From Pseudosulfitobacter koreensis (GTDB lineage: Bacteria > Pseudomonadota > Alphaproteobacteria > Rhodobacterales > Rhodobacteraceae): a stretch of 64,000 nt of DNA. Position numbers and translations under genes: made by a program. Shown one piece after another: positions 1-64,000 of this stretch. The first letter of the stretch is position 1; each line of letters opens with the position of its first letter. Below the pieces are notes generated by a model. That model worked only from the letters and a program-made list of their open reading frames with translations, was not told the DNA's origin and did not search any database. The stretch is from NCBI RefSeq assembly GCF_024733015.1, contig NZ_JANKJG010000005.1:124001-188000 (forward strand), written 5' to 3'.

Positions 1-48
1 GCCGCCGACAGGCAGCAAACAAGCGATTCAAGTTTAAGGTGGGGCGCT

Positions 49-1125
49 CTAGAACAACGACATCTGCGCGCCCGGCAACACCGGGGGCCGGAACAGATCG
101 CAGCGCATCGGTGTTCCGGCAGTCTGCAAGCCCAGCCGTTTCACCGCCACATTGAACCGCTGCGCGACCATCTCTGCATAAGGCCCGGTGCCCCGCATCC
201 GCCGCCCCCAGGCCGCGTCATATTCCGCGCCGCCATGCATTTCGCGCAACCGCGCCATGATCCGCGCTGCCCGGTCCGGGTAATTTTGCGCCAGCCACTC
301 CTGCACCAGCGGCGAGACCTCACGCGGCAGGCGCAGCATGATCCAGCTGGCACTGCGCGCGCCCGCATCCTTGCCTGCCGCCAATATGGCCTCAAGCTCG
401 GGATCGGTCAGCGCCGGGATCATCGGCGACGCCATCACCCGCACCGGAATGCCCGCCTGCGCCAGACGCCGGATCATCGCAATCCGTCGCTTGGGCGCTG
501 GCACCCGCGGCTCCATCAGACGTGACAGACGCGCGTCCAGCGTGGTCACCGAAATACCGACCCGCACCAACCCGCGCCGTGCCATATCTGACAGGATGTC
601 GATATCACGCTCGATCAGCGTGCCCTTTGTGACGATGGCGACAGGGTGATCCGCATCCGACAGCACCTGCAGACAGGCCCGCGTGATGCCGTGTTCCCGC
701 TCGATCGGTTGATAGGGATCGGTGTTGGTCCCCATCGCAATCGGCGCCACCTTGTACCGCCGCGCTACCAACTCGCGCTGCAACACCTGCGGCGCATCGG
801 GGCGTGCGATCAGCCGTGTCTCGAAATCCAGCCCTGGTGACATCCCCAGATAAGCGTGGCTGGGCCGCGCGAAACAATAGACGCAGCCGTGTTCGCAGCC
901 GCGATAGACGTTGATCGACCGATCGAACGGCAGATCGGGCGATTTGTTGTAGGTGATGATGCTGCGCGGCACTTCGATACTGACCTCGGTGCGCAGCGGG
1001 GGCAGCGGCTCACCTGCATCCCAACCGTCGTCTTCCTCGGTCCGGTCCAACCGTTCGAACCGGCTGACCTGATTGCTGGACGATCCACGCCCGAGGGCGC
1101 GCATGGCATAGGTTTGACGTGACAT
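49..1125 (-). CDS. PA0069-family radical SAM protein
   Basis: A 358-residue radical SAM protein of the spore-photoproduct-lyase-like PA0069 family; the substrate is not known. The cluster-binding motif CxxxCxxC is at C77, C81 and C84, inside YRGCEHGCVYC, and should bind the 4Fe-4S cluster that cleaves S-adenosylmethionine. The acidic N-terminal 50 residues are typical of this family. I chose the ATG at 1125 (MSRQTYAM) over a start 34 codons upstream, because family similarity begins there. It is divergent from the corrinoid protein gene, with 200 bp between them. Family assignment is firm; function is inferred only at class level. Confidence 0.88.
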   Translation of the reverse strand: MSRQTYAMRALGRGSSSNQVSRFERLDRTEEDDGWDAGEPLPPLRTEVSIEVPRSIITYNKSPDLPFDRSINVYRGCEHGCVYCFARPSHAYLGMSPGLDFETRLIARPDAPQVLQRELVARRYKVAPIAMGTNTDPYQPIEREHGITRACLQVLSDADHPVAIVTKGTLIERDIDILSDMARRGLVRVGISVTTLDARLSRLMEPRVPAPKRRIAMIRRLAQAGIPVRVMASPMIPALTDPELEAILAAGKDAGARSASWIMLRLPREVSPLVQEWLAQNYPDRAARIMARLREMHGGAEYDAAWGRRMRGTGPYAEMVAQRFNVAVKRLGLQTAGTPMRCDLFRPPVLPGAQMSLF

Positions 1126-1248
1126 GGCAAGACTATAGAACATAAGGCGAACATTCTGCCAGCGCAAAAGCCTCCGCGCGCCCACGCCCCTGATCTCCAA
1201 GTCGTTTTCGCGCACCCAAAGTCGCACTTCGCGCTGCGCATGTCGTAA

Positions 1249-1281
1249 TTTTGACAGTCGCCCTGCGACTTTCTGTCAAAA
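1249..1281. promoter_or_regulatory. Two-part perfect inverted repeat upstream of corrinoid gene
   Basis: Outer arms TTTTGAC (1249-1255) and GTCAAAA (1275-1281) enclose an inner hairpin AGTCGC-cct-GCGACT (1256-1270), with a 4-nt bulge on the 3' side. It lies 45 bp before the corrinoid protein start in the divergent intergenic region. It could be an RNA hairpin in the leader or a palindromic operator. The symmetry is seen directly; the role is unknown. Confidence 0.45.
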
Positions 1282-1325
1282 GACAGGGAAACGCGGTTTT
1301 CGCGCACTGTCATAAAGGATCTACC

Positions 1326-2024
1326 ATGTCAGACGAAGGCGATATCATCCTGTCGGAACTGGACGACGAAGAACTGGTTCAGCAGATGTTCGACGACCTT
1401 TATGACGGTCTCAAGGAAGAGATCGAAGAGGCCGTGCACCTGCTGCTCGAACGTGGCTGGGAACCATATGACATCCTGACCAAGGCGCTGGTCGGCGGCA
1501 TGACAATCGTCGGTGCCGACTTCCGCGATGGCATTCTCTTCGTGCCCGAGGTGCTGCTGGCCGCCAACGCGATGAAGGGCGGGATGTTCATTCTCAAGCC
1601 GCTTCTGGCCGAAACCGGCGCACCGCGCGTCGGCAAGATGGTCATCGGTACGGTCAAGGGCGACATCCACGACATCGGCAAAAACCTCGTCGGCATGATG
1701 ATGGAAGGTGCCGGCTTCGAGGTCGTCGATCTGGGCATCAACAACCCGGTCGAGGCCTATCTGGAAGCGCTGGAAACCGAAGGTCCCGATATCCTGGGCA
1801 TGTCGGCACTGCTTACGACCACGATGCCTTACATGAAGGTGGTGATCGACACGCTGATCGAACAGGGCAAGCGCGAGGATTACATCGTTCTGGTCGGCGG
1901 TGCGCCCCTGAACGAGGAATTCGGCAAGGCCATCGGTGCGGACGCCTATTGCCGCGATGCGGCAGTCGCTGTGGAAACGGCCAAGGACTTCATGGGCCGC
2001 AAGCACAACCGCGCCAACGCCTGA
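1326..2024 (+). CDS. Corrinoid (B12-binding) methyltransferase protein, MtbC-like
   Basis: A 232-residue corrinoid protein. An N-terminal helical cap domain (about residues 10-95) is followed by a Rossmann-like B12-binding domain. The diagnostic DxHxxG is D113-I-H115-D-I-G118, where the His is the lower axial cobalt ligand. Such proteins carry a methyl group between a substrate methyltransferase and tetrahydrofolate in methylamine or betaine demethylation. The partner methyltransferases are not in this window, but a DUF1638 protein, a frequent neighbour, lies 1.2 kb downstream. The ATG at 1326 follows an AAAGGA ribosome site; a longer in-frame reading back to 1251 runs through the palindrome and was not chosen. 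Confidence 0.9.
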   Translation: MSDEGDIILSELDDEELVQQMFDDLYDGLKEEIEEAVHLLLERGWEPYDILTKALVGGMTIVGADFRDGILFVPEVLLAANAMKGGMFILKPLLAETGAPRVGKMVIGTVKGDIHDIGKNLVGMMMEGAGFEVVDLGINNPVEAYLEALETEGPDILGMSALLTTTMPYMKVVIDTLIEQGKREDYIVLVGGAPLNEEFGKAIGADAYCRDAAVAVETAKDFMGRKHNRANA

Positions 2025-2040
2025 TCGAATTTACGTCGGC

Positions 2041-2071
2041 AAAAGCCCCGCCCTGATCCGGCGGGGCTTTT
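2041..2071 (+). terminator. Rho-independent terminator after corrinoid gene
   Basis: Stem AAAAGCCCCGCC (2041-2052) and GGCGGGGCTTTT (2060-2071), a 7-nt loop, and a following T-rich tail. It begins 16 bp after the corrinoid stop codon and can work in both directions. Confidence 0.85.
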
Positions 2072-2114
2072 ATTTCGGACCAGGGCACCCCAGATTAAGC
2101 TCAAAGGAGTGCCC

Positions 2115-2330
2115 ATGCCGCTTGACCGTCTCGTTCTGATCATAGTCTGCGTGATCGCCGCCGCAGGTGCGACCATCTGGCTGGCGCTTCTGGTGCTGGC
2201 CACCTTCACTGTGCCACAAGTCGGAGTTGCCCTGCTTCCGGTCGCCCTGATCGCCTACGTGCTCATCCGCCTGATCCGCGAGCGTGTCGGCAACCCGACC
2301 GAGGATCACTATGACAACATGGACCACTGA
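2115..2330 (+). CDS. Small two-helix membrane protein
   Basis: A 71-residue protein made mostly of two hydrophobic segments (about residues 5-28 and 32-50), ending in a polar, acidic tail (NPTEDHYDNMDH). It has no recognised family. The ATG at 2115 is 5 nt after the AAAGGAG ribosome site at 2103-2109; the GTG at 2109 overlaps that site and is unlikely. Its stop codon directly abuts the ATG of the YbjQ-family gene (tgaatg), so the two are probably co-translated. It may anchor or assist its neighbour at the membrane, but that is only inference. Confidence 0.65.
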   Translation: MPLDRLVLIIVCVIAAAGATIWLALLVLATFTVPQVGVALLPVALIAYVLIRLIRERVGNPTEDHYDNMDH

Positions 2331-2648
2331 ATGCTGATCGCGACCTCGGACACCGTAGCCCCCCACCAGATTGCCGAGACGCTTGGCATCGTGCGTGGAT
2401 CGACCGTGCGGTCAAAGCACGTGGGCACCGACATCGTCGCCTCGCTCAAGCAGGTGATCGGCGGCGAGCTCAAGGGCTATTCTTCGTTGCTGGCAGGCGC
2501 GCGCGAACAGGCGCTGGACCGGATGATCGAAGACGCCCGCGCACTTGGCGCGGACGCTGTGGTCGCGGTGCGGATACAAACCTCTACCATCACCCAAGGC
2601 GCGTCGGAGATCCTTGCCTATGGCACGGCGGTCAAGCTGAAGCCTTAG
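2331..2648 (+). CDS. YbjQ/UPF0145 family protein
   Basis: A 105-residue protein of the YbjQ (UPF0145, DUF74) family of small oligomeric proteins, often described as putative heavy-metal-binding; no biochemical role is established. Family features visible are the N-terminal strand, the GEL(K)GYSSLL segment (about residues 43-54), the ALDRM(I)EDAR helix and the GADAVVAVR strand. The length is typical. The start abuts the stop of the preceding membrane protein. Its last 17 bp overlap the end of the convergent membrane-protein gene. Confidence 0.85.
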   Translation: MLIATSDTVAPHQIAETLGIVRGSTVRSKHVGTDIVASLKQVIGGELKGYSSLLAGAREQALDRMIEDARALGADAVVAVRIQTSTITQGASEILAYGTAVKLKP

Positions 2649-3129
2649 ATCTGGTTAGCCAGACCATCACGGCAACCATCACGATCCCGTAAAGAACATG
2701 CCCCACCAGTGCGACCCAGGTGATGCCGGTAAAATTCAGGAAAAACGGCAACCCCGCAATGCTGGTGATCCCGCCGATGGCAAAGACCCAGAGGCCAAAG
2801 CCGTAGATTGCCGCCGGCACGATCCAAGCCACATCGGCACCCACAACACGGGTCCAGAGCGGCTTGAAGATGAACAACCAGCCCACCGGATAACCGATCA
2901 GCCCGACCAGATAGAAATGCATGAAATAGCCCGCAAAATCTCCGTTAGGCAGCCCCAGCGCGCCAAACAGGCTTTTGGCCAGCCCATGCGGCGACAGGTT
3001 GGCGAACCCCAGCGCAGGGCTGATCACCTGCCCCCACAGATCGAAGGCCATCGTCGCAAAACACCCCGATATGAACATCAGCCCCAAGGTGGCGGCGTCC
3101 ACACCCGCTTTGGTGGTATAAGTCGTCAT
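2632..3129 (-). CDS. Conserved integral membrane protein, unknown function
   Basis: A 165-residue protein with about four hydrophobic segments (roughly residues 12-32, 66-88, 99-120 and 135-160). It resembles the small uncharacterised membrane proteins of Rhodobacterales annotated only as hypothetical or DUF6789-like. There are no catalytic motifs. It converges on the YbjQ gene with a 17-bp overlap and is divergent from the DUF1638 gene. The ATG at 3129 is followed by a polar stretch MTTYTTKAGVD before the first membrane helix. Confidence 0.7.
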   Translation of the reverse strand: MTTYTTKAGVDAATLGLMFISGCFATMAFDLWGQVISPALGFANLSPHGLAKSLFGALGLPNGDFAGYFMHFYLVGLIGYPVGWLFIFKPLWTRVVGADVAWIVPAAIYGFGLWVFAIGGITSIAGLPFFLNFTGITWVALVGHVLYGIVMVAVMVWLTRSKASA

Positions 3130-3224
3130 TTCGTCTGATCCTTATGTGAAATGTCGTATCTGTCCGATCCACCTAAGCGGCTTCCGTGCCAGACTGGCAA
3201 TGATCCCCGCAGACGCCACACGCA

Positions 3225-3887
3225 TTGGTTAGAATTGTGACAGACCGCCGCCAGACTTTCCCCGACCTTGACCAGCTGACCGAGACCGGATTGCGGGCGA
3301 AGGGTACGGGGTCTATTCTGCTGATCGCCTGCGGTGCACTGGCACGCGAAATCCTCGACCTCAAGGCGGCCAATGGCTGGACTCATCTGGACCTGACCTG
3401 CCTGCCTGCGAAATACCACCTCTACCCCGAAAAGATCACCGCCGCCGTACGCGAAGCCGTCGCGAAGCACCGCGACAGCTACGACAGCATCTTCGTGGTC
3501 TATGCAGACTGCGGCACCGGAGGGCTCTTGCAAGCCGCCTGCGCCGAGATGGGCGTCGAGATGGTGGCAGGCCCGCACTGCTACAGTTTCTTCGAAGGAA
3601 ACCAAAGCTTTGCGCGCCAAAGTGAAAGCGAAATCACGACCTTCTACCTCACCGATTTCCTCGTTCGACAGTTCGAGGCGTTCATTATAAAACCGATGGG
3701 CCTCGACCGTCACCCGCAACTGCGCGACATGTATTTCGGAAATTACGAAAAACTGGTCTACCAAGCCCAGACCGACGACCCGGCCCTGACCGAAAAGGCC
3801 CGCGTAGCCGCTGCCCGCCTCGGGCTTGCGTTCGAGCGTCGCTACACCGGTTACGGCGACCTCGCGACGCATCTCGCAAAACTCTGA
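3225..3887 (+). CDS. DUF1638 domain-containing protein
   Basis: A protein of about 220 residues with a DUF1638 domain from about residue 29 (ILLIACGALAREIL), including a cysteine-rich centre (VYADCGTG, AGPHCYSFFEG). DUF1638 genes often sit beside corrinoid proteins and methylamine- or betaine-type methyltransferases, which fits the corrinoid gene nearby. The biochemical role is unknown. No ATG precedes the domain: TTG at 3225 or GTG at 3237 are the candidate starts, and the choice is uncertain. Confidence 0.82.
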   Translation: MVRIVTDRRQTFPDLDQLTETGLRAKGTGSILLIACGALAREILDLKAANGWTHLDLTCLPAKYHLYPEKITAAVREAVAKHRDSYDSIFVVYADCGTGGLLQAACAEMGVEMVAGPHCYSFFEGNQSFARQSESEITTFYLTDFLVRQFEAFIIKPMGLDRHPQLRDMYFGNYEKLVYQAQTDDPALTEKARVAAARLGLAFERRYTGYGDLATHLAKL

Positions 3888-3918
3888 ACTTCTTCTGGCC
3901 TAAAATATCCCAGGGGGC

Positions 3919-3936
3919 CCGGGGGCTGGCCCCCGG
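3919..3936. terminator. GC-rich hairpin between convergent genes
   Basis: CCGGGGG-ctgg-CCCCCGG lies between the ends of the DUF1638 gene and sufE. It has no T-tract, so it may act as a weak or bidirectional terminator. Confidence 0.4.
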
Positions 3937-3978
3937 CATTCTCACGGTATGCTGGCCCCCGACATCCTCACTCCCAGA

Positions 3979-4386
3979 CTACGCTGAGGCCGCCACTTCG
4001 CGAATACGCTCGATCATCGCGCGCAACCCGTTCGAACGTTGTGCCGACAGATGATCGTTCAGCCCCAGACGCTCCAATTCGGCGCGTGCATCGACCGACA
4101 GCACCTGCGTCACCGGCACGCCGTTATAAAGCTTGCGCAGAACCGCAATCAGCCCGCGCACGATCATCGCGTCGCTTTCGCCCTCGAAATGGAACACCCC
4201 GTCGTCGATCTGCGGATGCAGCCAGACCTGGCTTGCGCAGCCTTCGACCTTAGTTGCGGGCACCTTCAGCGCGTCGTCCAGCGGGTCCATCGCCTTGCCC
4301 TGTTCGATCACATAGCGATAGCGATCCTCCCAGTCCTCAAGGAACTCGAAATCTTCAACAATCTCTTCAAATGCGGCCTGCGCCAT
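3979..4386 (-). CDS. sufE: SufE family sulfur-acceptor protein
   Basis: A 135-residue cytosolic protein of the SufE family, which accepts persulfide sulfur from the cysteine desulfurase SufS for Fe-S cluster assembly. The sulfur-accepting cysteine is C50 in VEGCASQVW, followed by the family pattern of a short strand and GxI(A)VLR. I chose the ATG at 4386 (MAQAAFEEIVEDF); longer readings overlap the neighbouring gene and lack family similarity. No other suf genes are in the window, so it stands alone here. It is divergent from the lipoprotein gene. Confidence 0.9.
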   Translation of the reverse strand: MAQAAFEEIVEDFEFLEDWEDRYRYVIEQGKAMDPLDDALKVPATKVEGCASQVWLHPQIDDGVFHFEGESDAMIVRGLIAVLRKLYNGVPVTQVLSVDARAELERLGLNDHLSAQRSNGLRAMIERIREVAASA

Positions 4387-4513
4387 GAAAAACACCTCTC
4401 TGATGACATCTCGGAGGTATGTCGCCCCCGGCAAAAGGTCCACCCCCCCGCGCATGATGCTTTTCAACCAGACCCCGATGGGTTACCAAAAGCCAAACAA
4501 CAGGCAGTCCGAC

Positions 4514-5041
4514 ATGCGTCTTACACTTTCCGCCCTTCTGATCTCGTCCCTCGCCCTCGGGGGCTGTGCCGCCGTGCGCGACAGCCGCGTCAATCCGTTC
4601 AACTGGTTCGGCAGTTCGCGATCCGAGCCGGTCGTGGCCGAGCCCGCCGCCAGCACCAACCCGCTGATTCCCGTGGGCGGTGTGGGCCTGTTCCAGCGCG
4701 GCCGCGCCGAGCGTAACCTGTATCAGGGCGCGCCCATCGACACAGTCTCCGATCTTGTGGTCGAGCGTGTGCCGGGCGGTGCGATCATCCGCGCCTCGGG
4801 CATCTCGCCCACGCAAGGTCTCTACGAGGTCCAGCTGACCCCCGAAAACGAAGATGACGAAGCCGTCGACGGCGTGCTGAGCTATCGTCTTGAGGGTCGC
4901 CTGCCCGAAAACGCACCTGCGGGCGGGTCCGTGGCGACACGCACCGTCACGGCAGCCCATGCGGTGACGGAACAGCAGTTGCGCGGCGTGACCACGATCC
5001 GCGTGGTGGGTGCCACCAACGCACGGACGACGCGCCGCTGA
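4514..5041 (+). CDS. Putative lipoprotein
   Basis: A 175-residue protein with a lipoprotein signal: MRLTLSALLISS, then the lipobox LALGGC with C18 as the lipidated residue. It is therefore probably anchored in the inner or outer membrane, facing the periplasm. The mature part is not a recognised family; it is rich in beta-strand-like segments and holds the motif NPFNWFG near its N-terminus. The ATG at 4514 is fixed by the signal sequence. It is convergent with rnd. Confidence 0.72.
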   Translation: MRLTLSALLISSLALGGCAAVRDSRVNPFNWFGSSRSEPVVAEPAASTNPLIPVGGVGLFQRGRAERNLYQGAPIDTVSDLVVERVPGGAIIRASGISPTQGLYEVQLTPENEDDEAVDGVLSYRLEGRLPENAPAGGSVATRTVTAAHAVTEQQLRGVTTIRVVGATNARTTRR

Positions 5042-5092
5042 CCGCGGATTAGAGGCGACCTTTAACGCATTGAAAAAGAACAATAAGATCGG

Positions 5093-5111
5093 CCTGCGCT
5101 GCCCGCGCAGG
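5093..5111 (-). terminator. Terminator of rnd
   Basis: Perfect stem CCTGCGC/GCGCAGG with a 5-nt loop, 2 bp past the rnd stop codon. Read on the minus strand it is followed by a T-rich stretch (ccgatcttattgttcttttt). Confidence 0.6.
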
Positions 5112-5113
5112 TT

Positions 5114-6274
5114 TCAGTCCAGCTCGACGACCCTGACGGTCTGACCCTTTGCCGCAAGGGCGATCTTGCCCTCGCACAGACGCAGCGCGTCCTTGCCGAA
5201 CACCTCCTTGCGCCAGCCGTTCAGGGCCTGCACATCGCGCATGCCGGCAGCGATGGCATCCAGATCGGCGGCGGGCGCGATCAGCTTGGCCGCGACCCCT
5301 GCGCTTTCGGTCTTTGCCTTCAGCAAGACCCGCAGCAGATCCGCCAGCGCCGGGTTCACCTGCAGCTTTTCGCGGCTGGTGTCCGGCTTTGGCAGATTGG
5401 ACGCGTCCATGTTCACGCCGCGCTTGACCGCCTCCAGGATGCCATCCGCAATCTCGCCCCGCCGCGCTTCGCGCAACAGAAGGCGCGCGCGGTTCAGCTC
5501 TTCGAGGGTCTGCGGCTTGTTGCTGGCCAGCTCGACCAGCGCATCGTCCTTGTAGACGCGGTTGCGCGGGATGTTGCGTTCCTGCGCATAGACCTCGCGG
5601 AACGCGGCCAGTTCGCGCACAATCCCCAGGAACCGCGCGCTGTTGGTGCGGGTCTTGACCCGTTTCCATGCTTGGTCCGGGGCCACGGTATAGGTGTCGG
5701 GTGACAGCAGGATCTTCAGCTCTTCCTCGACCCAGGCACTGCGCCCGGTCTCTTCCAGCCGCGCGGCGAGAAACTCATAGATCTGGCGCAGGTGCGTCAC
5801 ATCGGCCAGCGCATAGGTCTTTTGCGCATCGGTCAGCGGGCGGCGCGACCAGTCGGTAAAGCGTGAAGTCTTGTCCAGCGGGGCCTTGGCGATCTTGCGC
5901 ACAAGGGTCTCGTAGCCGACCTGCTCGCCGAAGCCGCAGACCATCGCCGCCACCTGTGTGTCAAACAGCGGCACGGGAAACACGCCCGCATCGACAAAGA
6001 AGATCTCCAGATCCTGACGCGCCGCATGGAACACCTTGACCACGGACGGGTCGCGAAACAGCTCGTAAAGCGGCTCCATCGACAGCCCCTCGACCAGCGG
6101 GTCCAGCAGGACCGCACCGCTGTCGTCGGTGCCGGGCATCGCCAGCTGCACCAGGCAGAGTTTGGAATAATACGTGCGTTCGCGCAGGAATTCAGTGTCG
6201 ACAGTCACATAAGGGTGTTTAGCAGCTTCTTCGCAATAGGCTGCCAGTTCTTCGGTCGTCGTCAGTGTTCTCAT
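5114..6274 (-). CDS. rnd: Ribonuclease D
   Basis: A 386-residue 3'-5' exoribonuclease that trims tRNA precursors. The DEDD exonuclease domain (about residues 5-170) shows motif I VDTEF (D26, E28), motif II HAARQDLEIFF and motif III YALADVTHL. HRDC-type helical domains fill the C-terminal half. The length is normal for RNase D (about 375-390). The ATG at 6274 starts MRTLTTTEEL. It is separated from purN by about 90 bp and is probably its own unit. Confidence 0.93.
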   Translation of the reverse strand: MRTLTTTEELAAYCEEAAKHPYVTVDTEFLRERTYYSKLCLVQLAMPGTDDSGAVLLDPLVEGLSMEPLYELFRDPSVVKVFHAARQDLEIFFVDAGVFPVPLFDTQVAAMVCGFGEQVGYETLVRKIAKAPLDKTSRFTDWSRRPLTDAQKTYALADVTHLRQIYEFLAARLEETGRSAWVEEELKILLSPDTYTVAPDQAWKRVKTRTNSARFLGIVRELAAFREVYAQERNIPRNRVYKDDALVELASNKPQTLEELNRARLLLREARRGEIADGILEAVKRGVNMDASNLPKPDTSREKLQVNPALADLLRVLLKAKTESAGVAAKLIAPAADLDAIAAGMRDVQALNGWRKEVFGKDALRLCEGKIALAAKGQTVRVVELD

Positions 6275-6363
6275 TGTCGGGTCTTAACCTTATGTCCGTT
6301 CCGCGCGGGTTTCAGATGCCTACACCAAAGGACAGGGCAAGGCCAGAGAGCACGGTGGAGCAC

Positions 6364-6954
6364 TTACAGATCGAGACGCTGCGTATTCCCGGCGGCAAAG
6401 CGGCGCAATACGGCAGGGTACAGTCGGTGTTCCTGTTCCAGCACCCGCGCCGACAATGTGTCGGCGGTGTCTTCGGGCAGGATCGGCACCGTTGCCTGTC
6501 CCAGAACCGGGCCATCGTCCAGTTCCGGCGTGACCAGATGCACCGTGCAGCCGTGGGTCGCATCGCCCGCTTCGATGGCGCGGCGGTGCGTGTGCAGGCC
6601 GCGATATTGCGGCAGCAACGAGGGGTGTATGTTCAGCATCCGACCCGCCCAGGGGCTGACGAACCCCGCCGTCAGCACCCGCATGAAACCCGCAAGGCAG
6701 ATAATGTCAGGCGCGTGTCGGGCCAGTGCCGCGTCCAGCGCGGCTTCGAAGGCAGCGCGGTCTTCACCGTATGGGCGGTGATCGACGACTTCGGTGGCAA
6801 TGCCCTGCGCCTCGGCCCAGGCGATGCCGCCGGCACCTGCGTTGTTCGACACCACGACGACGGGCCGCGCCGCATGGTCACCGACCATGTCCGCGACCAG
6901 CGCGCGCATGTTCGACCCGCCCCCCGAGACGAAAATCGCGACGCGTTTGGTCAC
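6364..6954 (-). CDS. purN: Phosphoribosylglycinamide formyltransferase
   Basis: A 196-residue GAR transformylase, which formylates glycinamide ribonucleotide with 10-formyl-tetrahydrofolate (third step of purine synthesis). Visible are the N-terminal phosphate-binding loop SGGGSNM, the catalytic Asn-His in LNIHPSLLP, and the Asp in ELDDGPV. The start is a GTG at 6954 whose last bases form the purM stop (GTGA overlap), so the genes are translationally coupled. This start is set by the family N-terminus [13 protein letters not shown]; an upstream reading would run into purM in another frame. Confidence 0.93.
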
Positions 6955-8000
6955 ACCAGCGTCCCGGAATATGCCACGGCACCGTCGCCTGCCACGACAT
7001 GACCCAATGTAAAGACTGTCTCGCCCGCCGCCTCGAGCAGCGGCACGATGCTGTCGACCGCGTCTGCATCCACGACCATGACCATGCCGATCCCGGCGTT
7101 GAACGTTTTCAGCAATTCGCCCTGATCCATCCCACCATTGTCCACCAGCCAGCGGAACACGGGCGGCAGCGTCCAGGTGTCTAGGTTGACCGTGCACGCC
7201 AGCCCCTCTGGCAGCACGCGCGGCAGGTTTTCGGTCAGACCGCCGCCGGTGATATGCGCAAGACCCCGCACGCCGCCCGCACGGATCGCTTCCAGCACCG
7301 ATGTCACGTACAGCCGCGTGGGCGTCAGCAGCGCGGCACCCAATGTCGTGTCCCCCCACGGGCAGGCATCGTCCCAGCCCAGCCCCGAAAGCTCGACAAT
7401 CTTGCGCACCAGCGAGAACCCGTTGGAATGCACACCGTCCGAGGCCAGGCCCAGCAGAACCTGCCCCTCTGCGATGCCCGCAGGCAGTTCCTGCCCCCGC
7501 TCCATCGCACCGACAGAGAACCCGGCCAGATCGAAATCGCCCGCCGGATACATCCCCGGCATCTCTGCCGTCTCGCCGCCGATCAGCGCACAGCCCGACG
7601 CCTTGCAGCCTGCTGCAATCCCTTCGATGATGCGCGCGGCCTGATCCAGTTCCAGCTTGCCGGTCGCGAAATAATCCAGGAAAAACAGCGGCTCCGCGCC
7701 CTGGCAAACCAGATCGTTGACGCACATGGCGACCAGATCAATGCCCACGCCATCGACGTTTCCTGTGTCGATGGCGATGCGCAGCTTGGTGCCCACGCCG
7801 TCGGTCGCGGCCACCAGCACCGGATCGGCAAAGCCTGCGGCCTTGAGGTCAAAGAGACCGCCAAAGCCACCCAGTCCCGACATTACACCGGACCGCTGCG
7901 TGCTCTTGGCCGCGGGTTTTATCCGCTCGACCAGCGCATTGCCTGCGTCGATGTCCACGCCGGCTTCGGCATAGGTGATTCCGTTTTTCGGCTCGGTCAT
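6951..8000 (-). CDS. purM: Phosphoribosylformylglycinamidine cyclo-ligase (AIR synthetase)
   Basis: A 349-residue enzyme that closes the imidazole ring of AIR in purine synthesis, using ATP. Typical signatures are the N-terminal [12 protein letters not shown], the glycine-rich [16 protein letters not shown] and [13 protein letters not shown]. The length matches the family (about 345). It is the first gene of a purMN operon, with a 4-bp overlap to purN. The ATG at 8000 starts [14 protein letters not shown]. Confidence 0.95.
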
Positions 8001-8126
8001 GGCGCTGTCCTTGGGAAAATGTGACGGTTTTGACGTGCTTTTGACGGGGGGTTAGAACATCCCGCGCGCGCGCGCAACGCTCTCTCTTGACGAACCGGCT
8101 GCGGCGACATACCCAAACGCGCAAGG

Positions 8127-8203
8127 GGGCCTGTAGCTCAACTGGTTAGAGCAGAGCGCTCATAACGCTTTGGTTGCGGGTTCAAGTCCTGCCGGGCCTA
8201 CCA
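8127..8203 (+). tRNA. tRNA with CAU anticodon (probably Ile2; possibly Met)
   Basis: A 77-nt cloverleaf with encoded CCA. Acceptor GGGCCTG/CGGGCCT with discriminator A, D-arm GCTC/GAGC, anticodon stem GAGCG/CGCTT with loop CTCATAA, and T-arm with GTTCAAGTC. The anticodon CAT fits either elongator Met or the AUA-reading isoleucine tRNA whose C34 is modified to lysidine. C4:G69 and C5:G68 in the acceptor are the pairs the lysidine synthetase TilS prefers, so Ile2 is my first choice. Confidence 0.85.
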
Positions 8204-8329
8204 AATTCCCTATATTTCGGCGCGTTGTGAGCGGACTTTAACGCAAGTTGCGCCACTCGCCAACGCGTCGCGATGCTGGGCAGTCCAGCACAACGACTCG
8301 TATCTTCCGCCGAGACGCCCCCAGAAACC

Positions 8330-9643
8330 TCAGCGCGCGATCACGATGTCGGCCTGCAAACCACCCAGCCGTTCGCTCTTGCCCAGACGCAGCACCCCGC
8401 CGTGGGCGCGTGCGATGTCGGTGGCGATGGCAAGTCCCAGACCGACGCCGCCGCCCTTGTCCTGATTGCGCGCAGGGTCCAGCCGCGTGAACGGGCGCTG
8501 CGCGTCGGCGCGGCGGTCCTCGGGGATGCCGGGGCCGTCGTCCTCGACCCGGAAACGCAGCGACTTTTCGGTCAAGACCACGCTGACCTCGGCCTTGGCC
8601 CCGTAGCGCACGGCATTGCTGATCAGGTTTTCGATGGCGCGGCGCATCGCGATGGGGCGCAGGTTGATGGTGCCCTCGCCCGTGGCCGTCACCAATGTCA
8701 CGGGGCGCCCTGCCCGCTGCTGGTCGTCCACGATGTCGCGGATCAGGGCCAGCGGGTCGATCCTTTCCGGCTCGCCCTCCTGCGCGCCCTTGGCGAAGTT
8801 CAGGAACTCGTCGATCATGCTTTGCATCTGGTCCACGTCCTGTTCCAGCGCCTCGCGGTCGTCGTCGTCCAGCATCGACAGCGACAGGCGCATGCGCGTC
8901 AGCGGCGTGCGCAAATCGTGGCTGACGCCAGACAGCATCAGCGTGCGCGTCTCGATCTGCCGCTCGATCCGGTTGCGCATATCGACGAATGCGGCCCCGG
9001 CGGCGCGCACTTCGGTGGCCCCGGCGGGCGTATAGGGCACGTGCCGCCCCCGCCCGAACGCCTCCGAGGCGCGCGCCAGCCGTTTGATCGGGCGCAATTG
9101 GTTGCGCAGGTAGATCAGCGAAATGATGGTGATCAGAACGCTAAAAAAGATCATGTTCACAAACAGCTGGTGCGGGTTTGACGCCGACACCCGGCGCCGG
9201 TCAAAGTCCAGCTTCACCAGACCACTGGGCATCTCGACATAGACATGCACGCGCTTGTTTCTGGACAGATCAACAGTGACGGCACGTGGCACCCGTTCGT
9301 GCAGGCGTGCCACGACGTAGCTGCCCGACAGATCGTACCAGTCCCAATCATCCACCAGCGGAGCCTCCTCCACCGCGCTGGCATAGATTTCAAGCTGCGG
9401 AACGCGGGTCTGCACCGTCTGCCCGATCAGCGTACGGTCAGGGGCTTCGGCCACGGTGTCCAGCACCAGTTCGATCTCGCGCCCGACGGCGTTGGTCATC
9501 TGCGCGGTCACGCCTTCGAAATGGCGCTGGGTGAACAGTACCGATACCACGATCTGCACGAAAACCACCGGCAGCAGCAGGATCAGTGCAGCACGGCCAT
9601 AAAGGCTTCGGGGCATATAGTGTTTGAGCCATTCAAAGGACAT
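8330..9643 (-). CDS. EnvZ-like sensor histidine kinase
   Basis: A 437-residue inner-membrane histidine kinase. Membrane segments at about 17-38 and 160-179 flank a periplasmic domain of about 120 residues. A HAMP linker (about 180-232), a HisKA domain with phospho-acceptor H242 in SGVSHDLRTPL, and an ATPase domain with N box (ENLISNAVRYG), G1 (DDGPGIP) and G2 (GVGLGLAI) follow. It resembles EnvZ of OmpR-type pairs. No response regulator is adjacent in the window, so its partner must lie elsewhere. The signal sensed is unknown. Confidence 0.88.
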   Translation of the reverse strand: MSFEWLKHYMPRSLYGRAALILLLPVVFVQIVVSVLFTQRHFEGVTAQMTNAVGREIELVLDTVAEAPDRTLIGQTVQTRVPQLEIYASAVEEAPLVDDWDWYDLSGSYVVARLHERVPRAVTVDLSRNKRVHVYVEMPSGLVKLDFDRRRVSASNPHQLFVNMIFFSVLITIISLIYLRNQLRPIKRLARASEAFGRGRHVPYTPAGATEVRAAGAAFVDMRNRIERQIETRTLMLSGVSHDLRTPLTRMRLSLSMLDDDDREALEQDVDQMQSMIDEFLNFAKGAQEGEPERIDPLALIRDIVDDQQRAGRPVTLVTATGEGTINLRPIAMRRAIENLISNAVRYGAKAEVSVVLTEKSLRFRVEDDGPGIPEDRRADAQRPFTRLDPARNQDKGGGVGLGLAIATDIARAHGGVLRLGKSERLGGLQADIVIAR

Positions 9644-9689
9644 CTCTAAACCCTAACGGTGAACCGAAGCGGATAGAAGAGCCCCTGCC

Positions 9690-10601
9690 ATGCTGCCACC
9701 CGATGATTTTGACCCCACGATCGGCGTGGCCGACACGCTGGAGCCCGGACTGCGCCGTATCGTGGCCCCGAACCCGTCGCCGATGACCTATCGCGGCACC
9801 AATACCTATATTCTGGGCACGCGCGGTCTGGCGGTGATCGACCCCGGCCCTGCGGACGATGCGCACTTGCAGGCGATCCTGTCCGCAGTGGAGCCCGGTC
9901 AGCGCATCACCCACATCATTGTCACCCACACGCATTTGGACCATTCGCCGCTGGCCCGCCCGCTGGCAGACCGCACCGGCGCGCCGGTGCTGGCCTTTGG
10001 CGATGCTCATGCGGGTCGCAGTGCGGTGATGCAGATCCTGGCCGAGGACGACACCGTCGGCGGCGGCGAAGGCATCGACGAAGGTTTTGTGCCGGACACG
10101 ACGCTGCCCGATGGCACCGTGATCGACGGCGACGGCTGGTCGCTCGAGGCGATCCACACGCCCGGCCATATCGGCAACCACCTCTGCCTGGGCTGGGGCG
10201 ATGCGTGCCTGACCGCCGATCACGTGATGGGCTGGGCGTCCTCGCTGGTGTCGCCGCCCGACGGCGACCTGACCGATTTCATGGCGTCCTGCGCCCGGTT
10301 GCAGGCGCGCGAGTGGCGCCTGTTCTACCCCGGCCACGGCGCGCCCGTCACCGACACCGCCGCGCGTCTCGACTGGCTGATCAGCCACCGTCTGAGCCGC
10401 GAGGCCTCGATCCTGTCGCACTTGGCCCAAGGCCCCGCAACCGCCGCCGAACTGGCTGCCGCGATCTACACCGAAACCCCGCCCGCCCTGCTGGGCGCCG
10501 CCACCCGCAACGTGCTGGCACACCTGGTGGATCTGACCGGAAAAGGCCGCGCGGAACCCCTGGGCGCCATGTCCGCAAACACCGCGTTCAGGGCGCTGTA
10601 A
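9690..10601 (+). CDS. MBL-fold metallo-hydrolase, LACTB2-like
   Basis: A 303-residue metallo-beta-lactamase-fold hydrolase. The metal motif HxHxDH is H80-T-H82-L-D84-H85, and later ligand histidines are in IHTPGHIGNH and YPGHGAP. The C-terminal 60 residues resemble the winged-helix tail of LACTB2-like proteins (ILSHLAQGPATAAELAAAIY). Relatives act on RNA or thioester substrates, so the substrate here is not assignable. It is divergent from the histidine kinase gene with only 46 bp between. Confidence 0.85.
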   Translation: MLPPDDFDPTIGVADTLEPGLRRIVAPNPSPMTYRGTNTYILGTRGLAVIDPGPADDAHLQAILSAVEPGQRITHIIVTHTHLDHSPLARPLADRTGAPVLAFGDAHAGRSAVMQILAEDDTVGGGEGIDEGFVPDTTLPDGTVIDGDGWSLEAIHTPGHIGNHLCLGWGDACLTADHVMGWASSLVSPPDGDLTDFMASCARLQAREWRLFYPGHGAPVTDTAARLDWLISHRLSREASILSHLAQGPATAAELAAAIYTETPPALLGAATRNVLAHLVDLTGKGRAEPLGAMSANTAFRAL

Positions 10602-10681
10602 AAATCATCCGGGAAAAGTTGATTTTTTCCGCAAAACCCTCTGGACGGCTGAAAACACTGTTGCTATACGGCCCAGACCGT

Positions 10682-10756
10682 TCCGACGTAGCTCAGCGGT
10701 AGAGCAGTTGACTGTTAATCAATTGGTCGTAGGTTCGATCCCTACCGTCGGAGCCA
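10682..10756 (+). tRNA. tRNA-Asn (GUU)
   Basis: A 75-nt cloverleaf with encoded CCA. Acceptor TCCGACG/CGTCGGA with discriminator G, D-arm GCTC/GAGC, anticodon loop CTGTTAA giving GTT, and T-loop GTTCGATCC. A strong terminator follows, and then an AT-richer region, so this gene may mark the left edge of an accessory segment. Confidence 0.95.
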
Positions 10757-10765
10757 ACAAATACA

Positions 10766-10796
10766 AAGCCTTAGCAGTAAAATGCTAAGGCTTTTG
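10766..10796 (+). terminator. Terminator after tRNA-Asn
   Basis: Perfect 11-bp stem AAGCCTTAGCA (10766-10776) and TGCTAAGGCTT (10783-10793), a 6-nt loop and a following T-rich run. Confidence 0.9.
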
Positions 10797-10840
10797 CTTT
10801 TGGTAGTTACGTTTTAGTTACGTGTTGTATGCAAGCTTCG

Positions 10841-11095
10841 TTACCCTTCTGTCTCTCTCAAGACGGGTATGCGCGTCACCCCACTTCCCTCGTATACTTT
10901 CCAACCGATCTGCTCATTTAAGGAAAGGCAAACTCCGGTGTAAATCTTAAACGGAAATCGGGTGTGAACTAACGTTAATCTCCAGTATCTTACTGATGCA
11001 TCCTGCATCAGTCTGGCAAACAGCGCAAGAAACCCGTAAAATACGACAAGCGCCGCTACAAAAGCCGCACGTGACAGCAAATTCCTGAGTTTCAT
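10841..11095 (-). CDS. Possible small single-pass membrane protein
   Basis: An 84-residue reading frame starting MKLRNLLSRAAF, with one hydrophobic segment (about residues 9-28) and then a basic, soluble tail. There is no family match, no clear ribosome site and no operon partner. It lies in an AT-richer region where chance frames are less likely than elsewhere in this GC-rich window, but the support is thin. It could be a non-coding frame. Confidence 0.3.
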   Translation of the reverse strand: MKLRNLLSRAAFVAALVVFYGFLALFARLMQDASVRYWRLTLVHTRFPFKIYTGVCLSLNEQIGWKVYEGSGVTRIPVLRETEG

Positions 11096-11259
11096 ACTTG
11101 GGCACAAGCCTGAAGAGATCAGCCTGAAGCTTGATCCGGCGGGCTGGGTTCCACTTTTGGCCAATCGTGTTGATGCGCAGGGAAACATGACGCATGTTGT
11201 CTCAAATGGTTCATGCGACTTCGTTGTGAAACAAATTAGCCTACCGAAGGAGCGCTCTC

Positions 11260-12495
11260 ATGGCATATCTGAACCGGATAACGGCTCAGAAATTGATGCA
11301 GGCCAAAGGACTGGACGCATTGATCCTTTTCTCGCCTGAAGCCTTCGCGCACGCAACTGGCACGTCACCTGGTGTTGCAACGATGTGGCGGCGCGAGGGG
11401 GCCGTCGCGGTACTTATTCCGGCCGACCCGGACATGCCGGAAACGGTTGTCGTCAGCGATCTTTTCGCAGCAGGCGTTCGTCGCGAAAGTCATATCCAGG
11501 ATGTTCGCGATACGCCTATCTGGGTCGAGGCGATGACGCTTGCGGATCCTGATCTCGACGGTTCCGTCGCCGTCGAATTCGCGCCTGTCTGGGGTTCGGC
11601 ACACCGGCCGGTTAACAACGATAGACCCGAGACCTTTGACCCGGACGCATGCTTCCGCCATCTTCGCGATGCCTTGAGTGAAAAGCACATGCAGGCATCT
11701 CGTGTCGGGGTGGAGCTTGATGCCGTCTCGGCACAGGGCTGTCCGGCGCTGTCAGATGCACTTGCCCCTGCGCAAATAGTTGATGCGACCGCGATTGCAC
11801 GCAGTTTGCGAGCCATGAAATCCCCAGAAGAAATAGCGCTGTTGCGCAGCGCGGTGCGTATTGCCGAAACTGGCATCGCGGCAGTTCGGGACGCCGTGAC
11901 GGTCGGTGTCGCACGAAGCGATCTTGCGGAGATATGGAAGGAAACGGTTGCGGCGCATGGCGCAAATTCTCCCATGACAGGTGCATGGGAATACATTTCT
12001 GTCGGCCCCGACCCGTGGGGCGGCGATGCAATTGCAAAGTCCGGGGACCTGATCAAGGTGGATGTGGGCTGCGTGATGAAAGGATATACGTCCGACACTG
12101 GTCGCACCTTTGTCGTCGGACCGCCGCGCCGCTTGCATACAGAACTGCACGAGGCGTTGATGACCGGTTTCCGGGCGGGGTTCGCGCTGCTGCATCCAGG
12201 AGTGGCCTTGGCTGAAGTGCACCGCGCCACGCAATCCGCGATCCGCAGCCAAGGTTTAGCCGGCTACTGCAGGGGGCATTTCGGTCATGGCCTTGGAACT
12301 GGACCCGGAACCGAGGAGTGGCCATTCATCTCGGCGCAGGCCGAGACGCGAATAGAAAGTGGTATGGTGCTTGCCTTCGAATGTCCGATCTATGTGACCG
12401 GCGTAGGCGGCATGATCATCGAGGACCAGATCGAGATTACCGATGCCGGACCCGTTTCCATGAACAGCTTGTCCCGCGACCTCGTTTCCTGCTGA
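11260..12495 (+). CDS. M24-family metallopeptidase (Xaa-Pro peptidase/creatinase-like)
   Basis: A 411-residue pita-bread enzyme. The N-terminal creatinase domain spans about residues 10-160, and the catalytic domain about 170-400. Metal ligands are visible: D in KVDVGCVM and D in SDTGRTF, H in GHGLGTGPG, E in AFECPIY and E in IIEDQIEI. Members cleave Xaa-Pro peptides or hydrolyse creatine-like C-N bonds; the substrate here is not decidable. A GAAGGAG ribosome site precedes the ATG. It lies 160 bp upstream of a TRAP transporter in the same direction, so it may process the imported compound. Confidence 0.87.
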   Translation: MAYLNRITAQKLMQAKGLDALILFSPEAFAHATGTSPGVATMWRREGAVAVLIPADPDMPETVVVSDLFAAGVRRESHIQDVRDTPIWVEAMTLADPDLDGSVAVEFAPVWGSAHRPVNNDRPETFDPDACFRHLRDALSEKHMQASRVGVELDAVSAQGCPALSDALAPAQIVDATAIARSLRAMKSPEEIALLRSAVRIAETGIAAVRDAVTVGVARSDLAEIWKETVAAHGANSPMTGAWEYISVGPDPWGGDAIAKSGDLIKVDVGCVMKGYTSDTGRTFVVGPPRRLHTELHEALMTGFRAGFALLHPGVALAEVHRATQSAIRSQGLAGYCRGHFGHGLGTGPGTEEWPFISAQAETRIESGMVLAFECPIYVTGVGGMIIEDQIEITDAGPVSMNSLSRDLVSC

Positions 12496-12655
12496 CATCG
12501 AGGTGATCGCGAACTTAGGGCACTCGAAACCCAAGTCGAAGCTCGGCAGACATGATGCGCAACGGCTTGACCCGCCTGTGACAAACTAAAATAAGAGATG
12601 AGAACAAGACACCAAGCATAGCTGCAAGCCAAGTGACCCAACGGGAGACAAGATA

Positions 12656-13669
12656 ATGAAAACCTCATTGCAAACCACCGCATTTGCCTTCGCGACAAGC
12701 GCCGTACTGGCCGCGCCTGCGCTGGCCGATGAATGGCGCCTCAACAATTTCCTGCCTGAAACGCGGCCGGAATCGGCACAAATCGAAAAGTTCGCCGAAG
12801 ACGTGAATACGGCGCTTGCAGAAAAGGATTTTTCAATTGAAGTCTATCATGGCGGATCGCTGGGCCTGCCCAACACCGACCTTCTGCGTGTCGTGCCTAC
12901 CGGGGCTGTAGAGATGAGCCTGATGTGGGCGAACTACCTTGGCCGTGATGCGCCGGCGCTCGGCTCCGTTTTCGTGCAAGGCGCAATCAGTACCGTCGAT
13001 GAACTCACTGATGTGCTGCCTGTCGCACAGGAGATCTACGAGGAGGAATACAGCGAGTGGGACGTGACCACCGTCGGATTTGTAGCCATTCCGACGCTTT
13101 CGGTTTCGGTGTTCTGCCGCGATGAGCCGGTCAACACGCTGGAAGACCTTCGCAACGTCAAACTGCGTGTCTGGGCTCGCGAGCAGGTCGAAACCTTCGA
13201 GCGGCTCGGCGTCGCGGCTCAGATCATCCCACAGGAGGAAACCTACGTGGCGCTGCGTACCGGGGTCGTAGATTGTGCACTTTACCCAGCGCTCTACGCC
13301 AAAACGATTTCCTTGCAGGAAGTCACTGGATACGCATCGTTTCTATATCCCATGGCCTCGGCGCCTTACGCTCTCGGGGTGTCGGATGCTCTTTGGGAGT
13401 CCACCGATCCTGAAATCCGCGACGCGATAACGCAGGCGGCAGATGACCTGTGGGATCGCACCAACCAATATGACGCTGATATCGAGAACGAGATGGCCGC
13501 GCGCGAGAGCCTGGCAGAAGAAGGTATCGTCTGGAGTGAGGATTTCCCGGAATCCGACCGCGCCCTTTTTGTCGAAGCCGTGTCGGAGACGTGGAAAATG
13601 CTGGCCGAGGAAGCGGGTGGAAACGCGCTCGACTACCGTGAGCGCATGCTGACGGCCCTGGGACGCTGA
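12656..13669 (+). CDS. TRAP transporter solute-binding protein (DctP type)
   Basis: A 337-residue periplasmic binding protein of a tripartite carboxylate transporter. The signal peptide is cleaved after about residue 24 (APALA/DEW). The DctP fold is recognised from YHGGSLG, the SLMWANYLG strand and DLRNVKLRVW, where the Arg that usually grips the ligand carboxylate lies. The length is typical. It is first in a dctPQM operon, 7 bp before the small permease. The ligand is unknown. Confidence 0.9.
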   Translation: MKTSLQTTAFAFATSAVLAAPALADEWRLNNFLPETRPESAQIEKFAEDVNTALAEKDFSIEVYHGGSLGLPNTDLLRVVPTGAVEMSLMWANYLGRDAPALGSVFVQGAISTVDELTDVLPVAQEIYEEEYSEWDVTTVGFVAIPTLSVSVFCRDEPVNTLEDLRNVKLRVWAREQVETFERLGVAAQIIPQEETYVALRTGVVDCALYPALYAKTISLQEVTGYASFLYPMASAPYALGVSDALWESTDPEIRDAITQAADDLWDRTNQYDADIENEMAARESLAEEGIVWSEDFPESDRALFVEAVSETWKMLAEEAGGNALDYRERMLTALGR

Positions 13670-13676
13670 GCCGCGG

Positions 13677-14237
13677 GTGGCGCGTGTTCGACGTCTCTTT
13701 ACGCAAGGGCTCGATCGCCTGGCCCTTGCCTTGGCGTTGGCCGCGTCGCTGTGCATGATCGTAATTGTCGGACTGGTCACGACCAGTGTGATCATGCGTC
13801 GTGTTGCGGGCTCTCCGCTGCACATCACCGAGGATGTCGTCGGTCTTCTGTTGAGCGCGATGCTGTTTCTCGGTCTGCCGCTGGTAACGCTCAGGGCGCA
13901 GCATGTGCGCGTGTCGATTGTCTCGAACGCTCTGGAACCCCGGTTCGGGGGCGCGGTACATGTGGCGGCGGTTCTGGTCGGAATGACATTTTTTGGATGG
14001 ATTTTCATCAAGGCGATGCCATGGCTTGAATTCGCATGGCAGAGGAACCTCAAGACCGAAACGGCACGCTTGCTGCTGTACCCGTGGATGACGGCCCTGC
14101 CGCTTTCAGTAGGGCTGACATGGGTGATATTTGCCGCGCGACTGACCGGCCTGCTTGAGCGTGAGCGGAATGTATCGCTGGAGGCGCTGCCCAAGGTTTC
14201 GACCGCAGAAACTGACATTGTAAAGACGGACTCCTGA
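13677..14237 (+). CDS. TRAP transporter small permease (DctQ type)
   Basis: A 186-residue inner-membrane protein with four hydrophobic segments, as in DctQ. These link the solute-binding protein to the large permease. The start is a GTG at 13677, 7 bp after the binding-protein stop; no in-frame ATG precedes the first membrane helix. The large permease follows after 3 bp, so the three genes form a tight operon. Confidence 0.87.
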   Translation: MARVRRLFTQGLDRLALALALAASLCMIVIVGLVTTSVIMRRVAGSPLHITEDVVGLLLSAMLFLGLPLVTLRAQHVRVSIVSNALEPRFGGAVHVAAVLVGMTFFGWIFIKAMPWLEFAWQRNLKTETARLLLYPWMTALPLSVGLTWVIFAARLTGLLERERNVSLEALPKVSTAETDIVKTDS

Positions 14238-14240
14238 GCG

Positions 14241-15530
14241 ATGTTCTGGACGACCCTATTAGGAGTTTTGGTGGCCAGTGCAGCCACCGGGGTGGCACTC
14301 GGGGCTGCTCTTGGACTGACCGGGCTGATCTTGCTGCAGGTCTATTCCAACGGGGCTACCGCGCTCGCCGTGGACGCAATCTGGAACGTGTTCAATTCCT
14401 TTACCCTCAGTGCCGTACCGCTGTTCATCCTGCTTGGGGAAATCCTTTTGCGCAGCGGAGTCAGCAATCGAGCGTACGCTGCCTTCGCTCCGGTCTTCAG
14501 CAAGGTGCCTGGAGGCTTGCTGCATACGAACATCGCGGTTTGCACCATGTTCGGCGCCGTCAGCGGGTCCAGCCTTTCGACCGCGGCGGCGGTAGGATCG
14601 GTCGCCTATCCGGAAATGACGCGCCGCGGATATGACAAGGATGTCATCGTCGGAAGTCTCGCCGGCGGCGGCACCCTCGGTCTGCTGATCCCGCCAAGTC
14701 TCTCGTTTCTGATTTTCGGCGCTCTTACCGAAACATCCATCGGACGGTTGTTCATGGCTGGTATCGTGCCGGGCTTGCTGATCGGCGCGGCCTTCATGGC
14801 CTATATCTTCGTCAAGGCGCTACGCCATCCTCATGTCGCACCGCGCGAACAGGTTCACCTGCCCTTCATCGCTGTGGTGCGCGGGCTGGGACAGGTCTGG
14901 CCGCTGCTGTTGTTGATACTCGCGGTGATCGGCAGCATCATAGGCGGCTTGGCGACCCCGACCGAAGCTGCGGCCCTCGGTGTCGTGTTGGCGACAATCA
15001 TTTCCTTTCTCTGGGGTGATCTGACGATCAAGAAATTGGGTGAGGCGATCTTTCACGCGACTCTCCTTTTTTCCGCAATCGGTTTTGTCGTGTTGGGCGC
15101 CACTGTCCTGGCGCAGTCAGTCAGCATTTTGGGAGTACCCCAGCAGATCCTGAACGGAGTAGCCGACAGCGGACTGGACCGTTACACGATCCTGTTGCTT
15201 GTTGTACTCATCTACCTCGTGCTCGGATGCTTCTTCGACGGCCTGTCTCTGATGATCATGACTTTGCCGGTGGTGTTCCCACTGCTGGTTGGGTTGGACT
15301 ATGATCCCATCTGGATCGGCGTCATGATAACAATCGTGATCGAGATCGGCCAGGTCACCCCGCCGGTTGGCTTGAACCTTTCGGTTCTGGCCAGCCTGAC
15401 CAACAACGAAGTCAGCCTTGGCCGCGTTGCACGTGCAACTGTGCCTTACTGGGTCATTCATCTGTTGGCCATCGGCGTGTTGAAGCTGTTTCCCGCCATC
15501 GCTCTGTTTCTTCCGGATCTCTTGTTCTGA
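14241..15530 (+). CDS. TRAP transporter large permease (DctM type)
   Basis: A 429-residue inner-membrane protein with about 12 hydrophobic segments. It has the DctM hallmarks: GAVSGSSLSTAAAVG near residue 95, the PPSLSFLIFG loop, and the QVTPPVGLNLSVLASL motif near residue 370. It should carry a carboxylate substrate inward with Na+. It closes the first TRAP operon, behind the M24 peptidase gene. Confidence 0.92.
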   Translation: MFWTTLLGVLVASAATGVALGAALGLTGLILLQVYSNGATALAVDAIWNVFNSFTLSAVPLFILLGEILLRSGVSNRAYAAFAPVFSKVPGGLLHTNIAVCTMFGAVSGSSLSTAAAVGSVAYPEMTRRGYDKDVIVGSLAGGGTLGLLIPPSLSFLIFGALTETSIGRLFMAGIVPGLLIGAAFMAYIFVKALRHPHVAPREQVHLPFIAVVRGLGQVWPLLLLILAVIGSIIGGLATPTEAAALGVVLATIISFLWGDLTIKKLGEAIFHATLLFSAIGFVVLGATVLAQSVSILGVPQQILNGVADSGLDRYTILLLVVLIYLVLGCFFDGLSLMIMTLPVVFPLLVGLDYDPIWIGVMITIVIEIGQVTPPVGLNLSVLASLTNNEVSLGRVARATVPYWVIHLLAIGVLKLFPAIALFLPDLLF

Positions 15531-15851
15531 TTTCTGCCGCCAATATCCTGGCCTGGGCATTGACTTTGAACGGTCCCCTCCGAACGGTCACCATCATTTA
15601 GTTTCAGTGAACATCTCTGCGCCACAAGTTAGTGGGCCACAGTAATTGGGCAGGAACAGGCTCCGGGTCGAAACTGAGAAGCTCATCCTGATTGGGGATG
15701 ACCAACCTGACCAACCGCGTTCGCTCAGCCCACCGTCAACAGATCTTCTTCCAACAGGATTGATCTAAGCCCCCGATTTCGTAGATAACCTTCACGCCAT
15801 CCACAGTTCAGCAGTTCCATCTGGATTTCGGGATGGCAATATTCAGGGCGG
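15531..15851. other. Intergenic stretch without a supportable gene
   Basis: About 320 bp between the convergent TRAP and DUF296 operons. It holds a direct repeat GAACGGTC (15569-15576 and 15583-15590) and an imperfect repeat of agtgggccacagtaattggg type around 15630. A minus-strand frame at 15725-15922 overlaps the DUF296 gene, has no family similarity and is not called. It may be a junction of recombined segments. Confidence 0.35.
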
Positions 15852-16667
15852 TCAGGTCGGTTGAGACAGCAAAAGAACCTCGAAGGTAACACAGACCCGA
15901 TTTGAACCCGGCGCCAGATCACCGGTGACAGCCGGTCCGTCGAACCCCACGGCGATCACACCCTGCCCCTTATCGCCTGTCAGCAGGACCTCCGTTGCAT
16001 GATCGACGAGCGCTGGCTGGCGGTTCAACCGGGTGCCGATCAGGCTGCCCAGTCCCTTGAAAGCCTTGATCGGCAGACCGGAGGCTTCAGAGCACCTCGC
16101 AAGACCTTCATCAATCAAAATGTTGGGCCGGATCGTCGCGAGCACCGCGTTCGGGCTGACGACCGGCCCGGTGGAAATCGGACGAAACAGGGTGAACCCC
16201 GTCTCCGCGTCTGGCGCACTTTCCAGAAGCGCGCCGTCCAGCACCCAGACATCGACCACATGATCGACGGACAACACCGTTGCCTCAGCCAACAGATGTC
16301 CCGCATGGTGAGGCCCAAACTTCTCGGACCAAAGGCCATGAACATGGGCAAATGCCGCCCCGTCCCGCCGCCCCAGGTGCGCTCCGGCCTGCAGGACGAT
16401 GGCATCTGTCAGCACTGTCTCGGCGCTGTACCAAGCCACGTGGCGATCGTCTGGGGCGCGAGCGGGGCGGACGAATGTCAGCGTCTCGACCGGCATATCG
16501 GTCAAGTCAAACCAGGCACCTGCCCCACCCGCGGCATCGGTCATCGCCTGCAAAAGCGTCGCGCCCGCCTTCAGCGTCACCCGCCGGTGCGTCGCAATGC
16601 ACGGCACCGCAGTGATCCGTTCCACCGCGACCGGACCGGGGTGGATCAATGTCCGCGCCTCAGACAC
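15852..16667 (-). CDS. Tandem DUF296 (PPC-domain) protein
   Basis: A 271-residue protein with two DUF296/PPC-type domains in tandem. The first shows AFAHVHGLW and the GHLLAEATVL segment, which in single-domain relatives bind metal through histidines. The second, degenerate copy lies at about residues 165-270. In bacteria such proteins are uncharacterised. I prefer the GTG at 16667, which has a GGAG ribosome site 9 nt upstream and overlaps the ligase stop by 8 bp; an ATG at 16700 is the alternative. It is last in the IclR-thiolase-ligase-DUF296 operon, so it probably serves that catabolic route. Confidence 0.75.
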   Translation of the reverse strand: MSEARTLIHPGPVAVERITAVPCIATHRRVTLKAGATLLQAMTDAAGGAGAWFDLTDMPVETLTFVRPARAPDDRHVAWYSAETVLTDAIVLQAGAHLGRRDGAAFAHVHGLWSEKFGPHHAGHLLAEATVLSVDHVVDVWVLDGALLESAPDAETGFTLFRPISTGPVVSPNAVLATIRPNILIDEGLARCSEASGLPIKAFKGLGSLIGTRLNRQPALVDHATEVLLTGDKGQGVIAVGFDGPAVTGDLAPGSNRVCVTFEVLLLSQPT

Positions 16668-18228
16668 CGGCAAGGTCTCCGCGCGCCAGCAGTTCGGCAC
16701 GGATCAGTTTCTTGGTGATCTTGCCGTAACCCGATTTCGGCAATTCGTCCCAGAACACGACAGTCTTCGGCATCTTGTACCGCGGCACCTTCGCCCCCAG
16801 CCATTCCAGCAAGGCGGCGTCATCGGGAGCAGCGCCCCGCGCGACGCAGACGGCGATGCCGACCTCGCCCCATGTCGGGTCAGGCATCCCCAGCACCGCG
16901 CATTCATTGATGTCGGGGTGTTGCAAGATCTTTTCCTCGATTTCGCGTGGGTAGATGTTGGACCCGCCCGAGATATACATGTCCGACGCCCGGTCGGTCA
17001 GGTAGAGAAACCCCTCCGCGTCCATATGACCGAGGTCACCGGTCAGGAACCAGCCGTCACGGAACGCCTTGGCGTTGGCCTCCGGGTTGTCATGATAGCC
17101 CGCGAAAACGGCAGGTCCGATGACGGCAACCTCGCCTGTCTCTCCTGCCGCGACCTCGTCCCCCGCAGCGTCCTGAACCTGAACCTGCATCCCCGTGCGC
17201 GCAAAGCCGCACGTACCGATGCGCATGGCGGCATCGTCGGTGGAGTGGTGGATCGGTGGCAGCACGGTGATGTTTCCCGTGACTTCGCCCAGCCCGAAGT
17301 ACTGCACCAGGACAGGCCCCAGAACGTCCAGCGCGCGCACCTGGTCGGCGCGATACATGGGTGCGCCGGCGTAGATCACATAGCGCAGGCTGGAATGGTC
17401 GTGATCATTGACAGAAGGATGCTCGACCAGCAGCTTCACGATGGTGGGCACGGTGAAGGCATTGGTGACGCGCCACTGTTCAACAAGCTGCCAGACTTCG
17501 GCCGCGTTGAACTTCGTCCCGCCGGGAAGGATCGTCTTAACCCCGTGCGCGACCTGCGCGAGTTGGTGAATGCCTGCGCCGTGCGACAGAGGTGCGACGA
17601 CGATCGAGGCATCCTCAGGTCCCGTCCCCGGCATAAGATCGCACAGGTGATTGGTCACGACGAAGGCCATCTGGCCATGGGTCAGCACCGCCGCCTTCGG
17701 CTTGCCAGTCGTGCCTGAGGTAAAGAAGAACCATGCCGGATCGTCGCGGTCCACGGCGGTGGCCGAAACTGTTTCATCCGCGTGGGCTGCGACGAGTGCG
17801 TCGTAATCGTCTTCTCCTTCACCGCCGATGGTCACGGTAAAGGCGACCCCATCGCAGGCGGCGATGTGGTCCGCGAACTCTGCCCCTGCCAGCAACCCCT
17901 TGGCCCCGGAAGAGGCGGCGAGCCAGGCAACATCTTCCGGAGATTGGCGGAAGTTGGCAGGCACCCAGACGCAGCCGAGCTTCCAGCAGGCAAAGGCGGC
18001 CTCGAACATCTGGTTGCAGTTGGCGGATTGTACCAGCAGGCGGTCGCCCTTTCGCATCCCGTAGCGGTCGCGCAGGGCGGCGGCAAAGGCGGTTGATCGC
18101 GCCTCCAATTCGGCCCAGGTCCAGGTCACGTCACCCCAGACAAGGCCGATGTCGCCTGGGTGCCGTTGGGCGGAGCCCGTCAGGAACTGCGACAGGTTCA
18201 TCACGCGGGTCGAAACCGGCTGCATCAT
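16660..18228 (-). CDS. Acyl-CoA synthetase (AMP-forming)
   Basis: A 522-residue ANL-superfamily ligase that would activate a carboxylic acid with ATP and CoA. The AMP-binding P-loop motif FFFTSGTTGKPKAA, the YFGLGEVTGN motif, the hinge TGDLGHMDAEGFLYLTDRASDMYISGG and the C-terminal catalytic Lys in LPKSGYGKITKK are all visible. The substrate cannot be read from the sequence. The start overlaps the thiolase stop (ATGA), and its end overlaps the DUF296 start, so the three are translationally coupled. Confidence 0.9.
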   Translation of the reverse strand: MMQPVSTRVMNLSQFLTGSAQRHPGDIGLVWGDVTWTWAELEARSTAFAAALRDRYGMRKGDRLLVQSANCNQMFEAAFACWKLGCVWVPANFRQSPEDVAWLAASSGAKGLLAGAEFADHIAACDGVAFTVTIGGEGEDDYDALVAAHADETVSATAVDRDDPAWFFFTSGTTGKPKAAVLTHGQMAFVVTNHLCDLMPGTGPEDASIVVAPLSHGAGIHQLAQVAHGVKTILPGGTKFNAAEVWQLVEQWRVTNAFTVPTIVKLLVEHPSVNDHDHSSLRYVIYAGAPMYRADQVRALDVLGPVLVQYFGLGEVTGNITVLPPIHHSTDDAAMRIGTCGFARTGMQVQVQDAAGDEVAAGETGEVAVIGPAVFAGYHDNPEANAKAFRDGWFLTGDLGHMDAEGFLYLTDRASDMYISGGSNIYPREIEEKILQHPDINECAVLGMPDPTWGEVGIAVCVARGAAPDDAALLEWLGAKVPRYKMPKTVVFWDELPKSGYGKITKKLIRAELLARGDLAGV

Positions 18229-19394
18229 GCGACCCGTTCTAGAATGGAGGCATAGGACGCCACCGCTGCCCCGCCCATGTTGAACACACCGGCCAACCGT
18301 GCATCGGGTATCTGCATTCCCCCCGCCTCGCCCATCAGTTGCATTGCGGCCATGACGTGCATCGACACGCCGGTCGCCCCGATGGGATGCCCCTTGGACT
18401 TCAATCCGCCCGAAGGGTTCACCGGCAGCCGACCGTCCTTGGTCGTCCAGCCCTCGCGGATTGCGCGGCCGCCCTGCCCAGGTTCCGCAAGTCCCATCGC
18501 CTCGTATTCCAGCAATTCGGCAACGGTGAAGCAGTCGTGGGTTTCCACGAAACTCAGGTCGTCAATGTTCACGCCGGCGGTGGCATAGGCCTCGCTCCAC
18601 GCCCGCCGTGCGCCTTCGAAACGTGTAATGTCCCGGCGTGAAAGGGCCATCGGCTCGTTGGTGTGGGCACGCGCCCGGAAACGGATCGCGCGCTGCAGTT
18701 CTGCTGCGACCTCGGGTGCCGCCAGCACCAGCGCGGCCGCCCCGTCGGACACCAGCGAACAATCCGTGCGCCGCAAGGGGCCCGCGACAAAGGGGTTCTT
18801 GTCGGACACGGTGTTGCAGAAGGCCACATCGAAATCGCGGCGCATGTGCGCGAAAGGGTTCTGCATCCCGTTGTGATGGTTCTTGGCGGCGATCATCGCC
18901 AGCTCTTCGGACCGGTCGCCATAGCGCTGGAAGTAATTTCCTGCGATTTGCCCGAACAGCCCTGCAAAGCCGCCGCGCACGTCGGATTCCTCGCGCCGGT
19001 AAGACGCGCCGAGAAGGATGTCTCCGACCTCCACGCCCGGCGTGGCGGTCATCTTTTCAGCCCCCACGACAAGCGCGATCTTGCCGCGCCCGCTGGCGAT
19101 GAAATCCATCGCTCCGTGCAGCGCAGCGGATCCGGTGGCGCAGGCGTTTTCATAACGGGTGGCCGGAACACGGGCCAGAGCGTCGTTGCCCATGCCCACC
19201 AGTGCGCCCTGAAAATCCTGATCCGAAAAGCCGTTGTTGAAGACACCGACAAAGATGCCGTCGACGTCTTCCACCGCGACACCCGCATGGTCGAGCGCCG
19301 GGCCCGTGACCTCGGCCATCAGCGCCTCGGTGTCCGGGGCTTCGCTGCGGCCGAATGCAGTGTGCGCCCAGCCCACGATATAAGGGTCTGTCAT
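18225..19394 (-). CDS. SCP-x-type thiolase (acetyl-CoA acetyltransferase family)
   Basis: A 389-residue thiolase-superfamily enzyme of the lipid-transfer/SCP-x branch. The nucleophilic Cys is C85 in RYENACATGSAA, and the His motifs are VETHDCFT and KGHPIGATG. Members cleave or form 3-oxoacyl-CoA, frequently with branched or cyclic substrates. It overlaps both neighbours by ATGA junctions (iclR stop and ligase start). The gene order suggests beta-oxidation-like processing of an acid activated by the ligase. Confidence 0.9.
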   Translation of the reverse strand: MTDPYIVGWAHTAFGRSEAPDTEALMAEVTGPALDHAGVAVEDVDGIFVGVFNNGFSDQDFQGALVGMGNDALARVPATRYENACATGSAALHGAMDFIASGRGKIALVVGAEKMTATPGVEVGDILLGASYRREESDVRGGFAGLFGQIAGNYFQRYGDRSEELAMIAAKNHHNGMQNPFAHMRRDFDVAFCNTVSDKNPFVAGPLRRTDCSLVSDGAAALVLAAPEVAAELQRAIRFRARAHTNEPMALSRRDITRFEGARRAWSEAYATAGVNIDDLSFVETHDCFTVAELLEYEAMGLAEPGQGGRAIREGWTTKDGRLPVNPSGGLKSKGHPIGATGVSMHVMAAMQLMGEAGGMQIPDARLAGVFNMGGAAVASYASILERVA

Positions 19395-20239
19395 CTTGGT
19401 TCCTCCTGTTCAGCGATCTGCGGCATCCGCCGCGCCAACCGCAGTTCGATATCTCGTGCCTCGCGCGTCAGCAGCGCCGCCAGTTCCGCATCGCGGGGCG
19501 GTTGCAACCGGCTGTCGATCGCCGCGATGGACAGAGCCCCGGCAACGGAACCGTCAGGGCGTCGCAAGGCCACGCCTACCCCCCAGCTGCCCGCCACAAT
19601 CCGTCCAGGGTTCAATGCAAAGCCGCGTCTGCGTGTCGCCTCCACGTCGCTACGCAACAGGTCCGCGTCATAGTTCGGATAATCCGCCGCCAGCCTACCG
19701 GCGTTGTCTGCCAGCAGCACGTCGACCTCTGCGTCCGGCAGCGCGCTCAACATGGCAAGCGAACCTGCGCCGATCCCGAGGGGATGCTGCGCACCTGTCT
19801 CCAAAGCATGGGTGCGGATCGGGAATGCCCCTTCTTCACGGTGCAGGCAGACGGCGGTGGACCCGCGCCGCATATTGACGAAGGCCGTGTCGCCGCTTGC
19901 CTTCGCCAGCCGTACAACCGCATCCGCTGCTATTTCCAGCAGGCCGTGACGCGGCGTCGCCAGCGTGCCGAGAAGGTAACTTTCCTCACCCAGATGATAG
20001 AGCCGCGTGGTACCGTCCTGTTCCACCAGTCCGCGTCGGATCAGCGCCAGCATCAGCCGCCGCACCGTGGGCTTGCCCAGCCCGGAAACCGCGATCAACT
20101 CCGAGAGCGCCACACCGTGTCCGGCGTGTCGCCCGGTGATCTGCAACAACGCCAGCGCACGGTCTACCGCCTGGCTGCCGCTGGCCGGGGTCACATCGCC
20201 ATGATCTTTCACAATATGGACCACACTCTCTTTGTTCAC
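19391..20239 (-). CDS. IclR-family transcriptional regulator
   Basis: A 282-residue regulator with an N-terminal winged helix (about residues 22-82; SELIAVSGLGKPTVRRLMLALIRRGLVE) and a C-terminal GAF-like effector domain (about 95-270). It is the first gene of the thiolase operon and is divergent from the second TRAP transporter, with a 118-bp shared region. It most likely controls both in response to a pathway intermediate. The start is a GTG at 20239 (encoding MNKESVVHI). Function beyond family and context is inference. Confidence 0.9.
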   Translation of the reverse strand: MNKESVVHIVKDHGDVTPASGSQAVDRALALLQITGRHAGHGVALSELIAVSGLGKPTVRRLMLALIRRGLVEQDGTTRLYHLGEESYLLGTLATPRHGLLEIAADAVVRLAKASGDTAFVNMRRGSTAVCLHREEGAFPIRTHALETGAQHPLGIGAGSLAMLSALPDAEVDVLLADNAGRLAADYPNYDADLLRSDVEATRRRGFALNPGRIVAGSWGVGVALRRPDGSVAGALSIAAIDSRLQPPRDAELAALLTREARDIELRLARRMPQIAEQEEPR

Positions 20240-20357
20240 CCTTGCTTCCCTGACTTTCCCTCAAGGATCTGCGCATCTCATCTTCTAATGCAAGAAATAT
20301 CTTGCCCAAGCCGTCGATCTCTGTTCCACATTGTGACTTAATGAGGGAGGAACTACC

Positions 20358-21362
20358 ATGAAAAGTTTTGCAAAGGCCGCTTTGGCCGCCATGCTTGCCA
20401 CCACCGTCCTGTCCGGCGCGGTCCATGCCGAGACCCTGCGCTTGTCGCACAACACCGGCGACACCACGACCTGGCACAAGGGAGCCGAGAAATTCGGTGA
20501 ACTTCTGGCCGAGAAATCCGACGGCGCCTATGACGTCCGCGTCTTTCCGAACGCCCAGCTTTCTGGCGGCGACCAGATGAAACAGGCCGAGATGGTGGGC
20601 CGCGGTGCGCTCGACATCGTGGTGACGTCCGCGATCAACGTGACACCACTGGTGCCCGAGATGGCCGTCTTCTCGCTGCCCTACCTCTATGCCAACTACG
20701 CGCAGGTTGATGCGACGACGCAGGGCGAGCCCGTAGAGCAGCTGGAAGATATCCTGCGTGAGAAGGGCATCGAAGTGCTGGCCTGGGGTGAAAACGGCTT
20801 TCGTGAAGTCACCAACAACGTCCGTCCGATCATGTCTCCGGACGACATGAAAGGCCTGAACATGCGCGTTGCGGGTCCGATGTATATCGACGTGATGAAC
20901 GCACTTGGTGCCAATCCCCAGCAGATGCAGTGGGGCGAGACGATGACAGCGCTTCAACAGGGCGTTGTCGACGGTCAGGAAAACCCGATCGGCGCGGTCA
21001 TCATTCCACAGCAGGTCTTTGAGGTGCAGAAATATCTGACGACCTGGCATTATTCCTACGATCCGATCTTCCTCGGCGTTTCCACCCAAGTCTGGGATGG
21101 ACTGGATGCGGACACGCAGGAGCAGATGCGCGCTGCCGCGACAGAAGCGATGGAATACCAGCGCCAGATCACCCGTGAAGGCACGGCTGAGGGTGTCGCC
21201 TTCCTGCGCGACAAGGGGATGGAAGTCTATGAGCCGTCCGAGGACGAACTCGCCGCCTTCCGCACTGCAACCCAGCCTGCATTCGATACATGGGCGGCCA
21301 AGGTTGGCGAGGACATCGTCGGCAGCTTCCAGGACGCCATCGCCGCGACCCCAACCAACTGA
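20358..21362 (+). CDS. TRAP transporter solute-binding protein (DctP type)
   Basis: A 334-residue periplasmic binding protein. The signal peptide is cleaved after about residue 24 (AVHA/ETL). DctP signatures are FPNAQLSGGDQMKQAEMVGRGALD and GLNMRVAGPMY, which contains the carboxylate-binding Arg, then WGETMTALQQGVVDGQENP. The ribosome site is GAGGGAGGAA before the ATG. It differs clearly from the first DctP in this window, so the two systems take different ligands. It is divergent from the IclR gene. Confidence 0.92.
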   Translation: MKSFAKAALAAMLATTVLSGAVHAETLRLSHNTGDTTTWHKGAEKFGELLAEKSDGAYDVRVFPNAQLSGGDQMKQAEMVGRGALDIVVTSAINVTPLVPEMAVFSLPYLYANYAQVDATTQGEPVEQLEDILREKGIEVLAWGENGFREVTNNVRPIMSPDDMKGLNMRVAGPMYIDVMNALGANPQQMQWGETMTALQQGVVDGQENPIGAVIIPQQVFEVQKYLTTWHYSYDPIFLGVSTQVWDGLDADTQEQMRAAATEAMEYQRQITREGTAEGVAFLRDKGMEVYEPSEDELAAFRTATQPAFDTWAAKVGEDIVGSFQDAIAATPTN

Positions 21363-21416
21363 GGCAACGGCTCGGCCCTCTCACGGGGCCGAGCCGATCC
21401 GGGGAGGACCACTGCC

Positions 21417-21908
21417 ATGCGCTTTGTGCTGCGTGAATTCGAAAAGATCGTCTGCGCCGTGCTGTTCCTTGGCATGACGCTTATCGGCTTCATCAACGTC
21501 GTGGTCCGCTATGCCACCCACTATTCATTCGCCGCGTCAGAGGAAGTGCTGACCAATGGCTTCCTGCTGCTGACCGTCTTTGGCGCCGCGATCGCTGCGC
21601 GGCGGGGCGAGCATCTGGCGGTGACGCTGGTGCAGGAAGCCCTTCCCCGGCGCGCGGCACAGGCGGTCTTTGTCCTCTCGGTGATCCTATCGGTCCTGTT
21701 GCTCGCGGCATCGGCCTGGTTTTCATGGGTCACGCTGATGAATCAGATCGACAGCGGCATCCGCAGCTACGCCCTCGGCCTGCCCGCGTGGTGGTATCAG
21801 ATTGGCCTGCCTTTCGGCTTTGCGCTGATCATCATCCGCTACCTGCAACACGCATCAGAGACATGGCAAGCACCGCCCCAAGAACCGCAGGCGACCCCAA
21901 GTGTCTGA
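21417..21908 (+). CDS. TRAP transporter small permease (DctQ type)
   Basis: A 163-residue inner-membrane protein with four hydrophobic segments and the conserved motif AARRGEHLAVTLV after the second helix. It lies 54 bp after the binding protein and overlaps the large permease by 8 bp, so it is part of a dctPQM operon. The ATG at 21417 follows a GGGGAGGA ribosome site. Confidence 0.9.
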   Translation: MRFVLREFEKIVCAVLFLGMTLIGFINVVVRYATHYSFAASEEVLTNGFLLLTVFGAAIAARRGEHLAVTLVQEALPRRAAQAVFVLSVILSVLLLAASAWFSWVTLMNQIDSGIRSYALGLPAWWYQIGLPFGFALIIIRYLQHASETWQAPPQEPQATPSV

Positions 21909-23217
21909 CATCCTTGGCATGGGTGCCGGCACCCAGATGATCGTCGCCTTCTTCTTGCTGATGGCACTGCGCGTGCCCGTGGCCTTCGCGCTTGGCCTGT
22001 CGGCCATGTATGCGATGTGGAAAATCGGTTTCGGCTTTGAACTTGCCGGTGACCTGATCGCCACAGGCATCGCAAAATACGCGCTATTGGCGATCCCCTT
22101 CTTCATCCTCGCTGGGACCCTGATGGGTACATTGGGCATCGCGGAGCGGATGATCCGTTTCTTCCGCATCCTGATCGGCAACCTGCCCGGCGGCATGGGC
22201 GTCGTCGGCACGGTGGTCTGCCTGTTCTGGGGCGCAGTCTCAGGGTCCGGCCCCGCCTCGGTCGCGGCCATCGGACCCATGATCATCAAGGGCATGCAGG
22301 AGGATGGGTATCCCCGCGCCGCCGCCGCAGCCCTCGTTTGCACCGGGGCCGCGTTCTCCATCGTCATTCCGCCGTCCATCGGTCTTGTGATCTACGGCGT
22401 GATCGCGGAGACCTCGATCTCCAGCCTCTTCATCGCCGCGATCGTGCCCGGCCTCTTCATGGGGCTGCTGATGCTGGTCGTTCTGCCCTTCATCAAGCCG
22501 CGCGGCCGTGAGGGACTGGACAAGCTTTCCCCAGCGCCCGTCAGCAACGGCTACCTGCGCGACCTCGGCCGCAGCTTTCGCTCTTCGTTCTGGGGACTGA
22601 TGACGCCCGTGGTGATCCTCGGCGGAATCTACTCCGGCATCTTCACGCCAACTGAGGCGGCTCTTGTCGCCACGGTCTATGCGATAGCCGTCGGTGCGTT
22701 CGCCTACCGCACGCTGACAGTCCGCGCGCTCTACGATGCGCTGACCGATGCCGCGTCGTCCTCTGCGGTTGTCATGCTGGTCGTCGCATACGCGAGCCTT
22801 TTCGGCTGGGTCGTCACCGTCGAAGACCTCGTCGGTCAGTATTCCGGCCAGTTGCTTGGCTTGTCGGACAACGGCGCGGTGATCCTGATGGTGATCATGC
22901 TGATCCTGCTGATCGCGGGCATGTTCATGGATCCTGTGACGGTCATGTTCATTTCGTTGCCGATCTTCATGCCGGTCGTGCGTGAACTGGGCTGGGACCC
23001 GGTATGGTTCGGCGTACTGGTGATGGTGAACCTCGCCATCGGCCTCATCACCCCGCCTGTCGGCATCAACCTCTACGTCGCCGCAAACATAACCCGGCTG
23101 CCGCTGGAAAGCATCGCCCGCGCGGCACTGCCGTTCCTGGCGATCAGCGTCATCGGCCTGGCGATCGTGGCGGCGGTCCCTGCCTTGTCCCTCTTCCTGC
23201 CTGAGATGCTGAAATGA
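21901..23217 (+). CDS. TRAP transporter large permease (DctM type)
   Basis: A 438-residue inner-membrane protein with about 12 hydrophobic segments. DctM hallmarks are GAVSGSGPASVAAIGP (about residue 112), IPPSIGLVIYG and LITPPVGINLYVAANI (about residue 382). The start is a GTG overlapping the end of dctQ. The stop overlaps an ATG that opens a broken SDR-like frame (ATGA junction), so the operon once had a further gene. Confidence 0.93.
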   Translation: MSDILGMGAGTQMIVAFFLLMALRVPVAFALGLSAMYAMWKIGFGFELAGDLIATGIAKYALLAIPFFILAGTLMGTLGIAERMIRFFRILIGNLPGGMGVVGTVVCLFWGAVSGSGPASVAAIGPMIIKGMQEDGYPRAAAAALVCTGAAFSIVIPPSIGLVIYGVIAETSISSLFIAAIVPGLFMGLLMLVVLPFIKPRGREGLDKLSPAPVSNGYLRDLGRSFRSSFWGLMTPVVILGGIYSGIFTPTEAALVATVYAIAVGAFAYRTLTVRALYDALTDAASSSAVVMLVVAYASLFGWVVTVEDLVGQYSGQLLGLSDNGAVILMVIMLILLIAGMFMDPVTVMFISLPIFMPVVRELGWDPVWFGVLVMVNLAIGLITPPVGINLYVAANITRLPLESIARAALPFLAISVIGLAIVAAVPALSLFLPEMLK

Positions 23218-23317
23218 ATGATATCGGCGGGTTGAAGACCCGTGACACCCGCAGCATTGGACTTGCCGAGCGCCCTTGCTCCATGCCGAGGGCCACCGCG
23301 TCATCCTACCTACCTAA
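23214..23317 (+). pseudogene. Decayed 5' fragment of an SDR-family dehydrogenase
   Basis: Starting at the ATGA junction with dctM, one frame reads MNDIGGLKTR...SIGLAER. Then, one base out of frame from 23276, comes LLHAEGHRVIL followed by a stop at 23315. Joined, this matches the start of short-chain dehydrogenases (GGL-K...GIGLA..LLHAEGHRVIL), with part of the TGxxxGIG loop lost and a one-base frameshift. No further SDR similarity follows. I read it as the remnant of a gene of the TRAP operon cut off by recombination. The identification rests on about 30 residues. Confidence 0.5.
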
Positions 23318-23520
23318 AACTTGGAAAACGCAAAAGATGCAGTGACTTGGCTCCCGGCAAGGAAAGCTTCGTCCATCGCTGCAAACTGTCATCGCATCAC
23401 CGGCTACGGTCTGCTCCCGTCTGACCGTATCCTGATGGAGTGGGGCAGAGTTAACTTGATTAAAGCTGTAAGCCTTCGGATCTGTTCAAAACGAACCATC
23501 AGGACGGGTCACAGGCATAC
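23318..23520. other. Intergenic stretch after the SDR remnant
   Basis: About 200 bp with no supportable gene, promoter or repeat, between the broken TRAP operon and the convergent AI-2E-type gene. It probably contains the right-hand junction of the accessory segment. Confidence 0.35.
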
Positions 23521-24645
23521 CTAGCCATCTTCGCCCTGCGCCATACAGTCGAGGTCATCCATGCTGTTTTCGTTGCTGAGGAACAGCGCGAAGGGCCGTA
23601 GCGGCTCGAAATGGGCGAAACCGATGATGGCCGCAATGGTGATCGGCACCGCCAGGATCGCGCCCATGATGCCCCAGATCCAGCCCCACAGAACCAGAAC
23701 CACCAGGATTACCAGCGGCGAGATCGAAACCTGACGCCCCTGCACGCGCGGATCGACGAAGTTGCCCATCACCTGCTCGATCACCAAAAGGCCCGAACCG
23801 ATCAGGAAGGCGGTCGAGAAATCCTTTTGAACAAAGGCATAGATCACCGGCAGCACGCCCGCGATCATCGAGCCAAGGGTGGGTATGAAGTTCAGCAGGA
23901 AGGCGAGCAGCCCCCAGACGATCAGCAGGTCCAGATCAAAGATCCACATCCAGCCCACGTAAAGCAGGGCCGTGATCAGCCCCAGGATGGTGCGGGTGAT
24001 CAGATAGCGCATCAGCCGGTGGGCAAAGACGCCAAGGCCCGCACGCAGCTCTTGCGCGGTGCTCTGCGATGCGGCGCTTTGCATTTTTGCGCCCCACTTC
24101 GGCGCTTCGATCAGCATCAGCAGCGTCAGGAACAGCACCAGGATCAGCCCGCCCAGCGTGGTGCCGGCGGTGTTGACCACGCCGTTTGCAAAACCCGAAA
24201 CGCGCTCCCAGATCGCCCCCTGAAGCGAGTCCACCGCACTTGCATAGGCCTGTTCCAGCTGGGTGGTCTTGCCGTCGTTGCCGTCATCTGCGGTGCCAAG
24301 ATCCAGTCCCGACAGCATCGACATGTCGCCCGCGTTCTCGAACCGGGCCACGATCTGTTCTGCGGCAACCCAAAGGCAGCCGATGAAAATACCCACCCCC
24401 AGCAGCACGGCCAGCAAGGCCACCACATGCCCCAGCCAAGAGACCCTGGAGGGCAGCCGCTCCGCCGTCTTGCGGTCCAGCGGGTGCACGATCAGTGTCA
24501 GGAAGAAGGCCAGCACCAGCGGCACGAACACCGTGGCCGTCGCCCTGAGCGCCCAGCCGGACAAGATGACCACGATCACCGTCAGCAGCCACATCATCGC
24601 GGTGCGCTGAACGCGCGGGTTCTGATCCGGGTGGGTGCTGTCCAT
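23521..24645 (-). CDS. AI-2E family transporter (PerM-like)
   Basis: A 374-residue membrane protein of the AI-2E exporter/PerM family (UPF0118). There are about seven to eight hydrophobic segments: two pairs at the N-terminus, a soluble loop at about 90-160, and the typical C-terminal motifs NFIPTLGSMIAGVLP and NFVDPRVQGRQVSISPLVILV. Members export autoinducer-2 or other small solutes, or act as Na+/H+ antiporters; the substrate here is unknown. It lies 41 bp after the CAP-domain gene in the same direction and may share its transcript. Confidence 0.88.
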   Translation of the reverse strand: MDSTHPDQNPRVQRTAMMWLLTVIVVILSGWALRATATVFVPLVLAFFLTLIVHPLDRKTAERLPSRVSWLGHVVALLAVLLGVGIFIGCLWVAAEQIVARFENAGDMSMLSGLDLGTADDGNDGKTTQLEQAYASAVDSLQGAIWERVSGFANGVVNTAGTTLGGLILVLFLTLLMLIEAPKWGAKMQSAASQSTAQELRAGLGVFAHRLMRYLITRTILGLITALLYVGWMWIFDLDLLIVWGLLAFLLNFIPTLGSMIAGVLPVIYAFVQKDFSTAFLIGSGLLVIEQVMGNFVDPRVQGRQVSISPLVILVVLVLWGWIWGIMGAILAVPITIAAIIGFAHFEPLRPFALFLSNENSMDDLDCMAQGEDG

Positions 24646-24686
24646 GATGTGTCCTTTCTCTCAGGTCGTTTCGATGTTCAGGGCGG

Positions 24687-25610
24687 TTACCGGGCCTGAC
24701 CCAGCAGCAGAACGGCGATCTTGCGCCCCTGCCCGTCGGAACGAACGGTCATGCCGATCTGCGTGATGTTGCTGTCCAGCAGCGTCGCGCGGTTGGCGTT
24801 GCCCGCGTCAAGCCAGCGCGAGACAAAATCCGAGACGTCGCCCGCCACCACCTGCCCACCGCAGCCGCCGCAGGCCCCGGCAACCGAATAGAGACGCCGC
24901 CAATTGCCCTGCACGCCGGACAGGCCGCCAATGTTTTGCAATGCAAACCCGGTAAGGTCCTGTGGCAAGAGGTTTGCGGCTGACGCGGTCAGCGCGGCAC
25001 TGGCAGAGAGTAGCGGCACGCCCGCCGCGCGACGGGCGGGGTTCAGGGCTTCCAGCGCGCGGGCTGTTGTTTCCAATGGGTCGATCTGACCTGTCGCATT
25101 TGTCGCGCCCGTTTCAGCGCCCTGCGACGTGCCCGGTCCGGCAAAGGTCTGGACGGCATAGATGGTGTCGTCGCCCGCCACGACCGCAAAGCCGAAACGC
25201 GTGAGCCCCGGTCGCAGGATGTTGGCGCGGTGTCCGGGGCTGTTCATCCAGCCGGTGTGAAAGGCCTCGATCCGGTCCAACGTGGGCGGGATCGGGCAGC
25301 CGGTGCACTTGGCGATGTTCTCGGCGACAAGCTCCCATTTGCTGCCGCCTTCGGCGAGGTAGCGATCACGGGGCCCTGCGCCCTCTGGCGAGACATGCGC
25401 GTAAAATCCGCGTTGCAGCATGTCCCGCGCATGGGCGCTGGCCGCACTGTTCAGCGCGGGCCCTGCGGTGAGTGTCGCCAGCCCCTGCGCGGCGCGGGCC
25501 GCGTTGACCAGTTCCAGCGCACGCGCGCGCATCTGATCGGGGCTGGCACCTTGCTGTGCTGCGGCAGCGGTGCCTGCAAGGATCAATGCGAGCAGAAACC
25601 TTTTCAGCAT
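24687..25610 (-). CDS. Secreted CAP-domain (SCP-like) protein
   Basis: A 307-residue exported protein. The signal peptide MLKRFLLALILAGTAAA is followed by a CAP domain at about residues 22-150 (ELVNAARAAQGL, HARDM, then GWMNSPGHRANIL, with the His and Glu positions of the family). A second, cysteine-containing region (ACGGCGGQVV) follows. The role of bacterial CAP proteins is poorly known; envelope or matrix functions have been proposed. The ATG at 25610 was chosen because the signal sequence starts there. It precedes the AI-2E-type gene. Confidence 0.82.
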   Translation of the reverse strand: MLKRFLLALILAGTAAAAQQGASPDQMRARALELVNAARAAQGLATLTAGPALNSAASAHARDMLQRGFYAHVSPEGAGPRDRYLAEGGSKWELVAENIAKCTGCPIPPTLDRIEAFHTGWMNSPGHRANILRPGLTRFGFAVVAGDDTIYAVQTFAGPGTSQGAETGATNATGQIDPLETTARALEALNPARRAAGVPLLSASAALTASAANLLPQDLTGFALQNIGGLSGVQGNWRRLYSVAGACGGCGGQVVAGDVSDFVSRWLDAGNANRATLLDSNITQIGMTVRSDGQGRKIAVLLLGQAR

Positions 25611-25741
25611 GCGGTGTCCTCGTTTTGGATGCGGTCCGAATGCATTCGCCACCGGGTGCGCTTGGGGCGGATCGGCCCTCCGGGGGGGAGTTTATCGGGC
25701 AAGATGAAGCGCTGGCCCGATGTTTGTCAGAGTTTGTCGCG

Positions 25742-26095
25742 TTATTCGTCCCAGGGGCGCAGGTTGGCCAGCTGTTCCTCGGTCATCTTGGAGACATAGG
25801 CGGTGCCGTTGTACTCCAGGGCCTCAAGTGGCACGGCGACGTCGTCATCCTCGAAGAGATGGAAGCCGTCGAATTCGATCAGCACGCCCGCCGGAACGCC
25901 TTCGGCGTTGATCAGGATTTCCTCGACCTCGCCGATCTTCTCACCGGTGGCGGAGACCACGTCGATGTCATCGGCGCTTTGCAGGAAGGCGTCGTCACGG
26001 GTGTTCACCGGCAGGTTGGAGCCCACTTCGGCGTCCTGCGCGACTGCGGGTGCGGCAAGTGTGGCACAGAGAAAGCTGAGAATTACGGGTTTCAT
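25742..26095 (-). CDS. Exported PRC-barrel domain protein
   Basis: A 117-residue protein with a cleavable signal peptide (MKPVILSFLCATLAAPAVAQ) and a PRC-barrel domain (about residues 35-105; GEKIGEVEEILINAEG, then GVLIEFDGF). It is periplasmic or secreted. A GGAAC-N17-CGTT element 29 bp upstream places it in the presumed general-stress regulon, and a GGAG ribosome site precedes the ATG. Small exported PRC-barrel proteins are common stress-regulon members in alphaproteobacteria. No enzymatic role is known. Confidence 0.8.
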   Translation of the reverse strand: MKPVILSFLCATLAAPAVAQDAEVGSNLPVNTRDDAFLQSADDIDVVSATGEKIGEVEEILINAEGVPAGVLIEFDGFHLFEDDDVAVPLEALEYNGTAYVSKMTEEQLANLRPWDE

Positions 26096-26123
26096 GGGTC
26101 TGCTCCTTATTTCGGTAAATAAA

Positions 26124-26149
26124 AACGCGAGGGAGCTTGGGGTGGTTCC
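26124..26149 (-). promoter_or_regulatory. EcfG-type general-stress promoter (PRC-barrel gene)
   Basis: On the minus strand, GGAAC, 17 bases, CGTT: a full match to the alphaproteobacterial EcfG consensus. It ends 28 bp before the PRC-barrel start codon, in the right direction. Confidence 0.7.
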
Positions 26150-26196
26150 CCTTTAACTTGCGCGGGCCCGCGGAAAGCGTCAGCGCGCGCCTGTGC

Positions 26197-29100
26197 TTAC
26201 AGAGGAAACTGCATTTTCAGAACCAAGCCGTCCCTGGCAAATTCGGCGTCCAGCTTGCCGCCCAGTTGCTGTTCGATCTGACCCTCGACCAGCACATAGC
26301 CAAAGCCGTTCTGATCCGGCGCGTCGATCTGGGGACCGTCGCGTTCTTTCCAGTCGAGTTCCAGCACGCCCTTGGCGACGGTCCACCTGATTTCGAGCGT
26401 GCCGTCGTGGTTTGAAAGTGCGCCGTATTTGACCGCATTGGTGACCAGTTCGTGAATGACCATGCTGATCGACAGCGACTGCGAGGGGTCGAGGTTCACG
26501 TTCGGGCCGGACACGTGGAACCGGTCGGCCTCGAATATCGACAGTTCCCCATTCACGATGTCGCGCATGCCCACGGTGGTCCACGATCTTTCCGACAAAA
26601 GCCCATAGGCGCGCGCCATGCCCTGCAACCTGTTGATCAGCGTCTCGAGGACGTCCGCTTCGACCCCCTTGCCGCGCAGGGATGTCTTTACGATGGTCAC
26701 GATCACCGCCAGCATGTTCTTCACGCGGTGGTTCAGCTCGGCGATCAGTATCCTTTGCTGCTCTTCGGATTCGACCAGCGACGTCACATCGACCAGCGTG
26801 ACGATCGCTCCCTCGACCTCTTGGTTCTCGCCCAGATAGGGGGTGATCCGCACCAGGTAGTGCGACTTGTGCTCCGAGCGCGACAGGCGGTGCTCATAGA
26901 CCTCGCCGGAACTGAACACTTCGCGGATGTGTTCGCGCAGTTCGGGGTAATCGCTGACACTGGCCAGTTCGGGCAACGGCCTACCCACATCAGCGTTGCG
27001 CAGGTTGAACAGCTCGGCCGCGGCCGGGGTGAAGGTGCGGATCACCAGCTCGCCATCCAGGAACACCGTCGCGATCTGGGTCGCGTCGAACAGGTTGCGC
27101 AAATCGGCGTTGGCGCGGTCGAGATCCTCGATGTTGGTCTTGAGCTCGGCGTTGATCGTGTTCAGCTCTTCGTTGAGAGACTGCATTTCCTCTTTGGTGG
27201 CTTCAAGCTCCTCGTTCGACGACTGCGCCTCTTCGTTGACCGAGACCAGTTCCTCGTTCGAGGACTTCAGTTCCTCCAGCGCGGTCTCGTATTCTTCCAC
27301 GGTGGATTGCAGACGCTCGCGCATCTCGCGCAATTCGTGCTCCACCGCTTCACTGGCCCGCTTTCCTTCTGCCGAGGCGGGCGACGCCGTTGCAGCGGGT
27401 TCTTCTCCCAGCTGGAAGAACACGATGAACAGCGCACTGCGTTCGGTCGACCAGCGCAGGGGTTCCACCGTGATGTTCATGATCTGACCGTCACCGGTCG
27501 CGGTCGTCATCGGCAGGTTCCTGCGCGTCACCGCCCGGTGGGTTTCGGCCACTTCGCGCAGTGCGTTGCGCAGCTCGATCCTCAACTCGCGGCGCACCAT
27601 GTCCAGCAAATTGCGCGAGGGCGCACCGCGCGGCAGCTCCAGTACCGAACTGGTCCCCCCGGACACAAAGACGATTTCACCGTCCTGGCCTACCACGGCG
27701 TGCGGAGGCGTGTGGTTTTCCAGGATATGGCGCTCGATCCTGTGGCGCATCTGAATGTCCGTCAACCGATCCTGCATGTCGGTGCCCACGCTTCTGTCGG
27801 TCACCCGCTGGTTCAGGCTCATCGGGCTCCAGCGCCGGTTGCCGTGATCGCGCGCCTGAAAGATGCGGTGTTTCTTGTCGACGATGCTGAACAGGTCGTG
27901 AAACTGGCTGATGCTTTCCGAGGTGCCCAGAAACAGATAGCCATCCACCTTCAGCGCATAGTGAAAGGTGGGAATGACCTGGCGTTGCAGTTCGGGGCCG
28001 AAATAGATCAGCAGGTTGCGGCACGATACCATGTCCATACGCGAAAACGGCGGATCGCTTATGACGTTGTGGGGGGAAAAGATGCACATCTCGCGCACCT
28101 TCTTGCACACCACATAGCTTACGCCGTCCTGATGAAAGAACCGCTCGAGACGCTCGGGGCTGACGTCGCGGACCAGTTGCTCGGGGTATCGCCCCTGTCG
28201 GGCGATCGCCAATGCGGATTCGTCGATGTCGGTGGCAAAGATCTGCACCGGCGAGGTGATCGAATTGGCCTCGAGATGTTCGGTGATCAGGATGGCCAGC
28301 GAATAGACCTCTTCGCCCGTGGTGCACGCAGGCACCCAGATCCGAACCGGGTTCTTGGCATCGCGGTTCTCGCAGAGTTTCGGAATGACCTGCTCTGCGA
28401 GTGCTGCGAAGGCCTCGGTGTCGCGAAAAAAGTTGGTGACGCTGATCAACAGGTCGCGAAACAGCGATGTCACCTCCTCGCTTTCCTGTTTCAACAGCGC
28501 GCAGTAGCCTTCCAGATCGCTGATCTGGCGCACCTGCATCCGTCGGGCGACACGGCGAAAGAACGTCTTGCTCTTGTAGCCCGAAAAATCATGCCCGGTT
28601 TCATTTTGCAGGATATCGCAGATGGATTTCTGAACCTGGGGCGGATTGTCGTTCGGGTCCATGTCCTTGGCGATCACCAGCGCGTCCAGCTTGGCGCGGC
28701 TGTCGCGGATCTCGGCCAGCTTTTCGGGCATCTCTCCGGCAGGGATCGCAAAGTCGACGAACCCTGCGGCGATGGCGCTTTCCGGCATCTCGGAATTGAG
28801 CGGGCCGCCGCCATCCGCTGTCTGGGCAAAGGTCACGCCGCCGTGTTCCTTGATCACCTTGACGCCCAGCGTGCCGTCGCCGTCGCCACCCGACAGCACG
28901 ATGGCGGCGGCGTTGTCGGTCTGGTCCTCAGCCAGTGCGCTGAAGAACGTGTCGATCGGTTTGTGTTCGCGCACGCCCGGTGCCGACTTGACCAGTTTGA
29001 GCGCGCCGTTCCTGATCGTAAGGTAGCAGCGTTCGGGCATGACATAGACCGTGTCCGCCTCGACCTTGTCACCGTCGCGCGCGACCTTGACCGTCATCTC

Positions 29101-29274
29101 GGTCTTTTGTGACAGCACCGAATGCAGCAGGCTTTCGCGGTCGGGATTAAGGTGGGTCACGATGACGAACCCCATCCCGCAGCGCGGCGGAATGGCCTCC
29201 AGCAACTCGGTGATTGCGTTGATGCCGCCGGCAGAGGCACCAATTCCTACGATAAGGGGCTGATCATCGTTCAT
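26197..29274 (-). CDS. CheB-CheR-PAS-HWE histidine kinase fusion
   Basis: A 1025-residue cytoplasmic multidomain protein. Order: CheB-type methylesterase (about 1-190; GASAGG with S12-14, VTHLNPD, GGDGDGT), CheR N- and C-terminal methyltransferase domains (about 210-480; FFRDTEAF, WVPACTTGEEVYS), a long coiled coil (about 640-740), a PAS domain (about 740-835), and an HWE-family kinase core with phospho-acceptor H849 in ELNHRVKNML and the signature W-x-E (W975, E977). There is no receiver domain. HWE kinases often feed the PhyR general-stress pathway, and the gene lies among GGAAC-type promoters. The methyl-accepting partner and signal are unknown. Confidence 0.92.
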   Translation of the reverse strand: MNDDQPLIVGIGASAGGINAITELLEAIPPRCGMGFVIVTHLNPDRESLLHSVLSQKTEMTVKVARDGDKVEADTVYVMPERCYLTIRNGALKLVKSAPGVREHKPIDTFFSALAEDQTDNAAAIVLSGGDGDGTLGVKVIKEHGGVTFAQTADGGGPLNSEMPESAIAAGFVDFAIPAGEMPEKLAEIRDSRAKLDALVIAKDMDPNDNPPQVQKSICDILQNETGHDFSGYKSKTFFRRVARRMQVRQISDLEGYCALLKQESEEVTSLFRDLLISVTNFFRDTEAFAALAEQVIPKLCENRDAKNPVRIWVPACTTGEEVYSLAILITEHLEANSITSPVQIFATDIDESALAIARQGRYPEQLVRDVSPERLERFFHQDGVSYVVCKKVREMCIFSPHNVISDPPFSRMDMVSCRNLLIYFGPELQRQVIPTFHYALKVDGYLFLGTSESISQFHDLFSIVDKKHRIFQARDHGNRRWSPMSLNQRVTDRSVGTDMQDRLTDIQMRHRIERHILENHTPPHAVVGQDGEIVFVSGGTSSVLELPRGAPSRNLLDMVRRELRIELRNALREVAETHRAVTRRNLPMTTATGDGQIMNITVEPLRWSTERSALFIVFFQLGEEPAATASPASAEGKRASEAVEHELREMRERLQSTVEEYETALEELKSSNEELVSVNEEAQSSNEELEATKEEMQSLNEELNTINAELKTNIEDLDRANADLRNLFDATQIATVFLDGELVIRTFTPAAAELFNLRNADVGRPLPELASVSDYPELREHIREVFSSGEVYEHRLSRSEHKSHYLVRITPYLGENQEVEGAIVTLVDVTSLVESEEQQRILIAELNHRVKNMLAVIVTIVKTSLRGKGVEADVLETLINRLQGMARAYGLLSERSWTTVGMRDIVNGELSIFEADRFHVSGPNVNLDPSQSLSISMVIHELVTNAVKYGALSNHDGTLEIRWTVAKGVLELDWKERDGPQIDAPDQNGFGYVLVEGQIEQQLGGKLDAEFARDGLVLKMQFPL

Positions 29275-29414
29275 GGGCGGTTATTGATCTTCCGTAGTTT
29301 GCAAGGGCCACGGACCGATGAAACGGTTTGCCGGATGAATCGCAAGCCCAAGACGTCGAATATCAGGCGAAAAGCCCCGACCCGTTAATCCATTTTAACA
29401 CGCATGGGGCTTGG

Positions 29415-30176
29415 TCAGTTGCTCAATGCGCGGTTGCGCGCGGACTTGCCCGTGTGCGCCTGTACCGGTGCGAACATCGCCTCGGGGCGGTAGGGCACAT
29501 TTTGATAGCCGATCATCTTTTGCATGTCTGCCAGACGGCGCACCAGTATCTTGCGGCCCTTGCGCTCGATGTACCCCTCTTCTGCCAGACGGCTGAACAT
29601 CTTGCTGACCGATACATTCGTCAGCCCCAGGAAATCGCCGATTTCCGACTGGTTCAGGGGAATTTCGAACATCTGGTCCCCGCTGTCGCCCACCACCCGG
29701 TCGTGCAGCATCAGGATCAGCCAGACGACACGGTGGCGCGCCTCCATCCGGCCTACGGTCGCCAGCGTGCGCATCAGGATGCATTGCATCTGGGCATATT
29801 TCTGAAACAGCGCCGTGATCGTCGCCACGGACAGAAACTCCGGCGATTGCAGTTTCGAGATCGGGATCGGAAACAGCACGCAATCGCGCTGCGAGCGCAG
29901 CGAACAGCTGGCGGTTTTCGACCCCAGATCGGCAAAGCCCGCGATATCGCCCGCCTGATGCAGATAGAGGATCTGCCGCTGTCCCTGGTTGAGATCGGTG
30001 TAGGAGGCCACCCAACCGGATTCGACCAGATAGACGGTTTCCGCCTCGTCCCCTTCGTGCTGAAAATCGGTGCCCGCGGCCACGGACAGCGGAGCGACAT
30101 TCAGACGGCTCAGCCCTGCGCTGATCGCGGCAGGCACCTGTGCATTGCTTGTTTTCCGATCCGCCGGGTGCGACAT
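29415..30176 (-). CDS. Crp/Fnr-family transcriptional regulator
   Basis: A 253-residue regulator with a cyclic-nucleotide-binding-type sensor fold (about residues 25-150) and a winged-helix domain (about 165-235; SEIGDFLGLTNVSVSKMFSRLAEEGYI). It lacks the N-terminal cysteine cluster of FNR, so it should not sense oxygen by a 4Fe-4S cluster. The DNA-recognition helix (VSVSKMFSRL) differs from FNR and FixK. The ATG at 30176 has a GGAGGAG ribosome site; longer readings upstream are not supported. It is divergent from the DUF421 gene. Confidence 0.88.
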   Translation of the reverse strand: MSHPADRKTSNAQVPAAISAGLSRLNVAPLSVAAGTDFQHEGDEAETVYLVESGWVASYTDLNQGQRQILYLHQAGDIAGFADLGSKTASCSLRSQRDCVLFPIPISKLQSPEFLSVATITALFQKYAQMQCILMRTLATVGRMEARHRVVWLILMLHDRVVGDSGDQMFEIPLNQSEIGDFLGLTNVSVSKMFSRLAEEGYIERKGRKILVRRLADMQKMIGYQNVPYRPEAMFAPVQAHTGKSARNRALSN

Positions 30177-30338
30177 GTTTCGTCTCCTCCATCGACTTAA
30201 AGATGTCGACACACGCACCGCGAGTGTTTTTTGATCCCGTGCAATTGTCAAGTTTTCGTGATCACCGGCTGGCATAAACACGCTCAAACGGGGCCCATCG
30301 CAGAGCTTCGATTTGCGCAACCCGTGGGTCATACGAAG

Positions 30339-30363
30339 GGAACCGAAGGCCCGCTGCTCTGTT
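30339..30363 (+). promoter_or_regulatory. EcfG-type promoter (DUF421 gene)
   Basis: GGAAC (30339-30343), 16 bases, TGTT (30360-30363), 75 bp before the DUF421 start codon and in the same direction. This is one mismatch from GGAAC-N16-CGTT. Confidence 0.55.
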
Positions 30364-30437
30364 GAGACCCCAAGGCAGGGTGCGATGTGGAACATGGGCA
30401 ACCCTTGCGATCCGACACCATCAAGGGGGGTTAACAA

Positions 30438-30977
30438 ATGGAGCATTTATTTTTCGACGGGTTTGGCGATCTTGGCCGAACCTTGCTTTCGGCGTTGATC
30501 CTTTACGTCGCCGTGATCTTGTTCATTCGGATCAGCGGCAAGCGTTCGACGTCGCAGATGAACAACTTTGACTGGGTCGTGACGGTCGCCATGGGGTCGC
30601 TGATGGCCTCGGGCATCCTGCTCAAGGACATCACGATCCTGGAATCGGCCAGCGCAATCGCTGTCCTGCTGTTGATGCAATGGCTGCTGACCTTCACGAT
30701 GGTCCGCTCTGCCATGGTGGCCAAGGTCGTGCGGGCAGAGCCCACATTGCTCTATCACGACGACAGGTTCCTGACCAACGCGATGCGCCGCGAGCGGGTC
30801 AGCGAATACGAGGTGCTCTCCGCCGTGCGTGAAAACGGTGTCGTCGATCTGGCCAATGTGGAAAGCGTTATTCTCGAAGCGAACGCGGCGCTGAGCGTGC
30901 TGGAAAAGACCGACAAGAAGGTCCAAAAGCCGGCGCTGCAGGACGTGCACAGTCTGGACCCCGGCGCACTGTCATAG
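30438..30977 (+). CDS. DUF421 (YetF-like) membrane protein
   Basis: A 179-residue protein with three hydrophobic segments (about residues 13-30, 45-62 and 67-88) and a C-terminal cytosolic DUF421 domain. The family motif ISGKRSTSQMNNFDWVVTVAMGS and the SVILEANAALSVL segment are visible. Bacillus relatives act in spore or envelope stress; the mechanism is unknown. An AAGGGGGG ribosome site precedes the ATG. A GGAAC-type promoter upstream suggests general-stress control. Confidence 0.85.
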   Translation: MEHLFFDGFGDLGRTLLSALILYVAVILFIRISGKRSTSQMNNFDWVVTVAMGSLMASGILLKDITILESASAIAVLLLMQWLLTFTMVRSAMVAKVVRAEPTLLYHDDRFLTNAMRRERVSEYEVLSAVRENGVVDLANVESVILEANAALSVLEKTDKKVQKPALQDVHSLDPGALS

Positions 30978-31037
30978 GCAAGGATCGGTCCGCTCAGCAG
31001 GCTTCTGCCGAAGGGCAAGCGCCGTGCGCGCCGCATC

Positions 31038-31062
31038 GGAACAGATCGTCAGGCCGGACGTT
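31038..31062 (+). promoter_or_regulatory. EcfG-type promoter (second PRC-barrel gene)
   Basis: GGAAC (31038-31042), 16 bases, CGTT (31059-31062): an exact match to the general-stress consensus, 38 bp before the start codon and in the same direction. Confidence 0.72.
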
Positions 31063-31100
31063 TTTCTCACAGTTGAAACAGACGAAAAGGAGACGTGAAA

Positions 31101-31397
31101 ATGGATCATTCCACGCATACCCCCCTGCCCCCGGAAGAGCTGAACGCTTCCAATCTGGAAGGCGCCAATGTCTATGGCCCGCAGGACCACGATATCGGCA
31201 ATGTCTCGCATTTCCACGGCACCGGGCCGAATGCTCAGGTCGTCGTGGATGTGGGCGGCTTCCTTGGGATCGGCGCAAAGCCTGTTGCCCTCGATGTGTC
31301 CAGCCTGACCTTCATGCGTGACCCCAACGGCAATGTGCATGCGACGACCATGATGACCAAGGACCAGCTGAAAGAGCTGCCCGAACATCATCACTGA
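31101..31397 (+). CDS. Small soluble PRC-barrel-like protein
   Basis: A 98-residue, His-rich protein (ends PEHHH) whose middle (GPNAQVVVDVGGFLGIGAKPVALD, then SLTFMRDPNGNVHATTMMTKDQL) matches stress-type PRC-barrel proteins. There is no signal peptide, so it is probably cytosolic, unlike the exported relative 5 kb away. The ATG at 31101 lies 8 nt after AAGGAG. An exact EcfG-type promoter precedes it, and a strong terminator follows, so it is a one-gene unit. Confidence 0.75.
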   Translation: MDHSTHTPLPPEELNASNLEGANVYGPQDHDIGNVSHFHGTGPNAQVVVDVGGFLGIGAKPVALDVSSLTFMRDPNGNVHATTMMTKDQLKELPEHHH

Positions 31398-31426
31398 TCG
31401 GGCGCACCAGCGCTGACGCCATCCCC

Positions 31427-31459
31427 CCCCGGCATCCATCAGGCGCCGGGGGTTTTTTG
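31427..31459 (+). terminator. Terminator after PRC-barrel-like gene
   Basis: Stem CCCCCGGC (31427-31434) and GCCGGGGG (31446-31453) followed by TTTTTT. It lies between convergent genes, just before the glycosyltransferase stop. Confidence 0.85.
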
Positions 31460-31464
31460 TGTCA

Positions 31465-32469
31465 TCAGGTCAGCCGCCGTTCTCGCATTCCCATCGCGCC
31501 GCCCTGCGCTGCGGGTGCAGTCGCAGGCAGTTGCGCAGGCTCCGCCCCCGTCCCGGGCTGGCCAAAGTGATCCAGAACATGGCCAAGCCGCGCGATCTGC
31601 GCTGGCAGGTCCGAAGGCCGCAGGCACTGTTCCGGCGGCAATTCCGGCGGCCACACGGGCAAGGTGCCGCGCGCGGCATGCTCCAGCAGCCAGCGCACGG
31701 GCGGCAAGGTGTCATCAATGCGGAAATCCGGGTTGGAGAGACGGCCTTTGATGGTCTGGGCCATCCCGCCCTCGGCGCGCCCCGTCAACCGGCACGACGC
31801 GGCCACGCGCACATCCGCCACATGCCCGACCTTCATCCCGTTGTGCCGCATCCGGCGCACCAGATCGCGGTCTTCGCCCGTGCGGCGGTCGGAAAAGCCA
31901 CCGACAGCGCAATAGGCCCCCAGCCCGAAGGCCAGACTTGCCCCCGGCGTCTCGCCGTGATGCGGCAGCGGATTGTGCGGCTCGGGGTGGATTGCATCGT
32001 AGAACCGCAGGACCAGCGCGCGGTAGGTCGCTTCCTTCCAGCCGTCCTGAGCGGGAATATGCCTCAGGATGTCACGCTCTTCGGGCATCGGATCGACGGC
32101 ACCGCAGACCGCATCGAAGGCATTCAGATGCTGCCGGTTGCGCGCGACCCAATCGGGTGCCACGACGCAATCGGCATCGGTGGTCAGAAGCGACCGCAGC
32201 GCGGGGGCCGCCCGGATGGCCATCTCGCAGCCCATGCGCCGCGCCGTCCCCACGCCCTGATCAGCGCGCAACTCAAGGTTGGCCACCAGCAGGCCCGGTC
32301 CGGGCAATGCCGCGCGCGCCGCGGCTTCGGTCTGATCGGTGCAGTTGTTGGCAACCACCACGACCAGCGTGTCGCAGCCCAGTTGCGGCGCAAGGGACCG
32401 CAGGCAGGTGCCGATGCGGCGCTCTTCGTTACGGGCGGGAATGATGATCGCACTGTCGATCCTGCGCAT
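31465..32469 (-). CDS. Family 2 glycosyltransferase
   Basis: A 334-residue GT-A-fold enzyme. It has the N-terminal IIIPARNEERRIGTCL, the metal-binding DxD as DADC in LLTTDADCVVAPDW, and the acidic GEDRDLVRRM near residue 205. Donor and acceptor are unknown. It is the last of four overlapping genes (acyl-CoA-dehydrogenase-like, PIG-L, NodS-like, this one). The ATG at 32469 shares an ATGA with the stop of the methyltransferase. The context points to assembly of a small glycosylated, N-acylated compound or envelope decoration. Confidence 0.85.
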   Translation of the reverse strand: MRRIDSAIIIPARNEERRIGTCLRSLAPQLGCDTLVVVVANNCTDQTEAAARAALPGPGLLVANLELRADQGVGTARRMGCEMAIRAAPALRSLLTTDADCVVAPDWVARNRQHLNAFDAVCGAVDPMPEERDILRHIPAQDGWKEATYRALVLRFYDAIHPEPHNPLPHHGETPGASLAFGLGAYCAVGGFSDRRTGEDRDLVRRMRHNGMKVGHVADVRVAASCRLTGRAEGGMAQTIKGRLSNPDFRIDDTLPPVRWLLEHAARGTLPVWPPELPPEQCLRPSDLPAQIARLGHVLDHFGQPGTGAEPAQLPATAPAAQGGAMGMRERRLT

Positions 32470-33041
32470 CACGCGTCCCCCCGCCCAAGGCGACGGTCGA
32501 TCCGGTAATCGGCGGTGCGCATGACCGGCGACAGCGGCACATCGAACGCCGCGTTGAACGCCTCCAGCGCCTGCGCACCCGTCAGGCTGTGCCCGGTGTC
32601 GCCCAGCCACGTCACGCAGAGCACCTCGGCCCGAGGCCACCTTGCGTCGATCTGGCCAGCCAGCCGTGCCAGCGCGGACCGGTCGAGAAAATAGAGGATC
32701 TCGGACAGCACGATCAGATCGAACGTCTCCCCCGTGACCTCGCCGGGCAAATCATCAGGCACCCAGCCCTGAACAAACCGCGCCGCCGGAACGGCCTCTT
32801 GCGCCGCGCGCACCGCACGCGCAACCGCATCTACGCCGGTATAGGCCGCGCAAAGCGGCGCAAGATGTCTTGCCAATGCCCCGTTGCCGCAGCCCAATTC
32901 AAGCGCGTGGGCATAATCCGCGCGACCCAACGCTTCCCGCGTCGCAGCGAATTTATCCTGCTCATAGCGGCTGGTGCGGAAATTCCACGGATCGTCCGTG
33001 TCCGCATAAAGCTGATCCAGGTGGCTGGGCTCGACGGTCAT
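32469..33041 (-). CDS. NodS-like SAM-dependent methyltransferase
   Basis: A 190-residue class I methyltransferase of the NodS family. The N-terminal DDPWNFRTSRYEQDKFAATREAL is typical, and the SAM-binding motif I is ELGCGNGALARHL (about residues 47-59). NodS N-methylates a deacetylated chitin oligosaccharide in rhizobia. Here it follows a PIG-L-type deacetylase and precedes a glycosyltransferase, the same chemistry in order. It overlaps both neighbours (ATGA junctions). Substrate: unknown, presumably an amino sugar. Confidence 0.85.
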   Translation of the reverse strand: MTVEPSHLDQLYADTDDPWNFRTSRYEQDKFAATREALGRADYAHALELGCGNGALARHLAPLCAAYTGVDAVARAVRAAQEAVPAARFVQGWVPDDLPGEVTGETFDLIVLSEILYFLDRSALARLAGQIDARWPRAEVLCVTWLGDTGHSLTGAQALEAFNAAFDVPLSPVMRTADYRIDRRLGRGDA

Positions 33042-33745
33042 GGCGTGCCCTCAAAGTAGATTTCCGGCTCGATGATGAAAAAGCGGACAAAATCGCGGTC
33101 TAGGGTGAAACCTGTCGGATCATCCTTGACGATTCCGCCCAACTGGCTGGCATGGGCGTTCACCGCGCGGTGCTTTGCGTCGGACCAGGCCTGCGTATCG
33201 AACACCCGTGCTGCGGCAGGCTGATGGGCCGTGCGGTACTGCGGGTCGTGCCAGCGCGACCAGACCGGATAATACCAAAGCCGCGTGTCGGGGCGCATGG
33301 CGACCAGCGCGGCGGCGACGGCGGCGGTCGCCTCGTGGTCGCAATGCGGGTCCTGGGCCGAGGCCGCAAAGATCGTCCGTGCCCCCACCCTGTCACACAG
33401 CGCCGAAATCTGATCGCGGAGCAGATCCTGATCGACCGACGCCAGCTGCGTGTCAGGATGGCCCAGAAACGTTACATCGCCCGGCGCGCACCCCAGCCGC
33501 TTCAGCGCCTCCAGCATTTCCGAGCGGCGCTGCGCTGCCAGCCGGCCATCGGCCCATTGCACCGAGTTGGGATGCGAGCCCGCGCCGTCGGTCATCGAGA
33601 CCACATGCACCGCAATCCCGTTCGCACGGCACGCGGCGATCAGCCCGCCGCACCCAAGGCTTTCGTCGTCGGGATGAGGCGCCAGTATGATGATGGGGTC
33701 GCCCCCCGTCAGATCGTTCAGCGTGGCCGAAGTGGCGTCTGTCAT
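33038..33745 (-). CDS. PIG-L/LmbE family deacetylase
   Basis: A 235-residue zinc-dependent N-deacetylase of the LmbE/PIG-L fold. The motif APHPDDESLGCGG (about residues 22-34) supplies the His, Asp and Asp of the zinc site, and DPHCDHEAT supplies the later His. Members remove acetyl from GlcNAc-type substrates. It is joined by 4-bp overlaps to the acyl-CoA-dehydrogenase-like gene upstream and the NodS-like gene downstream. It probably frees an amine that the next enzyme methylates. Confidence 0.88.
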   Translation of the reverse strand: MTDATSATLNDLTGGDPIIILAPHPDDESLGCGGLIAACRANGIAVHVVSMTDGAGSHPNSVQWADGRLAAQRRSEMLEALKRLGCAPGDVTFLGHPDTQLASVDQDLLRDQISALCDRVGARTIFAASAQDPHCDHEATAAVAAALVAMRPDTRLWYYPVWSRWHDPQYRTAHQPAAARVFDTQAWSDAKHRAVNAHASQLGGIVKDDPTGFTLDRDFVRFFIIEPEIYFEGTP

Positions 33746-34818
33746 TGCAGCATCTCCCAGACCGAAGCATCGGCATTGAACGCGTGTTGGCCGACCCGCA
33801 ACAGCAGCGCATCGCGGGCGGCCTGACGCAGGTAGACCGACAGATCGGCAGCGATCCGTCCGGTCTCGGATTGATCGTCGAAATGCACCAGACCCACGCT
33901 TTGCTCGACCGCGACGATGGCAGCTTGCGCGATTTCCTCGGTCAGCAGCCGCGCCGACGCCGACAGGGCCACGCCCCTGTCCTTATGCTCATGTATCTCG
34001 CGGCCCTCCGCAAAGCGCGCGGCCCGGATCACCAGGCCTTCGGCTCCAAGCGCGCGCATCAGCGGCGGGGTCAGGCGGATCAGCTGCGCTTCGGCCTCCA
34101 TACGGTCCCGCGCGCGCAGGTGACGCGCCGCCGCATCCAGAAGCCCCAGCGTCGCCCCCAATTGCAGCGCCGCGATCCGCCAGACGCCTGACACGAACCC
34201 CGGTTCGGAGAAATAGCAGCCGGGCGGGCCGACCCATTCGACCTCTGCCAGACTGATGCCGGAAAAGTCATAGCCCCCCGAACATGTCGCGCGCATCCCC
34301 GACATCCGCCAGTCGCCGGGGCTTTGACGGGCGGCGTCCTGCACCTGAACCAGCGCGATGCGCGGGGCAGCGTCGCCACTGATCGACACGATCGCATGGG
34401 TGACCGTCCCCAGCCCGGAGGCATAGACCTTGGCCCCCTGCAAATGCGTGCCGTCCACGCGCAGCGGATCGGTGCCGTCAGCCCCCCAGACACCCAGAAA
34501 CGCGCCCGCTTTCACCGCATCCGCAAGCTGTGCGCATTGCTCTTTCGTGCCGTGCATCTCAACGATCCGAAGCGCGTTGACGTGCCCCTCGTAAAGCCGC
34601 GCCGCCGACAGGTTGGCCCCCCCAATCCGCATGAGGCGCCGCGCGGTCTGCGCAGGATCGACCACGCCGCTGTCTTCCAGCATCCCGGCGGACCGCATGG
34701 CGACGACAGAGCGCCCAAGCCCCGCGCCGCTGCGATGCTGCTGCGGGGCCTGCTGCGCCAAGGCACCCAAGAGGTCACAAAACGCCGGACTGTCTGGCGT
34801 GCAATTGGGTTCGATCAT
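33742..34818 (-). CDS. Acyl-CoA-dehydrogenase-like protein
   Basis: A 358-residue protein resembling the acyl-CoA dehydrogenase fold: N-terminal helices, a central beta region at about 115-190, and a C-terminal helical bundle. It is shorter than typical members (about 380), and I cannot point to a catalytic Glu with confidence. It may be a flavoprotein acting on an amine or acyl group, or a non-catalytic homologue. It is the first gene of the four-gene operon, with an ATGA overlap to the deacetylase. Confidence 0.78.
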   Translation of the reverse strand: MIEPNCTPDSPAFCDLLGALAQQAPQQHRSGAGLGRSVVAMRSAGMLEDSGVVDPAQTARRLMRIGGANLSAARLYEGHVNALRIVEMHGTKEQCAQLADAVKAGAFLGVWGADGTDPLRVDGTHLQGAKVYASGLGTVTHAIVSISGDAAPRIALVQVQDAARQSPGDWRMSGMRATCSGGYDFSGISLAEVEWVGPPGCYFSEPGFVSGVWRIAALQLGATLGLLDAAARHLRARDRMEAEAQLIRLTPPLMRALGAEGLVIRAARFAEGREIHEHKDRGVALSASARLLTEEIAQAAIVAVEQSVGLVHFDDQSETGRIAADLSVYLRQAARDALLLRVGQHAFNADASVWEMLQ

Positions 34819-35024
34819 CCGGCGTCTCGCGGTCTTGCAGGACGCAGGTGAACGGCGATACCGTCATTCTGCGCCGGGTCATGTTTCAACGATGCTAAGC
34901 GACACGCCACCGCATCGGCTTAAGCCAAGTTAAAATGCGCGAAACTAATATGTGTTCCATATTTTTCATGCGTTTAGCGAATTTTGTAAGGCTACGTGCC
35001 GGAACCCCTGGCGCGCGCAGGGAA

Positions 35025-35047
35025 ATGCCCCACGAACTGTGGGGCAT
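35025..35047. terminator. Perfect hairpin after the molybdenum hydroxylase operon
   Basis: ATGCCCCAC-gaact-GTGGGGCAT lies 50 bp beyond the stop of the large subunit (minus strand). The T-tract is poor, so termination may be partial. The surrounding 278-bp gap (34819-35096) shows no other element I can support. Confidence 0.5.
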
Positions 35048-35096
35048 CGAAGGGATCAAGACACCGGCCTGCGACACCGGATTCACTGTCAGACGC

Positions 35097-37283
35097 TCAG
35101 AGCCCGGCCAGAACTTTGTCCAGCGTCGCGGGATAATCGCGCACGCGCACGCCGGTCGCGTTAAAGATCGCGTTGGTGATCGCCGCCGCCGCACCGCAAA
35201 TGCCCAGCTCGCCTATACCCTTGGATTGCAGCGGATTGGCATAGGCGTCGCGCTCGTCCAGCAGCACCACGTCCAGTTGCGGCACGTCCAGGTTTACCGG
35301 CAGATGATATTCGGCCAGATCGCGGTTGACGATATGGCCGTCGCGCGGATCGTGCATCAATTCTTCAGTCAGCGCCATGCCAAGGCCAAAGGTCATGCCC
35401 CCCAGGCATTGCGAGCGCGCTGTCTTGTGATTCAGGATCCGTCCGGCGGCAAAGACACCCAGCATCCGCTGCACCCGCGTCTCGCCGGTCACCGCGTTAA
35501 CAGCAACTTCGGCGAAATGTGCGCCATAGGTCGATTGCGTGACGTCGTCCGAAGTGTCGCCCGGCTCCACGTGCCCCTCGATCTCGATCTCTTCGTCGAT
35601 CATGTCGGCCAGCCGCACCTGGCGGTTGGCATAAGACACCATCCCGTCCTTCAGCGTCAAATCGGCCTCGTCCGCATCGACTTTCTTCGCCAGCTCGCGC
35701 CGGATCTTTTCGCAGGCCAGAAACGCCGCAGTCCCGACCGATGACGCGCCCCATGACCCGCCCGACCCCGGCCCCGGCGGATGATCGGTGTCGCCCAGCG
35801 AGACCGAAACGTCAGTCTCGGGCAGGCCCAGCATCTCGGCACAGATCTGCGTCAGGATGGCATAGGTGCCGGTGCCGATGTCGGTCATGTCGGTCTGCAC
35901 GCGGGCGGTGCCGTCGGGCATCAGCGTGACACGCACCCGCGCCTCGCTCAGGATGTTGACCCGCACGGCAGAGGCCATGCCCATGCCGATCAGCCAGTCG
36001 CCCTTGCGCGTCGATCCGGGCTGGGGGTTGCGCTGGTCCCAGCCAAAGCGGTCGCGCCCGGTGGTCAGCGCCTCGGCCAGCGTGTGCGACGAGAACGGCA
36101 GGCCCGAGGTCGGGTTCTTGTCCGGAATGTTCATCAGGCGCAACTCCACCGGGTCAATGCCCGTCTGATGCGCCAGTTCGTCCATCGCATTTTCCAGCAC
36201 GGTCACGCCGATGGATTCGCCCGGCGCGCGCACGGATCCTGCACAAGTCCGGTTCACCCGCGCGATGTGGTGGCCGATCACGCGGTTCTCCCCGGCATAG
36301 ATGAATGGCGTGGCCTGCGTGACGGGCTCGGAAAACACCTCGTCGGTCAGGTTCGAGATATAGGCGTCGTGCCCGATGCCCTGCAACTTGCCGCTCGCAT
36401 CCGCAGCCAGACGCACCCGCTGGCGGCTTTCCGACCGACGCATCGTGCCCTCGAACACCTGTTGGCGCGTGAGCGCCACGCCAACCGGGCGGTTCAACTC
36501 GTGCGCGGCAAGCGCTGCTGCCACGGCCTCGGGTGCGATGCCCAGTTTCGACCCGAAACCGCCACCCACATAGGGCGCCAGGATGCGCACGCACTTGGGG
36601 TCAATGCCCAAGGCGTCCGCCAGTTCGTTGCGGTTGTATTTCAGCATCTGGTAGCTGCCGCGCAGCGTCAGCATATCCTGGTCCCACTCGGCAATCGCCG
36701 CATGCGGCTCCATCGCGGCGCTGTTGTGGCTGGGCGTGGTATAGGTCACGTCGATCGCGGTCGCGGCGTCCTTCATCGCGCGGTCCAGATCACCCTGCTG
36801 CGCCTGCTTGGCGTCAGGGCTTTCGTATCCAGCGATGTCGGGGTCGGTCTGCCCCTCCTGCGCGTCGATCTGCAAGGTCAGCATATGTGCGGCATGCCGT
36901 GCCTGCTCGAACGTCTCGGCCACGACCAGCGCGACGGGCTGCCCGAGATAGGCGATGCCCTCGCTGCCCTGAACCGGCGCTTCGTTCGCACCACCCTGGG
37001 CCGGGTTGCGCAGAAAACGCGGGCCGCACATGGCGGCAAGCACACCGGGCAGACGCAGCACGCTGTCGCGGTCAATGTCGTTCAGCCGCCCCTTCGCGAC
37101 ATTGGCGCGCACCAGAACGCCGTGCGCCATGCCCTCGGGCTGGTCCTCGAACGCATAGGCGGCGGTGCCCGTCACCTTGGCCTTGCCGTCGGGGCGGTCC
37201 ATTCCGGCACCGATCAGCCCTTGGGCGGTGTGGTCCAGCCGGTTGCGGGTGTCGGGCTTGTCCATCTTCAGATGTGCGGTCAT
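35097..37283 (-). CDS. Xanthine-dehydrogenase-family molybdopterin-binding subunit (PaoC/YagR-like)
   Basis: A 728-residue large subunit of a molybdenum hydroxylase. The two aldehyde-oxidase/xanthine-dehydrogenase domains include GGGFGSKLG (about residue 260), VRAPGES, and near the C-terminus the catalytic Glu (about residue 692) in KGIGELG. The closest described type is the E. coli PaoABC aldehyde oxidoreductase (three separate subunits). It hydroxylates aldehydes or N-heterocycles using water and the Mo-pterin. It overlaps the FAD subunit by ATGA. The substrate is unknown. Confidence 0.9.
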
Positions 37284-38266
37284 TGGTCGTCTCCTCGCGT
37301 GGCTTCGTTCAGCACCGCGGCAAGGGTGCGGCGCGCAAGCGGGATCTTGAAATCGTTGCTGCCCTGCCCGCGCGCGTCCGACAGCAGCAGGTCGGCGGCC
37401 TCTTCCCAAAGGTCTTCGGAGGGGGCCTTGCCGATCAGGAAATCCTCGATCTCGGTCATGCGCCAGGGCATCGGGGCGATCCCGCCAAAGGCCAGCTTGG
37501 CCTGCGAAATCACACCGCTTTCGACGTCGATCACGGCGGCAACCGAAACCAGCGCAAAGGCATATGACGCACGGTCGCGCACCTTGCGATAGATCTGGCG
37601 CCCATGCACCGGCGCGGGCAGCACCACGTGGGTGATCAGCTCGCCGGGTTTCAGGTTGGTCTCGACCTCCGGCGTGTCGCCGGGCAGCCGGTAAAGATCG
37701 CCAAGGGGCAGCGTTCGTGTCGATCCGTCCTCGGCCATCAGGTCCACATGGGCACCAAGCGCACGCAAAGCCACGGCCATGTCGCTGGGGTGGGTCGCAA
37801 TGCACGCGTCACTGGCCCCCAGAATGGCATGCAGCCGGTTCATCCCGCCCATGGCGGCGCACCCGCTGCCCGGCTCGCGTTTGTTGCAGGGCATATCGGG
37901 GTCGTAGAAATAATAGCACCGCGTGCGCTGCAGCAGGTTGCCGCCCGTCGTCGCCTTGTTGCGCAACTGACCCGTGGCCCCCGACAACAGCGCCTTGGGC
38001 AGCAGCGGCCAGCCCCGGCGCACAGCCATGTCGGCGGCCAGATCGCTGTTGGTCACCAATGCACCGATGCGCAGGCCCCCGGCTTCGGTCTGGGTGATCT
38101 CGTTCAGGTCCAGATGGGTGATGTCGACCAGATGATCGGGCGTCATCACCTCAAGCTTCATCAGATCCAGAAGGTTGGTGCCGCCCGCAATGAACGTGGC
38201 TCCCTGTCCCGCGATCCGCGCGGCCTCGGCGCTGTCTTGCGCCCGTGTGTAGTCAAAGGGTCTCAT
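37280..38266 (-). CDS. Xanthine-dehydrogenase-family FAD-binding subunit (PaoB/YagS-like)
   Basis: A 328-residue FAD-binding subunit. FAD-binding signatures are [13 protein letters not shown] (about residues 25-37) and [13 protein letters not shown] four-cysteine segment at about residues 120-140 (C in RCYYF, MPCNKR, GSGCAA) matches the extra 4Fe-4S site found in PaoB-type subunits. Its start shares ATGA with the 2Fe-2S subunit and its end with the large subunit, so stoichiometric translation is likely. The start at 38266 ([11 protein letters not shown]) is fixed by this overlap. Confidence 0.9.
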
Positions 38267-38769
38267 GTGGTCTTCTCCGACACCTGCCGGATCGCGTCCA
38301 CGATGTTGGGATAGGCAGAGCAACGGCAGAGGTTGCCGCTCATCCGCTCGGAAATCTCGGTGTCGGTCAGATCGGGCGCCGATGTCACGTCATCCGTCAC
38401 ATGGCTGGGCCAGCCCATGCGGGCCTCCTCCAGCATCGCGGTGGCCGAACAGATCTGACCCGGCGTGCAATAGCCGCACTGGAACCCGTCATGCTGGACG
38501 AAAGCCGCCTGCATCGGGGAGAGGTTGTCAGGTGTGCCGATCCCTTCGATCGTGGTGATCTCGTCGCCATCGTGCATGCACGCCAGCGTCAGGCAGGCAT
38601 TGATGCGTCGCCCGTTGATCAGGATGGTGCAGGCACCGCACTGGCCGTGATCGCAGCCTTTCTTGGTGCCCGAAAGCCCCAGATGGTTGCGCAAGGCATC
38701 CAATAATGTCGTGCGTGTATCATGTTCCAGATCATGTTCGTTGCCGTTGATCGTAAGCTTCGTCTGCAT
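38263..38769 (-). CDS. Xanthine-dehydrogenase-family 2Fe-2S subunit (PaoA/YagT-like)
   Basis: A 168-residue ferredoxin-like subunit with two 2Fe-2S sites. The plant-type motif is [18 protein letters not shown], and the C-terminal helical motif is [10 protein letters not shown] with NLCRCSAY. Electrons pass from the Mo site through these to FAD. Unlike E. coli PaoA it has no twin-arginine leader, so the enzyme should stay in the cytoplasm. It is the first gene of the three-gene operon. No XdhC/PaoD-type chaperone gene is adjacent. Confidence 0.92.
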
Positions 38770-38875
38770 GCCTCGCTCCAGCGTTGTCCGTCGTTGTGGA
38801 TCGAACGCATCGCGAAACGGTTTTGTTCACAATAAGTCTGAATACGCGGATGACCGACGTATTACCGGGTGCGCC

Positions 38876-39295
38876 CTAAGTGTCGGATGTATCCGGCGCA
38901 AAGGCCGCGCAGTGCAGAAAACAAAGCTTGTTGCCTTCGGGATCGCGCACATAGGCCGCATGGAAATCATCGCTATAGACCGGGCGCTCGCCGGGTGCGC
39001 CCGCATCCGTGCCGCCTTGGGCTAGCGCCGCCTTCCATGCCGCGCCCACCGCCGCTTGCGAACGACAGGCAAAGCTGACCATCACCCCGTTGCCCGCCGA
39101 CGCAGCCTGCCCGTTCTGCGGCGGGCCGATGGCAAACTGCGGCCAGCGTGATCCCGGCACCTGCCAGATGATCCCGGCGGGCCCCAAATCGTCCAGCGAC
39201 GTGGTCCGGCAAAAATCCGTGTGCTGCAAAACCGCGTCATAGAACGTGACCAGGCGTTCCAGATCATTCGCGCCGACCATGACATGCGTGAACAT
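38876..39295 (-). CDS. VOC-family (glyoxalase-like) protein
   Basis: A 139-residue vicinal-oxygen-chelate protein with two beta-alpha-beta-beta-beta units. The start is MFTHVMVGANDLERLVTFYDAVL, and the last metal-type strand is AAYVRDPEGNKLCFL. Members are dioxygenases, isomerases or resistance proteins; the function here cannot be told. It lies 18 bp after the GH15 gene and so belongs to the otsB-GH15-VOC transcript. Confidence 0.85.
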   Translation of the reverse strand: MFTHVMVGANDLERLVTFYDAVLQHTDFCRTTSLDDLGPAGIIWQVPGSRWPQFAIGPPQNGQAASAGNGVMVSFACRSQAAVGAAWKAALAQGGTDAGAPGERPVYSDDFHAAYVRDPEGNKLCFLHCAAFAPDTSDT

Positions 39296-39313
39296 CTGTT
39301 GCTCCTGACTGCG

Positions 39314-41089
39314 CTAAAGCTCCGCTTCCCAGCGGCGCGACAGGCGCATCGCGCCGTTGATGATGCCGACCATCGAATAGGTCTGCGGAAAGTTGCCCCA
39401 ACCTTCGCCATTGGCAAAGGACGTGTCTTCGGACATAAGCCCAAGCGCGTTGCGCGCGGCCAGCATCTGCTCGAACAGCGCGCGGGCCTCGTCGATCCTG
39501 CCGATCCGCGCCAGCGCGTCGATCCGCCAGAAGGCGCAGACGTTAAAGCCGACCTCAGGCACGCCGAAATCATCCGCCTCTTCATAGCGCAGCATGTAAG
39601 GCCCGCGCCCAAGCACGTCTGTCAGGGTCTCGACCGTGGCCACGAACCTCGGGTCGTCAGCGGGCAGAAAGCCAACCTCGCCCATCAGCAGAACGCTGGC
39701 GTCCAGCGTCTCGCCGCCAAAGCTTTCGACAAAGGCATTGCGCGCGTCGGACCAGGCGTGTTCCAGGATCTTGTCGCGGATCACCGTTGCACGCTCGGCC
39801 CATCGGTCGCCTTTTTCGGTCAGTCCCAGATGGTGCGCGATCTTGCCCAGCCGGTCACAGGCCGCCCAGCACATCAGCGACGACGAGGTGTGGATGCGCG
39901 ACCGCGTGCGCAGCTCCCAGATGCCCGCATCGGGCTGATCGTGCAGCAACCACGCCTGCTCGCCCAAGGGTTCCAGGCTTTCGAACGCAGACAGCCCTGT
40001 ATGCAGCGACAGCCTGCGGTCGAAGAACGCAGGCGCAGCCCCAAGGATGATGTTGCCATAGGTGTCGTGCTGGAAATGCTCGTGCGCCTGATTGCCGATG
40101 CGCACCGGCCCCATCCCCTTGTAGCCTTGCAAGGAAGGCGAGATGCGTTCGGTCAGTGCCGTCTCCAACCCGACACCCAGGACCGGCTGGATGTGCCCAC
40201 CGTTGGCATCGGCCACAACATTCATCAGCCATTCAAAATAATGCTCCAGCGTGCGGGTGGCGGCCAGGCTGTTCAAGGCGCGCACGGTAAAGAACGCATC
40301 GCGCACCCAGCAATAGCGGTAATCCCAGTTGCGCCCGCTGTCGGGCGCTTCGGGCAGCGATGTGGTCATCGCCGCGATAACGCCGCCCGTCGGCTCGTAG
40401 CTGCACAGCTTCAGCGTGATCGCCGCGCGGATCACCGCGTCCTGCCACTCGAAAGGCACCGCCAGTCGCTGCGACCAAAGCTGCCAATAGCGCAGGGTCT
40501 TGTTGTAGAACGACGTGCCGATCTCGGCGGCGCTGTCCGACAGCGTCTCGTCGGGGCCCAGAACGAACGTCGCCTCGTTTTCGAGGTTGATCAGACGCGC
40601 ATCCAACACGTGATCGAGCGGCGCATCGGTGGTCAGGCGCAGCGTCTGCGAGGGGCCGACAAAACGCACGTGGTTGGAGCCGCGCGTGATGACCGGATCG
40701 ACCTCGCCCCAGTCGAACCGGGGCCTGATGCGAAACCGCACCCTTGGCAGACCTTCCAGGCGGCGCACCTTGCGGATCAAAGTCTGCGGGCGAAAGCTGC
40801 GCCCCCGGTCGGCGAAGCGCGGACAGAAATCGGTGATCTCGACCGATCCTTTCGGACTGCGCAGGATGGTTTTCAGAATGGCTGTGTTCGGCTCGTAAAA
40901 CTGTTCGCTGTCGGACAGTTGGTCCAGCTCGACGGCAAAGGTGCCGTCGCCTTCCGCACCTGCCCCGTGTCCCAGCACCGAATGAAACACCGGATCGCCA
41001 TCCATCCTCGGCAGGCAGTACCAGCAGATCGACCCGCCCGGATCGACCAGTGCGGCCACCGCGCAATTTCCGACTACGCCAAAGTCCAT
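39314..41089 (-). CDS. Glycoside hydrolase family 15 protein (glucoamylase/trehalase-like)
   Basis: A 591-residue cytosolic GH15 enzyme. The N-terminal beta-sandwich domain (about residues 1-220; GNCAVAALVDPGGSICWYCLPR) is followed by the alpha/alpha-barrel with the motif GRNWDYRYCWVRDAF (about residue 265) and the late segment SFANGEGWGNFPQTYSMVG. Members hydrolyse alpha-glucosides; several bacterial GH15 enzymes are trehalases. Its place 29 bp after otsB makes a role in trehalose turnover plausible. There is no signal peptide. Confidence 0.88.
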   Translation of the reverse strand: MDFGVVGNCAVAALVDPGGSICWYCLPRMDGDPVFHSVLGHGAGAEGDGTFAVELDQLSDSEQFYEPNTAILKTILRSPKGSVEITDFCPRFADRGRSFRPQTLIRKVRRLEGLPRVRFRIRPRFDWGEVDPVITRGSNHVRFVGPSQTLRLTTDAPLDHVLDARLINLENEATFVLGPDETLSDSAAEIGTSFYNKTLRYWQLWSQRLAVPFEWQDAVIRAAITLKLCSYEPTGGVIAAMTTSLPEAPDSGRNWDYRYCWVRDAFFTVRALNSLAATRTLEHYFEWLMNVVADANGGHIQPVLGVGLETALTERISPSLQGYKGMGPVRIGNQAHEHFQHDTYGNIILGAAPAFFDRRLSLHTGLSAFESLEPLGEQAWLLHDQPDAGIWELRTRSRIHTSSSLMCWAACDRLGKIAHHLGLTEKGDRWAERATVIRDKILEHAWSDARNAFVESFGGETLDASVLLMGEVGFLPADDPRFVATVETLTDVLGRGPYMLRYEEADDFGVPEVGFNVCAFWRIDALARIGRIDEARALFEQMLAARNALGLMSEDTSFANGEGWGNFPQTYSMVGIINGAMRLSRRWEAEL

Positions 41090-41118
41090 GAAATCTCTCT
41101 TTCGTATTTGAAGTTCCG

Positions 41119-41847
41119 TCAGCGCAGGATGTCGGCCAGCCACTCCGCAAAGGCGGGGATTGACGGCAGTCGGTGACTGGCATCCGTTGCGCCTTCGCCG
41201 ATCTTGATCCCGATCCCGCCAAGGCTTTGCGCCATGCGAAAACCATCCTCGTCGGTCACGTCATCGCCCACCATCACCGGCGTCCTGCCTGCAAATGGCG
41301 CTGTCTTGGCGAAAGCCGCGATGGCCGTGCCCTTGTCGCAGGCGCGCTGGGCCAGTTCACTGACCATCTTGCCATGCACCGCGCGGTAGCGGTCGTCGCC
41401 AGACACCAAACCGTCGATCAGCGCCTTGCATTCCGCCTCGTATTCAGGTGCCGAGCGGTAGTGCAGCGCGACCGATCCCGGCTTTTGCTCGGCCAGCAGG
41501 CCACGTTGTGTTGCGAATTCGGCGATAATATGTACCACATCCGGTGCAATCTCGCCGGAAGGTGCAACCGCATCCGCGCCTCCGCCGCGCAGTTCCTGCC
41601 CGTGCGATCCGGCTGCAGGCAATTCCAACGGGCTGATCAGCCTGTCGATGTCGTCGAGCGACCGGCCCGAGACGACCGCCACCGCGCCATTGGTCTGCAC
41701 AGACAGACGCCGGATCAGATCCTTCATGGTATCTGCGATCATCGCCTGTTCGGGGCGTGCCACGATCTCGGCGAGCGTTCCGTCCAGATCCAGAAAGAAC
41801 GCGTGGTCGCTGCAGGTGATGACGGGGGGAGTAGACCTATCTGGCAT
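41119..41847 (-). CDS. otsB: Trehalose-6-phosphate phosphatase
   Basis: A 242-residue HAD-superfamily phosphatase that makes trehalose from trehalose-6-phosphate. The catalytic motif I is FLDLDGTLAEI (about residues 17-27), and motif IV is MVGDDVTDEDGF near residue 195; the trehalose-type SGRSLDD lies between. It forms an operon with the GH15 and VOC genes and is divergent from the topoisomerase IB gene. The synthase otsA lies on the other side of that gene, in the opposite direction. Confidence 0.93.
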   Translation of the reverse strand: MPDRSTPPVITCSDHAFFLDLDGTLAEIVARPEQAMIADTMKDLIRRLSVQTNGAVAVVSGRSLDDIDRLISPLELPAAGSHGQELRGGGADAVAPSGEIAPDVVHIIAEFATQRGLLAEQKPGSVALHYRSAPEYEAECKALIDGLVSGDDRYRAVHGKMVSELAQRACDKGTAIAAFAKTAPFAGRTPVMVGDDVTDEDGFRMAQSLGGIGIKIGEGATDASHRLPSIPAFAEWLADILR

Positions 41848-41999
41848 GGTACAAATTTCTATTCTGGCATGCGAATTCCGCAGGCATGTGTTACCGAAAC
41901 CCGCGTTTCCGACCGTCGGGCTTTCCCTGCATTAACTATCGCCACGGCAATGAAATGCAACCAGTCGGCGCGCGCGCAGCCAACGCCGCGTCGCTTTGC

Positions 42000-42024
42000 G
42001 GAACCTTCAACGTCGACGGGGGTT
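42000..42024 (+). promoter_or_regulatory. EcfG-type promoter (topoisomerase IB gene)
   Basis: GGAAC (42000-42004), 16 bases, GGTT (42021-42024), upstream of topoisomerase IB in the same direction. This is one mismatch from GGAAC-N16-CGTT. It also supports a translation start downstream of about 42030. Confidence 0.55.
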
Positions 42025-42081
42025 TGGCATGACGTGGCAGATGACATGCGCCGCGAAGCTCAGCAGACAGGCAGCCGACAG

Positions 42082-43080
42082 ATGACCGCGACACCCTCGC
42101 TTAGATACTACCCCGACAAGCGCCCCGGCATCACACGCCAGCGCTGCGGACGCGGGTTCACCTATTTCGCGCAGGACGGCACCCGCATCACCGACAAGGC
42201 AGAGCGCGCGCGCCTGAACGCACTGGCAGTGCCGCCCGCATACGAAAACGTATGGATATGCCCCTTCGAAAACGGCCACCTGCAGGCCACGGGCTATGAT
42301 CCGCGCGGTCGCAAGCAATACCGCTATCATCCGGCATGGAGTGCGGCACAATCCCAGACCAAATTCGCGGGCCTTGCGGACTTCGGTGCGGCCCTGCCCC
42401 GCTTGCGGCGCGCGATCCTGCGCGATCTGCACAGCGAGGCGGGCGCGCAGCGCTTCGCGCTGGCCGCTGCCGTGGCGATGATCGACAGGCTGTCGCTGCG
42501 CGTGGGAAACCCCGAATACACCAAGACCAACGGCTCTTTCGGCACCCTGACGCTGAAAGGCCAGCACGTGCGGCTGCGCGACGACAAGCTGGAGGTATCG
42601 TTTCGCGCCAAGGGCGGAAAACGCGTGCGCCGCCAGATCGCCGACAAGACGCTGTTGCGCGTTTTGGGAGAAATTCGCGAATTGCCCGGTGCCGAGCTTT
42701 TGGCGTGGCTTGGGACGGACGGCACACCCCACACGCTGACCTCGGCGGCGCTGAACGACTATATCGCCGAGAGGTCCGGCACCGACGGCGTGACGGCCAA
42801 GACGTTCCGTACGTGGTCGGGCACCGTGGCCGCGTTCAAGGTGGCGATGCAGACCGACGCGCCGCGTATCAAGGACATGGCCGAGGCCGCCGCCGAACGT
42901 CTGAACAACACGCCCACCATCGCGCGCAGCAGCTATATTCACCCCGATGTTCTGGATCTGTGCACCACGCCGCAGCCCCTGCCACAGGCGCGCTCGCAGG
43001 ACGGTCTGACCCAGCCCGAACAGCGGCTGCTGGCCTTTCTGAACCGGGACCAGGAAGGGCTTCAAGACCCGGTGACGTGA
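42082..43080 (+). CDS. DNA topoisomerase IB (poxvirus type)
   Basis: A 332-residue type IB topoisomerase of the bacterial/poxvirus group, which relaxes supercoils by nicking one strand through a 3'-phosphotyrosine. The N-terminal domain starts YYPDKRPGITRQRCGRGF, the catalytic domain has LSLRVGNPEYTKTNGSFG and KTFRTWSGT, and the active Tyr is in ARSSYIHPDVLD. Starts at 42082 and 42046 are both possible; I use 42082, nearest the family N-terminus. A GGAAC-type promoter precedes it. It lies between otsB and otsA. Confidence 0.9.
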   Translation: MTATPSLRYYPDKRPGITRQRCGRGFTYFAQDGTRITDKAERARLNALAVPPAYENVWICPFENGHLQATGYDPRGRKQYRYHPAWSAAQSQTKFAGLADFGAALPRLRRAILRDLHSEAGAQRFALAAAVAMIDRLSLRVGNPEYTKTNGSFGTLTLKGQHVRLRDDKLEVSFRAKGGKRVRRQIADKTLLRVLGEIRELPGAELLAWLGTDGTPHTLTSAALNDYIAERSGTDGVTAKTFRTWSGTVAAFKVAMQTDAPRIKDMAEAAAERLNNTPTIARSSYIHPDVLDLCTTPQPLPQARSQDGLTQPEQRLLAFLNRDQEGLQDPVT

Positions 43081-43236
43081 CGGGAATGCCCCCGATCCGA
43101 TCACTTTCAATTGAACTTTTTTTGGGCACGGTTGTTTCCCTTATAGGCGGAATTTGGGTGGATATGCCAAGACGGGCCTCCCACGATCCGATTTTCCGCA
43201 CCGTGAACATGTGCGACCAAATGGGGAAAAGAGAAG

Positions 43237-44643
43237 ATGTCCGGCAAGCTCATCGTTGTGTCCAACCGCATACCTACAGCGGCCACACCATCAGGCGGGC
43301 TTGTTTTTGCACTGCACGAGACGCTGCGCAAAACCGGCGGCATCTGGATCGGATCGGACCCCGAGTTTCAGGCCGACCCCTCTGACACGCTCAAGGAAAT
43401 CGGCGATCAGTCCACCTATCAGCGGCTGGCATTCGAGATGTCCGAAACGGATTACCAGACTTTTTACCTGGGCTTTGCGAACTCGGTGCTGTGGCCCGTC
43501 TGCCACCGGCGCGGAGACCTCGTGCAGATGAGCCGCCGGTTCGAGGAAGGCTACCGCAGGGTCAACAAGCGCCTCGCCCGGCAAATCTTTGAGGTGGCAG
43601 GGCCCGAGGACATGATCTGGGTCCACGACTACCACTTTTTCCCGCTGGCCGCCGACCTGCGCGAACTTGGGTTCGAGGGCAAGATCGGTTTCTTCCTGCA
43701 CATCCCCTTTCCGGCGCTGGGCGACATGGGGGCGCTGCCGCCATCGGCGAACCTGGCGCACTGGCTGGCCGACTATGATCTGGTCGGGCTTCAGACCCGG
43801 TCGGACGTGGCGCGCTGCCTCGAGATGTTCCGGTCGGAACTGGGCGCCGAACTGATGCACGACGGCAAGATCAAATACGGCGAACGCCGCGTCGGTGTGC
43901 GGTCTTTCCCCATCGGCATCGACGTCGAGGCCTTTGTCGCCACCGCCGAGAAATCCACCAACCGCGAGGAAATCGCCAAGGATCTGTCAGGCGAACTGAT
44001 CATAGGCGTTGACCGATTGGATTATTCCAAGGGGCTGCCGAACCGTTTCCGCGCCTTTGGCCGCTATCTGGAAACCCGCAAGGACAAGGAACGCCGCCCC
44101 AGCCTGCTGCAGATCGCACCGCCCACCCGCGAGGAAGTCAGCGCCTACCGCGACATCCGTTTCGAGCTGGAAGAGCTGGCCGGACGTCTGAACGGCGAGA
44201 ATGCCGAACTGGACTGGACCCCGCTGCGCTATATCCACCGCAACATAGACCGCGATGTCCTGGCGAAACTGTTCCGCACCGCGCGGGTCGGGTTCGTCAC
44301 ACCCTTTGCCGACGGCATGAACCTTGTGGCCAAGGAATACATCGCGGCCCAGGACCCCGAAGACCCCGGCGTTCTGGTCCTGTCACGCATGGCGGGTGCC
44401 GCCGAGGACATGACCGAGGCGCTGTTGGTCAACCCCTACGACATCGAAGAGATGAGCGAGGCACTGGCACAGGCGCTCGATATGCCGCTGGAGGAACGGC
44501 AGGCCAGATACACCGCCTGCATGAAACGCGTCCGCGCCACCGACGTGGGCCGCTGGAGCGAGAACTATCTGAACGCGCTGAAAGACAGCCGCCGGGATCT
44601 GTCATGGAGCAGTTTCAACGAACGCCACAAGAACAGTGCATGA
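43237..44643 (+). CDS. otsA: Alpha,alpha-trehalose-phosphate synthase
   Basis: A 468-residue GT20 enzyme that joins UDP-glucose and glucose-6-phosphate to trehalose-6-phosphate. Family motifs are LIVVSNRIP at the start, [16 protein letters not shown] (about residue 130), [12 protein letters not shown] (about residue 253) and the late [17 protein letters not shown]. Length and order match OtsA. It runs in the direction of topoisomerase IB and is followed by a terminator. With otsB it provides osmotic and desiccation protection. Confidence 0.95.
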
Positions 44644-44657
44644 GTGTGCCCGCGACG

Positions 44658-44679
44658 GGCGGTGAACCGCCGGTTTTTT
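44658..44679 (+). terminator. Terminator of otsA
   Basis: Stem GGCGG-tgaa-CCGCC followed by GG and six T, 15 bp after the otsA stop. Confidence 0.8.
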
Positions 44680-44701
44680 CACGCACCGTACAGTGCCGAC
44701 T

Positions 44702-44726
44702 GGAACAACCGCAGCCTCCACGTGTT
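44702..44726 (+). promoter_or_regulatory. EcfG-type promoter (small membrane peptide / DUF883 unit)
   Basis: GGAAC (44702-44706), 16 bases, TGTT (44723-44726), 43 bp before the 22-residue peptide gene and in the same direction. Confidence 0.6.
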
Positions 44727-44769
44727 GGGTCTTCACAACTAGTTGACTGAACACGAAAGGAAAAACCTC

Positions 44770-44838
44770 ATGCACGGCATTTTCTACCTGATCGGCCTCA
44801 TCGTGGTCGTTCTCGCAGTTCTGAACCTCTTATTCTAA
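44770..44838 (+). CDS. 22-residue single-helix membrane peptide
   Basis: The frame reads MHGIFYLIGLIVVVLAVLNLLF, then stop (broken here as MHGIFYLIGLI and VVVLAVLNLLF). It is one unbroken hydrophobic helix, with a GAAAGGAAA ribosome site 6 nt before the ATG. It sits between a general-stress-type promoter and the DUF883-like gene, whose own ribosome site starts directly after the stop. It is probably a real inner-membrane micropeptide. The family is unnamed as far as I can tell. Confidence 0.6.
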   Translation: MHGIFYLIGLIVVVLAVLNLLF

Positions 44839-44852
44839 GAAAGGAAGTCACC

Positions 44853-45425
44853 ATGACGACCACTGGAAACACACCGAAGTCTCAGGGCGAGACCTTGAAG
44901 CAGGACGCGAAAAAAGCCGCTGCTTCGACATCGGAAGACATCAAGTCAGAGGCCCGCAAAGCGGCAGACACCGTGTCGGCCCAAGCCTCGGGCTATGCCG
45001 ACCAGGCCAAGCAAACCGCTGCCGACGAGGTGAAGGACGTGGCCTCGGCGCTGCGCACGGCGGCTGACGAGTTGCGCAGCGGATCGCCGCAGGAACGCAC
45101 CTTCAGCCAGATCGCCGATGGGCTGGCCGACGCATCTGACGCCGTGCGCGGCAAGGATCTGTCGGAAATCGTCAACGATGTGAATGGGTTCGCCAAACGC
45201 AATCCGCTGATGTTCCTGGGTGGTGCCGCGCTGGTCGGATTTGCCGCCACGCGCTTCGCCAAGGCATCGGGCACATCTGGCCGCGGTTACGACCGTACAG
45301 CCACCGGCGCCGCGTCGACCGGACGCAGCACCGGCATGGACCGTCCCGCACCCGCCCCCACACGCAGCCCCGTCGCCGGGTCCACACCCGCCGCACCACG
45401 CGTTGAAACCGGAGGAAAATCATGA
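44853..45425 (+). CDS. DUF883-like stress protein
   Basis: A 190-residue protein. The N-terminal 100 residues are a charged, Ala-rich amphipathic helix region like DUF883/ElaB and late-embryogenesis-type proteins (QASGYADQAKQTAADEVKDVAS). One hydrophobic segment follows at about 112-128 (NPLMFLGGAALVGFAATRFA), then a low-complexity Pro/Thr/Ser tail. It is likely anchored in the inner membrane; ElaB relatives bind ribosomes. It overlaps the Holin-X gene by ATGA. Confidence 0.75.
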   Translation: MTTTGNTPKSQGETLKQDAKKAAASTSEDIKSEARKAADTVSAQASGYADQAKQTAADEVKDVASALRTAADELRSGSPQERTFSQIADGLADASDAVRGKDLSEIVNDVNGFAKRNPLMFLGGAALVGFAATRFAKASGTSGRGYDRTATGAASTGRSTGMDRPAPAPTRSPVAGSTPAAPRVETGGKS

Positions 45426-45820
45426 CCACCGATCCCAAACAATCCACAGGCGGCCTGCTGAGCGAAGCATTGTCCCACGTCAGTTCGCTGATGCGCAGCG
45501 AGGTCGATCTGGCCCGCGCCGAGATCGACGAGAACCTCAAGGCCGCAGGACTGGCCATCGGCATGATCGTCGGTGCCGTTGTCGTTGCACTGACCGCGCT
45601 AAACGTGCTGTCCGCAGCCCTCGTGGCCGCGCTGACCGAGGCTGGCATCGACGCCGGCTGGTCCGCTCTGATCGTCGGCCTGCTCTTGGGCATCATCGCC
45701 TATGTGATGGCCAACAAGGGCACCAGCGATCTGAAACTCAAGAGCCTTGCACCCAACCGCACGGCCAAGAACGTCAAGCGCGATGCGCAAACATTGAAGG
45801 AGGTCTACGATGACAAATGA
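45422..45820 (+). CDS. Holin-X (DUF1469-type) membrane protein
   Basis: A 132-residue protein of the 'phage holin family/Actinobacterial Holin-X' type. The N-terminal amphipathic part (SHVSSLMRSEVDLARAEI) is followed by two membrane helices (about residues 42-68 and 77-98). Despite the name there is no phage context; in alphaproteobacteria these occur with DUF883 and DUF3618 genes in stress units. It overlaps both neighbours (4 bp before, 11 bp after). Confidence 0.85.
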   Translation: MTTDPKQSTGGLLSEALSHVSSLMRSEVDLARAEIDENLKAAGLAIGMIVGAVVVALTALNVLSAALVAALTEAGIDAGWSALIVGLLLGIIAYVMANKGTSDLKLKSLAPNRTAKNVKRDAQTLKEVYDDK

Positions 45821-47054
45821 CTCCAGAAGCTCAGACCAAATCGAACGCGATATCGAGCGTGAACGCGAAGGCCTCGCCCATACCCTGGACGACCTGCAAG
45901 ACAGGTTCTCCATCGAAGGCATCGCCCGCCAGTTCTCGGACCAGTTCCGCGAGCACGGCGGCGACTTTGGCCGCTCGGTTTCCGAGGCAGTCAAGCAGAA
46001 CCCGGTGGCCCTGGCGGTCACAGGCGCAGGCCTTGCCTGGCTGATGTTCGGCGGAAGCTCCAAATCGGACGACCGCTACGAACGGCGCGACCGCGGATAT
46101 GATCGCAATTACGACCGGGTCAATCCCGTCGATCCCTACCGCGACCGCAACCGTGATCGCGACGTGCAGTCGGACCCCTATTCCGAACGCTACCGTCGCA
46201 CGGCACCGACGCCCGGCACCATGGAAGAGCACTCACGCCCCCGCACCACTACGGTGCCAAGCTGGGCACGCGGCACGACCGAGGATGACCACGACGACCT
46301 GTCCGACCGCGCCCGCTCTGCGGCCTCGCGCGCATCGGGCAGCGTGTCTGGTGCGGCATCGTCCGCGTCTCACGGTGCGTCGAGTGCCGCCTCTTCGGTT
46401 GCCGGGTCCGCCCGCAGCGCAGGCGCGTCCGTCGCCGGTGGGGCACGGTCGGCACGGGATTCCGCGTCGAACGCCGGTCGCTCCGTCGCCGACGGCGTGC
46501 GCAACACCGCAAGCTCTGCCGCAGACCGCGCCGCCGCCATGCGCGCGCGCCTGAGCGAAGGCACCGAAGCGCTGAGCGAACAGGCACGCGAGCGTGTCAT
46601 TGCAGCACGCGAACGTGCAATGGAGGCATGGCAGGCCACGGGCCGTTACTCGCAATACGGACGCGAGCGTGCAGCCGACATGTTCGAAGAGCATCCACTT
46701 GTCGCAGGTGCCTTGGCGCTGGCGTTGGGTGCCGCAGTCGGCGCGTCCCTGCCCCGCAGTCGCACCGAGGACGCCTATATGGGCGAAACCAGCGATGCAC
46801 TCTTTGACGAGGCGGAACGTATCTACGCCGAGGAAAAGGAAAAGCTGGGCAAGGTCGCCGCTGCCGCGACTGACGAGGCGAAAAACATCGCCCGTGAAAC
46901 CAAGGATGAGGCGGACAGCAAGGCCGATGCCGACAACGCGGCGCAAGACGTGGCCAACAAGGCCGCCGACAAGGCCAAGGAATCCGGCCAGCGCGTCGCG
47001 GACGCTGCCAAAAGCGAAGCCGACAAGCAAAACCTCGGCGACGTGAAGAAGTAG
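45810..47054 (+). CDS. DUF3618-domain membrane-associated protein
   Basis: A 414-residue protein. The DUF3618 domain is at residues 8-60 (SDQIERDIEREREGLAHTLDDLQDRF). A short hydrophobic segment follows at about 68-85 (ALAVTGAGLAWLMFGGS), then a long disordered Ser/Ala/Arg-rich middle, a second hydrophobic stretch near residue 300 (VAGALALALGAAVGASLP), and a C-terminal Ala/Lys/Asp-rich helix resembling LEA-type repeats. It is the last gene of the DUF883-Holin-X-DUF3618 unit. Role: probably envelope organisation under stress; unproven. Confidence 0.78.
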   Translation: MTNDSRSSDQIERDIEREREGLAHTLDDLQDRFSIEGIARQFSDQFREHGGDFGRSVSEAVKQNPVALAVTGAGLAWLMFGGSSKSDDRYERRDRGYDRNYDRVNPVDPYRDRNRDRDVQSDPYSERYRRTAPTPGTMEEHSRPRTTTVPSWARGTTEDDHDDLSDRARSAASRASGSVSGAASSASHGASSAASSVAGSARSAGASVAGGARSARDSASNAGRSVADGVRNTASSAADRAAAMRARLSEGTEALSEQARERVIAARERAMEAWQATGRYSQYGRERAADMFEEHPLVAGALALALGAAVGASLPRSRTEDAYMGETSDALFDEAERIYAEEKEKLGKVAAAATDEAKNIARETKDEADSKADADNAAQDVANKAADKAKESGQRVADAAKSEADKQNLGDVKK

Positions 47055-47070
47055 GCCGAACCGAAACAGT

Positions 47071-47099
47071 GGCCTGCCCCTGATAACCGGGGGCAGGCC
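47071..47099 (+). terminator. Hairpin after DUF3618 gene
   Basis: Perfect stem GGCCTGCCCC (47071-47080) and GGGGCAGGCC (47090-47099) without a clear T-tract, between the DUF3618 gene and the YihY gene. Confidence 0.55.
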
Positions 47100-47118
47100 G
47101 CAGCACGAAAGGTATCCC

Positions 47119-48063
47119 ATGACGCGCGGACGCGATGCACAGACCCCGAAAGAAATTCCCGCAAAAGGCTGGAAAGACATCCTTTACCGGGTGAAGGATG
47201 AAATTGCCGCTGACCACCTGTCGCTGATCGCGGCAGGTGTTGCTTTTTATGCGCTGCTGGCGCTGTTTCCGGCGATCACCGCATTGATGGCGCTGGCGGG
47301 TCTGCTGGTCGAGCCATCGCAGATCACCGGGCAGATCGAAAGCCTGGCCGCCGTGATGCCGCAAGAGGCCGCGACGATCATTCTGGATCAGGCGGTCGCG
47401 GTGACGGGATCAGAGGAAAGTGGCCTCGGATGGGCGTTCGCCCTGGGTCTGGGCCTTGCGCTCTATTCCGCGTCCAAGGGCATGTCGAGCCTGATGGAAG
47501 GGCTGAACGTCGTATATGACGAGGAGGAAAAACGCGGTTTCGTCAAACGCACGATGTGGACGCTGGGCCTGACGCTCTTGCTGATCGTGGGCCTGATCTG
47601 CGGACTGACGGCCGCCTTGGCCCTGCCAGTGATCATCAGCGTGTTCGGCCTGCCCGTCTGGCTTGAAAATCTGCTGGCTTATGGCCGCTGGGTGTTGCTT
47701 GCCGCGCTCTCGATCACGGGCCTCGCCGTGCTCTACCGCTTTGGCCCCTCGCGCGACAACGCCCGGTGGAAATGGCTGACTCCGGGCACGATGATCGCCT
47801 GCGCGATGTGGCTGTTGGCCTCGGTCGGATTCTCGATTTACGTCAGCAACTTCGGCAGCTACAACGAAACCTTTGGCAGCATGGCAGGCGCGATCATCCT
47901 GCTGATGTGGCTGTGGATTTCCGCATTTATCATCCTGATCGGGGCCGAGTTCAATTCCGAGATGGAGGCGCAGACCAGTGTCGACAGCACCACCGGAGAG
48001 CCGCAGCCCGCAGGTGAGCGCGGCGCGCGCAAGGCCGACAAGCTGGGCGAGGCACAGGTCTAG
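47119..48063 (+). CDS. YihY/BrkB-family inner-membrane protein
   Basis: A 314-residue protein with about six hydrophobic segments. The family N-terminus DHLSLIAAGVAFYALLALFPAI and the late motif FGSMAGAIILLMWLWISAFIILIGAEFN are clear. YihY/BrkB proteins were once called ribonuclease BN; the true function is unknown, possibly transport. It has its own AAAGG ribosome site and lies between the stress-protein unit and ku. Confidence 0.87.
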   Translation: MTRGRDAQTPKEIPAKGWKDILYRVKDEIAADHLSLIAAGVAFYALLALFPAITALMALAGLLVEPSQITGQIESLAAVMPQEAATIILDQAVAVTGSEESGLGWAFALGLGLALYSASKGMSSLMEGLNVVYDEEEKRGFVKRTMWTLGLTLLLIVGLICGLTAALALPVIISVFGLPVWLENLLAYGRWVLLAALSITGLAVLYRFGPSRDNARWKWLTPGTMIACAMWLLASVGFSIYVSNFGSYNETFGSMAGAIILLMWLWISAFIILIGAEFNSEMEAQTSVDSTTGEPQPAGERGARKADKLGEAQV

Positions 48064-48075
48064 TACCTGCCTACA

Positions 48076-48101
48076 GGAACCAAGCCCCACCCGACGGGGT
48101 T
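48076..48101 (+). promoter_or_regulatory. EcfG-type promoter (ku-ligD)
   Basis: GGAAC (48076-48080), 17 bases, GGTT (48098-48101), 30 bp before the ku start codon and in the same direction. One mismatch in the -10 part. Confidence 0.55.
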
Positions 48102-48131
48102 TTCCCGCCAAGCCATAACAAGGAGAGACCT

Positions 48132-48956
48132 ATGGCACCGCGCGCGCTTTGGAAAGGACAGCTTCGCCTGTCACTGGTGTCGATCCCGGTCGAGATATTC
48201 TCGGCCACCAAGACAGGCGCACGCGTGTCCTTTCGCCAGATCCACCAGCCCTCGGGCAAGCGCGTCCGCTACGAGAAATCGGTGCCCGGCATCGGCCCGG
48301 TCAAGAGCGGCGACATCGTAAAAGGGTACGAAACTGGCGATGATCAGTACATATTACTGGACCCCGAAGAGATCGACGCGATCAAGCTGGAAACCAAGAA
48401 GACCTTTGAGCTGGTGCAATTTGTCGACGCCAGCGAGATCGCGCCGCTCTATTACGACAAGCCCTACTACATCTCGGCCTCGGACGACTTGGCGCAGGAC
48501 GCCTACCGCGTGATCCGCGACGCGCTGCGCAGCGCGAACAAGGTGGGCCTGGGCCAAGTCACGATGCGCGGCAAGGAATATCTGGCCGCCGTCAAACCCT
48601 GCGGTGACGGACTGCTGATGGAGACGCTGCACTACGCCGACGAATTGCGCGATGCCGACGATCTGTTCACCGACATCAAGGACGCGAAAACCGACGCCGA
48701 ACTGCTCGAGGTCGCGACCTCGCTGATCGACCGCAAGACGGCGCCTTTCGATGCCGCTGCCTATACCGACAAATACGCCGAAGCGATGCAGGAACTGCTG
48801 AACGCCAAGATGAAGAACAAGAAGACCCCGCGCGTGAACGCCAGCGACGACACGTCAGAGCAGGGCGACAACGTGGTCGACCTGATGAGCGCGCTGAAGG
48901 AAAGCCTGAAAGAGGCCAAGACCAAGAAAAAGCCAGCCCGTAAAAAGGCATCGTGA
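48132..48956 (+). CDS. ku: Ku protein (non-homologous end joining)
   Basis: A 274-residue bacterial Ku. It forms a homodimer ring on DNA ends and recruits LigD. The N-terminal APRALWKGQLRLSLVSIPVEIF and the YYDKPYYI segment are typical, as is the Lys-rich C-terminal tail (KTKKKPARKKAS) that aids DNA binding. Its stop overlaps the ligD start (TGATG). A GGAAC-type promoter upstream agrees with stationary-phase or general-stress control of end joining reported in rhizobia. Confidence 0.95.
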   Translation: MAPRALWKGQLRLSLVSIPVEIFSATKTGARVSFRQIHQPSGKRVRYEKSVPGIGPVKSGDIVKGYETGDDQYILLDPEEIDAIKLETKKTFELVQFVDASEIAPLYYDKPYYISASDDLAQDAYRVIRDALRSANKVGLGQVTMRGKEYLAAVKPCGDGLLMETLHYADELRDADDLFTDIKDAKTDAELLEVATSLIDRKTAPFDAAAYTDKYAEAMQELLNAKMKNKKTPRVNASDDTSEQGDNVVDLMSALKESLKEAKTKKKPARKKAS

Positions 48957-51406
48957 TGGCCAAGACCCCTGACAGGCTGGCGGCGTATAATGCCAAACGC
49001 GACTTTGCCCTGACCGAAGAGCCCAAAGGCCAGGTGGGTGCGGCGCAGGGGCGCAAGTTCGTGGTGCAAAAGCACGCGGCGACCCGGCTGCACTATGATT
49101 TCCGCTTGGAATGGGGCGGCGTGCTGCTGAGTTGGGCCGTGACCAAGGGCCCCTCGCCCGACCCATCCGAAAAACGTCTGGCCGTGCGCACCGAAGATCA
49201 CCCGCTGGATTACGGCACCTTCGAGGGGACCATCCCCAAGGGGCAGTATGGCGGCGGCACCGTGATGCTGTGGGACAACGGCACTTGGGCCCCCGTCGGC
49301 GATGTCGACGACGGGCTGAAAAAGGGCAAGCTGAAATTCACGCTGCAAGGCCAGCGGATGCAGGGCGGATGGGCGCTGGTGCGGATGCGCACCAAGGGCA
49401 AGCGCGAGAATTGGCTGCTGATCAAGGAGCGCGACGATTACGTGGATGAGGATCCCGATGCGCTGACCGAAGGGTACGCGGTTTCCGTCACCACAGGGCG
49501 CAAGATGGACGAGATTGCCGCCGGAGCGAAGGCCCGCAAGCCGCCGAAACCCGCCCCCGACCGGAGCAGGAAGCGCCCCGCTTTCGTCAAGCCGCAGCTT
49601 GCTACGCTCGTCGACAGCGCACCCACCGGCGACGAATGGCAGCACGAGACCAAGTTCGACGGCTACCGCTGCATCGCGTCACTGGGCAAGGGCGGCGTGC
49701 GGTTGTTCACGCGGTCCGGCAACGACTGGACCGACAAGTTTCAGCCGCTGGTGTCCGCATTCGACCCGCTGCCCTGCAATTCCGCACTGATCGACGGCGA
49801 AGTGATGGCCGCACGCATCAGCGGATCGGCGTTTTCGTCGCTGCAGCGGGCGTTGAAATCCGGCGATCCGCTGGTGTTCTTCGCCTTTGATCTGCTGGAA
49901 CTCGACGGCGAGAATTTCCGCAAGGAGCCGCAGGACGCCCGCCGCGCACGTCTGGCCAAGCTGCTTTCGGGCGCACCATCCGGCGGGCCTCTGCGCCTGA
50001 GCGAACACGTGGTAGGCCACGGCGCCGAAGTCTTCGCGCAGGCCTGCAAGTCCGGGGCCGAGGGGATCATCAGCAAACGCATCGACGCGCCCTATCGCGG
50101 CACGCGCAACAAAAGCTGGCTCAAGGTGAAATGCACCCGCAGGCAGGAATTCGTGATCATCGGCACCTCGCCCTCGGACAAGGCGGGGCGCCCCTTTGCC
50201 TCGCTGCTGCTGGCCAGCCGCGAGGGGGGCGCGCTGCGCTACAAGGGGCGCGTCGGCACCGGGTTTTCGCAAAGCGACATGGAGAGCCTTGCGGCGGCAA
50301 TGACCGCGCGTAAGACGCCGCCCGTCAAGGACGCGCCCGATGATATCGCGCGCACCGCAAGCTGGGTGCGCCCCGATCTTGTGGCCGAAGTCGAGTTCAC
50401 CGAGTTCACCGACGATGGCATCGTGCGCCACGGCAGCTTTCTGGGCCTGCGCGAGGACAAGGACGCCGAAGAGGTGCAGATCGAACTGCCACAGGAGGAT
50501 GTGATGGAAACCGAAGTCGACGGTATCAGGATCAGCAGTGCCGACAGGCAGGTTTTTCCCGATGCAGGCTGCACCAAGGGCGATGTCGCGCGCCATTACG
50601 CCCGTGTAGGCGAGCGGATGATCGCGCTGGCCGGGCACCGCCCGCTGTCGCTGTTTCGCTGCCCCTCCGGCATCGACGGCCAGTGTTTCTTTCAGAAACA
50701 CGACAGCGGCGGCATGCCCGACGCGCTGTCGCGGGTCCAGATCGCAGAGAGTGACGGCGACGAGGCCGATTATTTATACGCCACCCGCCCGCAAAGCCTG
50801 GTGGCCGCCGCACAGATGGGCACGCTGGAATATCACATCTGGGGCGCGCGCACCGACAGGCTGGACCGGCCCGACCGGCTGGTGTTTGATCTGGACCCAG
50901 ACGAGGGGCTGGACTGGGACCGGGTGAAGGCCGCCGCCTTCGAGACCCGCGATATTCTGGCCGAACTCGGCCTGAAATCGGGTGCCATCGTCACCGGCGG
51001 CAAAGGCGTGCATGTCTGGCTGCCGCTGCGCCGCACCCGTGGCTGGGAGACGATCAAACTGTTCTCCAAGACCCTCGCCCACGTCATGGCCGCACAGCAT
51101 CCCGACCGCTACACCGCGACGATGTCCAAGGCCAAGCGCAAGAACCGCATATTCATCGACTGGCTGCGCAACGAGCGTGGCTCGACAGCCATCGCCCCCT
51201 ATTCCCTGCGCGCGCGCCCCGGTGCGCCCGTCGCGGTGCCTGTCACCTGGGCCGAGCTGGAAAAGCTGGAGGGCGCCAACCGGTTCACAATGTCCGACAT
51301 GGCCGCACGGATGAAATCACAATGCCCGGCGATGGCGTTGCAAGGCGATCTGCAAACCCTGTCCGACGGCGTCATCGACGCGTTGCAAGACATGGCGGAC
51401 CGGTAA
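48956..51406 (+). CDS. ligD: ATP-dependent DNA ligase D
   Basis: An 816-residue three-domain NHEJ enzyme. The 3'-phosphoesterase domain comes first (about residues 30-160; KHAATRLHYDFRLEW). The ligase domain follows, with adenylated K233 in ETKFDGYR (about 215-500), and the AEP-type polymerase domain is last (about 530-810; FDLDPDEGLDW). This PE-Lig-Pol order is typical of alphaproteobacteria. I start at the ATG at 48956, overlapping the ku stop; a GTG one codon upstream is less likely. Confidence 0.95.
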   Translation: MAKTPDRLAAYNAKRDFALTEEPKGQVGAAQGRKFVVQKHAATRLHYDFRLEWGGVLLSWAVTKGPSPDPSEKRLAVRTEDHPLDYGTFEGTIPKGQYGGGTVMLWDNGTWAPVGDVDDGLKKGKLKFTLQGQRMQGGWALVRMRTKGKRENWLLIKERDDYVDEDPDALTEGYAVSVTTGRKMDEIAAGAKARKPPKPAPDRSRKRPAFVKPQLATLVDSAPTGDEWQHETKFDGYRCIASLGKGGVRLFTRSGNDWTDKFQPLVSAFDPLPCNSALIDGEVMAARISGSAFSSLQRALKSGDPLVFFAFDLLELDGENFRKEPQDARRARLAKLLSGAPSGGPLRLSEHVVGHGAEVFAQACKSGAEGIISKRIDAPYRGTRNKSWLKVKCTRRQEFVIIGTSPSDKAGRPFASLLLASREGGALRYKGRVGTGFSQSDMESLAAAMTARKTPPVKDAPDDIARTASWVRPDLVAEVEFTEFTDDGIVRHGSFLGLREDKDAEEVQIELPQEDVMETEVDGIRISSADRQVFPDAGCTKGDVARHYARVGERMIALAGHRPLSLFRCPSGIDGQCFFQKHDSGGMPDALSRVQIAESDGDEADYLYATRPQSLVAAAQMGTLEYHIWGARTDRLDRPDRLVFDLDPDEGLDWDRVKAAAFETRDILAELGLKSGAIVTGGKGVHVWLPLRRTRGWETIKLFSKTLAHVMAAQHPDRYTATMSKAKRKNRIFIDWLRNERGSTAIAPYSLRARPGAPVAVPVTWAELEKLEGANRFTMSDMAARMKSQCPAMALQGDLQTLSDGVIDALQDMADR

Positions 51407-51491
51407 TCTTGGCGTCACTCCGGGAACTTCGGGCTTTTCACAGGACAGGCCATGTGGTCACGTCAGGCGCGGCTGTCGGGGAGTGCTGTCT

Positions 51492-52256
51492 GTGAAGAGC
51501 CTTTTGGAAAATCTCTACGAAGGCCATTCGCACAGGGCCCGGCTGTTTCGCACCTGTCTGCTGGGCTTCGACATCCTGACCATCGCCTATTTTCTCTTCA
51601 CCGCCGCCGCCGATCTGGACGTCTCTCTGGTCGCTCTCGATCTGGGTGTCGGCCTCGTCATCCTTGCGGACGTGGCAGCACGCACCTGGATCGCTCAGAA
51701 CCGGCTTCAGTTTCTCTGGTCGATGACCACGATTTGCGACCTGATCGTGATCGCCTCGCTGTTCGCCCCGTTGATCACCGGCTCGAACCTGGGCTTTCTG
51801 CGGGTGCTGCGGATGCTGCGCCTGGTCAGGGGGTTTCGCATACTCGAGCGTCTCGACAGCCTGAGCACCGACGTCGCGCTCAACATTCGTGTCATCCGTG
51901 CCGCCGCCAACCTGTTGGTGTTCATCTTCATTGTCACCAGTCTGATCTGGGTGTGGGAGCATGACCGCAACGAGAATATCGCGACCTACCTCGATGCGCT
52001 CTATTTCACCATCACCACCCTGACCACGACCGGCTTCGGAGACATTACCCTGACCGATCGCACCGGACGGCTTCTGAGCATCGGCGTGATGATCTTCGGC
52101 GTGGGGTTCTTCCTGAACCTGCTGCAGGCGATCTTTCGCCCCTCGAAGGTGGAAATTCCCTGCCCCAGGTGCGGGCTCAGGCTGCACGACCACGACGCGA
52201 GCCACTGCAAGCATTGCGGCAGCGTGGTCTACATCGAGACCGAGGGGAACACGTGA
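51492..52256 (+). CDS. Voltage-gated-type ion channel with C-terminal zinc ribbon
   Basis: A 254-residue membrane protein with about six hydrophobic segments. It has an S4-like Arg-rich helix (RVLRMLRLVRGFRILERL, about 98-115) and a pore with the filter TTTGFGD (about residue 175), a K+-channel type with F in place of Y/V. After the last helix comes a four-cysteine ribbon (CPRCG...HCKHCG) that should bind zinc. The start is GTG at 51492, 8 nt after GGGGAG. It is not clearly linked to ligD. Confidence 0.85.
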   Translation: MKSLLENLYEGHSHRARLFRTCLLGFDILTIAYFLFTAAADLDVSLVALDLGVGLVILADVAARTWIAQNRLQFLWSMTTICDLIVIASLFAPLITGSNLGFLRVLRMLRLVRGFRILERLDSLSTDVALNIRVIRAAANLLVFIFIVTSLIWVWEHDRNENIATYLDALYFTITTLTTTGFGDITLTDRTGRLLSIGVMIFGVGFFLNLLQAIFRPSKVEIPCPRCGLRLHDHDASHCKHCGSVVYIETEGNT

Positions 52257-52263
52257 CCGCCTC

Positions 52264-53619
52264 TCAGATGGCGGAGCTGTGCGCGACCTGCCCTGCCCGG
52301 TAGCGGTCGATATGGCTGGCCATGATCCGCACCAGCGGGGCAAAGCCCGCGCGCAGTTGCATCCCCGCGCCCTGTTGAAAGCAGGCATCGGGATATTCCG
52401 CGACCAGTGCCGCGACCGCTTGGGATATCGCGGCGGTCTGGTCGGGAAATTCAGCCGCCAGCACTTCGGCGTCAATGGCAAAGCTGCACATCAACTGCTC
52501 GATCATCCGTGCGGTCAGCCGGTCCTGATCCGTCAGCAGATGGCCGCGCGCACCTGCCAGATGGCCCTGCCCGATCGCTGTGGTATAGCCCGCCGTCGCC
52601 GACTGGTTCTGCACATAACCTTGGGGGAATTGCGAGATCGCAGATGCCCCGAGCCCGATCAGAACCTCGGCGCGGTCGTCGGTATAGCCCTGAAAATTGC
52701 GCCGCAGATTGCCCGTAAGGCACGCCTGCGCCAGACTGTCGCCGGGACGCGCAAAATGGTCGATGCCGATGGGTTTGAACCCGTCCAGACAGAGCATCTG
52801 CCGCGCCATTTCCGTCAGGCCAAAGCGCACCTCGGGCGTGGGCAGCGCGTCGCCGTCGATCATCACCTGCCGCTTCGACATCCACGGCACATGCGCGTAC
52901 CCATAAAGCGCCAGCCGGTCCGGTTGCAGCGCCAGCACCTGCTCCAGCGTGTCGACCAGCGTTGTCTGTGTCTGATGCGGCAACCCGTAGAGCAGGTCCA
53001 TGTTCAGACTATGGACCTTGGCCGCACGCAATATCTCGATGCACTCATGGGTCTGGGCGTATGTCTGCACCCGCCCGATGGCCTCCTGCACCTTCGGGTC
53101 AAAATCCTGCACCCCGATGCTTGCACGGTTCATGCCCTGGGCCGCGAGGGTTTCCAGCAGGTCCGGGGCAGCCTCTGTCGGGTCGATCTCGACCGAGAAT
53201 TCGAACCCTTCGGCGCGCTGGAATGTGTCGAAAACCCGCGTCAGCAGGCGCGTCATGGTCTGCGACGACAGAATCGTCGGCGTGCCGCCGCCCAGATGCA
53301 GCCGCGCCATACGCACGTCCGCTGGCAGATGCCGTGCCACCAGCGCGATCTCTTGCAACAGCACCTCGACATAGGCATCGACGGGGCGCAGCGTCTTGGT
53401 GCCCTGGGTCCGGCAGGCGCAGAACCAACACAGCCGCTTGCAAAACGGGATATGGATATAAAGCGAGATGTTCGTTCCGGGCTGGACCGCGCCCAGCCAA
53501 TCGGCGTGATAAAGCGCGCCAGTGTCCGGCCCGAAGTGGTTGGCGGGCGGATAGCTGGTGTATCGCGGGGCGGTCGCGTCAAAAAGACCATAGCGGCGGA
53601 GTTGATCAATCTGTTCCAT
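52264..53619 (-). CDS. hemN: Oxygen-independent coproporphyrinogen III oxidase
   Basis: A 451-residue radical SAM enzyme that decarboxylates coproporphyrinogen III in haem synthesis without oxygen. The cluster motif is C60-KRL-C64-WF-C67, followed by GGGTP (SAM binding) and the C-terminal HemN domain. Length and motifs fit true HemN, not HemW. The ATG at 53619 is the family start (MEQIDQLRRYGL). It is divergent from fnrL; the FNR box between them lies about 36 bp upstream of its start, which fits activation at low oxygen. Confidence 0.93.
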   Translation of the reverse strand: MEQIDQLRRYGLFDATAPRYTSYPPANHFGPDTGALYHADWLGAVQPGTNISLYIHIPFCKRLCWFCACRTQGTKTLRPVDAYVEVLLQEIALVARHLPADVRMARLHLGGGTPTILSSQTMTRLLTRVFDTFQRAEGFEFSVEIDPTEAAPDLLETLAAQGMNRASIGVQDFDPKVQEAIGRVQTYAQTHECIEILRAAKVHSLNMDLLYGLPHQTQTTLVDTLEQVLALQPDRLALYGYAHVPWMSKRQVMIDGDALPTPEVRFGLTEMARQMLCLDGFKPIGIDHFARPGDSLAQACLTGNLRRNFQGYTDDRAEVLIGLGASAISQFPQGYVQNQSATAGYTTAIGQGHLAGARGHLLTDQDRLTARMIEQLMCSFAIDAEVLAAEFPDQTAAISQAVAALVAEYPDACFQQGAGMQLRAGFAPLVRIMASHIDRYRAGQVAHSSAI

Positions 53620-53654
53620 CACGCTACCGTTACGTGAAAATATCCTCCTCCTCT

Positions 53655-53668
53655 TTGACACAGATCAA
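53655..53668. promoter_or_regulatory. FNR box between hemN and fnrL
   Basis: TTGAC-ACAG-ATCAA, one mismatch from TTGAT-N4-ATCAA. It ends 3 bp before the fnrL start codon, where binding would block fnrL expression, and is suitably upstream of hemN for activation. Confidence 0.85.
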
Positions 53669-53671
53669 GCT

Positions 53672-54406
53672 ATGAGCATCGACCTTCTGACGCGCCCGAA
53701 ATGCAGCGAGTGCCCGATCCGGCACCGTGCCGTCTGCTCGCGCTGTGACGAGGACGAATTGCTGCAACTCGAAGTGATCAAGTCCTACAAGAGCTTTGCC
53801 GCAGGCGACCAGATCATGTGGCGCGGCGACGAGCTGACCTATGTGGCGTCGGTGGTCAAAGGGGTCGCTACACTCAGCAAGACGATGGAAGATGGGCGCG
53901 TGCAGATGGTCGGCCTGTTGCTGCCGTCGGATTTCATCGGCAGGCCTGACAGACGGACGATAGACTTTGACGTGGTCGCAGCCACCGACGTCACCCTGTG
54001 CTGTTTCGCGCGCAAGCCATTCGACAAGCTGCTGGACACCGTGCCGCACGTCTCGCAGCGGCTGATGGAAATCGCATTGGACGAGTTGGACGCCGCACGC
54101 GACTGGATGGTCCTTCTGGGCCGCAAGACGGCCCGCGAAAAGATTGCGACTTTCGTCGAGATGATGGTGCGCCGTCAGCACGTGGGCGGGCTGGGGCTGG
54201 ACAAGCATCCACTGGTTCTGCCCCTGACCCGCGACGAAATCTCGAACTACCTGGGGCTGACGCTGGAGACCGTCAGCCGCCAGCTCAACGCGCTGAAAAA
54301 AGAGGGCGTGCTGCGCTTCAACGACCGGCGCAGGTTCGAAGTCATTGATATGCAAGCGCTTCATGCCGCAACAGGCGATGATGCCGACGGCGGCGTTCTG
54401 TCCTGA
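53672..54406 (+). CDS. fnrL: Oxygen-sensing Crp/Fnr regulator FnrL
   Basis: A 244-residue FNR-type regulator. The N-terminal cysteines C11, C14, C22 and C25 and the central C110/C111 provide the ligands of an oxygen-labile 4Fe-4S cluster (pattern C-x2-C-x7-C plus a distant Cys, as in Rhodobacter FnrL). The winged helix has the recognition sequence LGLTLETVSRQLNAL with E-xx-SR as in FNR. It should activate the four FNR-box genes in this block at low oxygen. The FNR box abutting its start suggests autorepression. Confidence 0.93.
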   Translation: MSIDLLTRPKCSECPIRHRAVCSRCDEDELLQLEVIKSYKSFAAGDQIMWRGDELTYVASVVKGVATLSKTMEDGRVQMVGLLLPSDFIGRPDRRTIDFDVVAATDVTLCCFARKPFDKLLDTVPHVSQRLMEIALDELDAARDWMVLLGRKTAREKIATFVEMMVRRQHVGGLGLDKHPLVLPLTRDEISNYLGLTLETVSRQLNALKKEGVLRFNDRRRFEVIDMQALHAATGDDADGGVLS

Positions 54407-54410
54407 AAAC

Positions 54411-54424
54411 CTGATCTGGATCAA
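54411..54424 (+). promoter_or_regulatory. FNR box upstream of usp gene
   Basis: CTGAT-CTGG-ATCAA, one mismatch from consensus, centred 64 bp before the usp start codon. Confidence 0.75.
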
Positions 54425-54450
54425 AGCAGCGGTTGTCGGGGTGCTGTTTA

Positions 54451-54472
54451 CTCCTTGTGAACTCACAAGGAG
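54451..54472 (+). promoter_or_regulatory. Perfect hairpin enclosing the usp ribosome site
   Basis: CTCCTTGTG-aact-CACAAGGAG: a 9-bp perfect stem with a 4-nt loop whose 3' arm contains the AAGGAG ribosome site 9 nt before the usp ATG. If transcribed in full it would hide the ribosome site; it could instead be an operator. Confidence 0.55.
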
Positions 54473-54481
54473 CATCGAGCG

Positions 54482-54889
54482 ATGTACACCAACATTCTGA
54501 TCCCCGTCCTTCTTGGCGAAAGCCGTGACAACCAGACTGCATTCAAGGCCGCCAAGGCGCTTGCAAGCGAAGGCGCGCAGATCACCCTGCTGCACGTGAT
54601 CGAGACCGTCCCGGTCTATGGGTCCGAATATTTTCCGCCCGATTTCATCACCACCGCACGTGACACCGTGCAGACCGCGCTGGATGACATGGTCGCTACC
54701 CTGCCCGGTTCGCGCGCTGCCATCGCCGAAGGCAAGGCCGGCAACCGCATCTGCCGCTGGGCCGAAGAGAACGGCTGCGACTGCATCGTCGTCGCCTCTC
54801 ACCGGCCCGCACTCTCGGATTTCTTCCTCGGCTCGGTCGCCCATCATGTTGTCGGACACGCCGCCTGCGCGGTGCATGTGGTGCGCTGA
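54482..54889 (+). CDS. Universal stress protein, UspA family
   Basis: A 135-residue single-domain Usp fold. The N-terminal strand MYTNILIPVLLGE is followed by the ITLLHVIE strand and ends in VVASHRPALSDFFLGSVAHHVVGHAACAVHVVR, the region that in ATP-binding members holds G-x2-G-x9-G(S/T). It sits between fnrL and ccoN, with its own FNR box, so it is probably an anaerobic/microaerobic stress protein. The partner is unknown. Confidence 0.9.
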   Translation: MYTNILIPVLLGESRDNQTAFKAAKALASEGAQITLLHVIETVPVYGSEYFPPDFITTARDTVQTALDDMVATLPGSRAAIAEGKAGNRICRWAEENGCDCIVVASHRPALSDFFLGSVAHHVVGHAACAVHVVR

Positions 54890-54912
54890 CCCCACGAACT
54901 GATCGCGCAAAG

Positions 54913-54926
54913 TTGACTCAGATCAA
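54913..54926 (+). promoter_or_regulatory. FNR box upstream of ccoN
   Basis: TTGAC-TCAG-ATCAA, one mismatch from consensus, centred 93 bp before the ccoN start codon; typical control site of cbb3 oxidase operons. Confidence 0.85.
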
Positions 54927-55012
54927 AGTAAGCGCGCCCCGCCAGGGCTATCCAGACCCTGCGAACAGAACCGCAAGCCCGCACAAGGCGCTTGCGTAAA
55001 AGAAGGTGCCAT

Positions 55013-56608
55013 ATGGAATATATCAAGTTGATCGCACTGGGGCTGGTGGCCCTGGTCTCTGCGATGGGGGCGAATTTTGCCCATGACCTTGCCTATCAGG
55101 TGCACGCTGTCATCATCATGGTGGTGGCGGCAGGCATGTTTGTCTGGGTGCTGCGGGGCATCGACGAGCCGCGCGAGGTGCACGACGTCTCTGGCTATTC
55201 GGACGGGGTGATCCGCGCGGGCGTCATCGCCACCGCGTTCTGGGGGCTGGCCGGATTTCTGGTGGGCACCTTCATCGCCTTTCAACTGGCATTCCCGGTC
55301 CTGAACTTCGACTGGGCGCAACCCTTCACCAACTTCGGACGGCTGCGGCCGCTGCACACCTCGGCGGTGATCTTCGCCTTCGGGGGCAACGCGCTGATCT
55401 GCACGTCGTTCTATGTGGTACAGCGCACCAGTGCTGCGCGTCTGTTCGGCGGCAATCTGGCGTGGTTCGTGTTCTGGGGCTATCAGCTCTTCATCGTGCT
55501 GGCTGCGACCGGCTACGTGCTGGGCGCGACCCAGTCCAAGGAATACGCCGAACCCGAATGGTACGTCGACATCTGGCTGACCATCGTCTGGGTCGCCTAT
55601 CTGGTCGTGTTCCTGGGCACCATCTTCATGCGCCGCGAGAAACACATCTACGTGGCGAACTGGTTCTACCTGAGCTTCATCATCACCGTCGCGATGCTGC
55701 ATATCGTCAACAATCTGTCGATCCCCGTCAGCTTCTGGGGCAGCAAATCGGTGCAGGTGTTCGCAGGCGTACAGGATGCGATGACCCAGTGGTGGTACGG
55801 CCACAACGCCGTGGGCTTCTTCCTGACGGCGGGCTTCCTGGGCATGATGTACTACTTCGTGCCGAAACAGGCCGAACGTCCGATCTATTCCTATAAACTC
55901 AGCATCATCCACTTCTGGGCGCTGATCTTCCTTTATATCTGGGCGGGTCCACACCACCTGCACTACACCGCCCTGCCCGACTGGGCGGCGACCCTTGGCA
56001 TGGTGTTCTCGATCGTGCTCTGGATGCCCAGCTGGGGTGGCATGATCAACGGTCTGATGACGCTGCAAGGCGCCTGGGACAAGCTGCGGACCGATCCCAT
56101 CATGCGGATGTTCGTGATCTCGCTGGGCTTTTACGGCATGTCCACCTTCGAGGGTCCGATGATGTCGATCCGCGCGGTGAACTCGCTGTCGCACTACACC
56201 GATTGGACCATCGGTCACGTCCACTCCGGCGCATTGGGCTGGAACGGCATGATCACCTTCGGCGCGCTTTACTTCCTGACACCGCGTCTTTGGGGCCGTG
56301 CGCAGATGCATTCGATGTCGGCGATCAACTGGCATTTCTGGTTGGCGACCATCGGCATCGTTCTCTACGCGTCCTCGATGTGGGTGACCGGCATCATGGA
56401 AGGTTTGATGTGGCGCGAAGTCGATGACCAGGGGTTCCTCGTCAACACCTTCGCCGACACCGTGGCCGCGAAATTCCCGATGTATGTGGTGCGCGGTCTG
56501 GGTGGGGTTCTGTACCTGACCGGCGGGATCATCATGTGCTGGAACATGTGGATGACAGTCCGTGGCGGTGCCAAGCACAGCGCCCCGGTCGGCGTCCCGG
56601 CAGAATAA
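55013..56608 (+). CDS. ccoN: cbb3-type cytochrome c oxidase subunit I
   Basis: A 531-residue catalytic subunit of the high-affinity terminal oxidase, with about 12-14 membrane helices and haem b plus the b3-CuB centre. Haem and copper ligand His residues are visible in [45 protein letters not shown] and [15 protein letters not shown]. The ATG at 55013 is the family start ([10 protein letters not shown]). It is first in ccoNOPQ (gene order N-O-Q-P), behind an FNR box. Confidence 0.96.
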
Positions 56609-56621
56609 GAGAGACAGGCAA

Positions 56622-57446
56622 ATGGCTGATAATGAAAAAGTAACCGACAGCGAAAAAGACCCGAAGGTCTCGACTGTCTCCGATCTGCCGAACGAGGTTC
56701 CCAACGAACTTCCGCATCACACCGCGCTGATCAACCGCCACGCGATCCTCGAGAGAAGCCCGACGCTGCTGCTGATCTTCTCGCTGCTGGTCGTGACCAT
56801 CGGTGGCATCGTCGAGATCGCGCCGCTGTTCTGGCTGGAAAACACCATCGAGGAAGTCGAAGGCGTGCGCCCCTATTCACCGCTGGAGCTGACCGGGCGC
56901 GAGATCTACGTGCGCGAGGGCTGCTATGTCTGTCACAGCCAGATGATCCGTCCGATGCGCGACGAGGTGGAACGCTACGGCCACTATTCGCTGGCGGCGG
57001 AATCCATGTACGACCACCCGTTTCAGTGGGGGTCCAAGCGTACGGGGCCGGACCTTGCACGAGTGGGTGGCCGGTATTCCGACACCTGGCACGTCGATCA
57101 CCTGAGCGATCCGCAATCGGTCGTGCCGGAATCGATCATGCCCAAGTACGCATTTCTTTCCGACACGGACATCCAGCCGACCCATATCGAAGCGCTGGTA
57201 AGCACGCACCGCTTCGTCGGCGTCCCCTACACCGACGAGATGATCGAGAATGCGGTGTCCGATTTCCGAGTGCAGGCCAATCCCGATGCCGACTACGACG
57301 GCCTGCTGGAGCGCTACCCCGGTGCGGCGGTGTCCAACTTTGACGGCCAGCCGCAGCTGACCGAAATGGATGCGCTGATCGCCTATCTGCAGGTGCTCGG
57401 CACCATGGTCGACTTCTCGACCTTCACCCCAGACGCCAGCCGATAG
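56622..57446 (+). CDS. ccoO: cbb3-type cytochrome c oxidase subunit II (monohaem c)
   Basis: A 274-residue membrane-anchored monohaem cytochrome c. One helix at about residues 46-66 is followed by the haem site C101-YV-C104-H105 in [19 protein letters not shown], then [13 protein letters not shown]. It passes electrons from CcoP to CcoN. The 40-residue polar N-terminus is longer than usual for CcoO. It lies 13 bp after ccoN. Confidence 0.95.
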
Positions 57447-57455
57447 GAGGCTTTG

Positions 57456-57659
57456 ATGGACACCTATTCCTTCCTTCGACAACTTGCCGACAGCTGGGTG
57501 CTTCTGGCGATGTTCGGATTTTTCGTGGCCGTGATCCTCTGGGCCTTCCGCCCCGGTGGCGGCGCGACCTACGACAGCATCGCAAACATACCGCTGCGCG
57601 ACGACGCGACCCTGCGCGACACCCGCAGCCCCACCGAGAAAGGAGCGACCGATGACTGA
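57456..57659 (+). CDS. ccoQ: cbb3-type oxidase subunit CcoQ
   Basis: A 67-residue single-helix subunit (hydrophobic residues about 13-32: SWVLLAMFGFFVAVILWAF) with a charged tail, which stabilises the oxidase complex. An AGGAGG ribosome site precedes the ATG at 57456. It lies between ccoO and ccoP and overlaps ccoP by 8 bp. Confidence 0.9.
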   Translation: MDTYSFLRQLADSWVLLAMFGFFVAVILWAFRPGGGATYDSIANIPLRDDATLRDTRSPTEKGATDD

Positions 57660-58515
57660 GCGCAAGACCGACGACGTCACCGGCGTCGAAACCACCGGCC
57701 ACAGCTGGGACGGCATCGAAGAGTTGAACAACCCGCTGCCACGCTGGTGGCTGTGGACCCTGTACCTGACGATCATCTGGGGCATCGGCTATACCATCGC
57801 CTATCCGGCCTGGCCGATGATCTCGGGTGCCACCTCGGGCGTGCTGGGCTGGTCGACGCGGGCCAATGTCGCCGCGGAAATCACCGAGCACGAGGGGCGC
57901 AATGCCGAACTGGTGGCGCAACTGGTCGCGGTCGACATGCCCGCCCTGCCCCAGGACCCCGACCTGAACCGCTATGCCATCGCGCGCGGTGGTGCTGTCT
58001 TCCGCTCGAACTGCTCGCAGTGCCATGGATCGGGGGCCGCTGGTGCCAAAGGCTATCCCAACCTGCTGGACGACGATTGGCTTTGGGGCGGCGACATCGA
58101 CACGATCATGTACACCGTGCGCCACGGCATCCGTAACACCATCGACGCCGACGCACATTATTCCGAGATGCCCGCCTTTGGCGACATCCTGGAACCTGCG
58201 GACATCGACGCGGTGGTCGAGCATGTGGTGTCGCTGTCGAGCCCGACGTTCGACGCGGCCCTCGCCGAAGCGGGTGCGGTGGTCTTTGCCGACAACTGCG
58301 CGGCCTGCCACGGCGAGGCCGCGCAGGGCGACCGCACGATGGGCGCCCCCAACCTCGCCGACGCCATCTGGCTTTATGGTGGCGACCGCGAGACCCTGCA
58401 CAATACGGTTGAAATGTCGCGCTTCGGCGTCATGCCCCCTTGGGGCCCGCGCCTGAAAGAGGCCGACATCCGCGCCGTTTCCGCCTACGTTCATAGCCTT
58501 GGAGGAGGCGAATAA
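57652..58515 (+). CDS. ccoP: cbb3-type cytochrome c oxidase subunit III (dihaem c)
   Basis: A 287-residue dihaem cytochrome c. An N-terminal helix (about 33-55) precedes two periplasmic c-domains with haem sites C121-SQ-C124-H125 and C216-AA-C219-H220; axial Met residues are in SEMPAFGD and GVMPPWG. It receives electrons from soluble cytochrome c and passes them to CcoO. It is last in ccoNOQP. Confidence 0.95.
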   Translation: MTERKTDDVTGVETTGHSWDGIEELNNPLPRWWLWTLYLTIIWGIGYTIAYPAWPMISGATSGVLGWSTRANVAAEITEHEGRNAELVAQLVAVDMPALPQDPDLNRYAIARGGAVFRSNCSQCHGSGAAGAKGYPNLLDDDWLWGGDIDTIMYTVRHGIRNTIDADAHYSEMPAFGDILEPADIDAVVEHVVSLSSPTFDAALAEAGAVVFADNCAACHGEAAQGDRTMGAPNLADAIWLYGGDRETLHNTVEMSRFGVMPPWGPRLKEADIRAVSAYVHSLGGGE

Positions 58516-58525
58516 GGCGGAAAAA

Positions 58526-58587
58526 GACTGCCCCTCGGGGCAGTCCACTCCGAAGCGGCCCTGTTCGCACATTGCGCCGCTTCGGAG
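58526..58587 (+). terminator. Two tandem perfect hairpins between ccoP and ccoG
   Basis: First GACTGCCC/GGGCAGTC (58526-58545, 4-nt loop), then CTCCGAAGCGG/CCGCTTCGGAG (58548-58587, 18-nt loop). Neither has a T-tract. They probably end or attenuate the ccoNOQP transcript just before the FNR box of ccoG. Confidence 0.6.
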
Positions 58588-58593
58588 ATGTTC

Positions 58594-58607
58594 TTGATGC
58601 AGATCAA
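58594..58607 (+). promoter_or_regulatory. FNR box upstream of ccoG
   Basis: TTGAT-GCAG-ATCAA: exact match to the FNR consensus, centred 60 bp before the ccoG start codon. Confidence 0.9.
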
Positions 58608-58660
58608 GGCGACCTGGCCCGACCTGGCCTAGACAGGCGATGCGAACAGGATCAACAGAC

Positions 58661-60214
58661 ATGACAACTCAGCCAGACAAACCTCTCTATGCCGCACGCA
58701 CGCCGATTTTTCCGCGTCGCGTGAACGGGTTCTTCCGCCGTTTCAAATGGTGGATCATGGCCGTCACGCTCGGCATCTACTATCTCACGCCCTGGCTGCG
58801 CTGGGACCGTGGCGCCAGCCTGCCCGACCAGGCGGTGCTGATCGACCTTGCCAACCGCCGCTTCTATTTCCTGTGGATCGAGATCTGGCCGCACGAGTTC
58901 TACTTCGTCGCCGGATTGCTGATCATGGCGGGACTGGGGCTGTTCCTCTTCACCTCGGCCCTGGGCCGGGTCTGGTGCGGCTATACCTGCCCACAGACCG
59001 TCTGGACCGATCTGTTCCTGCTGGTCGAACGCTGGATCGAGGGCGACCGCAACGCGCGCCTGCGCCTGCACAAGGCCAAATGGGACCTGCACAAGTGGCG
59101 GCTGCGCGTCACCAAATGGGTGGTCTGGCTGCTGATCGCCGTGGCCACCGGCGGCGCCTGGGTGTTCTATTTTACCGACGCGCCCACCTTGCTGCGCGAT
59201 CTGCTGACGCTCGACGCGCATCCGGCGGCCTATGTCACCATCGCGATCCTGACCGCGACGACCTTCATCTTCGGCGGCTTCCTGCGCGAACAGGTCTGCA
59301 TCTACATGTGCCCCTGGCCGCGCATCCAGGCCGCGATGATGGACCCCGACACGATTACCGTCGCCTACCGCGACTGGCGCGGAGAGCCGCGCGGCAAAGG
59401 CAACGTGAAGAACCGCAAGGCCGCCGAAGCCGAACGCGCCGCGATCGAGGCACAGGCCGCAGGGGCAGGCTCTGCCTTTTATGCCGGCACGCCCTATCCG
59501 GGTCAGAAAACGCCACCCTCCACCCCGCTGACGATGGCGACCACCAACGAGAAGGGCGACTGCATCGACTGCATGGCCTGTGTCAACGTCTGCCCGATGG
59601 GCATCGACATCCGCAAGGGTCAACAGATGGAGTGCATCACCTGCGCGCTGTGCATCGACGCCTGCGACGACGTGATGGCAAAGATCGGCAAGCCGCGCGG
59701 GTTGATCGACTATCTGGCACTCTCGGACGAACCCGCCGAACGTGCCGGTGCCGCACCGAAACCGCTTTGGCGGCACGTGATGCGCCCGCGCACCATCCTT
59801 TACACCGCTTTGTGGCTGCTGGTCGGCTTGGGTCTGCTCTATGCGCTCTTCATCCGCTCCGAGATCGAGCTGACGGTCAGCCCGGTGCGCAATCCGACCT
59901 ACGTGGTGCTGTCGGACGGCGACGTGCGCAACATCTACGATGTGCGCCTGCGCAACAAATCAGGCGAAGACAGGATTTTCCGCATGAACCTCAGCAGCGA
60001 AGACATCCTGCGCATCGACCTCGAGGGCAAGGACACGCTGAACGTGCCCGTGCCCGCCGACACCACCGTGCTGCAAAGGGTCTACGTGACCGCGCGCGCC
60101 GGTGATCCGGCGGCCACCGGCGACACGACCGACCTGCGCCTGTGGGTCGAGGATCTCTCGGCGCAAGTGCGCGCCTCCAAGGCCACAACATTCAACGGAA
60201 GGGGCGCAGAATGA
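58661..60214 (+). CDS. ccoG: cbb3 oxidase assembly protein CcoG (FixG-like, ferredoxin type)
   Basis: A 517-residue membrane protein with about five hydrophobic segments and two 4Fe-4S motifs of ferredoxin type (CIDCMACVNVCPMGI and CITCALCIDACDDVM, about residues 303-340). The earlier WCGYTCPQTVW is a membrane-side cysteine pair. CcoG reduces Cu(II) to Cu(I) during CuB assembly. It is first in ccoGHIS and overlaps ccoH by 4 bp. Confidence 0.94.
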   Translation: MTTQPDKPLYAARTPIFPRRVNGFFRRFKWWIMAVTLGIYYLTPWLRWDRGASLPDQAVLIDLANRRFYFLWIEIWPHEFYFVAGLLIMAGLGLFLFTSALGRVWCGYTCPQTVWTDLFLLVERWIEGDRNARLRLHKAKWDLHKWRLRVTKWVVWLLIAVATGGAWVFYFTDAPTLLRDLLTLDAHPAAYVTIAILTATTFIFGGFLREQVCIYMCPWPRIQAAMMDPDTITVAYRDWRGEPRGKGNVKNRKAAEAERAAIEAQAAGAGSAFYAGTPYPGQKTPPSTPLTMATTNEKGDCIDCMACVNVCPMGIDIRKGQQMECITCALCIDACDDVMAKIGKPRGLIDYLALSDEPAERAGAAPKPLWRHVMRPRTILYTALWLLVGLGLLYALFIRSEIELTVSPVRNPTYVVLSDGDVRNIYDVRLRNKSGEDRIFRMNLSSEDILRIDLEGKDTLNVPVPADTTVLQRVYVTARAGDPAATGDTTDLRLWVEDLSAQVRASKATTFNGRGAE

Positions 60215-60666
60215 TACGCGAACTCAAGGGCTGGCATGTACTCTCGGGCTTTGTCGGAGCGTTCGGCATCATCATCACGGTGAACCTGACGCTGGCCTAC
60301 AACGCCGTCGCGACCTTTCCGGGGCTGGAAGTGCGCAATTCCTACGTCGCCTCGCAAAGCTTTGACGTGGACCGCGCCGCACAGGAATCGCTGGGCTGGA
60401 ACGTCAGCGCCGAAGTCACCGAAGACACCTTGCGCCTGTTTGTCCATCAGGCGGGTCAGGCCATCGCACCGACCGTGGAAGAGGCCACCTTTGGCCGCGC
60501 CACCAGCGTCGCCGCCGATCAAAAGCCGGACTTTGTCTTTGATGGCGCAGCCTTCGTCGCTCCTGTGACCGCTGGCCCCGGCAACTGGAACCTGCGCGTG
60601 AAACTGCGCGCCCCAGACGGCACGTTGTTCCAGCAGCGCGTGATCGTCACGCACGTGGCATCATGA
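60211..60666 (+). CDS. ccoH: cbb3 oxidase assembly protein CcoH (FixH-like)
   Basis: A 151-residue protein with one N-terminal membrane helix (about residues 8-32; WHVLSGFVGAFGIIITVNLTLAYNAV) and a periplasmic beta-rich domain of the FixH type. It assists cbb3 oxidase assembly, together with ccoG and ccoI. It overlaps both neighbours by 4 bp. Confidence 0.9.
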   Translation: MIRELKGWHVLSGFVGAFGIIITVNLTLAYNAVATFPGLEVRNSYVASQSFDVDRAAQESLGWNVSAEVTEDTLRLFVHQAGQAIAPTVEEATFGRATSVAADQKPDFVFDGAAFVAPVTAGPGNWNLRVKLRAPDGTLFQQRVIVTHVAS

Positions 60667-62816
60667 CCACGCTCTCGGCATGTCCTGCCTGTGCCGCGGC
60701 ACCGCTGGCCGAACGTGTGGCTGCACCGCGGGTCGCGCAGCCCGACATCATCCTGTCGCTGCCCACGATCCACTGCGCGGGCTGCATCGCGGGAGTCGAG
60801 CGGTCCTTGCGCACCCTGCCGGGGGTCAAGGCTGCGCGCGTGAACCTGTCGCTGAAGCGGGTCAACGTGCAGACAGAAACGCTCACCGATGCCCAACTGG
60901 TGACCCGTCTGCGCGATGCGGGCTTTGAAGCACATCCGCTGGACCGCAGCGTTCTCGACACCGGAAAGGATGCCGAAGGTCAGCGTCTGCTGGTCAAACT
61001 CGCGGTCGCCGGTTTCGCGATGATGAACGTGATGCTGTTCTCTGTCGCGATCTGGTCTGGCGCATCCGATTCCACCCGCGAATTGTTCCACATGATTTCA
61101 GCGGCGATTTCGCTGCCTGCCGTGCTGTTTTGCGGCCAGCCCTTCTTTGCAAACGCCTGGAGCGCGCTGCGGGTGCGCCGCCTGAACATGGATGTGCCGA
61201 TTTCGCTCGCCATCCTGCTGGCCGCGGGCATGTCGCTCTACGAGGTGTTGAACCACGGCCACCACGCCTATTTCGACGCGGCGCTCTCGCTGACGTTCTT
61301 CCTGCTGGTCGGGCGCTATCTCGACCACCGCAGCCGCCGTGCCGCGCATTCCGCCGCCCGCGATCTGGCTGCATTGGAAGTGCACAGCGCCCTGAGACTG
61401 ACCAAAGACAGCGCTCAATCCGTCCCGGTCAGCGATCTGCGCGTCGGCGATTTGGTTCTCATCCCCACCGGCGTACGTGTGCCAGTCGACGGCACGCTGA
61501 TCAGCCTCGAGGCCACGACTGACCGCGCCTTCCTGACCGGGGAGAGCGCCGCAGTGCGCAGCCTGATGGGCGCCGAAGTGCAGGCGGGCGAGATCAACCT
61601 GGGCGCACCGTTCAAGGTGCAGGCGACTGCCGTGGGCGCGGACACCACCCTGCGCCGGGTCGCGGCCATGGTCGAGATGGCCGAGAACAGCCGCAACAGC
61701 TATACCGCGCTTGCGGACCGCGCGGCGGCGATCTATGCGCCGGCCGTGCACCTGCTGGCGCTTTTTGCCTTCATCGGCTGGGCGGTCATCGGCGGCGACA
61801 TCCGGCAGGCGCTGAACGTGGCCGTGGCCGTGCTGATCATCACCTGCCCCTGTGCGCTGGGTCTGGCCGTGCCTGCGGTCTCGACCGCCGCCATCGCGCG
61901 GCTCTACGGCAAGGGGTTCCTGGTCAAATCCGGCACCGCTCTGGAACGGTTGGCCGAAACCGACACCGTCATGTTCGACAAGACCGGCACGCTGACCGTA
62001 CCTGCCTCCAAGGCCGTCGCGGACTTGTTGACCCCCCGCCAGCAGGCCGTCGCCCGCGCCTTGGCCCAAAGCTCGACCCATCCGGTGTCGCGCGCCGTTC
62101 TGGCGGCCCTGCCTGCGGGCGAACCTGCCACGCTGAGCGGCATCGTCGAGGTCGCGGGGCGCGGCGTCGAGGGACTGGGCACCGAAGGTCTGGTGCAACT
62201 GGGCAGCGGCGCCTGGCTGGGGGCGGAATTCGAAGGCCCCGGCCTGCGCATCGGCTGCGCCCCCGCCATCGCCCTGCCCCTGACCGAAACCCTGCGCGCC
62301 GGTGCGCAGACCGCCATCGACGGGCTTCGCGCCCAAGGGCTGCACCCCGGCATCATCAGCGGCGACCGCGCGTCTGCCGTAACCCCGCTGGCCGATACGC
62401 TGGGTGTTGCAGACCACAGGTCGGGCATCACGGCGACCGAGAAACACACGCAACTTCAGACGCTTGCCAAGCAAGGCCACCGCGTCATGATGGTGGGCGA
62501 CGGGCTGAACGACGCCGCAGCCCTTGCCGCCGCACATGCATCCGTGGCCCCGTCGTCCGCGCTGGACGCCGCGCGCAATGCCGCCGATATCGTGATCCTG
62601 AACGACAGCCTGGCCGATCTGCCGCTTCTGATGTCTGTCGCCCGCGCCGCCACCCGCCTGTCGAAACAGAACTTTGCCATCGCAGCACTTTACAACGTCA
62701 TTGCGGTGCCTGTAGCCCTTGCCGGGATGGCGACACCGCTGCTGGCAGCAATTGCAATGTCGGTTTCGTCGATCACGGTTCTGGCCAACGCCATGCGCAT
62801 CCGGAGGGTTAAATGA
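60663..62816 (+). CDS. ccoI: Copper-translocating P-type ATPase CcoI (FixI-like)
   Basis: A 717-residue P1B-type ATPase. An N-terminal cysteine pair C7-PA-C10 precedes a heavy-metal-associated domain with HCAGC (C38, C41). The membrane metal site is C395-P-C397, the phosphorylated Asp is D439 in FDKTGT, and the hinge is MVGDGLNDAAAL. It exports Cu+ to the periplasm for the CuB centre of the cbb3 oxidase. It sits between ccoH and ccoS, overlapping each by 4 bp. Confidence 0.95.
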   Translation: MTTLSACPACAAAPLAERVAAPRVAQPDIILSLPTIHCAGCIAGVERSLRTLPGVKAARVNLSLKRVNVQTETLTDAQLVTRLRDAGFEAHPLDRSVLDTGKDAEGQRLLVKLAVAGFAMMNVMLFSVAIWSGASDSTRELFHMISAAISLPAVLFCGQPFFANAWSALRVRRLNMDVPISLAILLAAGMSLYEVLNHGHHAYFDAALSLTFFLLVGRYLDHRSRRAAHSAARDLAALEVHSALRLTKDSAQSVPVSDLRVGDLVLIPTGVRVPVDGTLISLEATTDRAFLTGESAAVRSLMGAEVQAGEINLGAPFKVQATAVGADTTLRRVAAMVEMAENSRNSYTALADRAAAIYAPAVHLLALFAFIGWAVIGGDIRQALNVAVAVLIITCPCALGLAVPAVSTAAIARLYGKGFLVKSGTALERLAETDTVMFDKTGTLTVPASKAVADLLTPRQQAVARALAQSSTHPVSRAVLAALPAGEPATLSGIVEVAGRGVEGLGTEGLVQLGSGAWLGAEFEGPGLRIGCAPAIALPLTETLRAGAQTAIDGLRAQGLHPGIISGDRASAVTPLADTLGVADHRSGITATEKHTQLQTLAKQGHRVMMVGDGLNDAAALAAAHASVAPSSALDAARNAADIVILNDSLADLPLLMSVARAATRLSKQNFAIAALYNVIAVPVALAGMATPLLAAIAMSVSSITVLANAMRIRRVK

Positions 62817-62974
62817 ACATTCTTCTGATCCTGATCCCCGTCTCGATCATTATGGGCGCCCTCGGCCTATGTGCGTTTCTGTGGACGGTGCGCAGCGGAC
62901 AATACGACGATGACGCGGGCACATCCGCACGGATCCTGATGGACGATGACGACAACCAGCCGGGTCGGAATTAG
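62813..62974 (+). CDS. ccoS: cbb3 oxidase maturation protein CcoS
   Basis: A 53-residue protein with one membrane helix (LILIPVSIIMGALGLCAFLW, residues 5-24), then the family motif VRSGQYDD (about residues 26-33) and a disordered acidic tail. CcoS is needed to put haem and copper into CcoN. Its ATG overlaps the ccoI stop (ATGA). Confidence 0.88.
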   Translation: MNILLILIPVSIIMGALGLCAFLWTVRSGQYDDDAGTSARILMDDDDNQPGRN

Positions 62975-63097
62975 ACTCGTGGCACCTCAATCTGTGTAAA
63001 CCGACGCGTCTCAGCGCGCGCAATCGCAGATTGCAACCTGCGTCAGGTCCACTAGGCTGCCCCCCTGAGGCGCACACCATCAACAGAACCGGGTCAC

Positions 63098-63463
63098 ATG
63101 AGCGAAGAAGACGAACGCAGCACCAAACAGGCAATCGTCCGCGGGTTCATGCTGCGGTGCCCCTCCTGCGGCGTCGGAAAAACGCTTCACTCCTACCTGA
63201 AGGTGAAGGACAAATGCAGTCACTGCGGCATCGACCTTACTCATGCACGCACTGACGACGGCCCGGCCTATTTCACCCTGATGGCAGTCGTTGCAATCAT
63301 CTTTCCGATGTTTGCAATAATCTACGCCAATTATGACCCAAGCCCGCTGGTTGTGGCACTGTCCCTGATGGGCGCGGCCACCGGTCTGGCGCTCTGGCTT
63401 TTGCCGCGCGTGAAGGGTGTGTTCATCGGCCTGCAATGGGCCGCGCGACTATACGGGTTCTGA
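63098..63463 (+). CDS. DUF983 family protein
   Basis: A 121-residue membrane protein with an N-terminal zinc-ribbon-like segment (CPSCGVG then KCSHCG, about residues 18-43) and two hydrophobic helices (about 61-80 and 88-107). DUF983 genes often occur near cytochrome oxidase genes in alphaproteobacteria; the function is unknown. It lies 120 bp after ccoS, so it may or may not share regulation. Confidence 0.85.
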   Translation: MSEEDERSTKQAIVRGFMLRCPSCGVGKTLHSYLKVKDKCSHCGIDLTHARTDDGPAYFTLMAVVAIIFPMFAIIYANYDPSPLVVALSLMGAATGLALWLLPRVKGVFIGLQWAARLYGF

Positions 63464-63497
63464 ATCCGCAAGACACGAGGCCTTGCAGAGCCACCCC

Positions 63498-64000
63498 CTA
63501 GCCCCTGGCCAACGCCACCTGCTCCGCGATCAGATCCTTGTAAAACGCGCGAATGCGGTGAAACACCGGCCCCGCATTGCCGCCACCGATTACCCGTCCG
63601 TCAATCTCGAACACCGGTGTCTGCGCGCCGAAAGTGCCGGTCAGAAACGCCTCGTCCGCGCCATAGGTGTCCACCAGCGAAAAGTTCCGCTCGTAGACCG
63701 GGATCGCGTTTTCACGGCACAGGTCGATCACCTTTTGCCGGGTGATGCCGTTCATGCAGTAGTCCCCCGTCGAGGTCCAAACCGCCCCCTTGCGCACGAT
63801 GAAGAAGTTGCAGGCGTTGGTGGTGTTCACAAACCCGAACGGGTCCAGCATCAGCGCCTCGTCGGCCCCGGCCCGGATCGCATGGTTCAGCGCGATGATG
63901 CAGTTCAGTTTCGAATGCGAGTTCAGCTTGGCATCCTGCGTCAGCGGCAGCCCGCGATGATGTGGCACCGTGTGCAGGCGGATACCGCGCTGCACCATGC
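63498..64000 (-). CDS. Class IV aminotransferase (BCAT/D-alanine type), partial
   Basis: The C-terminal 167 residues of a PLP-dependent class IV aminotransferase; the start lies beyond the right edge of the window. Visible are SKLNCIIALNHA, the cofactor segment VNTTNACNFFIV, TSTGDYCMNGITRQ and the late EAFLTGTFGAQTPV. It resembles branched-chain or D-amino-acid aminotransferases; the substrate is not decidable without the N-terminal half. It converges on the DUF983 gene. Confidence 0.8.
   Translation of the reverse strand, partial: MVQRGIRLHTVPHHRGLPLTQDAKLNSHSKLNCIIALNHAIRAGADEALMLDPFGFVNTTNACNFFIVRKGAVWTSTGDYCMNGITRQKVIDLCRENAIPVYERNFSLVDTYGADEAFLTGTFGAQTPVFEIDGRVIGGGNAGPVFHRIRAFYKDLIAEQVALARG

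Follow-up and report, generated by a model that had tools for sequence, protein, structure and literature searches.

Six predicted switches in one stretch of DNA precede genes whose products serve DNA repair, DNA topology or the cell envelope. This raises the question of whether they share a regulator, as the initial annotation had proposed by naming EcfG. EcfG is the sigma factor that governs the general stress response in Alphaproteobacteria, and its mechanism is described from other members of this class (PMC5830050). The whole stretch analysed, 64,000 nt in length, is referred to here as the window. Judged from the sequence, the six elements are very probably promoters read by RNA polymerase with EcfG.

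All six strings are present where the initial annotation had placed them, on the strands it gave, and every one faces a start codon at a distance of 28-74 bp, within the 20-80 bp claimed. On the minus strand, GGAAC-N17-CGTT (26124..26149) is the predicted EcfG-type promoter of PRC1, a PRC-barrel protein of 117 residues (25742..26095, minus strand; Pfam PF05239, E 2.5e-7), with 28 bases to the start codon. The other five elements and the genes behind them are on the plus strand. GGAAC-N16-TGTT (30339..30363) is the predicted EcfG-type promoter of yetF/DUF421, which starts 74 bases on and encodes a membrane protein of 179 residues (30438..30977; PF04239 and PF20730). GGAAC-N16-CGTT (31038..31062), predicted to be a promoter of the same type, lies 38 bases before the start codon of PRC2, a second PRC-barrel protein (98 residues, 31101..31397; PF05239, scoring 21.4 bits where the cut-off is 21.2). 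Inside the locus, on the minus strand, Pfam also identifies a CheB-CheR-PAS-HWE histidine kinase (26197..29274) with the same neighbours in the same-genus genome G299; this kinase is a candidate general-stress sensor.

The predicted EcfG-type promoter of topoisomerase IB, GGAAC-N16-GGTT (42000..42024), is 57 bases from the start codon of a 332-residue protein (42082..43080) that contains both the Top1B_N_bact domain (PF21338) and the Topoisom_I catalytic core (PF01028); the Pfam scan ran from 42064, and the start codon at 42082 is that of the gene finder. The gene for OtsA trehalose-6-phosphate synthase (43237..44643, plus strand; PF00982) begins 156 bases 3' of topIB, has no exact EcfG site of its own in the window site scan, and may be co-transcribed from the topIB promoter. 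GGAAC-N16-TGTT (44702..44726) is the predicted EcfG-type promoter of the micropeptide/Holin-X/DUF3618 operon. The first ORF, 43 bases on, encodes a hydrophobic micropeptide of 22 residues (44770..44838); the next long ORF is 126 bases from the site, and ORFs below 30 residues are ignored by the gene finder. The operon continues with a gene at 44853..45425 and those for a Holin-X family membrane protein (45422..45820; PF07332) and a DUF3618 protein (45810..47054; PF12277), and is followed by that of a YihY/BrkB family membrane protein (47119..48063; PF03631). The last element, GGAAC-N17-GGTT (48076..48101), is the putative EcfG-type promoter of ku-ligD and the least certain of the six. It lies 30 bases ahead of the gene for Ku, the NHEJ end-binding protein (48132..48956; PF02735), which adjoins that for LigD (48956..51406), with Pfam ligase, polymerase and phosphoesterase domains. 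Pfam thus bears out the earlier labels for both PRC-barrel proteins, DUF421, topoisomerase IB, Holin-X, DUF3618, Ku and LigD, but the protein at 44853..45425 has no DUF883 match at E<=0.01, so that its DUF883 label is unverified.

The -10 boxes are CGTT, TGTT and GGTT, two of each, and those with CGTT (26124 with N17, 31038 with N16) are the two exact EcfG consensus matches previously reported. The presence of the consensus CGTT in only two of the six sites is a counterpoint to the EcfG reading.

GGAAC-N16/17-NGTT occurs 10 times across the window, four times within genes; the six sites are therefore the only non-coding matches, and every one faces a gene start. When 43 non-coding upstream segments (5817 bases) were scanned with GGAAC-N16/17-[CGT]GTT, six matches were found, against a mean of 0.153 and a maximum of 3 in 2000 dinucleotide shuffles. 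The motif is thus far from equally frequent in shuffled intergenic DNA. Reading the segments backwards gave one match, and the opposite strand gave two.

The initial annotation had also described the sites as a cluster that marks a locus. Six sites in 22 kb are indeed dense, but CGTT alone gives two here against four in 9.4 kb on contig C17, so the CGTT counts do not support a unique cluster, and the window contains no GGAAC-N16/17-NGTT match between 31062 and 42000. A Poisson estimate for six sites in 22 kb (P about 8e-6) is given little weight because it was made post hoc and takes 0.65 as the share of CGTT. Across the genome, the bare CGTT motif shows no excess, with 80 matches against 86 in the reversed control. 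The signal lies in where the matches fall rather than in how many there are: of the 78 outside the window, where the scanned stretches are 86% coding, 44 point towards a gene that begins within 300 bp, 4 point towards a 3' end, 27 fall inside genes and 3 lie elsewhere between genes. Ten of the 44 genes, chosen by eye for their typical look, were scanned with Pfam; cut-offs were passed by CsbD, Transgly_assoc, DUF1328, MgtC, Pyrid_ox_like, Pmp3, AI-2E and DUF7218, DUF883_C fell slightly below its cut-off, and one gene had no match.

The sites recur before orthologues. Of the genus's five other genomes, two (G299 and G296) have the close YetF and were read, and in both of them exact matches occur at the equivalent place for PRC1 (spacer identity 4/16 and 6/16, respectively), YetF (TGTT in G299, CGTT in G296) and PRC2 (CGTT and GGTT). 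The topoisomerase IB site has an exact GGTT match at the equivalent place in the one locus compared (L087), and the micropeptide site has exact TGTT matches in both loci compared, those of L087 and G296. For all five, the spacers drift while exact sites persist. The near-perfect core letters in relatives arise by construction because the exact pattern was the search query; the informative point is that a match is present at the equivalent place. In wider sets, exact sites were found upstream of 13 of 29 topoisomerase IB orthologues (shuffle mean 0.10; none on the opposite strand or in reversed sequence), with the other 16 upstream regions having no exact site. For the Holin-X operon, 20 of 28 loci carry sites within the 1000 bp upstream of Holin-X (shuffle mean 0.58), and a similar micropeptide, judged by eye, is encoded behind the site at 12 of 30 Holin-X loci, our own included.

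The ku site requires separate consideration. Two overlapping sets of Ku loci were used, in which, for example, L059 and L104 share identical upstream DNA: 27 of 30 loci (our own, L105 and L116 excluded), and 43 of 58 named loci (15 excluded as partial, truncated or belonging to other phyla). Exact sites were found in 7/27 and 18/43, with shuffle means of 0.13 and 0.22, leaving 25 of the 43 named upstream regions with no exact site. Matches on the opposite strand are also raised (7/27 and 8/43), and we read these as belonging to putative divergent stress genes. It is possible, though doubtful, that only five of the sites are EcfG promoters, the sixth belonging to a hairpin that follows yihY and acts as a terminator or attenuator, with ku-ligD expressed by read-through from the micropeptide promoter. 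A 7-pair stem followed by U residues is indeed predicted at 48082-48102, overlapping the ku site. Among the nearest Ku relatives, ku lies 10-16 bp behind yihY in four Sulfitobacter loci (L034, L035, L037 and L044), leaving no room for a promoter, and at three of these a CGTT site stands ahead of the operon; others of the nearest relatives have a different element upstream of ku. However, the fold of the 66-nt hairpin region (-14.7 kcal/mol) is no better than that of shuffled sequences (z -0.48; 66 of 200 as good), it is not among the terminators listed by a scan of 41000-49000, and in 16 of the 18 named loci with an exact site this lies 23-59 bp ahead of the ku start. In either case, by its own promoter or by read-through, ku would be under EcfG.

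The regulators needed for the EcfG reading are encoded in the genome. Pfam identifies PhyR, NepR, which here passes the cut-off, and an ECF sigma factor adjoining nepR that we take to be EcfG by its position and domains. The gap between nepR and phyR contains the same motif with CGTT and TGTT boxes, the latter on the nepR side. The motif is present in the gap at 30 of 31 such loci, the exception (L024) ending at a contig edge.

The distribution of three targets was compared with that of this core in 295 genomes, one per genus, from related genera. Search cut-offs were E<=1e-20 for Ku, topoisomerase IB and PhyR and E<=1e-8 for Holin-X, so that remoter relatives of these proteins may remain. PhyR occurs in 140 of the 295 genomes, and topoisomerase IB (53/53), Ku (33/33) and Holin-X (62/62) are found in PhyR-positive genomes only. 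The photosynthesis genes puf, used as a control, show no such restriction (59 of 122 PhyR-positive, p 0.81). NepR yields nearly the same set: 138 genomes have both regulators, two PhyR only, one NepR only and 154 neither. A NepR-like protein of Rhodobacter sphaeroides is divergent (PMC5830050), and false NepR absences were considered as the source of the pattern; this was rejected, as PhyR gives the near-identical set. Of the two PhyR-only genomes, one is G196 (64% complete), the sole genome with topoisomerase IB and no NepR match, and in the other (G031) the match covers the receiver part alone. Distances to the listed nepR places are lower bounds.

Shared ancestry as a cause of the co-occurrence was examined on a tree of an rpoB segment. 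Of 60 genomes chosen for it, 56 were included; G000 and G077 gave no match, G024 and G027 only partial ones. The NepR label changes 20 times on this tree, against a shuffled mean of 19.1, and at least 12 changes are forced by the starred branches. In the 12 NepR-differing pairs on these branches (means over 200 pairings), topoisomerase IB differs the same way in 6.4 and the other way in none (median p 0.031), and Holin-X in 6.5 and none (p 0.016); for Ku the result, 3.8 and none, is not significant (p 0.125). The rows of the tree are not random, NepR-positives having been chosen to include gene carriers and 22 of the 30 NepR-negatives coming from the puf table. The puf result in these pairs (0.1 the same way, 6.6 the other) reflects this choice, and the proper control is that in the table of 295 genomes.

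These observations also bear on the reader of the sites. The promoters might be real and yet be used by a different ECF sigma factor whose -35 element is similar, AAC in this element being a class-wide trait of such factors (PMC7083833); this is improbable, since the motif matches that of the core nepR-phyR promoters and the three tested genes are found only alongside PhyR. Chance matches in G+C-rich DNA, picked out by eye in the initial annotation, are extremely unlikely and were rejected: the motif is short and its exact CGTT form not above the reversed control genome-wide, but none of the 2000 shuffles reaches six, and the PRC1, YetF, PRC2, topoisomerase IB and micropeptide sites recur in relatives with drifted spacers. 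The argument from recurrence covers these five; the window's own ku site may still be a chance match.

Common EcfG control is thus strongly supported by the core genes, their own like promoters, the recurring sites and the co-occurrence of three tested targets; binding, induction and co-transcription are what we infer from them. In the unstressed cell, NepR would hold EcfG. Upon stress, phosphorylated PhyR would take NepR away, and EcfG would turn its target genes on. The response would raise the two PRC-barrel proteins, YetF and topoisomerase IB, possibly with OtsA, as well as the small-envelope-protein operon headed by the 22-residue peptide and Ku-LigD.

Topoisomerase IB, NHEJ and a little-known envelope operon therefore share one predicted promoter type and occur in the sample only alongside the general-stress core. 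In the family, which we take to be the Rhodobacteraceae, the general stress response may be optional, with the core in under half of the sampled genera and scattered over the tree. We consider it an even chance that this is so and that the core and its dedicated effectors, namely topoisomerase IB, NHEJ and the Holin-X/micropeptide operon, form one evolutionary module, acquired and lost jointly. Bacterial topoisomerase IB and NHEJ would then be purely general-stress functions in this family. The 154 of 295 genomes with neither PhyR nor NepR matches offer natural 'knock-outs'. To our knowledge, little is established about the in vivo role of bacterial topoisomerase IB.

EcfG control of topoisomerase IB, PRC-barrel and ku-ligD genes has been published for sphingomonads (PMC6599016, PMC7083833). 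In the EcfG regulon of Sphingomonas melonis Fr1, Table 1 of PMC6599016 includes two such EcfG-dependent genes, 'Topoisomerase IB' with a putative site that ends in CATT 24 nt before the coding sequence, and 'PRC-barrel domain' with a site ending in GGTT at 27 nt; the motif, GGAAC-N17-20-GTT, resembles the window sites. In contrast, this organism belongs to another family, the -10 box of its topoisomerase IB is not GTT, and a gene grouping like that in the window is not mentioned in the part of PMC6599016 consulted. In Sphingopyxis granuli TFA, ku-ligD and csbD are named as direct targets of the general stress response, and the motif is GGAAC-N16-CGTT with flexible -10 boxes; this strain differs in having two EcfG paralogues, and 'topoisomerase' is absent from the main text (PMC7083833). 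The PhyR locus of R. sphaeroides, a relative from the genus Rhodobacter, groups phyR with genes for an EcfG-like sigma factor and a NepR-like protein, but PhyR there acts narrowly, in membrane stress, and this NepR-like protein shares 25% identity with NepR (PMC5830050). The control system is therefore already known, and the new part is the strict co-occurrence of topoisomerase IB, Ku and Holin-X with PhyR in the sample.

The host genome is a draft of 3.48 Mb (89.9% complete). A Ku scan and its gene content place it closest, among named relatives, to Sulfitobacter and other Rhodobacteraceae, so its family is taken to be Rhodobacteraceae. All six GGAAC-N16/17-(C/G/T)GTT elements claimed in the initial annotation are present, at 26124-26149(-), 30339-30363, 31038-31062, 42000-42024, 44702-44726 and 48076-48101, and a codon-usage gene finder trained on the genes of the window places each of them in non-coding DNA, facing a start codon. 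Their -10 boxes are CGTT, TGTT and GGTT, two of each. Only four other GGAAC-N16/17-NGTT matches occur in the 64 kb, all intragenic. Equally frequent matches in shuffled intergenic DNA, the outcome named as counting against the elements, were not found: the upstream non-coding DNA of the window (43 segments, 5817 bases) contains six sites versus a mean of 0.153 and a maximum of 3 in 2000 dinucleotide shuffles. The word "dispersed" for this 23-kb locus is apt, because the window scan gave no motif match between 31062 and 42000.

Pfam supports two PRC-barrel proteins (PRC1, 25742-26095(-); PRC2, 31101-31397), YetF/DUF421 (30438-30977), topoisomerase IB (TopIB, 42082-43080), Holin-X (45422-45820), DUF3618 (45810-47054), Ku (48132-48956) and LigD (48956-51406), together with OtsA (43237-44643) and YihY/BrkB (47119-48063). 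The DUF883 assignment was not confirmed, as the protein at 44853-45425 has no DUF883 match in the Pfam scan. Behind the site at 44702, the first ORF (44770-44838) is that of a 22-residue hydrophobic peptide; of 30 Holin-X loci, 12 have a like peptide, judged by eye, after the site, this one included. A hydrophobic peptide of 22-24 residues is recurrently the first ORF after an EcfG site, and in G285 (locus L119) such an ORF, read by eye, directly precedes ku. The region 39314-44643 contains trehalose-related genes (GH15/trehalase-like, OtsB and OtsA) that lack exact EcfG sites of their own; the topIB promoter may be a source of OtsA transcription. Between PRC1 and a Crp/Fnr gene lies a CheB-CheR-PAS-HWE histidine kinase (26197-29274), in an order conserved in the same-genus genome G299 (L155). 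Elsewhere the general stress response takes input from HWE kinases, which makes this one a candidate sensor.

When the whole genome was scanned with GGAAC-N16/17-CGTT, as the initial annotation had proposed, the bare motif showed no excess, with 80 matches versus 86 for the reversed control. It is the position of a match, rather than the count, that is decisive. Beyond the window there are 78 CGTT matches: 44 in the 300 bp upstream of a gene and oriented towards it, 4 pointing at a 3' end, 3 elsewhere in intergenic DNA and 27 intragenic, even though the stretches fetched around these matches are 86% coding. Ten of the 44 genes, picked by eye as typical in look of general-stress regulons, were scanned against Pfam. 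Eight passed the cut-off (CsbD, Transgly_assoc, DUF1328, MgtC, Pyrid_ox_like, Pmp3, AI-2E transporter and DUF7218), DUF883_C fell slightly under it, and one gene had no Pfam match. CsbD is also a member of the Sphingopyxis regulon, according to the available text of PMC7083833.

The genome contains one copy of the anti-sigma factor NepR. Its gene adjoins an ECF sigma factor gene, phyR is divergent from it, and the nepR-phyR gap holds the motif twice, as an interlocked divergent pair with -10 boxes CGTT and TGTT. At least one such site lies upstream of nepR in 30 of 31 nepR loci, and in 25 loci the sites form the interlocked pair. The one locus without a site before nepR, L024, is interrupted by a contig end. 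In these face-to-face EcfG-type promoters (L001:1683-1714 and the gaps of L002-L031; 25/31 interlocked), the -10 of one promoter of a pair lies within the -35 region of its opposite-strand partner. Because sites in the gap include TGTT, -10 boxes other than CGTT are normal for the EcfG system, and they likewise occur in Sphingopyxis granuli (PMC7083833, available text). G031, a genome without NepR, encodes the receiver part alone of PhyR (C20:32578-32949; residues 148-271 at 73% identity), which may be what is left of a lost core. In G220 (C402:3936-5540), the nepR and ku starts are at most 0.8 kb apart.

Two of the five other same-genus genomes (G299 and G296) have a close YetF, and both were inspected. 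Exact sites precede PRC1, YetF and PRC2 in both, and the micropeptide in G296; in L087, a Sulfitobacter MAG, they stand upstream of TopIB and of the micropeptide. The eight core letters are identical by construction, because the search used the exact pattern, and of the 16 spacer positions, 4 to 12 agree with the window's own sites. In G296, PRC1, YetF, PRC2, GH15, OtsB and OtsA lie close together, with no site before OtsA. Among 29 TopIB orthologues across the family, 13 have an exact site in the 200 bp upstream (shuffle mean 0.10, maximum 2), with none on the opposite strand or in reversed controls. In six of the 13 (L135, L138, L140, L148, L152, L153) the -10 ends 8-11 bp before the ATG; the TopIB mRNA would therefore be leaderless or nearly so. 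Of 28 Holin-X loci, 20 have sites within 1000 bp upstream, against a shuffle mean of 0.58 and a maximum of 3; the opposite strand gave 3 and the reversed control 0. For Ku, exact sites precede 7 of 27 unnamed loci (shuffle mean 0.13, maximum 2) and 18 of 43 named ones (0.22, maximum 3), two overlapping sets; reversed controls gave 1 and 2, and the opposite strand 7 and 8, a raised count that may reflect divergent stress genes. No exact site precedes TopIB, Ku or Holin-X at the remaining loci; inspection by eye shows near-matches or an 18-nt spacer at several of them, which were excluded from the counts.

The ku site is the weakest of the six. A predicted hairpin with U residues behind it overlaps the site, although this hairpin folds no better than shuffles and is absent from the list of a terminator scan. 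The ku start is 10-16 bp behind yihY in four Sulfitobacter loci, and a CGTT site precedes the operon in three of these. Either a site of its own or read-through would place ku under EcfG control. L087 (10001-10267) keeps the gene order with ku-ligD mostly gone: matches are confined to an N-terminal portion of Ku and the C-terminus of LigD, and ku has lost any EcfG site upstream. Eight other loci (L036, L039, L041, L042, L043, L047, L060, L091) carry an alternative element upstream of ku, GTGGAAC followed by a CTATAT.CTT-like sequence without an EcfG -10; five of them (L036, L039, L042, L043, L060) have YetF-like and Crp-like genes nearby.

Co-occurrence was searched in one common sample of 295 family genomes, one per genus code. 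NepR was found in 139, PhyR in 140, Ku in 33, TopIB in 53 and Holin-X in 62. PhyR is present in all 33 Ku, all 53 TopIB and all 62 Holin-X genomes (Fisher p 2e-12, 1e-20 and 9e-25, with genomes treated as independent). As a control, photosynthetic reaction-centre proteins, present in 122 of the 295, show no link with PhyR (59/122, p 0.81). With NepR as the criterion there is a single TopIB exception, the PhyR-positive G196 (64% complete). At least one of the three genes occurs in 89 of the 140 PhyR genomes, and the other 51 have none. Within 20 kb of nepR lie Holin-X in at least 26 of 61 genomes compared, TopIB in at least 9 of 52 and Ku in at least 1 of 32. In a tree built from an rpoB segment of 56 chosen genomes, with rows non-randomly drawn, NepR has a scattered distribution, with 20 changes, of which 12 or more fall on well-supported branches. 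None of the pairs differing in NepR contradicts the association with Ku, TopIB or Holin-X. The pair test on these non-randomly drawn genomes is significant for TopIB and Holin-X and not for Ku.

The proposed common EcfG control appears right in the main: the core genes are present and the sites recur before orthologues. On sequence grounds the six elements are very likely general-stress promoters, with a high likelihood for five and a moderate one for the sixth. The part worth following is that TopIB, non-homologous end joining and the Holin-X operon are confined, in the sample, to genomes retaining the general-stress core. Titles and abstract beginnings of the open-licence papers found on EcfG/PhyR in Rhodobacter, Rhodobacterales or Rhodobacteraceae, and on Sulfitobacter sigma factors, contained no family-wide distribution and no such co-occurrence. 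For Rhodobacter sphaeroides the available text of PMC5830050 describes only a narrow role of PhyR, and its authors state that there was no earlier analysis of PhyR in stress responses of any Rhodobacterales member. The type of system is already known, and this is one more case. As far as the available text of each source goes, the EcfG regulon of Sphingomonas melonis Fr1 (PMC6599016) includes TopIB and a PRC-barrel gene, both found behind sites in the window, and that of Sphingopyxis granuli TFA (PMC7083833) includes ku-ligD, behind the sixth site here.
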